A stretch of DNA of 38,405 nt from Oceanospirillaceae bacterium (GTDB lineage: Bacteria > Pseudomonadota > Gammaproteobacteria > Pseudomonadales > Balneatricaceae): the NCBI GenBank assembly GCA_013215505.1, contig JABSQZ010000035.1:1-38405 (forward strand), in the 5' to 3' direction. Positions 1 through 38,405 of the stretch are shown one piece after another. Below the pieces are notes generated by a model. The model saw only the letters and a program-made list of their open reading frames with translations, was not told the DNA's origin and made no database searches. The first letter of the stretch is position 1; the number at the start of each line of letters is the position of its first letter. Made by a program: the position numbers and the translations under genes.

Positions 1-1391
1 TTTTCCTGTTCGACGAATTTTCCTATGAGTTCCAGGGTCTTTTTTTGCGTTTCGCCTCGCAATAAACTCTCCAACACAGCGTTGCGGGCATAATCTCTGA
101 GCTCTATCTTCTTGCGTAGTGAAATATCGGTATGTATTCCTGTACAGAGCAGAGGATTATTATGCTTGTCCCGCTGAGTGATTTCACCCACGGTATGTAG
201 CCACAACCATTTGTCATCAACAGTTTTTCTCCTATACTCCAACTCAAAAGTCGAACCCGTTTCCAGGCATTTTTTATAGAGGTTGAAGGCGGGTCTCCAG
301 TCATCCGGATGCACGTTTTGACGCCATTGTTTAAGAGTTGTTGTAAAATTCGATGGATCATAACCGAGCAATCTCACATATTCATCGCTCAATATAACGT
401 CACCGGTCTGGATATTTATCTCAAACCAGCCCTGTTTAGCGGACTTAAATGCCAGCTTCTGGCGTTTAAAATTATTGTCCAGTGCTTCAGTGCGTTGCGA
501 TACCATATCTTTAAGTGACTGTTGTTTGCCTTTGAAGCGCTTTATTAATACAACCGAATAGGAGATTAGTATCGATAAAAGGATCCCGACCAGGGACATT
601 AACATAATTGAACTGTAGTTAACCCAGCCAGCTTTGGGTGAAACTTTCAACAGCCAAGTCGCATCGGCGATTTTTATAACACTTACAACAGGATGATCTA
701 GTATTGGTTCTACTGAGTTTGCAAAAATTTGAGTTTTTCCGCTACCAGGGTGAACACGTGATAGCTGATAGGCAAATCCAGCCTCTGCAAGGTCAGGCAG
801 TTGTGCTGTTTCGAGTATTTGTGGAAAATGCATTACTACAGAAACGAAGCCCCAAAAATATTGCCCGCCGCCCGCACTCTGCAAATAAATAGGTAGTCGA
901 CCAACGGCTCCATAGCCTCCTGGTACTAGATCAAAAGGTACTGCCAGGGATAATTTGTGATTATCTATGGCTGTAATTGCTTCTTTATTGTGATCAGATG
1001 AAGAGAGTAAATCATGTCCGATAGCATTTTCGTTCCCTGCTAAGGGCACAACGTATTGGACAATACCATCAGGGGCGAGTTGCAGAGCCGAGACGCTAGG
1101 GTAGAAAGGCAACATTTCAGTTGCAAGCTGAGTAAAACCTGCTGTATCGCCCTGTTGAATTCGGATCAAGGTGGCTAGTGGAAAAGTAGCAGATAATGCC
1201 TGATTGATATTACTCTCAATTCGATCGACATAACTGCCAGAGGAGCTATGAATGGCTGAGTGCATTTGCTGTTGTTTGTAACTATGAATGGCGTAAATGG
1301 TCACAACCGATAGAATGATCGAGACTGTTAAGACAATAAGTATGGTGGATGATTTTTTACAATTCTTAAATATCCAATGCTCGAGTCTGAT
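1..1391 (-). CDS. CHASE-PAS sensor protein, 3' end outside window
   Basis: The frame is open from about 1391 to the left edge (over 460 codons), so the C-terminal output domain is not visible. In order it shows a membrane segment (STILIVLTVSIILSVVTIYA), a periplasmic CHASE-type domain with the family signature VVPLAGNENAIGHDLL, a second membrane segment near 600, and a PAS domain (LLGYDPSNF, then VHPDDW and the PAC-like GIHTDIS), followed by a helical stretch. CHASE domains sense extracellular small molecules, and the output is usually a histidine kinase, GGDEF or EAL domain; which one cannot be told here. The frame has no ATG, GTG or TTG before the first membrane helix. A good AAGGAG (1398-1403) sits 6 nt before an ATC codon at 1391-1389, which I take provisionally as the start. 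A frameshift near the 5' end is the alternative. Confidence 0.8.
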   Translation of the reverse strand, partial: MRLEHWIFKNCKKSSTILIVLTVSIILSVVTIYAIHSYKQQQMHSAIHSSSGSYVDRIESNINQALSATFPLATLIRIQQGDTAGFTQLATEMLPFYPSVSALQLAPDGIVQYVVPLAGNENAIGHDLLSSSDHNKEAITAIDNHKLSLAVPFDLVPGGYGAVGRLPIYLQSAGGGQYFWGFVSVVMHFPQILETAQLPDLAEAGFAYQLSRVHPGSGKTQIFANSVEPILDHPVVSVIKIADATWLLKVSPKAGWVNYSSIMLMSLVGILLSILISYSVVLIKRFKGKQQSLKDMVSQRTEALDNNFKRQKLAFKSAKQGWFEINIQTGDVILSDEYVRLLGYDPSNFTTTLKQWRQNVHPDDWRPAFNLYKKCLETGSTFELEYRRKTVDDKWLWLHTVGEITQRDKHNNPLLCTGIHTDISLRKKIELRDYARNAVLESLLRGETQKKTLELIGKFVEQE

Positions 1392-1997
1392 GTGCCACTC
1401 CTTAATACCTGCGTTAAAAAATAGTCATGAACATATTGTGACAGTACATATACCTTCTGCGCAACAAAATACATAAAAAACAGATCCTAAGGTATGTGTG
1501 ACTATGATATATAAATTCATGTACTGTTCCTTTAGTGAGAGCTAGGATGGAAAAAAATTAACCTTGTTACTTAATGCCCCTAAAATCAAGTGCAGTCGCA
1601 GGCAGCTGATACCAGTAGTGATTTTACTGCCCAAACTTGCGCAAGAATGAAAATTTAAAAGTAGGGCTACGGGAAGTAAAACCAAGAATAGAGATAAATG
1701 AATATGACTGCTTTTGGCCGAGAGCGTAGATTGCCTATCACGCCACCCATGTGAATAAGTTAGCATTAACAGTGGCAGGACCTGACACATAGCTGCCGTT
1801 TTAACGGGCCTGATAAAAGGCACTTTTAGAATCAAATATGCGTCTAGTGAACAAGGGCCTTACCAGACGATCTGAAATGGTAGTTATTTCCTATTTTCCT
1901 TTTACCGGGCTGAAGGTGAATTATAATTACTGGTAGACAAGAAAACATGCAGATTTGTCATTGTTCATTAAACATGCAGAGATTAATTGGAAGAATC
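1392..1997. other. intergenic region, 606 bp
   Basis: I see no convincing gene. A 97-codon minus frame at 1542-1835 starts with TTG, lacks a ribosome binding site and overlaps a partial R element, so I do not accept it. The only recognisable content is that partial R element at 1704-1806. Confidence 0.5.
1704..1806 (+). repeat. R element, partial copy
   Basis: It contains GACTGCTTTTGGCCGA at 1706-1721 and, about 67 nt on, CCTGACACATAGCTGCCG (1781-1798). Both match the two corresponding parts of the fuller copies at 3604, 4421 and 35133, with similar spacing. The distal part (the GCTTGAATTAAG block) is not recognisable. This copy lies before a plus-strand gene, not behind a minus-strand one. 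Confidence 0.5.
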
Positions 1998-2762
1998 ATG
2001 CAAAATGAAGCAATAAATATTTTGAAAAGGGTTACCCTTGCTTTCTTAGTAATGTTCGTTTTTTCTTTTTCAATTCAAGCAGATGAGCCAGATCTTGTTT
2101 TAAACACATGGGCTCAATCTCCCCTTTCAAAGACAGACCATACTGGTTATCTGGATCAGATAATCATAGAAGCCTTTAAAAGAATAGATCTAAAAATTGA
2201 TATTGAACATAAACCGGTGGAAAGATCTATTAGGGGTGCAAATAATGGGCAAAGTGATGGAGAGTACATTAGGGTTGCAGGGCTCTCCCAAATCTACCCG
2301 AACCTTATTCAGGTCCCAGAAAAAATATTTGATTTTGAGTTTGTTGTTTTTACAGCAAAACGTAAGGTAATTATTAATGGATGGGATAGCCTTAAACCTT
2401 ATTCTGTAGGAATAGTTATTGGTTGGAAAATACTTGAAAAAAACATACAAGATGTGCGTCATCGAACTGATTTCAATGGTCCGGAGATTCTATTCAAAAT
2501 GCTGGATCTTGGTAGAATAGATATAGCTGTGTATGCAAAATTCCTCGGTTTTGGAATAGTAAATAACTTAGGATTAAAAGACATATTCGTCAACACTACT
2601 CCATTGGCAGTTAAGCCAATGTATTTATATCTCCACAAAAAACATCGAAATATTATTCCTGACATTACCAAAAGCTTACAAAGCATGAAGAAAGATGGCT
2701 CATTTTTAAGAATAGGAAAAGCATATTTACTTAAACAACAAAATAAGAATATTGTTGACTAA
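1998..2762 (+). CDS. orphan periplasmic solute-binding protein (SBP_bac_3 type)
   Basis: A 254-residue exported protein. The start at 1998 is chosen over an in-frame ATG at 1947 because GGAAG lies just upstream and it gives a clean signal peptide (MQNEAINILKRVTLAFLVMF, then FSIQA before the mature ADEPD). The mature part has the layout of the type 2 periplasmic binding fold used for amino-acid-like ligands: GYLDQIIIEAFKRIDLKIDI near the start, KIFDFEFVVFTAK in the middle, and a C-terminal DGSFLRIGKAYL typical of these proteins. No permease or ATPase gene is adjacent, so it may serve a distant transporter or act as a sensor partner. The ligand cannot be predicted. It is AT-rich like the other flank genes. 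Confidence 0.8.
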   Translation: MQNEAINILKRVTLAFLVMFVFSFSIQADEPDLVLNTWAQSPLSKTDHTGYLDQIIIEAFKRIDLKIDIEHKPVERSIRGANNGQSDGEYIRVAGLSQIYPNLIQVPEKIFDFEFVVFTAKRKVIINGWDSLKPYSVGIVIGWKILEKNIQDVRHRTDFNGPEILFKMLDLGRIDIAVYAKFLGFGIVNNLGLKDIFVNTTPLAVKPMYLYLHKKHRNIIPDITKSLQSMKKDGSFLRIGKAYLLKQQNKNIVD

Positions 2763-2901
2763 CTGCGATTTTATTTGGAGTTAGTTGCACAGCTGTTAGG
2801 CTCATAGAACAGAAGATACATCAATGATGTAAGTCAACGTTAAACACAAATAAATGACTAGATCCGATCATGAAGCCTGATGCGAATTTAGCAATATGGC
2901 A

Positions 2902-2924
2902 GCTATTGGCCGACAGTCGTCGAA
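2902..2924 (+). repeat. R element core, truncated copy
   Basis: It carries GCTATTGGCCGACAGTCGTC (2902-2921), identical over 20 nt to the copy at 36630. The rest of the element is not clearly conserved. It lies about 75 nt beyond the stop codon of the minus-strand gene at 2997-3416. Confidence 0.6.
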
Positions 2925-2996
2925 TGCCAGCCACATCAATTAAGCAGGCTAATCAGGTCCAGCAAAGTAAGACCAGACACAGAATAATTTACAGGC

Positions 2997-3416
2997 TCAG
3001 CATAAATTAGTTAATGGTAGGCGGCTTGGGAAAAGGGTTAAACTATTTTTTGCTTTAGACGCCGAATCAAGAAAATGATGTTCTATTCCAGCTTTAGTGT
3101 AACAGCGGCTCATCTGTTCTTTTACCAAGGATTTAAAATAGACATTCTCTAAGATTAAATAAACGGCTATTAAACCTCTTTTTTTTCTGTTTCTGAGAGT
3201 GGCTGTAAGCAACTTTTCTGCTTCAGGAGAGAGTAAACTCAATTGATGCAAGGTAATAATTTGATTCCATTGTGAGACTTCAAGCTGCTGGATACAGGAC
3301 TCTATGGCTTCAATGTAATACTTTGCCACCTCATCATTAAGCGGGCCAGTCGCGTCAACAAGTAATAGGTTAGCTTCCGTTTCTATCTCAAATACGCCAT
3401 GCTCTTGAAATTTCAT
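2997..3416 (-). CDS. STAS/SpoIIAA-like protein of unknown function
   Basis: A 139-residue soluble protein without signal peptide or membrane segment. Its beginning (MKFQEHGVFEIETEANLLLV, then DATGPLNDEVAKYYIEAIE) and the alternating strand-helix pattern with an IITLHQLSLLSPEAEKLL stretch resemble the STAS-like group of small cytoplasmic proteins, but I identify this by general pattern only. The last 15 or so residues (after KNSL) are low in structure and could be read-through into intergenic sequence. No strong ribosome binding site is visible before the ATG. It is probably a single-gene unit, with an R element core behind it and a palindrome about 110 bp in front. Confidence 0.6.
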   Translation of the reverse strand: MKFQEHGVFEIETEANLLLVDATGPLNDEVAKYYIEAIESCIQQLEVSQWNQIITLHQLSLLSPEAEKLLTATLRNRKKRGLIAVYLILENVYFKSLVKEQMSRCYTKAGIEHHFLDSASKAKNSLTLFPSRLPLTNLC

Positions 3417-3524
3417 ACGACACCATGTCTGAATAATTCATCCTTGAATTACAGTCATTTAATAGCAATAGGCATCTAAACATCAAGTGTATAAAAAAAG
3501 GACGGCTTTTAGTGGGCATAAAGG

Positions 3525-3545
3525 TTGTATAAAGAAATTATACAA
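3525..3545. promoter_or_regulatory. 8-bp inverted repeat, possible operator
   Basis: TTGTATAA, 5-nt spacer, TTATACAA: a perfect palindrome about 110 bp before the STAS-like gene, with another TGTATAAA just beyond. The size and symmetry suit a dimeric regulator, but no regulator is known here. Confidence 0.3.
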
Positions 3546-3603
3546 ATGTATAAATAGGTTCGGAGGTGTTTAGAAAATGCTTCATTCGGGCTATGAAAAC
3601 GTC

Positions 3604-3810
3604 TGCAATTGGCCGATACCGACTATTGCCAGTCACTTACTAAGTACTGACTAACCGTAGGGTTTGACACATGGGCGGCATTTTTAAAACGATAAATTAT
3701 CACTAAGGGTGCTTGAATTAAGCTTCACTATCCTATGCGGAATACCCATGGGGCCTCGCTCGATGGATGTAGTGGAGGCTGAGGCTAGGAGCCCCCGGCC
3801 ACCCATTCTT
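3604..3810 (+). repeat. R element, near-full copy
   Basis: It aligns with the copies at 4421 and 35133 through the TTGGCCGA start, the TTTGACACATGGGCGGC block (3662-3678), the GCTTGAATTAAGCTTCACTA block (3711-3730) and the terminal GGCCACCCATT. The stop codon and last nine codons of the GFA-family gene (3785-4198, minus strand) lie inside its distal end. Confidence 0.65.
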
Positions 3811-4198
3811 TTGGCTTAGTACGTGGAAGATTATCACCGACCTCTAGCCAAGATAACCGTTCATCAAAATGCACATGGAATGACGGAACTAATTGTTCGG
3901 GGTTTTCCAAACTCATCAGATAAAAATGAATTTCATTAGGATACCTGTCTGCATCAAAAGCCATGGGTGTTCCACAATGAACACAAAACAGCCTCCGTAC
4001 TCCTTTAGATGATTCATAAACACCAGGTTTTGCACCAGTGAAATGATAAGAATCTCTAGGCACTCCAAAAAAAGTAGTAAAAGCAGAAGATGTATTCCTC
4101 CGACAACTTTCACAATGGCAATGGCCACACCAATTTTCAGAACCCGTATATTCAAATGTTGTTTTACTGCATAAACAACGACCTCGTTTAATATCCAT
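3785..4198 (-). CDS. GFA family zinc-binding protein
   Basis: A 137-residue member of the glutathione-dependent formaldehyde-activating (Gfa/CENP-V) fold family. The zinc ligands are visible: C8-x-C10 (GRCLCSKTTF), C27-x-C29-x-x-C32 (GHCHCESCRR) and C72-x-x-C75 (FCVHCGTPM), followed by the family's ending (HVHFDERLSWLEVGDNLPR). Most members have no proven substrate; true Gfa joins glutathione to formaldehyde, but that activity is doubtful in general and cannot be claimed here. The start ATG has AGGA 5 nt upstream. The last residues (EWVAGGS) are encoded within an R element, so the 3' end may have been reshaped by the repeat. Confidence 0.88.
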   Translation of the reverse strand: MDIKRGRCLCSKTTFEYTGSENWCGHCHCESCRRNTSSAFTTFFGVPRDSYHFTGAKPGVYESSKGVRRLFCVHCGTPMAFDADRYPNEIHFYLMSLENPEQLVPSFHVHFDERLSWLEVGDNLPRTKPKEWVAGGS

Positions 4199-4420
4199 AA
4201 AGATCCTGTATTGTTTTTTATTTTACATTCTGTCGACTTCAAGACACTAGTGTGATGCTTATGCTATGTAAAAGCTAAATACTACGCATGACTGTTTTTA
4301 AAAATAACGAGTTTTTCATTATAATAAATCCCTAAAACGGCAAACACATCATAGGTTTATTAAACCTGAAATACGAATAAATGGAAAGTAAGGCTCAGAG
4401 CCTTAGTGTAACGCAATTGG

Positions 4421-4642
4421 AATGACCGCTTTTGGCCGACAGTCGTCATCGCTGACCGAAGGCTCAGCGCTTGCAAGTCAGCCTGTGTAACGGGAAACCC
4501 TAAACACATACGGAAGTTTTATAACGATGCATTGTCATTATGTAATGCTTGAATTAAGTTTCACTATTCTAATAAAACACCCTGTTCGGTCCCGCATCCA
4601 GGGTGTTATGAGGATTAGGGACCCTTGGCTACCCGATTAGCA
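4421..4642 (+). repeat. R element, full copy with terminator hairpin
   Basis: The best-preserved copy. It has GCTTTTGGCCGACAGTCGTC (4428-4447), CAAGTCAGCCTGTGTAACGG 53 nt downstream, CTAAACACATACGG, GCTTGAATTAAGTTTCACTA (4547-4566), a hairpin and a closing GCTACCCGATTAGC. It ends 10 nt beyond the stop of the EthD-like gene. Copies at 35133 and 36627 keep the same 53-nt spacing between the first two blocks. Confidence 0.75.
4569..4607 (-). terminator. hairpin terminator inside R element
   Basis: AACACCCTG (4576-4584) pairs perfectly with CAGGGTGTT (4599-4607) around a 14-nt loop. On the minus strand it is followed by TTTTATTAG, so it probably ends transcription of the EthD-like gene. Confidence 0.6.
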
Positions 4643-4652
4643 AGATGAATCA

Positions 4653-4964
4653 CTATACCTTAATTTCACTAATTTGAATTTGAGGCTTAGTATTTGTGTA
4701 ATTGGGAATGTCTGCCATTATTTTTTCTGCATGAGGACCAAATGCATTCTGAAAAACTTCCACGGAGTCGAAAATTAAATGCCCCATCGCTATAAAAGGT
4801 GCCACTTCGTCAGGAGCTCCTCCACCTAAGCCATGATCAACATTGCCACCTTTTAAAGTGTCACCAAGAAGCCCTTCGACCATTGGTATATGAGTATTGC
4901 AATAATATTCAATGTCAAAATTCGCATCTGACGAGTTTGGGTACATTACACTTACTTTAATCAT
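4653..4964 (-). CDS. EthD family protein
   Basis: A 103-residue dimeric ferredoxin-like (alpha+beta barrel) protein. It begins MIKVSVMYPNSSDANFDIEY and has the family's HIPMVEGLLGD segment and the later FIAMGHLIFDSVEVFQNAFG and Y-T-N-T-KPQIQISEI ending. EthD was named from an ethyl tert-butyl ether degradation cluster, but most members are uncharacterised and may bind or turn over small metabolites. AAGGAG lies 7 nt before the ATG. It stands alone, with the R element and its terminator directly behind it. Confidence 0.88.
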   Translation of the reverse strand: MIKVSVMYPNSSDANFDIEYYCNTHIPMVEGLLGDTLKGGNVDHGLGGGAPDEVAPFIAMGHLIFDSVEVFQNAFGPHAEKIMADIPNYTNTKPQIQISEIKV

Positions 4965-5273
4965 TATTTTTCTCCTTAAAGTTGTAATCTCATAAACTTC
5001 TATGTTGTAGAGAATACGACAATGTCATTTAGTAAAATGGTATGCCGCATTAAGATATTTTAACGACAATAACGACTGAGCATCAAGAGTATTAAAAGAG
5101 CACAGTTTATAGTGAAAATAAAGGATGGATAAAGCCGGAAGGGAGACGCATAGAGTAAAGAAGTAATAAACATTAGATCTCGGAAGCAGGAACTCCCTTG
5201 ACCTAAAATCAACAATCCACTCATCATATAAACTTTAGGCATTTACTCAGAGTATTTCAAAGGTGCTCTAGTG

Positions 5274-5300
5274 TCTGCTATTGGCCAGACTGTGAAAGTA
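5274..5300 (+). repeat. R element core, truncated copy
   Basis: TCTGCTATTGGCCAGACTG (5274-5292) matches the start of the R element with a few changes; nothing downstream aligns clearly. Confidence 0.4.
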
Positions 5301-5560
5301 GTTCGAATGGCTAAGCAAATACAGCCATTACTCCCAACATTAAGCCCGGTACAAATAAAATACCGCATGTCAAAATAAGACAGTGGTCTGGTTCTTGGTC
5401 TTAAAGATAACGATCATCGGTAGGGTAATTGTGTCGCAAATGGCAAGGAGATTTAAGCAGTATTATAGGAATATTTACGATAGGGTTTTGGATAAGTATT
5501 GGATAAGTTTTGGATGTACAAAAAACAGTCAGATAATTTTTGGATGATTTCGCGTTGATT

Positions 5561-5596
5561 GCTAGAGAAAGGAGCGGTCAAAAACCTTTCCCTAGC
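5561..5596 (-). terminator. hairpin behind ibpA
   Basis: GCTAGAGAAAGG (5561-5572) pairs with CCTTTCCCTAGC (5585-5596), 12 bp including one G-U wobble on the transcript. It starts 9 nt after the ibpA stop. There is no T-tract behind it, so it may protect the 3' end more than terminate. Confidence 0.45.
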
Positions 5597-5604
5597 TAAC
5601 GGAT

Positions 5605-6021
5605 TTAGTGCTCGATATTAATCGACCTGGGCTTCATTGCCTCAGGTAATTCACGCAGCAAATAAACATGTAACAGGCCGTTTTCCATGTTGGCTCTCTC
5701 TACATTAACGTGGTCAGCCAGCTGGAAACGTCGCTCAAAATTACGTGCCGCTATGCCTTGGTAAAGGTAGTTATGTTCCAGATTATCCTCGGCTTTTTCG
5801 CCGCTGATAGTCAAATGTCCCTGTTCAGAAGTTATCTTTAGCTCGGCAAAAGTGAAGCCGGCAACCGCCATAGTGATACGGTATTCATTTTCTGATAGTA
5901 GCTCTACATTGTAGGGCGGGAAGGAAGGTTGATCTGTACGGGTGGTGCTGTTAATGATCGAGGCAATGCGGTCAAAACCAATTGCTGAACGGTACAGTGG
6001 TGTTAAATCTAAAGTTCTCAT
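5605..6021 (-). CDS. ibpA: small heat shock protein IbpA
   Basis: A 138-residue Hsp20 chaperone that holds unfolding proteins in aggregates for later rescue by DnaK/ClpB. The N terminus MRTLDLTPLYRSAIGFDR is almost that of E. coli IbpA, and an alpha-crystallin domain follows with PPYNVELLSENEYRITMAVA and FERRFQLADHV; the C-terminal IXI-type anchor is RSINIEH. The start is the ATG at 6021, not the in-frame ATG at 6027: AGGA lies 7 nt before 6021 but only 1 nt before 6027, and known IbpA proteins begin MR. Upstream are a sigma-32 promoter and an RNA thermometer, so the gene is controlled both by heat-shock sigma factor and by temperature-dependent translation. Confidence 0.95.
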   Translation of the reverse strand: MRTLDLTPLYRSAIGFDRIASIINSTTRTDQPSFPPYNVELLSENEYRITMAVAGFTFAELKITSEQGHLTISGEKAEDNLEHNYLYQGIAARNFERRFQLADHVNVERANMENGLLHVYLLRELPEAMKPRSINIEH

Positions 6022-6024
6022 ATT

Positions 6025-6045
6025 CATATCCTAATTAGCAATATG
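6025..6045 (-). promoter_or_regulatory. ROSE-type RNA thermometer hairpin of ibpA
   Basis: On the transcript CAUA-U-UGCU, loop AAUU, AGGA-UAUG. UGCU faces the Shine-Dalgarno AGGA with one G-G opposition, and CAUA pairs with UAUG around one bulged U. The UUGCU opposite AGGA with a G-G pair is the hallmark of ROSE elements in Hsp20 leaders. It hides the ribosome binding site at low temperature. Identified by eye. Confidence 0.75.
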
Positions 6046-6093
6046 TAGTAAAACACTCATCCGAAGACTGAGTGGGCGAAGCCGGTTGGCTTC

Positions 6094-6124
6094 TATTAGC
6101 GGCCTCTGATGAGCACCGCTAATA
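6094..6124 (-). promoter_or_regulatory. 5' leader stem-loop of ibpA mRNA
   Basis: TATTAGCGG (6094-6102) and CCGCTAATA (6116-6124) form a perfect 9-bp stem with a 13-nt loop at the predicted 5' end of the ibpA transcript. ROSE leaders usually have one or more such stable upstream hairpins ahead of the thermosensing one. Confidence 0.55.
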
Positions 6125-6127
6125 CAT

Positions 6128-6155
6128 ATATGAGGTAACAGTTGTGAAGTTCAAG
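6128..6155 (-). promoter_or_regulatory. sigma-32 heat shock promoter of ibpA
   Basis: On the minus strand CTTGAA (6155-6150), 14-nt spacer, CCTCATAT (6135-6128), close to the RpoH consensus CTTGAAA / CCCCATnT. Transcription would start near 6121, giving a leader of about 100 nt that contains the two hairpins described. Confidence 0.65.
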
Positions 6156-6182
6156 GGGCGGGGAGAAGAAATTTTTTTACCT

Positions 6183-6581
6183 TTACAGTACTTCGGAATT
6201 GAATTTGTTAACGTCGTTGGTGATGTTTACCTCAACGTTGGCCGAGGGGATTTTAAAATCGTAAACTCGCTGCCACTGATCTTGTTCCGGGGTGCGCTCC
6301 CAAACAGTGCCCGCGTTGTAGGTGACGAGTTCTGTCAGGCTAGTATCCATCTCGCTGATCTTTTCCAGTGGTATCGGCAACATGTTGGCGAGTTCATTGG
6401 CAAGGTAATCATCGTCCTCATAGCCGCTGTACATGCGCCAGCCAGTATCATTAAGGTGTTCTGGTACTGTCTTATAGAGGAAGCGTATCGGCAGCTGATC
6501 GTCAAGGCAAAGCTTGGAGACTAGCGCCAAAAATCCACTCTTGGACTGGTTGGTTTCACTGTTGTTTTGATTGCTGTTCAT
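6183..6581 (-). CDS. DUF2185/Imm33-like protein
   Basis: A 132-residue soluble protein. After a polar N terminus it has RFLYKTVPEHLNDTGWRMYS-GYEDDDYLANELA and later LPLEKISEMDTSLTELV-like sequence (actual IPLEKISEMDTSLTELV), the layout of the DUF2185 family, some of which are predicted immunity proteins (Imm33). No toxin gene is adjacent, so an immunity role is not supported here. GGAG lies 7 nt before the ATG. A 126-codon frame on the opposite strand (6144-6524) overlaps it almost fully and is treated as a shadow. It reads toward ibpA, which has its own promoter. Confidence 0.75.
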   Translation of the reverse strand: MNSNQNNSETNQSKSGFLALVSKLCLDDQLPIRFLYKTVPEHLNDTGWRMYSGYEDDDYLANELANMLPIPLEKISEMDTSLTELVTYNAGTVWERTPEQDQWQRVYDFKIPSANVEVNITNDVNKFNSEVL

Positions 6582-6728
6582 GTTGCTCTCCAGACTTGCT
6601 GTGGGTCAGTTGTTACTAAATTTCCGCGATAGTAGCAGAAAATAAATGGCTGTAAAGGGGAGTAAAACAGTAGCGCTACTAAAGCGTGGAAAAACACAGC
6701 AGATTAAGCCATGCATATTTCCCTAAGA

Positions 6729-6737
6729 TGTTATAAT
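6729..6737 (+). promoter_or_regulatory. extended -10 promoter of marC
   Basis: TGTTATAAT: a perfect -10 with a TG extension about 50 nt before the marC start; the -35 is weak, as is usual for this class. Confidence 0.45.
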
Positions 6738-6786
6738 TTGGTGTTTATTAGTATTTATAATTGAATATTTAGTTAGGATTTTTAGT

Positions 6787-7386
6787 ATGGATTTAAGCAT
6801 ATATTTTGCCGGGCTCGCCTCCCTGATGGTAATTATCGACCCTATAGGCACGGCGCTGATCTTTCACTCGTTAGTTCCACCAGAAGATAAACGCTTCAGA
6901 CTGAAAATGGCGCTGAAGTCTACGGGTATAGCGACAGCTTTGTTGCTGCTGTTTGGCTTGTATGGCGAGCCATTTTTAGAATTATTAGGTATCAGTATTC
7001 ACGCATTTAGGATATCGGGGGGGATACTGTTATTTTTCACGGCTTTTAATTTGATCACTAAAGAGACGGAGTTCGCCGCTGGAACCAGCCACAAAGATAT
7101 ATCAGTGTTTCCTATGGCTATTCCGATGATGGCCGGCCCCGGTTCATTGACCTTAACGATCTTATTGTTTTCTCAATCTAATGAAACGGCCGCCGATTTC
7201 GCTGTGGCCGCGGCTGTGGTTAGCATAACGATGGCGACGCTGTGTTTTATGCTGTTATCAAAGTATTTGAAGAAGATCATAGGCCGTACCGGAGATGATA
7301 TTTTGCGGCGTTTCCTGGGGGTGATATTAGCGGCGCTAGCGATCCAGTTCATCTATGATGGAGTAGTTAACATCGCGGGGAGTTAA
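6787..7386 (+). CDS. MarC family integral membrane protein
   Basis: A 199-residue protein with six predicted membrane segments (for example LASLMVIIDPIGTALIFHSL at the start and ILRRFLGVILAALAIQFIYD near the end). The diagnostic MarC segments are present: IDPIGTALIF near residue 17, the RISGGILLFFTAFNLI segment and VFPMAIPMMAGPGSLT in the middle. Family length is about 200 residues, so it is complete. MarC was once linked to multiple antibiotic resistance but the role was not confirmed; transport is presumed. It is convergent with pssA, and the two share a hairpin between them. Confidence 0.92.
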   Translation: MDLSIYFAGLASLMVIIDPIGTALIFHSLVPPEDKRFRLKMALKSTGIATALLLLFGLYGEPFLELLGISIHAFRISGGILLFFTAFNLITKETEFAAGTSHKDISVFPMAIPMMAGPGSLTLTILLFSQSNETAADFAVAAAVVSITMATLCFMLLSKYLKKIIGRTGDDILRRFLGVILAALAIQFIYDGVVNIAGS

Positions 7387-7432
7387 CATCGCTAGCGGTT
7401 AAAGATAGGGCTGCTCTGCACAAGCTGATAAT

Positions 7433-7478
7433 ACAGCGACTCTGTTTGGGTAACTAAACAGGGAGTCGCTGTGTTTAT
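7433..7478 (+). terminator. terminator between marC and pssA
   Basis: ACAGCGACTC (7433-7442) pairs with GAGTCGCTGT (7463-7472), extended inward by TGTTT/AAACA past a two-base bulge, followed by GTTTATG. It probably serves marC, and perhaps pssA in the other direction. Confidence 0.65.
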
Positions 7479-7491
7479 GTTGACTGAAAAG

Positions 7492-8826
7492 CTACATGAA
7501 TCTCTTTAATAACCTGTCGATCTGTGAGAGCTGTAGTTTTCTAATCGGGTCTCTGGCGTGTTTAGGGTAGTCAGCCAGGCTTTGCAATTCACTACTGTGC
7601 TGAACTCTTCTGGTGAAATCCATAATGCTTTGTAATTCCACCTGCCACTTGTTGCTCAGTAAATGCTGTGGGTCATCCAGTAACAGGGCGTTTTCGAGGT
7701 CTAAACTCCAGGCACGCGGGTTTAAATTATTTCCGGTAATCAAATGTCGCTGGTTATCAGCGACAACGCCCTTCAGATGAAAGCTGTGATTGCTATTGGT
7801 CCACAAGTGCACATTTAATAAACCGCTGTCTATAAAGTGTTGGTTTCTCTTGATAAACCGGACTAATAATATCTCATAAATATAGGGGATGATGCCAATT
7901 TTAGAGAATTCCTGGTCTTCGGGAATGAAGAAGTCGTTAGCTGTTTTGTCACCAATAACCATAGTGACCTTCACCCCTCTGAGTAAGGTTTTTCTCAGAT
8001 CTTTTGCCAGTATCGCGGGCAAGTTAAAATAGGGGGTAAATAACACCAGTGATTCGCGACTAGTCTTAAATAACTCGCGGATACAGTTGTTGACGCTGTT
8101 GCCGCGGGCGCCAAACCCAACCATAGGAGTTACTTTGATCTTTCCCGCCTTATCAGAGTGGACTTGGGTAGAGTAGTTTGACTTCTTCAGTAGTGCTTTT
8201 TGCTTTTTAGCGAACTTCTTTTGGATTTTTTTATCCAGCTGCTCTGTGATATTCAACAGTGGTGAAAACCCGGGGTTGATAATGAAACGATGTAAATAAT
8301 CAACCATGCTATCGGCTAAGTCGGTGCACTTGAGAATATGGTAGCGATCAAAACGACATTTTTCGCCTTGGTGCAGGTAGACATCATTGATACTGGCGCC
8401 AGTATAAATAACGGTCTCGTCGAATATTAATCCCTTTAGGTGCAGTACCCCAAAGAGTTCTTTGGTCTTGACCAGCACTCCATAAATATCAATTTTGAAG
8501 GGAAACTGCTCGGCAATTTTACGGTAAAAACCTTGGTTTCCCTCACAGCTGGGGTCGCCGATCAGGCCGCGTTGGGCCCGGTGTGCATCGACAAATATCT
8601 TTATATTCAGCTCTGGTCTGTTTTGCTTAGCGCAGTACAATGCATTAAGAATTTCCCGACCGGCATCGTCTTCTTGTAAATACAAAGCGGTAATATAAAT
8701 ACGCTTTTTGGCGTTGCTAATATGCTCTAAGATTGCATTCTTAAAAGCTTTAGCGCTGGGAATTACATTGAAATCTGCAGCATCCAGGGACATATAATGT
8801 GCAGTGATAGTATTAGTTGATAGCAT
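7492..8826 (-). CDS. pssA: CDP-diacylglycerol-serine O-phosphatidyltransferase
   Basis: A 444-residue peripheral enzyme making phosphatidylserine from CDP-diacylglycerol and L-serine, the committed step to phosphatidylethanolamine. It is the phospholipase D type found in E. coli (451 residues), not the membrane-embedded type. Both HKD motifs are intact: H129-x-K131-x4-D136 (HLKGLIFDE) and H350-x-K352-x4-D357 (HLKGVVADN), each followed by the conserved glycine/asparagine segment (GASINDVYL; GNNLNPRAW). The C-terminal basic helix (RKLQLSQIDRLLKRFM) suits membrane association. It is a single-gene unit, convergent with marC. Confidence 0.95.
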   Translation of the reverse strand: MLSTNTITAHYMSLDAADFNVIPSAKAFKNAILEHISNAKKRIYITALYLQEDDAGREILNALYCAKQNRPELNIKIFVDAHRAQRGLIGDPSCEGNQGFYRKIAEQFPFKIDIYGVLVKTKELFGVLHLKGLIFDETVIYTGASINDVYLHQGEKCRFDRYHILKCTDLADSMVDYLHRFIINPGFSPLLNITEQLDKKIQKKFAKKQKALLKKSNYSTQVHSDKAGKIKVTPMVGFGARGNSVNNCIRELFKTSRESLVLFTPYFNLPAILAKDLRKTLLRGVKVTMVIGDKTANDFFIPEDQEFSKIGIIPYIYEILLVRFIKRNQHFIDSGLLNVHLWTNSNHSFHLKGVVADNQRHLITGNNLNPRAWSLDLENALLLDDPQHLLSNKWQVELQSIMDFTRRVQHSSELQSLADYPKHARDPIRKLQLSQIDRLLKRFM

Positions 8827-9034
8827 TTAATTCTTAAAATTAAAGAGACAAGCCGCGAATATAGCATATCCAATCGCAGAATTGCAGTAGCTACAGCCTG
8901 CTTTAAGCGCTCTTTTTGCATTCGTTAAATGCAAGCCCATGGCCATTGAAGATTTAGCGCTAAGAAGTAGGCTGAGTTGATTATTGACTGCTCAATAGCA
9001 TCAATTTATTTACTGAACTATTATTTATAGAGTC

Positions 9035-9364
9035 TTAATAACAAAGGCTTGACCATATGTCTGCAACTTTTTCGAGTTTGTGAACGCATTGCTTAGTATC
9101 TTTTTCTTCGGAATTTTCCAGAGCGAGTTTTATTTGTGCAACTTTACCAAACATTTGATTCTTGGTCTCAGAGTCGCTGCCGTGACGCGCGATAACTCTG
9201 ACGACTGAATCAAGAGAAAACATCAAAAAATCGATTTGCGCTTTTTCTGCCTCCTGTTGGAAATTATTGGGGATATTCAGGTCAGGTTTTTTTACCAACT
9301 CTAAATATTGGTTGAAGATCTGGCCTGATTCTTTGAGTTTCTCATTAAGTTTACTATTGATCAT
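9035..9364 (-). CDS. hypothetical helical protein, 109 residues
   Basis: I do not recognise this protein. It is acidic to neutral, without signal peptide or membrane helix, and predicted almost entirely helical (MINSKLNEKLKESGQIFNQY, a central IDFLMFSLDSVVRVIARHG, and a final KCVHKLEKVADIWSSLCY). GAGGTAG lies 7 nt before the ATG, which supports translation. It stands alone between pssA and the SUF operon with about 200 and 400 bp of non-coding DNA on either side, and has no visible terminator. Confidence 0.7.
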   Translation of the reverse strand: MINSKLNEKLKESGQIFNQYLELVKKPDLNIPNNFQQEAEKAQIDFLMFSLDSVVRVIARHGSDSETKNQMFGKVAQIKLALENSEEKDTKQCVHKLEKVADIWSSLCY

Positions 9365-9763
9365 GACAGCTACCTCTAATTTTCGATTTGATCTTGCTTA
9401 AGGATAGTCGAGAATTTTAGATTGATGCCGAAGTGATAAGTGATATTTAACTTAGTCACCGGGAGGTCGCTATGCGCAAAGACAGGGATGAAGCGTGCTA
9501 GTTAGTTAGCTCAACAACTCAAGTAATTATTCTAAATAAGCTATTGGTTACCGCGTGATATATTTTTCTGCAGGATCTGGCCGTTGGATAGGGTAAGTTT
9601 TATTGCTGAGAAGTTATTGCCAACTACAAAAAATCTGTTGTAAGTAACAATTTTAAGAAAAATGCGTATAAGAGCTGTTACTTCTAGTACTTTGAAAGGG
9701 CACTCACTGGTGAGGTGAATATATTCACTTGTGCCTCAGAAGATATTGGCTTTCGTGCCGCGA
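9365..9763. other. intergenic region behind the SUF operon, 399 bp
   Basis: I see no gene or strong terminator. An imperfect palindrome GTGAATATATTCAC lies at about 9716-9729 in the 3' region of sufE. Confidence 0.4.
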
Positions 9764-10180
9764 TTACGCGGCGCGAGTGGCAGTGGCAATGCTTTGGATG
9801 CGTGCCACAATGGCGCGTAAGCCGTTGCCGCGGGTGGGGCTGATGTGTTGCTCTAGCTCTAGGCGTTGGAAGTAGCCCTGGACATCAAAGGCCAGTATGT
9901 CTGCCGCGGATTTGTTATTGAAAGCGGCCATTACCAGTGCTAATAAACCACGCACAATAATAGCATCTGAATCAACGGCAAAACAGAGCTTGTCACCGGC
10001 GGGCTGGACATCTATCCAAACATTACTCTGGCAGCCTTTTACCAGTCGCTCGCGAGTATGTAACTTGGGATCCATTTTGGGCATTTCATCGCCCAGATCA
10101 ATAAGGTATTTGTAGCGATCTTCCCAGTCATCAAAAAACTCAAGATCTTCAATTATCTCTGTGGTGCTGGGTAATGCCAT
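9764..10180 (-). CDS. sufE: cysteine desulfuration protein SufE
   Basis: A 138-residue sulfur acceptor that takes persulfide from SufS and passes it to SufB. The acceptor cysteine is C50 in VKGCQSNVW, matching C51 of E. coli SufE, and the acidic N-terminal region and C-terminal RGNGLRAIVARI are typical. The start is set at 10180 (MALPSTTEIIEDLEFF) because a longer frame from 10258 would overlap the end of sufT and adds residues absent from the family. It is the last gene of the operon, 20 nt after sufT. Confidence 0.93.
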   Translation of the reverse strand: MALPSTTEIIEDLEFFDDWEDRYKYLIDLGDEMPKMDPKLHTRERLVKGCQSNVWIDVQPAGDKLCFAVDSDAIIVRGLLALVMAAFNNKSAADILAFDVQGYFQRLELEQHISPTRGNGLRAIVARIQSIATATRAA

Positions 10181-10200
10181 TACATCTGATTCCGTTGTAT

Positions 10201-10734
10201 TTAAAAAAACAGCCCAGTTTCTAACTGTGCTTCTTCGCTCATCATATCTTTGTGCCACGGGGGATCAAAGATCAACTCTACTTTTACATTTTCAACGTTG
10301 GGTGCCAGTGCTACACGATATTCAACATCACCGACCAGAATAGGGCCCATGCCACAGCCTGGGGCTGTTAAGGTCATCAATATGTTGGCAGTTTTGCTCT
10401 GTTGGTCGACATCTACGCTATAGATTAACCCTAAGTCTACTAAATTAACGGGAATCTCAGGGTCAAAGACACTTTTAATCGCCTGCCATACATGTTCTGG
10501 ATCGATCTGATCGCCCGGATTCTCGCTGAAACTCAGTTCTTCAGGCTGACGTCCAATAGCGCCGGCATCCGTGCCATCGATACGTAACATGTTGCCTTGC
10601 CAGGTGATGGTATAATTTCCGCCAAGGTCTTGTTTAATACTGATAAACTGACCGGCAGGGATGCTGGTTAATTGCCCTGAAGGTACACGTCGTGCGGGGC
10701 ATTCCCGCTGCGTGACGACCATATTTTGTTGCAT
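10201..10734 (-). CDS. sufT: SufT-family Fe-S maturation protein (DUF59/MIP18)
   Basis: A 177-residue protein whose C-terminal half is a MIP18/DUF59 domain: VWQAIKSVFDPEIPVNLVDL-GLIY and TLTAPGCGMG, where the cysteine of APGCGMG corresponds to the reactive cysteine of the family. The N-terminal extension is the form typical of SufT encoded inside SUF operons. SufT helps mature Fe-S proteins under high demand in several bacteria, probably in cluster transfer; its exact chemistry is not settled. It is spaced 93 nt after sufA and followed at 20 nt by sufE. Confidence 0.92.
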   Translation of the reverse strand: MQQNMVVTQRECPARRVPSGQLTSIPAGQFISIKQDLGGNYTITWQGNMLRIDGTDAGAIGRQPEELSFSENPGDQIDPEHVWQAIKSVFDPEIPVNLVDLGLIYSVDVDQQSKTANILMTLTAPGCGMGPILVGDVEYRVALAPNVENVKVELIFDPPWHKDMMSEEAQLETGLFF

Positions 10735-10827
10735 AGTTAATCTTCTAAAACAGTGTCGATTAATGAAAGCGCAATACTATGCTTATCTGGGGATTTAGCA
10801 ACATATTCTGCCAGTGGCGTCTGAATT

Positions 10828-11181
10828 TTAAACCGTAAAGCTCTCGCCGCAGCCGCATTCAGCAATTACGTTGGGGTTGTTAAATTTAATCACTCTATTC
10901 ACCCCTTCAAGTACATAATCTATCTCAGTGCCATTGGCAATTTGAGCGGCTTTGGTGGATACAGCAAGCTGCACATCCAGATCCAGATCCAGCAGTTTAT
11001 CGCCCTCTTCAGGTGCTGCGACATAGTCCAGTACATAGGCGTAGCCGGTACAGCCACTCTTTTTGATGCTCAGGCGAATCAGCTGTTCTGGGTTGTTTTC
11101 TAGTTTCTTGGCGAAGTGCTTGATCGCTTTAGCGGTAACTTTAATATCTACCAGATTAGGGTCATAAGATTCTATAGACAT
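10828..11181 (-). CDS. sufA: Fe-S cluster carrier SufA (HesB/IscA family)
   Basis: A 117-residue A-type carrier that receives clusters from SufBCD and passes them to target proteins. The three ligand cysteines are C44 (KKSGCTGYAY), C109 and C111 (ECGCGESF), the family's fixed pattern. The position inside the SUF operon is why I call it SufA and not IscA or ErpA, which have the same motif. It starts 29 nt after the end of sufS, with AGGAG before the ATG. Confidence 0.92.
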   Translation of the reverse strand: MSIESYDPNLVDIKVTAKAIKHFAKKLENNPEQLIRLSIKKSGCTGYAYVLDYVAAPEEGDKLLDLDLDVQLAVSTKAAQIANGTEIDYVLEGVNRVIKFNNPNVIAECGCGESFTV

Positions 11182-11210
11182 ATTTTACTCCTGCAAAATT
11201 TACCGGCCGC

Positions 11211-12437
11211 TTAGGCCAGCATCATTTTAACTTTTTTCAAGGCGACAAATAATTGCTCTACATCGTCGCTGGTGTTGTAGAGGGCGAAAGAGGCTCTGGC
11301 AGTACCAGGAACCGACAGGCGGTTCATGAGTGGCTCTGCGCAGTGATGTCCGGTTCTAATCGCCACTCCCTGTCGGTCTAGAATAAAGCCGATATCAGCA
11401 GGGTGGCCTCTGTCCATAACAAAACTCAGTACAGGCACTTTGGCGCTGGCACTGCCGATGATTCGCAGCCCGGAAAAATCTTCAGCCATTTGCGTTGCCT
11501 GAGTCAAGAGGGCGTCTTCGTGGCGGAGCACAGCTTTTATATCCAACTGTTTAAACCAGTTGATGGCGGCGGCAAAGCCAATCACAGCGGCAATGTTAGG
11601 TGTGCCAGCTTCCAATCGATAGGGGAGGGTATTCCACTTGGCATCTTGATAGCTGACTTCAGAGATCATCTCTCCACCGGTCTGCCAAACAGGCCAATCG
11701 GTTAATAGATTCTCTTTACCCCATAGTACACCTAAACCTGTTGGGCCATAAAATTTGTGGCTGGAAAATGCGTAGAAATCGCAGTTTAACTGCTGAACGT
11801 CAACCTCGCTGTGGGCAATACCCTGGGCCCCATCGATCATCACTAATGCCTGGTTGGCGGTGATTTTCTTGATCTCTGAAATCAGTGCTTTAATGGGGTT
11901 TAAAGTCCCCAGCGCATTCGACGCATGGGGAATAGAAACCATCCGGGTCCTGGCGCCGATCAGCTTAATGAATTCTTCTCTGATCAGTTCTCCGGCATCA
12001 TTGATAGGTGCTATCAACAACGTGGCGCCACTGGCTTTGCAGGCTTGTTGCCAGGTCACTAAGTTGGCGTGGTGCTCCATCTGCGTGACTATTACTTCAT
12101 CGCCACTGCGCAGTTTTTGCGCCATACCATGAGTGACGATATTAATCGACTCAGTGGTGCCAGAAGTCCAGATGACTTCGTTGCGGGAGTTGGCATTGAT
12201 GAAACTGGCCACTGTATCGCGGGCATCTTCATACTTGCGGGTCGCTTCGTCAGCTAGCTGGTGAGCGCCGCGATGCACGTTAGAGTTGTAGTTGCTGTAG
12301 TAGTCTACGATGGCATCGATCACTACCTGAGGTTTTTGGGTAGTGGCAGCGTTGTCCAAATAAACCAGCGGCCGATTGTGGACAGTGCGCGACAGTATCG
12401 GAAATTGCTGTCGGATTTGCAGAACATCAAAAGACAT
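11211..12437 (-). CDS. sufS: cysteine desulfurase SufS
   Basis: A 408-residue PLP enzyme that removes sulfur from L-cysteine and hands it to SufE. Visible landmarks are YLDNAATTQKP at the N terminus, the PLP lysine K228 (SSHKFYGPTG), H123 (EHHANLVTW) and the catalytic C366 in RTGHHCAEPLM, all matching group II desulfurases (E. coli SufS, 406 residues). The start is placed at 12437, two nt after the sufD stop, with GGAG 11 nt upstream. A longer frame reaching 12491 would run into sufD and adds non-family residues. Confidence 0.96.
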   Translation of the reverse strand: MSFDVLQIRQQFPILSRTVHNRPLVYLDNAATTQKPQVVIDAIVDYYSNYNSNVHRGAHQLADEATRKYEDARDTVASFINANSRNEVIWTSGTTESINIVTHGMAQKLRSGDEVIVTQMEHHANLVTWQQACKASGATLLIAPINDAGELIREEFIKLIGARTRMVSIPHASNALGTLNPIKALISEIKKITANQALVMIDGAQGIAHSEVDVQQLNCDFYAFSSHKFYGPTGLGVLWGKENLLTDWPVWQTGGEMISEVSYQDAKWNTLPYRLEAGTPNIAAVIGFAAAINWFKQLDIKAVLRHEDALLTQATQMAEDFSGLRIIGSASAKVPVLSFVMDRGHPADIGFILDRQGVAIRTGHHCAEPLMNRLSVPGTARASFALYNTSDDVEQLFVALKKVKMMLA

Positions 12438-12439
12438 GA

Positions 12440-13690
12440 TTATCGAATCTCCATATTGGCAAAACGCTGGCGCAGTTGTGGACGCAACCAATCGGCGATG
12501 GCAATATTGGGCATTTGATCAACCAGTTCATTGATGAAGCCAAAACTGAGCATAACTTGTGCATCTGGGCGACTAACGCCGCGAGACTGCAAGTAAAACA
12601 TTGCCTCTTCATCTATTTCAGCGATAGTCACACCGTGGGCACAGCGCACATCATCGGCGTAGATTTCCAACTCTGGTTTAGTGTTCACTTGTGCATCGTC
12701 AGACATTAACAAGTTGCGATTATTCATCGACGCCAATATCTTTTGTGCATCGCGGTGAATATGGATGCGACCATTAAAGATAGCGTTGGCATGATCGGCG
12801 ACAATGCAACGTATATTTTGATCACTAGTGCCGTGTGGGACTGTGTGCTCGAAGCTGCTGTGCAGATCAAATAACTCACGGCCGTCGAGCAAATATATAA
12901 CATTCAATTTGGAGGTGGCGTTCTCACCGGCGTGAATGATATCCATGTCCACTCTGGACAGCTGACTGCCGAAACCAATTAAATTGCTGGTAAGTTGCGC
13001 GGATTCAGCCAGTGAAAAATGACTGCCACCAATGCTGATGGCTGCCTGGCATTGCATCGCTAAACGGTAGTGTTCCAAGGTGGCAGATTCACCGATATCG
13101 TATTCGGCGAAACTGGTATTGAAACAGAGTTTATCTCCCTGCAGCTGTTCAACCACGCATGCTTTAGCGCCGGCGCCAATGCGCACTAAGATACGGGTGT
13201 GTGATTGAGAACCTGGGTTAAAGCTTTGCACTATGCGGATTGGTTTTTCGATCTTTGCATCTGCAGCGACATCGATAAGGACGCCGGAAGTTGCCAATGC
13301 ATCGTTGATCAAACCAAAAAAATGCTTGTTTGGTTTGGTCTTTTTAAAACTGTCCAGTGCCCAGTCGCAGCTTCCACCTTCGCTCAGTTGGCTGATACAT
13401 AGCCCCTCGGGAAAATCGATAGTTGACGCCTGCGCGTCAAATACACCATCGATAAACACCAGATCAATGCTGTCTAAGTTTTCTATTGCAGTTGCCTGAA
13501 CAACAGTATCGTTAGCGGCGCTAAACCTGGCGCGCTCTATAACATTGATCGGGGTGTAGCGCCAAGCCTCGGTTTTTCTATTTGGCCAGGGCGTGTTTTT
13601 CAGTTGCGCTAAAGATTCTGCCCGCTTCGGGGAGAGCCAGTCCTGGACTTGCTCCGCCTCGCTAATGGTGTTGGCTAGCCAGCTGCTCAT
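12440..13690 (-). CDS. sufD: SufD, scaffold subunit of SufBCD
   Basis: A 416-residue beta-helix protein paralogous to SufB that completes the SufBC2D cluster assembly scaffold. The N terminus carries the family's WPNRKTEAWRYTPIN, and the C-terminal half has CAHGVTIAEIDEEAMFYLQS-RGVSRPDAQVML, including the conserved histidine used for cluster building. The start at 13690 overlaps the sufC stop as ATGA, which argues for translational coupling; the in-frame extension to 13735 would lie inside sufC. Confidence 0.95.
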   Translation of the reverse strand: MSSWLANTISEAEQVQDWLSPKRAESLAQLKNTPWPNRKTEAWRYTPINVIERARFSAANDTVVQATAIENLDSIDLVFIDGVFDAQASTIDFPEGLCISQLSEGGSCDWALDSFKKTKPNKHFFGLINDALATSGVLIDVAADAKIEKPIRIVQSFNPGSQSHTRILVRIGAGAKACVVEQLQGDKLCFNTSFAEYDIGESATLEHYRLAMQCQAAISIGGSHFSLAESAQLTSNLIGFGSQLSRVDMDIIHAGENATSKLNVIYLLDGRELFDLHSSFEHTVPHGTSDQNIRCIVADHANAIFNGRIHIHRDAQKILASMNNRNLLMSDDAQVNTKPELEIYADDVRCAHGVTIAEIDEEAMFYLQSRGVSRPDAQVMLSFGFINELVDQMPNIAIADWLRPQLRQRFANMEIR

Positions 13691-14460
13691 GCGTTTACTT
13701 CCTGTTCGGCGTTGCGATCGTAAGACTCCAACCAAGAGTAACCCTCTGCTTCAAGCTCCAGCGCCAGTTCCGGACCGCCGCTCTTAACGATCTTGCCGTC
13801 GGCTAAAACGTGCACAAAATCCGGCTTGATGTAATCCAATAAACGCTGGTAGTGGGTGATTACCAGAAACGAGCGCTCGCCGTCGCGCTGTGAATTAATA
13901 CCGTCTGCGACAATCTTTAGGGCGTCGATATCTAATCCTGAATCTGATTCATCTAAGATGCAAAGTTTTGGCTTAAGCAAAATCATCTGCATGATCTCGT
14001 TGCGTTTCTTTTCGCCACCAGAAAAGCCTTCGTTAACGCCGCGCTTCAAAAAGCTCAGAGGTAAGTTGACTTGTTTACAAGCTGCTTTGGCAATCTTTAA
14101 AAATTCAGAGGAAGTGTACGATTCTAAGTTGCGAGCTTTACGCTGCGAGTCAACGGACACTTTAAGAAATTCCATGTTGCTGACACCGGGGATCTCTACT
14201 GGGTATTGGAAAGCTAAAAAGAGTCCGGCAGTGGCGCGATCTTCCACTTCCATATCCAGTAGTTCAGCGCCGTCTAAAGTGGCTGATCCACTGGCTATTT
14301 CATAGCCCTCACGCCCAGTTAGAGCGTAGCTTAAGGTGCTTTTTCCGGCGCCGTTAGGGCCCATGATGGCATGTACTTCACCGGCTTTGATCTCCAGTGA
14401 TAATCCTTTGATGATTTCGTTATCTGCGACGCTTGCGTGTAAATCATTAATTTTTAACAT
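13687..14460 (-). CDS. sufC: Fe-S cluster assembly ATPase SufC
   Basis: A 257-residue ABC-type ATPase subunit of SufBC2D; its dimerisation on ATP reshapes SufB-SufD for cluster formation. Walker A is GPNGAGKST (34-42), the signature is FSGGEKKRNEIMQM, Walker B is LCILDESDSGLDID and the switch histidine follows in VITHYQRLLDYI. Length and motifs are those of E. coli SufC (248 residues). It begins 40 nt after sufB and overlaps sufD by 4 nt. Confidence 0.97.
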   Translation of the reverse strand: MLKINDLHASVADNEIIKGLSLEIKAGEVHAIMGPNGAGKSTLSYALTGREGYEIASGSATLDGAELLDMEVEDRATAGLFLAFQYPVEIPGVSNMEFLKVSVDSQRKARNLESYTSSEFLKIAKAACKQVNLPLSFLKRGVNEGFSGGEKKRNEIMQMILLKPKLCILDESDSGLDIDALKIVADGINSQRDGERSFLVITHYQRLLDYIKPDFVHVLADGKIVKSGGPELALELEAEGYSWLESYDRNAEQEVNA

Positions 14461-14500
14461 TGTGCTTTATCCTAAAACCTTTGCCTAATAAGCAGTGAAT

Positions 14501-15937
14501 TTAACCAACCGAGCCTTCAAGGCTTATTTCCAGTAATTTGCCGGCTTCTACGGCAAACTCCATAGGTAGTTCTTTAAATACTTCTTTACAGAAACCATTG
14601 ACTATCATGGAGACTGCTTTTTCTGGATCTAAGCCCCGTTGACGGCAAAGAAACATCTGATCATCACTGACCTTGGAAGTAGTGGCTTCGTGTTCAACGA
14701 TAGCTGTCGGATTGCGGCTCTCCACATAGGGGAAAGTATGCGCACCACATTTATCACCGATTAGCAGTGAATCGCACTGGGTGAAATTCCGGGCGCCTTT
14801 TGCCCCCTTGCCCATGTGCACTAAGCCACGATAGCTATTGTTGCTCTTGCCCGCTGAAATACCTTTGGAAATGATGGTAGAACGGGTGTTTTTACCTAAG
14901 TGAATCATTTTAGTGCCGGTATCGGCCTGTTGCGCACCGCGGGTCAGGGCTACAGAGTAAAACTCACCGATACTGTTATCGCCTTTTAAGATACAGCTAG
15001 GGTATTTCCAGGTGACTGCTGAGCCAGTTTCAACTTGAGTCCAGGAGATTTTGGCGTTTTCATGACAAATTCCGCGCTTGGTGACAAAGTTGTAAATACC
15101 GCCTTTACCGTTTTCATCACCCGGATACCAGTTTTGCACGGTAGAGTATTTAATTTCGGCGTTATCATGGCAGATCAGTTCAACGACGGCTGCATGCAGT
15201 TGGTTTTCATCACGTTGCGGCGCTGTACAACCTTCTAAATAACTGACGTGGCTGCCTTCATCGGCGATAATTAACGTGCGTTCGAACTGCCCGGTATTTA
15301 GCTCGTTAATTCTGAAGTATGTTGATAGCTCCATAGGGCAGCGAGTACCTTTGGGGATATAGACAAAAGAACCGTCGGTAAATACCGCACAGTTTAGGGC
15401 GGCAAAGAAGTTGTCTTTTTGGCTGACCACAGAACCTAAATACTTTTTCACTAACTCCGGGTGTTCTCGGATAGCGTCAGAGATAGGGCAGAAGATAACT
15501 CCCTGCTCTTTAAGCTTCTCTCTAAAGGTTGTCACAACAGAAACAGAGTCAAAGACGACGTCGACGGCAATCCCGGCTAACTGTTGTTGTTCTATCAGCG
15601 GAATCCCCAGCTTCTCATAAGTAGCCAGTAATTCGGGGTCAACTTCGTCGAGAGATTTAGGTCGATCATCCATGCTCTTGGGAGCGCTGTAGTAGGAGAT
15701 GGATTGAAAATCCATTTTGTCGTACTGGATGTGTGCCCAGTCTGGCTCAGGCATCTTTTTCCACAAGGCAAAAGCCTTTAAGCGCCAGTCGAGCATCCAC
15801 TGAGGTTCATCTTTCATCGCTGAGATGCGACGTACTACATCTTCATCTAAACCTGGCTCGAAGGTTCTAGATTCGATGTCTGAGACAAAACCAGCTTCGT
15901 ACTCTCTATGGAGTGCCTCGTCTAATTGATCGGTCAT
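14501..15937 (-). CDS. sufB: Fe-S cluster scaffold protein SufB
   Basis: A 478-residue protein, close to E. coli SufB (495), on which the nascent cluster forms from iron and the sulfur delivered by SufE. Recognisable stretches are [16 protein letters not shown] near the N terminus, [20 protein letters not shown] and the C-terminal [20 protein letters not shown] with the conserved cysteine and histidine. It follows iscR by 109 bp without a terminator, so it is probably co-transcribed from the iscR promoter. Confidence 0.97.
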
Positions 15938-16046
15938 TTGCTATTGCTCATTTGTTAATACAAGGTTCAATACTGACTATTAATTTACACAGCAGCTCTT
16001 AAAGGCTGGTTTTGTGAAACAGCTAATAGATCAGTACTTAGATTAG

Positions 16047-16508
16047 TTAGTTGGGTTGAAAGTTTAAATTTTGTATATCCGATTGACGCATTGCAATCAG
16101 CGCAATATCTTTTCTTTCAACCAATTTTTCTAAACTTATACTGCTTAGGAACTGATGAATTTGGTCGCTTAAATCGATCCATAAGTGGTGAGTTAGACAG
16201 AACTCACCGTGATGGCAGTCTCCCTTGCCGTGACAGTTGGTGGCGTCAATTGATTCATTGACGGCATCAATAATTTGGGCGACGTTTATTTCACAGGTTT
16301 CTCTATTAAGTTGATATCCACCTCCTGGACCCCGGATGCTGTTTACCAGCTGTCCTTTACGCAGTTTTGAAAAAAGCTGCTCTAAATAGGACAGTGAAAT
16401 TCCCTGGCGTTCGGATATACAAGCTAAGCTAATCGGGCCCTCGCTATTGTGTAGCGCAAGGTCTAGCATGGCTGTAACGGCATATCGGCCTTTGGTGGTT
16501 AATCGCAT
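16047..16508 (-). CDS. iscR: Rrf2-family Fe-S sensor IscR
   Basis: A 153-residue winged-helix regulator that reads cellular Fe-S status through its own [2Fe-2S] cluster. The ligands C92, C98, C104 and H107 fall at exactly the positions of E. coli IscR ([18 protein letters not shown]). The N terminus [20 protein letters not shown] and the recognition helix region ([20 protein letters not shown]) are the family's. Here it heads a SUF operon, where in E. coli it heads isc; no iscU, hscA or fdx is present in the window. A type 1 IscR site on its promoter suggests autorepression by the cluster-loaded form. Confidence 0.95.
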
Positions 16509-16540
16509 CGGATTTATCCATTGAGGTTATCAGTGTGCTA

Positions 16541-16573
16541 ATTATGGAGAAACCCAGTATTTTAGTCAAGTAT
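16541..16573 (-). promoter_or_regulatory. iscR-suf promoter with IscR type 1 binding site
   Basis: TTGACT (16569-16564), 17-nt spacer, CATAAT (16546-16541) on the minus strand. The -35 lies inside ATACTTGACTAAAATACTGG (the site spans 16551-16573), which matches the pattern of known type 1 IscR sites upstream of iscR. Holo-IscR bound there would block polymerase, giving feedback control of the whole operon. Confidence 0.7.
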
Positions 16574-16737
16574 TACTAATGTATTTGAAAATTAATAATA
16601 AAGGAGGGTATGTGGGTGAGATGAAACAAGAACTGACGGTGGCTGCAAGCTATTGCAGTGAGTAAAAAGTAGCCGCATTCTATTAAAGATGACGCAGTAT
16701 GTCCAGGCTATATTCTGCGCAAACTGGACGGTTGCGA

Positions 16738-17304
16738 TTATTGATAGCGGCTGCGTTTGGCGAGGACTTTATTGGGATAAATGGTTTTTCCGCGAGATCC
16801 GTTGTACCTGGCCAGGGCTTTAATCATGTCACCATTCTCTCGGGTCAGATAGTGCTTTAAAATAGTACAGCCGTAGCGAATGTTGGTATCAATATCGATT
16901 AAATTATCCATCGGCCGGCCAATTTCTAATTTCCAAAATGGCATTATCTGCATCAGTCCCTGAGCACCGGCGCTGGAGAGAGCAAAACGGTTAAAATGAC
17001 TTTCAGTTTCTATGAGCCCCAGTACTACATCTACAGGGAGGTTGTGGGTGGCGGCTTGCGCGTGTGCTGCCCTTAAAATTTGAATGCGTTCCAGTTTGTC
17101 AGCGACCATGTGCGCAATCCGGCCAGACATATCAATCAGCCACACTTCTGCGTCGAAACGATCCGGGAAGCTCGAGGCCTGTGCAATGGCCTGCTTTAAT
17201 GCCTGGCGTAAGTGGGGGCTGATGTCGGTGATTTGCTGAGCGCTGACTTCCAGGCTTAACAAGATTACGAAAACGGGCACAAGTGCCCGCTTTAGTATTG
17301 ACAA
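16738..17304 (-). CDS. lytic transglycosylase, SLT domain
   Basis: A 188-residue exported enzyme cleaving peptidoglycan between N-acetylmuramic acid and N-acetylglucosamine. A signal peptide (SILKRALVPVFVILLSLEVS) is followed by a helical linker and the SLT domain: LGLIETESHFNRFALSSAGA-QGLMQIMP, with the catalytic glutamate in ETES, and the C-terminal ALARYNGSRG. There is no lipobox, so it is probably soluble in the periplasm. It begins 4 nt after proS, so both are likely on one transcript, an arrangement without obvious functional link. Confidence 0.93.
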   Translation of the reverse strand: MSILKRALVPVFVILLSLEVSAQQITDISPHLRQALKQAIAQASSFPDRFDAEVWLIDMSGRIAHMVADKLERIQILRAAHAQAATHNLPVDVVLGLIETESHFNRFALSSAGAQGLMQIMPFWKLEIGRPMDNLIDIDTNIRYGCTILKHYLTRENGDMIKALARYNGSRGKTIYPNKVLAKRSRYQ

Positions 17305-17308
17305 CAGG

Positions 17309-19027
17309 TTATGCTCTGATCATTTCGATGAGGAAGCTGCAGGTGCCTTCTGTGCTGATATCCTGCTTCTCCTGGTCAGTGCGGCCTTTGTACTCAAAAG
17401 TGCCGGCTTTAATGCCTCGATCTGAGATCACTAAGCGGTGTGGCATACCCATTAATTCCATGTCGGCGAATTTGACCCCAGGGCGCTCTTTTCTGTCGTC
17501 GAGGAATACGTCGATGCCTGCAGCGAGCAGCTCGTTGTAAAGAGCATCAGTGGTTTGCTTGACAGCGTCTGCCTTATCATAATTGATCGGCACTAAAGCG
17601 ATTTCGAAAGGCGCTAAGCTCTTTGGCCAGATGATGCCATTTTCATCATTGTTTTGCTCAATAGAGGCGGCAACGGCGCGGGTGACGCCTATACCATAAC
17701 AACCCATGTGCATGCTCTTCGCCTTGCCATTTTGGTCCAGTACGTTGGCATTCATTGCCTCGGAGTACTTGACGCCCAGCTGGAATACATGGCCTACTTC
17801 TATACCGCGTTTAATAGACAAGCTACCATTTCCGCAAGGGCTTAGGTCGCCTTCGCGGACGTTACGCAAATCGGCAATTTCAGGGGTGGCAAGGTCGCGC
17901 TCCCAGTTGATGCCAAAATAGTGTTTGTCATCCACGTTGGCGCCAGCGCTAAAGTCTGACATGGTGGCGACACTGCGGTCGATGATAATTGGCATATCCA
18001 GATTGATAGGACCTAGTGAGCCTGCTCCTGCGCCAATGTTGTTTTTCAGTTGCTCTTCTGTAGCAAAGACCAAGGGTGCTTTTACCTGGGCTAATTTTTC
18101 CGCTTTCAGCTCGTTCAGGTCGTGATCACCGCGCACTAATAGTGCGACTAACTCGAAGTCGCAAGCTTCATCGGCTTCAACAATGAGTGTCTTAACGGTT
18201 TTTTCAATAGCGATATCAAATTGCTCTACCAGTGCGGCAATGGTTTTGGCATTGGGTGTGTCTTTGATAATTAGCTCTTGTGTGGCATCGGCTCTTGGTG
18301 CTGAGGGAGCTAGGGCTTCAGCTGTTTCAACGTTAGCTGCATAATCGCTCTGGTCAGAGAAGGCGATATCGTCTTCGCCGGAGGAGGCCAGTACATGGAA
18401 TTCATGGGAGCCGGAGCCGCCGATGGAGCCGTTATCGGCAATAACCGGACGATAATCTAACCCCAGGCGATCAAAAATTCTCACGTAGGCATCAAACATA
18501 TCCTGATAAGTTTCTTTCAGGGAGTCCGAATCTATATGGAAAGAATAAGCATCTTTCATGATGAACTCACGCGAGCGCATTACCCCAAATCTTGGGCGGA
18601 TTTCGTCACGGAATTTAGTTTGAATTTGAAAAACGTTCAGCGGTAGTTGCTTGTAGCTGCGCAGTTCTTTCTTGACGATATCGGTGATGACTTCTTCGTG
18701 AGTGGGGCCCAGGCAGAATTCTCGGCCGTGTCGGTCGTTTAAGCGCAGTAGCTCTGGTCCGTATTCCACCCAGCGCCCCGATTCTTGCCACAGTTCAGCA
18801 GGTTGAACCGCAGGCATCAATACTTCTAGAGAGCCAGCGCGCTGCATTTCTTCGCGAATGATGTTTTCGACTTTTCTGACTACTTTTAAGCCCAGAGGTA
18901 GCCAGGAGTATAAGCCTGAAGCGGCTCTGCGGATCATTCCCGCTCTAAGCATAAGCTGATGACTGATTACTTCAGCATCAGATGGGGTTTCTTTTAGTGT
19001 GGCGATGAAAAATTTGCTGGCGCGCAT
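17309..19027 (-). CDS. proS: prolyl-tRNA synthetase
   Basis: A 572-residue class II synthetase of the bacterial type with the editing (INS) domain. Visible are the N terminus [20 protein letters not shown], motif 1 ([20 protein letters not shown]), motif 2 ([28 protein letters not shown]), the INS region around residues 225-400, motif 3 ([18 protein letters not shown]) and the anticodon-binding C-terminal domain ([18 protein letters not shown]). E. coli ProS has 572 residues. It is the first gene of a two-gene unit with the lytic transglycosylase. Confidence 0.98.
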
Positions 19028-19346
19028 AGTAGGTTTAAGCCTTTGGGTAAAGTGGTCTAAAACTGCGTTGTACCCTGAAAAGGGGCAGCAATTTTAAAAC
19101 CAAAAATATAATTTACTTTTATGGCTGACATTTTATGAGTAGCGGAGGCAATGAACAAGGGGCACAGGATAAATAATCTAAATTTACTGAGTATTTCAAA
19201 GAATATTATATTTGTGCGCAAAGTGTTGGTGGGAAATGCTGATTGGGATACAACTGAGTTAAATATATGATTTGTGATACTGCAATTTAATTACTTTTGT
19301 TATAATTTTCTCACCGAGCAGTTAAAGGTTTTTGAGGAAGTAGAAA
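19028..19346. other. divergent promoter region of proS and a small gene
   Basis: 319 bp, AT-rich. It holds the extended -10 of the small plus-strand gene (TGTTATAAT at 19298-19306); no other structured element was found. Confidence 0.4.
19298..19306 (+). promoter_or_regulatory. extended -10 promoter
   Basis: TGTTATAAT, about 40 nt before the ATG of the 60-residue protein. No good -35. Confidence 0.45.
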
Positions 19347-19529
19347 ATGAGTACTGAAAATTACAATCCGAAGTTTGTAGAAGCAATGAAAAAATTGACT
19401 AAGATGTCAGAAGAAGAGCGTTTGTCAGAGGAAAATAAAGAGATTTTTGAGCAGGCGATGAATTATGCGCCATTGGATATCCAGCCACAATTAATTGCGA
19501 TCCGCAAAAAATACGACGATCTGCACTAG
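19347..19529 (+). CDS. small acidic protein of unknown function, 60 residues
   Basis: I do not recognise it. It is soluble, charged and probably two helices (NPKFVEAMKKLTKMSEEERL and FEQAMNYAPLDIQPQLIAIR). Expression is well supported: an extended -10 promoter, GAGGAAG 8 nt before the ATG, and a strong terminator 48 nt after the stop. The sequence is not low complexity. It stands alone between proS (divergent) and infA (convergent). Confidence 0.8.
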   Translation: MSTENYNPKFVEAMKKLTKMSEEERLSEENKEIFEQAMNYAPLDIQPQLIAIRKKYDDLH

Positions 19530-19576
19530 AGAGAATAAGACGGGGATTACCGGGGAAACCGTTCCAGTAGAAAAAT

Positions 19577-19605
19577 AAAAGGCAGCCTAGGCTGCCTTTT
19601 ATAAT
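19577..19605 (+). terminator. bidirectional terminator between small gene and infA
   Basis: AAAAGGCAGCCTAGGCTGCCTTTT (19577-19600) would be a single perfect palindrome; its core arms are GGCAGCC and GGCTGCC. It has a T-tract on both strands (the minus side continues TTTTATTTTTC), so it can end both transcripts. Confidence 0.8.
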
Positions 19606-19685
19606 TAGGTTTAGCAATATTTATGTCAGGAAGCCTATTAAGGCCTGAAAATACTATGCCAAATCGCTATTGTTGTACTGGGCTG

Positions 19686-19904
19686 TTATCGAGCGCGGTA
19701 AACAATACGTCCCTTGTTTAGATCGTAAGGTGTTAATTCAACTTTCACCTTATCGCCAGTAAGAATACGGATATAATTCTTACGCATTTTTCCGGAAATA
19801 TGAGCAGTGACAACGTGACCGTTTTCTAACTCTACGCGGAACATAGTGTTGGGCAGCGTATCAATTACGGTGCCTTCCATTTCGATGCTTTCTTCTTTAG
19901 CCAT
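19686..19904 (-). CDS. infA: translation initiation factor IF-1
   Basis: A 72-residue OB-fold protein that binds the ribosomal A site during initiation. The sequence [72 protein letters not shown] is that of the bacterial family at its exact usual length. In gammaproteobacteria infA often lies beside aat and bpt, as here. GTAGGTAA precedes the ATG, and it ends at the shared palindromic terminator. Confidence 0.98.
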
Positions 19905-20341
19905 TAATTACCTACCTGTGGAAAGTGCTGAATGGGTCAAGAGCCCACTGCAGAGCGGCCCGTATTCTGCCAAAAATTCCGCATAAGATCAAAGGAATTT
20001 AACGAAGATAGGTTAAATAAGTAAATATCCCCTATGAATGCGTCTAAATGCTGCTAACTGTTTATTGAATTTTTACCCGTCAGAGAATTTTATTACTGAG
20101 ATTTTCCAGGCGTTTCTGTTGTCAGAGGATTTTCGAGTCATATAGTAGCCTTACAAAGCGCAGCCCAATTCCATTGCACACGTTCACCCTGAAGCATTTT
20201 ACCGCAAATATGTAGTTGTTGAAGGTTGGTGGGCCTCGGGATTTCGGGTGTGTAGTTTGAAAAGGACAGCTGAGGGCGCTGAGTTACAGTCTGCGGTATT
20301 GTGCGCAAAGAAAATCCGTGTTTACGCGTATATTCCCTGGA

Positions 20342-21052
20342 TTATTGCGCCAGTAACCATTTGCCATTTATCAATAATTGCATGGGTTTGTAGTCAGTTT
20401 TATATTTCATCTTCTGACAGTTTTCGACCCAGTAACCTAAATATAAATAGTCTAGTTTTAGTCGTCGGGCTTGTGCTATTTGCCATAAAATGGCGAAGCT
20501 GCCCAAGCTTCTTTTCGTTAATTTGGGATCAAAAAAGGTATAGACCGCAGAGAGTGAGCCCTCGAGAATATCCATATTAGCCACGGCCACCAATTTACCG
20601 TCGGGCTGTCTGAATTCGTAAAAACAACTCTGCTGCGTCGATTCAACCAAAAAGTTGATGAACTGATCTTTAGAGGGGGGATACATATCGCCATCGACAT
20701 GCCGCACTTGAATATACTCCTGGTAGAGGTCGTAGTATTCATCTGTGTATTGAGGGATAGCTTTGCTAATAATAAGATCGCGATTTTTATTCAGCACCCT
20801 TCTCTGAGATTTAGATATGTCAAACAATTGAACCGGTAGCCTGATGGACATGCAAGCCTGGCAGTTATCGCAGTGCGGTCGGTAGATATGTTTGCCGCTG
20901 CGACGGAAACCCAGTTCAGAGAGTTGAGTATAAACACGCTGCTCGATTTTATCGTTGGGGTCGATAAATAGAGTTTTGGCCTTTAACCCGGATAAATAGC
21001 TGCAGTCGTGCTCAGGGGTGGCAAAAAATTGAAGTTCGGTGAGTTGGATCAT
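20342..21052 (-). CDS. bpt: aspartate/glutamate leucyltransferase Bpt
   Basis: A 236-residue enzyme transferring leucine from Leu-tRNA to proteins with N-terminal Asp or Glu, making them ClpS/ClpAP substrates (bacterial N-degron pathway). Visible motifs are the N-terminal C-x-Y-L region (HDCSYLSGLKAKTLFIDP), GFRRSGKHIYRPHCDNCQAC, and the GNAT-like C-terminal half (SLGSFAILWQIAQARRLKLD-YLYLGYWV). It resembles eukaryotic Ate1 but bacterial members of this group transfer leucine. It follows aat by 123 bp. Confidence 0.95.
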   Translation of the reverse strand: MIQLTELQFFATPEHDCSYLSGLKAKTLFIDPNDKIEQRVYTQLSELGFRRSGKHIYRPHCDNCQACMSIRLPVQLFDISKSQRRVLNKNRDLIISKAIPQYTDEYYDLYQEYIQVRHVDGDMYPPSKDQFINFLVESTQQSCFYEFRQPDGKLVAVANMDILEGSLSAVYTFFDPKLTKRSLGSFAILWQIAQARRLKLDYLYLGYWVENCQKMKYKTDYKPMQLLINGKWLLAQ

Positions 21053-21175
21053 ACTTATTTTCGATATCTGCTACAAATATTAAACAGTGGCATTAGCGCT
21101 AAAAAAGCCAATCAGGGTATAGAGTAATAATAGCAACCAAACTCACAGATTGCATCAACCAAGTGCTAAGACAGA

Positions 21176-21889
21176 TTAGCAAATATCATCGCTGCTAATA
21201 GAAAAAGACCACTTTTTGTTGTCTGCTGTAGTGCCGGGGGAAGGGTTGTGTTGCAAAAAAGTTTGAAATTTTAATCTGCTGATTTCTTCTGCTCCCATGC
21301 TTTGCAAGTGATCGCTGTGCAATTGACAGTCAATCAAACTAAAACCCCAAACTTTTAATTGTGTGGCAAGATAACAAAAGGCCACTTTGGAAGCGTTAGC
21401 TCTAAAGCTAAACATCGACTCTCCAAAGAAAATATTGCCAATACATAGGCCATATAAACCACCTACCAGTTCATCTTGCTGCCAAACTTCAACACTGTGA
21501 GCTACCCCTATGGCAGATAATTGGCAATAGGCGGCCTGCATCTCATCGGTAATCCAGGTACCTTCCTGATTTTTTCTCAGTTCAGAGCAATTATTAATAA
21601 CCTGGCTAAAGGCCTGGTCAAAAGTGATGTTGAACGGATTTTTTCGGATGCACTTTGCCAGGCTCCGGGAAACATGTAATCGCTCGGGAATTAATACGCA
21701 ACGCGGCGCTGGACTCCACCATAAGATAGGGTCGTCTTCACTGAACCAAGGGAAAATACCTTGACGGTAGGCGTTGATTAAGCGCCCAGTACTCAGATCG
21801 CCTCCTGCAGCTAGCAGGCCATTAGGCTCCAACAGGGCGTTATTAATATCCGGAAAAACGTAGTCGTCGTCGGCTAGCCAGGGAATCAT
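21176..21889 (-). CDS. aat: leucyl/phenylalanyl-tRNA-protein transferase Aat
   Basis: A 237-residue enzyme that adds Leu or Phe to proteins with N-terminal Lys or Arg, the classic step of the bacterial N-degron pathway. Diagnostic segments: PNGLLAAGGDLSTGRLINAY, GIFPWFSEDDPILWWSPAPR, and GGLYGLCIGNIFFGESMFS with the catalytic glutamate region. The C terminus after ISRLKF is slightly short of motif but in the normal size range (E. coli 234). The ribosome binding site GGATGA lies upstream. A degenerate copy of the first 22 codons plus ribosome binding site sits just upstream (21989-22059). Confidence 0.96.
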   Translation of the reverse strand: MIPWLADDDYVFPDINNALLEPNGLLAAGGDLSTGRLINAYRQGIFPWFSEDDPILWWSPAPRCVLIPERLHVSRSLAKCIRKNPFNITFDQAFSQVINNCSELRKNQEGTWITDEMQAAYCQLSAIGVAHSVEVWQQDELVGGLYGLCIGNIFFGESMFSFRANASKVAFCYLATQLKVWGFSLIDCQLHSDHLQSMGAEEISRLKFQTFLQHNPSPGTTADNKKWSFSISSDDIC

Positions 21890-21902
21890 TAACGGTCATC
21901 CT
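21832..21902. repeat. direct repeat unit 1 (5' end of aat)
   Basis: 71 nt covering the ribosome binding site and first codons of aat. It matches 21989-22059 at about 61 of 71 positions without gaps. Confidence 0.85.
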
Positions 21903-21971
21903 GAAGGGTTGAATAATAAAGTAACATGAGCATCTGTAAGCTTGCGTCCGGTAGGCCCGCGGCAATAACAG

Positions 21972-22046
21972 TCATCTATACGGTTCCCACAGGGCGTTAT
22001 TAATATCCAAAAGACAGTTATTGTCGTCGGCTAACCAGAGAATCAT
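21972..22046 (-). pseudogene. 24-codon relic of aat 5' end, possible leader peptide
   Basis: Reading MILWLADDNNCLLDINNALW-EPYR then TGA, it matches the aat N terminus MIPWLADDDYVFPDINNALL at most positions and keeps the same frame, start and GGATGA ribosome binding site. It lies 82 nt before aat on the same strand. It is most simply a decaying tandem duplication, but with start, stop and ribosome binding site intact it could be translated as an upstream peptide. Confidence 0.6.
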
Positions 22047-22059
22047 TAACGGTCATCCT
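21989..22059. repeat. direct repeat unit 2 (degenerate copy of aat 5' end)
   Basis: 71 nt, shifted by 157 nt from unit 1. The first 20 nt and last 20 or so are nearly identical; most of the differences are clustered at the middle codons. Confidence 0.85.
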
Positions 22060-22117
22060 AATAGGCTTTAATAGCAGCGCTGTACCTTTCACAGCGCTGA
22101 TTGTTTACATTTCGCGG

Positions 22118-22591
22118 TTAAAGCTTGGCTAAAATTGCCTCGGCGCTGGATTGATCCAGACCTTTGTCGTCAACTGCCAGATGCGTCAGTATGCCATCGT
22201 CAATGATCATTGCGTAGCGTCTTGATCTGGTCCCCATGTGATATTCACTGGCATCTTTATCTAAACCTAAAGCCTTGGTAAAAGTACCGTTGCCATCTGC
22301 CAGCATCACTAGTTTCTCTGCGTTGGCGCTCTGTCCCCAAGCGTGCATGACAAAGACGTCGTTTACTGAAAGGCAGATGACGGCATCGGCACCAGCGGTA
22401 ATAATGTCATCGTAAGCCACGACAAAGCCAGGTAAGTGCGCAGCACTGCAAGTAGGTGTAAACGCGCCGGGGACGGCAAAAAGAACGATCTTTTTGCCTT
22501 TAAACTGCTCTGCAGTCTGAAAAAATTCAGGCCCATTTGGCCCCATGATTTTTAAACTACAAGCGGGTATCGGGCTTCCTGTACTAATCAT
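22118..22591 (-). CDS. peroxiredoxin, Prx5 type
   Basis: A 157-residue thiol peroxidase reducing hydrogen peroxide and organic peroxides. The peroxidatic cysteine is C48 in PGAFTPTCSAAHLPGF, and the family's DAVICLSVNDVFVMHAWG and ADGNGTFTKALGLDKD follow. The resolving cysteine of the atypical 2-Cys form is not evident, which suits reduction by glutaredoxin; a glutaredoxin gene lies 1.3 kb upstream and trxB is adjacent, 26 nt upstream, in the same direction. Confidence 0.93.
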   Translation of the reverse strand: MISTGSPIPACSLKIMGPNGPEFFQTAEQFKGKKIVLFAVPGAFTPTCSAAHLPGFVVAYDDIITAGADAVICLSVNDVFVMHAWGQSANAEKLVMLADGNGTFTKALGLDKDASEYHMGTRSRRYAMIIDDGILTHLAVDDKGLDQSSAEAILAKL

Positions 22592-22612
22592 ATGTTCTCT
22601 CCTTTGAAGTGC

Positions 22613-23928
<1,316 letters not shown>

Positions 23929-24171
23929 CTAGCTTGTTACAGTCGCAAGCTTGGCCGCGAGCTCTGTGTATCCGCCGATGTGCTGTTGGCCGATAAATAT
24001 CTGCGGTACAGTATCTACAGGCTTTCCTACCGTTTTTTCCAGGTCAGCTTTTGAGATACCTTCTTCATGAATATCAATGTAGCGATGTTCTAGTCCCAGT
24101 TCTTCACATATATCTTTTGCTCTGACACAAAAACCACAACCTTTACGGCCAAATATTGTTATGCGCTCCAT
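23929..24171 (-). CDS. glutaredoxin
   Basis: An 80-residue thioredoxin-fold dithiol glutaredoxin reduced by glutathione. The active site is C12-G-F-C15 (RKGCGFCVRAKDICEELG), with the cis-proline in TVPQIFIGQQ and the glutathione-binding HIGGYTEL. It is closest to the GrxA/GrxC size class, with a CGFC active site in place of the usual CPYC or CGYC. It lies upstream of trxB and the Prx5-type peroxiredoxin in the same direction but 360 bp away, so it is probably a separate unit of the same thiol-redox group. Confidence 0.92.
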   Translation of the reverse strand: MERITIFGRKGCGFCVRAKDICEELGLEHRYIDIHEEGISKADLEKTVGKPVDTVPQIFIGQQHIGGYTELAAKLATVTS

Positions 24172-24466
24172 TAATACTCCGATGCTATATTTTTAAAAAG
24201 CGTATTTGAGCATTAATCACTAATGATTACCAATGAATAAATTTAATGTTGACTGAGTTGAAGTGGTCGGAAATCCGCATTTAAGTACGCAGTTGTGCAA
24301 AAAACTCTAAGTAAATAAAGCCAGTGCCGGTGCATTGAGGGGTATTTTAAAGCGTCTTTGAAGAGGTCGATTTAGCAGGGGTTGGCCGAGACCGTCTGTT
24401 TATTATATTATGGTCTTGTCAGCGGGCTAAACTATTGAAATAAATAGAAACGGGTTAGGTTATTTA

Positions 24467-25846
24467 ATGAATAAGTTTGAAATACATGTGCTTTTAGCGG
24501 GATTCTCCTCCGAGCAAAATAGTCAATTAACGACCATGCTTGCGCCATTGCCTATTAATATTCACTGCTGCACCCTCGATTGTGCCATCGATACTCTGCC
24601 GAAAGTTCATGTACTGCTCGTGGGGATGGATAACATTGAAAAGCGCTCTCATCAAGTACAAATAGCCCCAGAGCTACAGCCAGGTACTGATGCGGAGGCT
24701 GAAAGTAATTCTCAACCTGGCTCCACAGAGCAGAGTAATGACGCTGACGATGCTGTTACTTTGTGCCCGGATGACATCTTAGACCAGTTTGTCAGCCAGT
24801 TAAAAATTGCTTCACCCTACGCCCTGGCGTATTTGATGGCCCCGGCAAAAAAAATATTGTCTCTGAATCAGCCACAACAGGCCCAGTACCGCGACTTTAT
24901 CATTTACCCGGTCAATGATGTCTTCCTGGAAAAGAGATTGTTTCGTATCGTCAGTGACTTACAGGAGAAGTTTGTACAATTAATTAAAAAACGCCGCTTG
25001 AAACAAATATTAGCTGAGAGCGAAATCGAAACACAGCGCTTAAGAGTTGGCTTGAACACGGCATTAAAAAATACCAGAGAGGCAAACAAACATTATGTAC
25101 GGCTGTTATCTAACCAGGTTTTCGCTCGAATGGGGCAGAGGGCCAGTGGTCGCAATCAACAGCTTAATTACCTGCTGGTACAAATGGCCGAGGCCTGTGG
25201 GCTGGATGAGGAGCAAATTCAAGACGTAACTGATGCCTGGCATTTGCGCAATATCGGTAAAATGGGTTTTAGTGATGAGCTGCTGCACAGCCCCTATATT
25301 ACGCTCAGTGCCGAACAGCAGCGGATCTTTAATTGCCACCCGACTCTCTCGCACGCTGCGATGATGATAGTAAGGCCACTGGACAGCGCTGCAAAAATTG
25401 TCTTGCAGCACAAAGAGTATTTAGACGGGTCCGGTTATCCAGAGGGGCTCTGCGCAGATGCAATCTCCCTCGAGGCGCAGGTACTGGCGGTTGTGAATGA
25501 TTATACTGAGTTGGTTTCTGGCCGGTACTCCCACAGGCCTTTTAGTACGGTCGAGGCACTGGCTTACCTGGATAATTACGCCACCGAGAAATACCGTGAC
25601 GAGATCGTGCATGCACTGGCAAAAATTCTCCCTGAGCTAAGTAAAATGGGCAAGGGCATGCATGATGTACTAGTGCAGAGTGTTGATCTGAAAATTGGTA
25701 TGAAGCTGACCAGAGATTTAATCTGCAAAGAGGGCATCTTGTTATTGGGAGAAGGTTTAACTATTGATAAAGCGACAATTTCCAGGTTGCAGGAAATGGA
25801 AATGAACTTACAAGAGCAGTTTAAAATATTTATCGCAGAAAAATAA
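24467..25846 (+). CDS. degenerate HD-GYP domain protein
   Basis: A 459-residue cytoplasmic protein. Residues 1-165 resemble a receiver-like domain without the phospho-acceptor motifs, interrupted by an acidic Gln/Ser/Asp-rich linker (about 67-97). A coiled coil follows (165-215), then an HD-GYP-like domain (about 215-395): LRNIGKMG at 260-267, HP at 291-292 and QHKEYLDGSGYPEGL at 314-328. HD-GYP proteins hydrolyse cyclic di-GMP. Here the metal-binding HD pair (usually HDIGK) is R261-N262, and the usual HHE is QHK, while GYP is kept. Catalysis is therefore doubtful, and a binding or scaffold role is more likely. A C-terminal part (LKIGMKLTRDL to IAEK) is the usual DUF3391-like tail. Single-gene unit before folD. 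Confidence 0.85.
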   Translation: MNKFEIHVLLAGFSSEQNSQLTTMLAPLPINIHCCTLDCAIDTLPKVHVLLVGMDNIEKRSHQVQIAPELQPGTDAEAESNSQPGSTEQSNDADDAVTLCPDDILDQFVSQLKIASPYALAYLMAPAKKILSLNQPQQAQYRDFIIYPVNDVFLEKRLFRIVSDLQEKFVQLIKKRRLKQILAESEIETQRLRVGLNTALKNTREANKHYVRLLSNQVFARMGQRASGRNQQLNYLLVQMAEACGLDEEQIQDVTDAWHLRNIGKMGFSDELLHSPYITLSAEQQRIFNCHPTLSHAAMMIVRPLDSAAKIVLQHKEYLDGSGYPEGLCADAISLEAQVLAVVNDYTELVSGRYSHRPFSTVEALAYLDNYATEKYRDEIVHALAKILPELSKMGKGMHDVLVQSVDLKIGMKLTRDLICKEGILLLGEGLTIDKATISRLQEMEMNLQEQFKIFIAEK

Positions 25847-25962
25847 TCACTAATATGTGCGTTTTTTTGTATAATCGCCCTGCAAAAAATAACAAATGGA
25901 TAGTTAACAGAATTAATTATCAATACAGCAAATAAAATTCTTTATCGGAGTGTCTTAACAAG

Positions 25963-26832
25963 ATGAGTAACAAAATTGATGGTAGTGCCTTCGCCAGTAA
26001 TCTTCGTAAAAAGTTAGCGGTTGATGTCGCTATTGCGAAAGAGCAAGCGGGAAAAGCACCGGGCCTTACTGTTGTCTTAGTCGGGGAAGATCCTGCCAGT
26101 CAGGTATATGTTCGTCGTAAAGGTGAACAGGCCACTGAAGTTGGCATTATTTCCAAAGAGCACCGCCTCCCTGAATCTACTAGCCAAGAAGAGTTACTGG
26201 TTCTAGTTGAGCAGTTAAATAACGACTCTGACGTACATGGAATTTTAGTACAGCTACCGCTGCCTAAGCAGATTGATGAAAAGACTGTGTTAACAGCAAT
26301 CTTGCCAGAAAAAGATGTCGACGGCTTTCACCCGATAAATGTGGGTCGTTTGTCTATAGGTGATCAAAGTCTGTTACCTTGTACTCCCCATGGCAGCGTG
26401 CATTTAATTAAACACGCGCTGGGCGACAACTTGTCGGGCCTTAATGCCGTGGTTATCGGTCGCTCGAATATTGTTGGCAAGCCTATGGCTGCTCTTTTGT
26501 TACAAGAGAGCTGTACTGTCACTATTGTGCATTCGCGCACTAAAAATATTGAAGCTATCTGCGCACAGGCTGATATTTTAGTGGCAGCTGTAGGGCGTCC
26601 GGAAATGATCAACGCCGATTGGGTCAAGCCGGGAGCTTGTGTTATCGATGTCGGTATCAACCGTATCCAGCGCGATGGCAAGAACAAGTTAGTTGGCGAC
26701 GTCGACTACGCCAGTGTTTTTGATAAAGCCGGAGCTATTACCCCGGTCCCGGGCGGGGTTGGGCCCATGACGATTGCCATGTTGTTAGTGAATACATTGA
26801 CGGCATTTAAGCGTCTGGAAAAGATTGGCTAA
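25963..26832 (+). CDS. folD: bifunctional methylene-THF dehydrogenase/cyclohydrolase FolD
   Basis: A 289-residue enzyme converting 5,10-methylene-tetrahydrofolate through methenyl- to 10-formyl-tetrahydrofolate with NADP. Motifs present: [14 protein letters not shown] with the catalytic lysine region, [47 protein letters not shown] (Rossmann loop) and [14 protein letters not shown] at the end. E. coli FolD has 288 residues. It has its own TATAAT (25870-25875) and ends in a strong terminator. Confidence 0.97.
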
Positions 26833-26841
26833 TATGCGACT

Positions 26842-26880
26842 GCTACTTTTTATCGTCAAGTGATAAAAAGTAGCATTTTT
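26842..26880 (+). terminator. terminator of folD
   Basis: GCTACTTTTTATC (26842-26854) pairs perfectly over 13 bp with GATAAAAAGTAGC (26862-26874) around a 7-nt loop, followed by ATTTTT. It also lies just behind the convergent pentapeptide-repeat gene. Confidence 0.85.
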
Positions 26881-26889
26881 CACGGCTGC

Positions 26890-27792
26890 TCAGCCACCAA
26901 GTTGCTGAAAAATTATGCTGTTTCTTTGCTCAAGTTCATTTTTTAGCTTGGGATCAAGACCTTTCACATTGTACAAAGAGGCTACCGTTAGCAGTTGTTC
27001 AACGGTTAGTCCTTTGCTCTCACTCAAGTTTGCTCCGCTGAGGTCGACCCCACTTAAGTTGGCAAAACTAAAGTCAGCTCCCTGTAAATTGGCATTGTTC
27101 AAATAAGCCCTTTGTAAATATGCATAAGTAAAATTAGCATTATTGAGTATCGCCTCACTCAAATCGGCATCGTGCAAAATAGCCTTATTAAAATCTGTGG
27201 CATTTAATGAAGCAGCTTTTAAATCAGTCTTGGCGAGAGACGCAGAAGACAAATTTGCTAAACTTAGCTGGGCATCGCTGAGATCAGTAGAGCTTAAATC
27301 GACGCCGCTTAAGTCAACTCCTTGTAGTTTCAGTTTCCAGCTGGAAACAATACCTTTTAACTCTTTTACAACACTGTCACAAGTTCCATCGCTGGCGAAT
27401 AACGACGCAATAATTGTTTCATAATTTAAAAACTCAGGTTTAATCGGGCACAATTCTGCCTGTAACCAGGGAACACGAGCCATGACAGATGGGAATTGAT
27501 TGGTTCCCAGTTGCGCCACTAAAATATTTGTTTTGTGTTCTACCTTGTCTAGTCTATTTTCAAACTTCTGTGCGGCTAACATAAAGGCTGCAAGATACAG
27601 AGCTAATACCCATATAGTAAAAGTGCTGGGCTTTCGGTATTTGGGTCTGCTTTCCTCTGCAACCGTCAATGGGTGGAATTTTCGATAAACAAATCGGACT
27701 CCGGATAAATCCCATACAATCCAATCAACCTTGCTTGAAACATAGCGAAAGCTTGAGGTTATAAAATGGCAAAATTTGTTTAAAGTTTTCAT
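26890..27792 (-). CDS. membrane-anchored pentapeptide repeat protein
   Basis: A 300-residue protein with one membrane helix (58-74, FTIWVLALYLAAFMLAA), a helical linker, and about 21 tandem A(D/N)LxX pentapeptides at 154-259 (for example DLSGVDLSSTDLSDAQLSLA). These fold into a right-handed four-sided beta helix. A short C-terminal helix domain (GLTVEQLLTVASLYNVKGLD) of a kind common in this family closes it. Some cytosolic members mimic DNA and inhibit gyrase, but a membrane-anchored form with cysteines C115 and C138 before the repeat suggests a scaffold role in the cell envelope. The function is unknown. It stands alone, convergent with folD. Confidence 0.88.
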   Translation of the reverse strand: MKTLNKFCHFITSSFRYVSSKVDWIVWDLSGVRFVYRKFHPLTVAEESRPKYRKPSTFTIWVLALYLAAFMLAAQKFENRLDKVEHKTNILVAQLGTNQFPSVMARVPWLQAELCPIKPEFLNYETIIASLFASDGTCDSVVKELKGIVSSWKLKLQGVDLSGVDLSSTDLSDAQLSLANLSSASLAKTDLKAASLNATDFNKAILHDADLSEAILNNANFTYAYLQRAYLNNANLQGADFSFANLSGVDLSGANLSESKGLTVEQLLTVASLYNVKGLDPKLKNELEQRNSIIFQQLGG

Positions 27793-28414
27793 CTAATAGC
27801 CCAATATGATCATTTGAGTAACGGCTGTAATGGCAGTCTTTATGCATTTTATTGACAACAACATCGGTATCGCCAGACAAATACTCGGCAAGACAAACTC
27901 GTTTTCTAGCTGCTTATTTTGTGTTGCTTGTACGAATAAATCCTAGACCAAAATATGGAAATAACATAAATCTAAGTTAAGAAATTAGCATTGACTTTTT
28001 TGCAGCAATGCTCTTAAAACCTGGCGCTATAATTCTTTGGTCTGAGTTTATCAACCAGCTATAAGGCATGTTTGTTGTTAAGCCTGGATCTAAGTATCGG
28101 AAATATAAATCAATAAATTACAGTCTTAGCTGTCACTGGCAGATAGTATTGCCATTAATCATCAATAGATGGATTAATGTTTTAGTTAACACTGTTGTTT
28201 TTTTACTTTCAACCATTGAGTTTTTCAATCTGTAGAAGGACTAATAGAGCTAGGCAGTCTGGATAACAAAATAACTGCTGCGGGAGGGCGGCAAGCACTA
28301 ATAGCTGATCACAGTGGGACGTCCATGACCGTAGCAGCGCAATAAGCTAGAAGACCTTTCAATCGCTCTACACAGAGGCACTTTATATCAAAGGAAAGTT
28401 ACCGAGGTGGCAGC
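27793..28414. other. intergenic region before prophage remnant
   Basis: 622 bp. One 55-codon frame at 28068 has no proper ribosome binding site. Just before the DUF1364 relic, a plus frame reading TFQSLYTEALYIKGKLPRWQ (about 28356-28415) ends by overlapping that relic's start, as phage genes do, and is preceded by an in-frame TAG. I cannot name it; it may be the last piece of another phage gene. Confidence 0.35.
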
Positions 28415-28740
28415 TTGATCAGATCTAAGAAACTTCACAACTCTGCCAGAGATCAAGACTGCACTGTGAAGCTAGAAGGGATCTGCAACACAACCCGGCA
28501 ACAACAACCCTCGCCCGTCTTAACGATGGCTCTCAGGGGATGGGATTAAAAGCTAACAATATATCAAGCTGCTTTGCATCTAGTGCTGGGCATGACGCAA
28601 TAGATGGAAGAGTAAGTAATCTATTCGAGCCTGGCTATTTAGCAGAGCTTAAATTCTTAGAAAATCAGGCAATGATACACATTTGGAATGACATGGGATT
28701 GATAACTATCACGGCAAGTCTGCGGCAAGGGGTTAAATAA
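28415..28740 (+). pseudogene. DUF1364 phage nuclease (YbcO-like), frameshifted
   Basis: Starting at a TTG with GAGGTGG upstream, it reads SKKLHNSARDQDCTVKLEGI-CN, then a missing base after CN, then continuing in the next frame NPATTTLARLNDGSQGMGLK and HDAIDGRVSNLFEP to the stop at 28738. Joined, these follow the whole DUF1364 pattern seen in lambdoid phages (SARGxxCxVRxPGxCN, then GGGMGxK, then CSxCHDxIDGR). The conserved CSACHD is SSAGHD here, so the zinc or catalytic cysteines are lost as well. Its stop overlaps the ssb relic's start (TAATG). Confidence 0.75.
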
Positions 28741-29234
28741 TGGCTAGGGGCGTAACAAAGTGATTTTGGCGGGCAATATCAGCGGTGACCCAGAAGTACC
28801 TTACATGCCCTCTGGTAATGCTGTGAGCAATGTAACTATAGTGACTAGCGAAACTTTCAAAGATAAGCAAACCGGCCAAACACAAGAGTGAACCGAGTGG
28901 CAGGGCGTGTTTTTTTCAATCGCTTAGGTGAGATAGCTGGGGAATACTTGGGTAGAGGTGCAAAGGTTTATGTTGAAGGCTCTCTTCCGACAATACCGCT
29001 ACACAACTGAAATTGAGGCTATTGAAATACAGATGCTGGATAGTAGGCAGAAAAATCAAGATGGATACCAGCATCCACGACAATCACAGAACAACAGGCA
29101 ATGCAGTCAAAAAGGTAATGGGACTCAGCGATCAGCAACGGCTAAATCGGCGGAACGCACCGCCAAACTTCGATGATTTTGACGACGATATACCGTTTGC
29201 GAATCCGTACAAGGGTAAGGAATATTTAATCTGA
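28740..29234 (+). pseudogene. ssb: phage single-stranded DNA-binding protein, decayed
   Basis: Across frames it reads MARGV, then [87 protein letters not shown], a Gln-rich linker and the acidic tail FDDFDDDIPF. That is an SSB throughout. Damage: a missing base near codon 6, a TGA where E-R-T-E-W is expected (28889-28891), a shift at the T-run near 28910, an internal deletion between GSL and YTTE, and another shift before the tail. It cannot make a functional protein. Confidence 0.85.
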
Positions 29235-29243
29235 GGATCTAAC

Positions 29244-29558
29244 GTGGAGATAATCACTAATGATACACCTAGGCTATTAGAAGAGTGGGTAATCTGGCCT
29301 AGAGTTAACGCTGAATCAAAGGTTGGATATTCCTCGTCGTGCCCGTTCGTCTTCAAGAAAGGGTCTAGTCTGCTTGCCATCACGGATGATGAAGCGCAGG
29401 AAGTGGATGCGGCGGTTACTAGGTTTATCCAAACAGATTAGGAAATGGAAAATGTACTGAAACTATATTTTTTCAGCGGCAGCAATATATCGCGTGTGGC
29501 CCGTACTATGGCCCTAGACAGGTGGCGTGTCGACACACTGGTAACGATAAATATATAA
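29244..29558 (+). pseudogene. Q-like phage antiterminator, interrupted by TAG
   Basis: From a GTG with GAGGA 7 nt upstream it reads 65 codons (TNDTPRLLEEWVIWPRVNAE to DDEAQEVDAAVTRFIQTD), then TAG at 29439-29441, then in the same frame NVLKLYFFSGSNISRVARTM-ALDRWRVDTLV to a stop at 29556. The two parts together have the layout of small Q-type antitermination proteins: LLxxWxxW, an SDDEA-like segment, then a helix-turn-helix. The position after DUF1364 and ssb is where Q lies in lambdoid phages. Family call by pattern. Confidence 0.6.
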
Positions 29559-29574
29559 CCAAGCAAGCAACCTG

Positions 29575-30240
29575 TCAAAGCAAGCAGCACTGCTCCTCTT
29601 GGCTCCAAAGCTGATGCTTCTTCATCATTCTGGCATACAGTTTGCTTTGTAATTGAGTGCTTAGCCAAACTTTTACTTTAGGGTAGGGTGCAGTGGCGAA
29701 CCATTTTCGATCAACACGGCCAAACTGGCGCAAAAAAGGAATAAAAGCATAGTCGGCCAAACTGATACTGTTTCCAATAAAAAAGCCATTATCGGTTAAG
29801 CGTTGTTCAAGTTCTTGAATAAACATTTCGCACTGCTGACGCCATTTTAACTCGGTATCGCGATGATAGCGTTTAGCGGCGCGATATTGCTCAAGGGGAT
29901 GTTTAAACTGATCATCGCCGCGTTGAATTAACGCAATAATCGCCTGGTGGGTGTCGGGTTGGGCTTGAGCTAATAAACTATTGGGATCGTTTTGTTTTAA
30001 TGCCCAGTGCATTATATCGATGCTTTCTTCAAGGACAGTGCCATCGGCCAAAATCAAAACAGGCACGGTGCCTTTAGGCGATGCTTCAAGCATTGCCAGG
30101 GGTTTGTTTTTCAAGGTGATGGCGCGGATGATAATGGTTTGCTCTGACAGCAGCAGCGCAAGACGTGCCCGCATGGCATACGGGCAGTTTTGCAGTGAGT
30201 ACAATATTGGAAAGTTATGGGACCCACTCGGCTCGATCAT
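29575..30240 (-). CDS. glutathione S-transferase
   Basis: A 221-residue two-domain protein. The N-terminal thioredoxin-like domain begins PILYSLQNCPYAMRARLALL and contains the glutathione-binding PKGTVPVLILADGTVLEESI; the all-helical C-terminal domain has NGFFIGNSISLADYAFIPFL with the conserved N-capping S-L-A-D. The CPYAMR start is closer to the beta/omega-like classes with cysteine in the active site, which often reduce mixed disulfides. The ATG overlaps the U32 gene's stop as ATGA, so translation is coupled. The prophage relic abuts its 3' end. Confidence 0.93.
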   Translation of the reverse strand: MIEPSGSHNFPILYSLQNCPYAMRARLALLLSEQTIIIRAITLKNKPLAMLEASPKGTVPVLILADGTVLEESIDIMHWALKQNDPNSLLAQAQPDTHQAIIALIQRGDDQFKHPLEQYRAAKRYHRDTELKWRQQCEMFIQELEQRLTDNGFFIGNSISLADYAFIPFLRQFGRVDRKWFATAPYPKVKVWLSTQLQSKLYARMMKKHQLWSQEEQCCLL

Positions 30241-32534
30241 AATCCCTGACTGTACTGGGCATTGGTTTTAATGGTGACCATATGGTTGAGATGGGCCTGT
30301 GCAACCGTATTAATCTGCTCATCATTACTGAGTAGATTTTCAAAATGTCTGAGTAGTTGCAATTTATCTAATTTTTCTTTAGAGCCACTGCCAATATCAG
30401 TCAGATCAATAAAGAACTCATCAAAGACTTCTTCTAGATCGTTAATGATATCCAGGTTTAAAAATTGCTCGTGGTTATAAATGCTTGGATAACCACCTTT
30501 TTGTTTATCCACTGCAAACGACACGCCTTTCACATTAGTAATGGTCGTGGCTTTGGTGCACTTAAGCATACAACCGTCTTCGATAGTGGGTTTCTTACAG
30601 CCAACAGTTTGCTGGAAAAAACACTGACGGCTGACCATCATCAAAATAGGGTGATAGATGCTGTAAACCATTTTGAAGTTTGCAGGGCGTGCAAGATTTT
30701 TGATTTGCTGACGATTTATTTCATTAGAAATAAATGCACCGGCACAATTTAACTCTTCTTTTAACGTCATTAGCGCATAAGAGTTGGTGGTGTTCAAAAA
30801 CGGTCCGGCAATCCACTCAATCCCCATTTGATTGGCCACATAGGCAATGCCGGTATTATTGCTGACAATTTTCACAGGCCTTACCTGCTCAAGAATCTTA
30901 ACCGCTTCTAGGTAATCTTTACCAATTAACACAGCGGGAAACCATGGAATTAGTTTCGGGTTAGCGTTAAGTATATCGCTGTATTTCGGCGATTCTTTTT
31001 TGTAACTTTCAGGCAGCTTGAAGTAAACATCCGCATCTGTTGCATCGGCCAGATAAAAATCTTTTTCATCACTGATCAAAATAGACAGCAGCGGTTTATT
31101 ACCCGGTCGGTCATTTTTCAGCTTCGGCTGCGACACTAATTTCGGTAGATCAACAGGGGCGATCACTGCTGTGTCATCGTTTAGGTGATAGGCGATTTGA
31201 TTTCTTAAGACGGTTAATTCTTTAAAGGGAACACTCAGCCCCTCGGCCATTTCGCTGCAGTCAAAACGCTCAATAATATAGTCTGAATTATTAAAAATTT
31301 TAAAACGCTTTTCTAGTGTTGCTTGATCAAATGGCGATTTGTCAGAGCGGGTTAATCGCGAAGTCGATGTTGCAATAATCGGCGCATGTGCGTTTTTGGC
31401 ATGCTCTTCAATGATCACCGTGACAGTCAAAGGCTGGTTTAGCGCGCCTGAAAACTTAATAGTTATATTTTGTTTGGCAATACTAAGGTACTTGATTTTA
31501 TCTTCGAGTGTGGCGCCAAGTACTTGTTTGTCCTCGTAAAGCGCTTGTGTCACATCATGAATCTGCACCGCAGAAATAGCATTACTGCTTTGCACTGCAT
31601 GTGTCACGCTGTGATCGCGAGGGTTATCAATAAACATATCCTTGCTTAATTTACCGGTTAGGAAGGAGTTGGTGAAATCCCGATTAAACACTTTATGTAA
31701 ATTAGAATCATCTTCACGCAGCTTACCTGTTTCAATAAACTGATTAATATTTTGCCGCCAACTATCAATCACGGTATAGACGTAGTGAGCACCTTTAATA
31801 CGGCCTTCGATTTTTAAGGAGTCGACACCCGCTTCGACCAGTTGCGGGAGGTCAAAATACGCCGAGTTATCTTTTAAATTCAGCGGAAATCTATTGCCGG
31901 TTTTGCCCGGCTCATATTCATCGCGACAAGCCTGGCTACAGCGACCACGGTTGCCTGAGTTACCCACACTGACCGAACTTGAATAACACTGGCCCGAAAA
32001 GGCAATACATAAAGAGCCATGCACAAACACTTCTGTTAATACTTGGTTGTCATGGGCCAGGGCGGTTAATGATTTGATCTCAGGGAGATTTAGTTCGCGG
32101 GACAAATTCACACGAGACGCACCCGCTTGTTTTAAGAATAAAATCTGCCCGGGGTTATGTGTGGTCATCTGAGTAGAAGCGTGGATATCTAGCGTTGGGA
32201 AATGTTTTTTAACTAGCTTAAATAGTCCTAAATCTTGCACAATAATGCCGTCGATACGGGTGTTAACTAACTTGTTCAACAGCTTAAATAAGCCGGCCAT
32301 TTCTTGCTCAAGAATAACCACGTTAAGGGTAAGGAAAACCTCACAGTTGTACTTATGCGCAAGTTTCAAAATGCCAGTAAGTTCATCAAAAGATATATTG
32401 GTGGCTCGATTACGTGCATTGAACATATCGAGGCCGCAATATACCGCATTGGCGCCAGCGACAATAGCCGCCTTAATTGCTTCAACATCACCACCAGGGG
32501 CTAATAATTCGATCTTTTGCATTGCTGTGCTCAT
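30237..32534 (-). CDS. U32 family protein, RlhA-like with C-terminal extension
   Basis: A 765-residue member of the peptidase U32 family. Characterised bacterial relatives (TrhP, RlhA, UbiU/V) bind a 4Fe-4S cluster and hydroxylate RNA or ubiquinone precursors, so protease activity is unlikely. N-terminal barrel: ELLAPGGDVEAIKAAIVAGA, HASTQMTTHNPGQ, EVFVHGSLCIAFSGQCYSSS, with cluster cysteines C176, C183, C199 and C203, and VDSLKIEGRIKG. A middle domain follows, then a second barrel-like region with another four cysteines C638, C646, C655, C659 (SRQCFFQQTVGC; DGCMLKCTK). It is longer than E. coli RlhA (653). 23S rRNA C2501 hydroxylation is a guess. Coupled to the GST gene. Confidence 0.9.
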   Translation of the reverse strand: MSTAMQKIELLAPGGDVEAIKAAIVAGANAVYCGLDMFNARNRATNISFDELTGILKLAHKYNCEVFLTLNVVILEQEMAGLFKLLNKLVNTRIDGIIVQDLGLFKLVKKHFPTLDIHASTQMTTHNPGQILFLKQAGASRVNLSRELNLPEIKSLTALAHDNQVLTEVFVHGSLCIAFSGQCYSSSVSVGNSGNRGRCSQACRDEYEPGKTGNRFPLNLKDNSAYFDLPQLVEAGVDSLKIEGRIKGAHYVYTVIDSWRQNINQFIETGKLREDDSNLHKVFNRDFTNSFLTGKLSKDMFIDNPRDHSVTHAVQSSNAISAVQIHDVTQALYEDKQVLGATLEDKIKYLSIAKQNITIKFSGALNQPLTVTVIIEEHAKNAHAPIIATSTSRLTRSDKSPFDQATLEKRFKIFNNSDYIIERFDCSEMAEGLSVPFKELTVLRNQIAYHLNDDTAVIAPVDLPKLVSQPKLKNDRPGNKPLLSILISDEKDFYLADATDADVYFKLPESYKKESPKYSDILNANPKLIPWFPAVLIGKDYLEAVKILEQVRPVKIVSNNTGIAYVANQMGIEWIAGPFLNTTNSYALMTLKEELNCAGAFISNEINRQQIKNLARPANFKMVYSIYHPILMMVSRQCFFQQTVGCKKPTIEDGCMLKCTKATTITNVKGVSFAVDKQKGGYPSIYNHEQFLNLDIINDLEEVFDEFFIDLTDIGSGSKEKLDKLQLLRHFENLLSNDEQINTVAQAHLNHMVTIKTNAQYSQGL

Positions 32535-32939
32535 ATAACGGGTGACACCTAATTCTTGAGATAAACAGTAGGAAATAATTGGCTAGGCATTTTAGCTGGA
32601 AGTGAAGGCTAATGCCATCTATCTAGGCGGATGTTGCGCATGGGTATCACAAATAGGTTAAAAGACTGCTTACCACAGTGGGCACCGAGAACACAGAGGA
32701 GGGGTTGATAGATTTAAGTATCATCACACCGGGCAGTCACACTCTGGGATAGGCAGTTGATTATGTACTACAAAGCCCGAAGGTTCCTAACTGTATTGGT
32801 GCAGATCGAAGCTGAATTCAAGTGATTCATAGGTATTTTCAAGTTATAAAAAATGGATGCCTCATAGGGCTCAGTGCTTACCAAATCATAACTAATGCTG
32901 GTTTAGCTGATACCTTAATTTACTGTTAAAGGAATGAGT
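32535..32939. other. intergenic region before gene remnants
   Basis: 405 bp in which I see no gene or repeat. Confidence 0.4.
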
Positions 32940-33229
32940 ATGTATCAAGGAAAAGGAGATAAATACAGGAGTTTTAAATCTCTAAATCTGAAAGTTAAAT
33001 CTAGAACCGAAGGAATGTTCGTTCAAAATGAATGCTATCTTGCATCACCGTCTTCTTTAATTGACCTTATGATTGTAATCCGCGCGTGAAAACGCCTGCT
33101 GGTGACTTAAGAAACCACATCATTAAGAAAAGTAGAAAAGATGGGCCCAAGTTATCCAGCCATGCAATTACTAAAACTGTCATTGATTTCAGTAATAATT
33201 ACAAAAATGGCGGTTTTCAAAAATATTAG
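32940..33229 (+). pseudogene. possible frameshifted small gene
   Basis: From an ATG with AAGGA 6 nt upstream, 49 codons (YQGKGDKYRSFKSLNLKVKS to SLIDLMIVIRA) end at TGA 33087-33089. In another frame, overlapping there, coding-like sequence continues as VKTPAGDLRNHIIKKSRKDG-PKLSSHAITKTVIDF to TAG at 33227. The two parts read as one hydrophilic basic protein of about 95 residues with a shift at CGCGCG. I do not recognise a family. It may be only a 49-residue protein. Confidence 0.35.
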
Positions 33230-33362
33230 ACGATAATATTAGCGTTTTTTGCTTGGCGGAAGAACCGACGCTGAGCACCAATAGACTATGTCGACAGCAG
33301 GCCTGATCTTGATGTAATTAGATTTCAAACGAAGATGCTTATAGGCTAAAAAGATAAGGGAA

Positions 33363-33613
33363 GTGGTAACGACAAAAAGTCGTACATGGGTTGATGAAAA
33401 AGAAGTTAGACTCTTTCAGGATAAAAGCGGTTCGTATCCAATTCCGGCAGCAAATATTACCGGAGTTTTTTTGGTTTACACGCTACAACAGAACCTATGG
33501 ATTACATTAAATCTTTAATTAGCAGTCATAATCTAGACATTAAATGCTATCAACGTAGAGACAACGGCAGCAGCTATAGAATCGAAGCTGAAGAAGTTTC
33601 TCCTTACAAATAA
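33363..33613 (+). pseudogene. small gene broken at a T-run
   Basis: Frame 1 from GTG (33363) reads SRTWVDEKEVRLFQDKSGSY-PIPAANITGVF; from a run of seven T (about 33466-33472) the sensible continuation is one frame over, GLHATTEPMDYIKSLISSHN to RIEAEEVSPYK and TAA at 33611. One more T would join them into an 82-residue protein. Family unknown. Natural frameshift, slippage-controlled gene or sequencing error are all possible. Confidence 0.4.
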
Positions 33614-34048
33614 ATCAAGGTAATACCTCACCCCTCTCGCGGCTGATACGGTGATAGGATGTCTATTGCAGTCGAGGAATAAAGTTTCAAACTCGATAGC
33701 TGTTATTTGTGCTTGTGAAGAAGTCTGCTGATGACAGATTGCAGTCTCTTAAGACCAGGGTCAACGTGGCCTAATTGTTATGATTTCGCATTCTCATAGA
33801 GTGATTGGTATGGTTAAAGCGTTCCCTTTTAGTCGCACTAAATACAAATGGCTTTGAGTTAAAAGTGAACTTTCAGTTGAATATAAATTAGCTGTCGATT
33901 TGGAGTTAAAACCTGCACTTTGATTTTCTGTGAAAATGATCAGGTTATAAATCAAATTTCTCTGATCCCATAAATGCTTCCTTGTGCGCCCGAAATGTTA
34001 CGCTTTTTACTTAGTGAGCTATACTTCTGGAATATTGGAGGAGGAATT
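33614..34048. other. intergenic region, 435 bp
   Basis: AT-rich; no gene, repeat or clear promoter recognised. Confidence 0.4.
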
Positions 34049-34834
34049 ATGAATTCTACTAAAGTGAGCTTAGCTATTTTCCGAAATTTTCTAATCTATG
34101 CCTTATTATTTCTAAGTGCTGTATCCTTTTCATACGCCGATGAAAAATTAATTTTCTTAACCGAAGAATGGAAACCGTTTAACTTTAAAAGCAACGATAA
34201 AGAAGTTGATGGATTCACTGTTGAGATTGTCGAAAAAATAGCAAAGAAGCTTGGTACAAATATTTCAATTGATATCTGGCCCTGGAGTCGTTCTTACATC
34301 ACGGTTTTAAAAACCGAAAAGCATGCAATTTTTTCCATTTATCGTACTCCAAAAAGAGAGACTCTTTTTAAATGGGTAGGCCCAGTTTACAGTGTAGATA
34401 CAGTATTGTGGGGTCTAGAGAGTAGAATGTTGAAAATAAATAGTTTGGAAGATGCCAAAAAGTATCAAATCATTGTTCAAAAAGATAGTGCCTATGAAGA
34501 GGTCCTCAAAGCCAGAGGTTTTAAGAACTACTCTCTGAATGCGATTAGAACAGAACTTAATATGGTTTTACTTGGTCGTGGTGATTTAGTTCCGTTGAGT
34601 GCTTTAAGTCTTGATAAGCTGAAGAAAGCTGCGATTGATCAAAATATGCCAAATGAAAAATGGAAGGCATATGCTGTTCTGTATTCAAAGCCTGTGTATA
34701 TAGCATTTAATATAAACACACCTGAGCATATTATCCAGAGCTGGCAAGCTGAACTTGATAAAATTAAGAAAGACTCATTTTATTCAGATATAGAGGCTAA
34801 GTTCATCACACCTATCCTAAATCAGAAAAGGTAA
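34049..34834 (+). CDS. orphan periplasmic solute-binding protein (SBP_bac_3 type)
   Basis: A 261-residue exported protein. The ATG at 34049 is chosen because GGAGGAGG lies 5 nt upstream and a signal peptide follows at once (FLIYALLFLSAVSFSYA, cut before DEKLIF). The mature protein starts as the family does, LIFLTEEWKPFNFK and VDGFTVEIVEKIAKKLG, then SRSYITVLKTEKHAIFSIYR and RETLFKWVGPVYSVDTVLWG. The C terminus (WQAELDKIKKDSFYSDIEAK) is also typical. Homologues bind amino acids or similar. No transporter genes are nearby, as for the other two in this window. Confidence 0.85.
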   Translation: MNSTKVSLAIFRNFLIYALLFLSAVSFSYADEKLIFLTEEWKPFNFKSNDKEVDGFTVEIVEKIAKKLGTNISIDIWPWSRSYITVLKTEKHAIFSIYRTPKRETLFKWVGPVYSVDTVLWGLESRMLKINSLEDAKKYQIIVQKDSAYEEVLKARGFKNYSLNAIRTELNMVLLGRGDLVPLSALSLDKLKKAAIDQNMPNEKWKAYAVLYSKPVYIAFNINTPEHIIQSWQAELDKIKKDSFYSDIEAKFITPILNQKR

Positions 34835-34934
34835 TATTTAGCGCCGAGTAGAGACAGATAAGTGGATAGTGAATTTTACAATGCCATAGAAACGAATACT
34901 TTAATTGATCGACTAAATGCCTGCATTAAAAGCC

Positions 34935-34961
34935 CGAAAGCCACAACGGCCTTTTTTGTTT
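34935..34961 (+). terminator. possible terminator
   Basis: AAAGCC, ACAAC, GGC(C)TTTTTT: a short stem with one bulged base followed by TTTTTTGTTTT, about 100 nt behind the solute-binding protein gene. Confidence 0.35.
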
Positions 34962-35132
34962 TATGAAATTCAAGAGGCAATTGAAGTCAGCTTTTCTATA
35001 AATACAATAATATTTTGAGTTCAACTGAATGTTCACTTCCATTAGCTATCACTAACTTCAAACGGGCTAAAATGTCCTGAGTTTCGCCAGGCCAATTAGA
35101 GGCTACTTTGCCTACTCTTATGCTCTCTAAAA

Positions 35133-35360
35133 TGATGTCCGCTTCTGCCCGACAGTCACCATGACTAAACGAAGATTCAGTGCTTGTAAGTCAGCCTGGG
35201 TAACGGCAAAACCTGACATACAGCGGACAATTTTCAAACAATAAATTCTAACTATGTGATGTTTTAATTAAGTTTTACTATTCTAATTGAAACGCCCTGT
35301 GCTGTTCTGTTTTCGAGGGGTGCGGTGCCGAGAATAGCAGCCCTTAGGTATCCGATTGTT
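35133..35360 (+). repeat. R element, full copy
   Basis: It aligns end to end with the 4421 copy: GCTTCTGCCCGACAGTC (35141-35157), TAAGTCAGCCTGGGTAACGG 53 nt on, CCTGACATACAGCGG, TTTTAATTAAGTTTTACTAT (35262-35281), an imperfect hairpin in the place of the 4576 one, and the closing CCTTAGGTATCCGATT. It ends 107 nt before the stop of the minus-strand gene at 35468. Confidence 0.7.
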
Positions 35361-35467
35361 ATTTAGCTACTGCGTTCATAGAACCCTTTAAATGCAGAAT
35401 CAGGTATGCAGGTTTCATACATTCTTTCTTCGTGGATTACTAATGGTCTATATAGGTGAATAACCTA

Positions 35468-36310
35468 TTATTCGGGCTGTTCAAGTCTGATGATCGTTCT
35501 GGAATCAAGTTGCAGTTGTCGAAAGTCTTTTTGCCAGTGATCCCTCTGCATCTCAACAATTAGGTTATTGTTTTTGGCTTGGCTCAATGCTTGAAAAAGT
35601 ATCTGCTCATATTTCTGTGTCGCGCCGCTTATATAGAAGACAAAGTCTCTCTCGTAAATCAGCAACAAGGTTTTCTCAATTTGTAGCTCCGGATGTAACT
35701 TGGCCTCGGCTGAAATTTCGATAACCCCGCGAGAGAAATAGTCGATATCACGATTGTCATGGACTAGCATGTTGTAAATTTTGTGCCAGTCTCCCGGTAC
35801 AACTTGGTACTTAAGCCTATTCGCTCGCCATACCTTAATATCGTACCAATTTGACCCAAACCCCCCTGTTTTTTGCAGTGCTCTGAAATCAGAGAGGCTT
35901 TTAACCCCATTGAATTCAGATTGTTTATCTGGGGGGATCAAAAGGATACGTTGTCCGATCAAACCATTGGTTAGGCCGACGTTAATTGGAGTGAAGGCTT
36001 GATCTCGCTGTTGGGTTTTTAATAACCAGTACAAGCTGATGCGGTCCCGTTTGAGTTCGTGGATCACTCGGTTTTGTGGCATTTCCTCAGACAAACTAAT
36101 AATGGGAGTATGGCCTGCCGATTTCAAAGCGTTGATCAATAAATTGTAATAATAAATGTGGCTGCCATCCTTAAAGCTAGGCAAGGTTAGCGTAATTACA
36201 TCGGCATTTGCTTTACTTATATTGATTAACATAACAATGGAAAGTATGAGAAATAAAAGTGATCTGCGCCTGTTTTTATTACTATAAGTCAGTTGCAATA
36301 TATTTAGCAT
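35468..36310 (-). CDS. periplasmic solute-binding-like protein
   Basis: A 280-residue exported protein: a basic N terminus (SNKNRRR), a membrane-spanning signal (SLLFLILSIVMLINISKANA) and a type 2 periplasmic binding fold suggested by the mature start DVITLTLPSFKDGSHIYYYN and by INVGLTNGLIGQRILLIPPD and YFSRGVIEISAEA. The similarity to SBP_bac_3 proteins is looser than for the other two. A ribosome binding site AAGGTAA precedes the ATG, 11 nt behind a frameshifted upstream gene with which it forms an operon. Ligand unknown; no permease nearby. Confidence 0.75.
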   Translation of the reverse strand: MLNILQLTYSNKNRRRSLLFLILSIVMLINISKANADVITLTLPSFKDGSHIYYYNLLINALKSAGHTPIISLSEEMPQNRVIHELKRDRISLYWLLKTQQRDQAFTPINVGLTNGLIGQRILLIPPDKQSEFNGVKSLSDFRALQKTGGFGSNWYDIKVWRANRLKYQVVPGDWHKIYNMLVHDNRDIDYFSRGVIEISAEAKLHPELQIEKTLLLIYERDFVFYISGATQKYEQILFQALSQAKNNNLIVEMQRDHWQKDFRQLQLDSRTIIRLEQPE

Positions 36311-36321
36311 AAGTTACCTTG

Positions 36322-36566
36322 TTAGAAAATCCATGCTTCAAGTATAGGTTGTTTTTGTACAACGGCTCGATATTCGGTTGGTGGTAAGCCCCAAGGTTGA
36401 TAACCACTTGTTAGTGTCACCGAGCTTAAATCATCGTAGCTTGGACACCAATATATCGGCTTTGCTTATCATAGTGAACCAGACAGGCTCCAATAAAACT
36501 TTCAGGACTTTCGTCGCAGAACTCAAGGGAATATGTTCCGCATACTAATATATAAAGCGTCACCAT
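36322..36566 (-). pseudogene. frameshifted unknown gene in operon with solute-binding gene
   Basis: From an ATG at 36566, the frame reads VTLYILVCGTYSLEFCDESP and FIGACLVHYDKQSRY, then the sensible reading moves to another frame as WCPSYDDLSSVTLTSGYQPW-GLPPTEYRAVVQKQPILEAW to a TAA at 36322-36324. Removing two bases from the TATATA at the junction gives RYWCPSYDDL and one continuous 80-residue frame, so a TA duplication broke the gene. No family recognised. It ends 11 nt before the next gene, whose ribosome binding site overlaps this stop region. Confidence 0.5.
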
Positions 36567-36626
36567 CTCTGATTAGGCTCCTGATATGGAATTATAGTGG
36601 CCTAACTACAAAAGGTAATGTTGATG

Positions 36627-36700
36627 ATTGCTATTGGCCGACAGTCGTCATAGCTAACATGGATCAAACAATGCAGATTGTGACCTGTGTATGCAGGATA
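36627..36700 (+). repeat. R element, 5' half
   Basis: GCTATTGGCCGACAGTCGTC (36630-36649), identical to 2902-2921, and TGACCTGTGTATGC placed 53 nt on, exactly as in the copies at 4428 and 35141. The second half is not recognisable. It lies about 45 nt beyond the stop of the LysR gene. Confidence 0.6.
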
Positions 36701-36745
36701 GCTTAGCTTTAATGGCGACAATTTAGCTAGCATCTATTAGTGGTT

Positions 36746-37639
36746 TTACTTAAGATTATTTTTCAGACATTCACTTAAGGCGTTGCGAAGTAACGCAATT
36801 CTAGTGGTGTTGCGTTGGTCTTCATGGGACAAAACCCATAAGTCCGTTTTTAATCCTGTTATGTCGTCGCTCATTCGCTTGATTTTGCAACTTCGATCGC
36901 CAATAAAAGTGGGTAACACTATCACTCCGATTCCTTTCTCAACGGCAACTAGACCAATCTCTACATCATCAACAGATAACACGGCATGTTCGTCTAAATG
37001 ATATTTTCGATTCCATGCCGCAACCTCTGTACTACAAAGAGATAATGCAGGCACAATCCATGGAAATTGATGGTAGGTATCGGCAGTTATCGCATTAATC
37101 TTTCTACTTCTGGACATTTCTGTATTCATATAAATTGCATACTTAACCGTCATTACTCGTCTGCCAAATAGAGCTGGATCGGGATCATTGCTACCGCGCA
37201 CTACTATATCGGCTTCTCGATCTTGTAAACTCACTAGCTGGGTTGAAGCATTTATCACTATTTTGATGCTGGGATGTTCACGCATAAAATCTACTAACCC
37301 ATCCATGATCAGAAAAGCGATAGATTGACCCAATGATATAGTGACTGTCCCCACTGGGTCCCGGTCAGCTCCTAATAGTTGTCTTTCTATGTCATGACTT
37401 AGACCCGACATTTCCATTATCTTCGGCAATATGGATTCAGCCAAAAGCGTTTGAGTGTAACCGGAACGATTTTTGTCAAATAATTTAGCGCCAAGCGTAT
37501 GTTCAAGTTGATGTATACGCCGAAATACAGTGGATTGGTTAATTTGCAGTAGTTTAGCTGCTTTGCTGGTTGAACCGGCACGAGCAACGGTACTGACCAA
37601 TTTCCAGTCATCCCATGATACTTTTGATATGTTATGCAT
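36746..37639 (-). CDS. LysR family transcriptional regulator
   Basis: A 297-residue regulator. The N-terminal winged helix (about 5-64: WDDWKLVSTVARAGSTSKAA, NQSTVFRRIHQLEHTLGAKL, FDKNRSGYTQT) is followed by the effector-binding domain typical of the family. The start at 37639 is chosen over 37675, as it gives the usual length before the helix-turn-helix. It is divergent from the SRPBCC gene with 94 bp between starts, the classic arrangement in which a LysR protein controls its neighbour and itself. The effector is unknown. Confidence 0.92.
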   Translation of the reverse strand: MHNISKVSWDDWKLVSTVARAGSTSKAAKLLQINQSTVFRRIHQLEHTLGAKLFDKNRSGYTQTLLAESILPKIMEMSGLSHDIERQLLGADRDPVGTVTISLGQSIAFLIMDGLVDFMREHPSIKIVINASTQLVSLQDREADIVVRGSNDPDPALFGRRVMTVKYAIYMNTEMSRSRKINAITADTYHQFPWIVPALSLCSTEVAAWNRKYHLDEHAVLSVDDVEIGLVAVEKGIGVIVLPTFIGDRSCKIKRMSDDITGLKTDLWVLSHEDQRNTTRIALLRNALSECLKNNLK

Positions 37640-37733
37640 AAAAGCATAATAGCACGTGCATTTATAAGATTTCAATGCAAATTTGGTGATGCTATTCTAG
37701 TCTATCTTGATAATCAACATTTAGGTAGTAGCA
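37640..37733. promoter_or_regulatory. divergent promoter region, LysR and SRPBCC genes
   Basis: 94 bp, AT-rich. No exact T-N11-A palindrome could be fixed by eye, but the geometry fits a LysR-controlled divergent promoter. Confidence 0.4.
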
Positions 37734-38225
37734 ATGAAAGTTTTCCAATCTGTAAAAATTGATTCAAAATTGAAAGATGTATGGCATATATTTTCGGACA
37801 TGGAAGGGATTGTTAATTACCACCCATGGGTAATTCGTTCACCTTTGTTAAGCGATTGTAATATGGGTGTCGGAGCGTCAAGACGATGTGAATTTCAAGA
37901 CAACACATCTGTAGTAGAAACAATTACCGAAGTACGCGAATACGAATACATTAAGATGGTGCTCAGTGAAACACCGGTGCCAATGATTTCTGGTAATGTA
38001 ACAGCTTCTTTTCAATCAACGGGTGGCGGTACTGAATTAACAATAGAGATGGATGTAAAAGTAGGCCTTGGTCCCCTTGGTTGGATTATTGGACCATTGA
38101 TAATGAGACCCATCATAAAGAATCGTATCAAGAAGATGGCTCTTAGTTTGGATCATTACATTAAGACTGGCTTAAAACTTGACCCTAAAGGTAATATTGT
38201 TAATTCTAGTATCACCCTGTCTTAA
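37734..38225 (+). CDS. SRPBCC (polyketide cyclase/START-like) family protein
   Basis: A 163-residue soluble protein of the helix-grip fold with a large hydrophobic pocket. The family's opening is clear: VFQSVKIDSKLKDVWHIFSD, then VNYHPWVIRSPLLS, VETITEVREYEYIKMVLSET and GGGTELTIEMDVKVGLGPLG before the long C-terminal helix (RIKKMALSLDHYIKTGLK). Members bind lipids, aromatic polyketides or similar molecules, and many are stress-induced. No active site can be assigned. The divergent LysR gene probably regulates it. Confidence 0.88.
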   Translation: MKVFQSVKIDSKLKDVWHIFSDMEGIVNYHPWVIRSPLLSDCNMGVGASRRCEFQDNTSVVETITEVREYEYIKMVLSETPVPMISGNVTASFQSTGGGTELTIEMDVKVGLGPLGWIIGPLIMRPIIKNRIKKMALSLDHYIKTGLKLDPKGNIVNSSITLS

Positions 38226-38405
38226 GTGAGAATGTGCTCTCACTATGAAGTAATACCGTTCGTATCCTTTCATGAATATCGATTCCGTAAGGTTGAGTAA
38301 ATAGAGGATTAATTATCGAGGCTATAAGGGAGGATGTAAAACATTCTGTGTAACTGCTCGTTTAGTTATTTAAACATAAGGGGTTAGCTCATCTTCGAAC
38401 TCAAT

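Follow-up and report, generated by a model that had tools for sequence, protein, structure and literature searches.

The window, a 38,405-nt stretch from the genome of an Oceanospirillaceae bacterium, carries a block of housekeeping genes between two accessory flanks, and copies of an intergenic repeat lie in the flanks. As the preliminary description claimed, there are seven copies on one strand, starting at 1703, 2895, 3598, 4421, 5270, 35134, and 36623. Copy 1 (1703..1802, 100 nt, profile match E 1.1e-14), copy 4 (4421..4520, found by profile), and copy 6 (35134..35233, E 1.8e-21) have full cores, and copy 3 (3598..3684, E 2.9e-12) has an 87-nt core. The others are degenerate or head only: copy 2 retains a degenerate core (2895..2982, E 1.7e-5), copy 7 is a head that still matches the profile (36623..36658, E 0.0013), and copy 5 (5270..5286, AGTGTCTGCTATTGGCC) is a head recognized in the sequence by its pattern with one mismatch. 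All lie on the + strand. Copy 5 forms the end of the left array, ahead of the Hsp20 gene. Distal tails follow copy 1 (GGGCCTGATAA..CTTACCAG, to about 1866) and, as hairpins, copies 3 (to about 3804-3811), 4 (to about 4640), and 6 (to about 35357). The tail of copy 3 was said to run into the end of the GFA reading frame (3785-4198), and the coordinates fit, with a profile match that reaches 3804.

What is conserved in the repeat is a core that measures about 100 nt in full and 87, 76, or 69 nt in its shorter forms; its ends are conserved and its center varies in length. The length of 210-230 nt given earlier applies to the core plus one kind of distal tail; other copies, judged by eye, have a different tail, and the longer form is not a conserved unit. 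Similarly, the 53-nt block spacing holds in full-length cores and not beyond them. The core ends, AATGNCNGCNNT and ANNGCNGNCATT, are inverted repeats. Constant positions of these arms pair, and variable positions display no clear covariation. Copy 4, used as a query, hits 40 places in this genome, and identity between copies can be 76-93% over the aligned part. The 17-nt head AATGNCNGCNNTTGGCC, allowing two mismatches, has nine matches in the window against 1.17 expected in shuffles, and none of 100 shuffles reached nine. Six of the nine are repeat copies, and the matches at 448, 8928, and 17625, with two mismatches each, look like chance. Copy 6, with the head GATGTCCGCTTCTGCCC, is detected by the profile and is not among the head matches, and copy 5 is detected by the head pattern alone.

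A minus-strand gene precedes five of the seven copies, as described, and the units comprise copy 2 with a 139-aa gene at 2997-3416 (−; unit 2895..3597), copy 3 with the GFA gene (−; 3598..4420), copy 4 with an EthD-domain gene at 4653-4964 (−; 4421..5269), copy 6 with a 280-aa gene at 35468-36310 (−; 35134..36622), and copy 7 with a LysR-type regulator at 36746-37675 (−; putative extent 36623..37675) that precedes it in gene order. Neither the 139-aa nor the 280-aa product matches Pfam. In the unit 1703..2894 the gene, at 1947-2762, is on the same strand as the repeat (+) and encodes 271 aa without a Pfam match at E 0.01. Among the segments compared, the unit 2895..3597 has five further homologous stretches of 73-87% identity, one on contig C25 and four on contig C1 at about 235, 687, 781, and 796 kb; the EthD unit has a homologous stretch on contig C22 (83%).

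Across the 5.73-Mb genome, a profile of the core gives 143 matches at E ≤ 0.1 and 130 at E ≤ 0.01, with 150 of 1827 candidates scored. None at E ≤ 0.1 falls in the housekeeping middle of the window, in agreement with the initial reading. The copies form one-way arrays, in which 130 of 136 copies at E ≤ 0.05 occupy the majority strand of their own segment (129 of 135 without the one-copy segment). Neighboring copies are separated by a median of 1.1 kb, about one gene. When the intervals behind copies are classed by the longest frame in them, 68 of 93 hold an opposite-strand gene, 23 a same-strand gene, and 2 none (sign test 2.5e-6), and the proposed layout of a gene plus a 3′ repeat is thereby borne out genome-wide; the 23 same-strand intervals count against a cassette of one gene and a 3′ site. 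In a scan of 96 genomes, the repeat pattern is matched in this genome and in two of six congeners, and has no match in the 53 further genomes of the family or the 36 of the order. A scan of named genomes of other bacteria found 12 stretches with one match each and no arrays, and the small tyrosine recombinase described below was not found at those 12 loci.

These data bear on whether the repeat is a non-autonomous transposable element that landed behind genes that are not themselves mobile. Such an element would account for the inverted ends and for the integrase homologues that are in some cases bounded by both arms of the repeat, and to that extent the mobile-element reading offered earlier stands. 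It would be expected to insert independently in either orientation, contrary to the strand bias and to the one-gene distance between neighbors. Furthermore, homology between contexts takes in the gene and in many cases ends at a single point within the repeat. We regard a transposable element as very unlikely.

Homologous gene-plus-repeat units reappear beside other neighbors in this genome and in congeners, with edges at one point, which supports the idea of a recombination site. Alignments end at the repeat start in both partners (−5 to +35) in 19 of 170 cases, compared with 0.044 expected and a maximum of 2 in 1000 trials. In the clearest pairs, the sequence changes between AATGNCNGCNN and TTGGCC, and congener G006 shares one unit, 84% identical, with edges at +9 and +17 in both partners. 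The remaining 151 alignment ends do not lie at the repeat start in both partners, and part of the repeat-near edges are not clean; both observations count against the proposal. The units, when compared, nevertheless look as if exchanged at one position within the site. Genes could also be shuffled by ordinary homologous recombination among scattered repeat copies, and the identity between copies is high enough to be cited in its favor. However, edges close to a repeat are concentrated within the initial ~30 of its 100 nt, and TTGGCC is where the sequence changes in the clearest pairs, whose members belong to different arrays and species. We find this explanation decidedly improbable.

Comparison with congeners reveals presence and absence of the array. 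The left edge of synteny with G001, G002, G004, and G005 lies at 5478..5593, and there the chorismate synthase gene comes directly next in G001, G002, and G004. In these three genomes it is adjacent to the Hsp20 gene; here the two genes are separated by the array, and each stands next to array copies. The right edge lies at 32625..32662, where one G003 contig terminates and G006 has copies just past the same gene. No empty site could be demonstrated on this side of the conserved block among the four congeners compared, because their right flanks are unlike one another. Random placement with respect to genes, or a lack of unit gain and loss between relatives, had been named as outcomes that would speak against the proposal; neither is found.

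The layout recalls integrons and chromosomal superintegrons, whose cassettes of one gene and a 3′ recombination site (attC, recombined by IntI) form unidirectional arrays of roughly a hundred units. In attC the exchange point lies close to an end of the site, which is an imperfect inverted repeat that varies in length. The present arrays resemble them in all of these features, their size included. Nonetheless, they fail the integron tests, with no attC core motifs in the copies and no IntI above its cut-off. GTTRRRY and RYYYAAC are each found in the outer 26 nt of 0 of 50 copies (shuffled mean 0.83 for GTTRRRY), as anticipated in the preliminary description. The genome has 11 partial matches to the IntI model TIGR02249, none over the cut-off of 265 bits. 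The strongest places are broken or partial integrases of IS91-type elements, of which the longest open piece scores 138.8. No consensus fold of the copies was found, and arm covariation is not clear within copies or within cassettes (p 0.08 and 0.52). A divergent true integron that has lost its integrase, leaving a cluster of attC sites, is favored by the general layout, by the conserved ends with a variable-length center, and by a weak bias of the gene strand toward folding (mean z −1.05 vs −0.36). In view of the results on motifs, enzyme, fold, and covariation, we assign this reading very little credence. The exchange point here lies instead beside TTGGCC/CGGCCA.

The best candidate for the enzyme is a putative 211-aa tyrosine recombinase consisting of a catalytic domain only, encoded beside the last unit of the array on contig C14. 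It scores over the PF00589 cut-off, its R, HxxR, H, and Y residues align by eye with the XerA and XerD structures, and it has a weak NCBIfam match to the DNA-invertase model PRK09871. Of 398 genomes sampled across the phylum, 64 carry a homologue, this genome among them. Of 29 homologues in other genera, 22 have a core site above the 95% level of 392 control windows within the 150 nt behind the gene, as scored by a weight matrix trained on this genus (p = 1.6e-14); the other 7 loci failed the test. In Paraburkholderia megapolitana, a homologue lies inside a repeat-tagged gene row, and in genome G118 one heads a row of short units. The matrix test supersedes a first motif count over 30 integrase loci, which gave 22 matches against 0 in a reversed control. 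Three of those 22 (L181 2048, L183 1564, and L193 2048) are codons of a conserved GQKPPLK-like stretch inside the integrase gene, one is the array of this genome, and some of the other 18 are both strands of one palindromic site. A looser motif over 21 longer loci yields only 132 versus 60.

Several results count against this candidate. Within the genus the enzyme is intact only in G000, G006 having a decayed piece, and it is absent from the array-bearing G003 and G005 and from G002, which has one weak copy. Its own gene has no recognizable site behind it, and homologues on Vibrio europaeus and Sinorhizobium plasmids have no clear site by eye and by a strict pattern. FimB/FimE-type recombinases are likewise about 200 aa with a catalytic domain only, and they invert one promoter segment; the proteins considered here differ in having a cassette-like site behind most homologues examined. 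The candidate differs from the integron enzyme in lacking an N-terminal domain and in being encoded by a gene that may itself bear the site.

IS91-type elements that abut the exchange point and carry another tyrosine recombinase also count against the small recombinase. Arrays of this genome contain three such integrase genes or pieces, whose XerC/IntI-like product might move the cassettes, with the right end of the element as a docking site. That end, TTTAGTCC, is joined directly to ATTGGCC in two of the three elements, which end at the exchange point, and to TTTGACAC in the third, and it abuts TTCGACCC or GTTGGCCGA in two of four named plasmids inspected. It abuts ATCGCTGC and ATTTGTCT in the other two plasmids, and AATGGCAG in a congener without repeat copies, and these other sequences fit a loose IS91 target preference. 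Here, each of the three integrase genes is either broken or only partial. Moreover, the elements differ from the cassettes in carrying a Y2 transposase and in occurring where the repeat does not. A role for them in moving cassettes is unlikely.

We consider it probable that the repeats are recombination sites of a gene-cassette system other than the integron. A mobile element, a mobile terminator, and a recombination site of an unnamed kind had been offered at the outset, and it is the last, with the cassette layout, that the arrays, units, edges, congeners, and lack of attC support. Sequence comparison establishes arrays, one-gene units, edges at one point, and that congeners differ in whether the array is present; it showed no recombination product. 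Each unit would consist of a single gene preceded by its own leader and followed, after the stop codon, by a site. The exchange point would be the spacer of a tyrosine-recombinase-like core site, composed in gene orientation of an L arm, CGGCCA, and the R arm NNGCNGNCATT. Exchange at this spacer would allow a unit to exit as a circle via two direct sites and enter at another site, resulting in one-way arrays. We infer that a tyrosine recombinase performs the exchange, that it belongs to the small catalytic-domain-only family at the C14 array end, and that recombination takes place on double-stranded DNA. The enzyme is probably different from that of integrons. The present units resemble Xer/dif modules, such as the pdif modules of Acinetobacter plasmids, in which genes likewise lie between tyrosine-recombinase core sites that have inverted arms and a short spacer; the core-site sequence here appears unrelated to the dif consensus.

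A literature search returned, in listings and the opening lines of abstracts, papers on integrons or other mobile elements, chance primer matches, or nothing, and no description of this system. Integrons are the best-known natural means of stocking and swapping single genes, and the arrays described here may represent a second natural system for shuffling genes singly. There is perhaps an even chance that this is a second, widespread cassette system of Proteobacteria, in which a small tyrosine recombinase carried as its own cassette acts on a double-stranded CGGCCA core site and single genes are spread across many genera, with an array collection of superintegron size in this genus. If so, a system that relies on another enzyme family and on a site of no relation to that of integrons would show that cassette arrays have arisen more than once. 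It would also provide a compact recombinase and site for direct testing, and would open a store of mobile genes missed by attC-based searches.

All seven copies of the repeat reported for the window (contig C31) in the preliminary description are recovered, every one on the plus strand, and the housekeeping middle, described as lacking copies, contains no profile match among the 150 candidates scored. The core profile, built on 52 copies (50 from this genome and two from the congener G005), finds at least 143 places at E ≤ 0.1 (150 of 1827 candidates scored) and at least 130 at E ≤ 0.01 (150 of 1704) in the 5.73 Mb, 52-contig assembly, totals that may miss copies and may include some chance matches among the weakest. 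Across 20 contig segments chosen for holding copies, the majority strand of each segment accounts for 130 of 136 copies at E ≤ 0.05. The largest array, on contig C1, extends from ~738 to 796 kb and is interrupted by gaps. The housekeeping part of the window also carries a 78-nt direct repeat (21825-21902 and 21982-22059; 85% identical, 157 nt start to start), which does not match the array repeat.

Neighboring copies 250-2500 bp apart define 93 intervals with a median length of 1094 bp. The longest frame of at least 60 codons lies opposite to the repeat strand in 68 of them; 23 have it on the repeat strand, and two have no such frame (sign test, 2.5e-6, with frames chosen mechanically and duplicated units not independent). 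Pfam matches of 86 unit proteins (85 of the 90 listed, plus the EthD protein of the window) span 48 families in all, and family-3 solute-binding proteins are the commonest recognizable cargo (8/86). The window gene at 33974-34834, outside the scanned set, also encodes a family-3 solute-binding protein.

The best-kept part of the repeat is its head, AATGNCNGCNN-TTGGCCGA, and the core is closed by a second, inverted arm, ANNGCNGNCATT. Cores fall into length classes of 100, 87, 76, and 69 nt, shortened by losses in the center, and head-only copies are also present. Beyond the core, at least two tail types can be distinguished by eye; the hairpin noted earlier belongs, on the same visual judgment, to one of them. 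The arms pair at their constant positions. At variable positions they do not clearly covary: 133 of 324 cells are paired within a copy (0.41 versus 0.37 shuffled, p = 0.08) and 93 of 240 within a cassette, that is, a gene with its 3' repeat (p = 0.52). RNAalifold yields no common fold, and 50 copies compared with shuffles fold slightly better on the gene strand (mean z of -1.05) and give -0.36 on the other.

The edges of recurring units point to one exchange point in the repeat. Comparison of this genome's segments among themselves and with 12 congener stretches gave 85 alignments of 250 bp or more. Of their 170 ends, 19 fall at -5 to +35 nt from a repeat start in each partner; ends placed at random average 0.044 and never exceed 2 in 1000 trials. 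The remaining 151 ends fall elsewhere, as expected from decay of one partner or from alignments covering less than a whole unit. In the clearest pairs, identity runs from the spacer TTGGCC at one edge of the unit to TTGGCC at the other. For example, C30:24404-25491 matches C3:7805-6718 at 96%, with edges at +11 and +17 in each. Contig 279 of the congener G006 matches a C1 unit at 84%, with edges at +9 and +17 in each. Less clean edges exist as well, for example +43 versus +57, or +50. Each repeat thus appears to be divided at the spacer between two units, its leading part moving with one and its trailing part with the next, as in integron arrays.

Copies at E ≤ 0.01 occur in five of the seven genus genomes, this one included (130, 25, 11, 7, 1, 0, and 0). 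Congeners G001, G002, G004, and G005 share the window's conserved block (~5.5-32.6 kb; both ends were checked), and their flanks, 7.7-12.3 kb beyond it on either side, contain no copy at E ≤ 0.05. In G001, G002, and G004, aroC (chorismate synthase) directly adjoins the Hsp20 gene (window 5605-6027); the gene names rest on Pfam in the window and G002 and on alignment in G001 and G004. G005 has ~2.1 kb extra at this place, with no copy. Here aroC sits on contig C35 with three copies, the third weak (E = 0.0066), oriented so as to continue the left array of the window, and we infer that C31 and C35 connect across an assembly gap. G003 contigs break at both block edges, and G006 has copies just past the right-hand gene of the block.

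No IntI match reaches the curated cut-off in this genome. Among its 16 PF00589 places, the one that stands out besides the IS91-type integrases encodes a small tyrosine recombinase (211 aa; C14:122433-123065) whose matches to XerA, XerC, and XerD are confined to their catalytic part. It lies ~150 bp from where the C14 array ends in a shortened site. Counting this genome, 64 of 398 from the phylum have a homologue at E ≤ 1e-30. A weight matrix, trained only on this genus, was scored on the 150 nt following each of 29 homologues; these come one apiece from the genomes with a locus returned out of the 63 others. Scores pass the 95% level of 392 control windows for 22 homologues (p = 1.6e-14) and the 99% level for 15. 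In 18 of the 22, the site begins 21-41 nt past the stop. An inverted copy within 300 nt upstream exceeds the 99% level, set on 150-nt windows, in 6 of 29. Several observations count against this candidate. In the draft assemblies of the genus the recombinase is intact only here, decayed in G006, and not found in the array-bearing G003 and G005; the gene in this genome has no recognizable site behind it, and no clear site accompanies the homologues on plasmids of Vibrio europaeus and Sinorhizobium.

A real alternative is that IS91-type elements, with their own integrase, act instead of the small recombinase. Such elements lie at C1:749.8-750.8 kb, C1:766.6 kb, and C10:150.0-151.0 kb (loci L091-L093), with others at loci L172 and L174; in two of the three cases in this genome their right end adjoins the exchange point, and in two of the four named plasmids it adjoins a site-like sequence. 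In several bacteria, though not always, the terminal TTTAGTCC of an element with a XerC/IntI-like integrase directly abuts the spacer of a cassette-like site (ATTGGCC, TTCGACCC, GTTGGCC).

Homologues of the small recombinase also occur within gene rows elsewhere. A 66% homologue on a plasmid of Paraburkholderia megapolitana, less close than three other plasmid records, belongs to a gene row with a six-copy direct repeat starting CGGCC. This locus has seven matrix matches versus one in the reversed control; five are intergenic, 44-196 nt past a gene on their own strand, and two are inside genes. In genome G118, a homologue opens a compact row (L221, 10006-13160) in which 30-bp palindromic sites such as AATGACTGCTTTCGGCCAAAAGCGGACATT set apart four short intervals, each holding one main frame. 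These sites show the core at its simplest, with CGGCCA or CGACCC flanked by two inverted arms of 12 bp. On the Klebsiella pneumoniae plasmid pKP29105-2 (L168, 3920-4640), AATGTCTGCAATT precedes a homologue and TGCCAACAGCGGACATT follows it.

The arrays have the same layout as integron cassette arrays. They nevertheless fail the sequence tests for an integron: no IntI passes, and the reported lack of attC core sites holds, with GTTRRRY or RYYYAAC at the ends of 0 of 50 copies. No description of such a system was found in searches restricted to open-licence PubMed Central papers. Given the integron-like layout, the failed integron tests, and the lack of a published description within that literature, we class the repeat arrays among gene-cassette systems, and they may represent a separate, widespread one.
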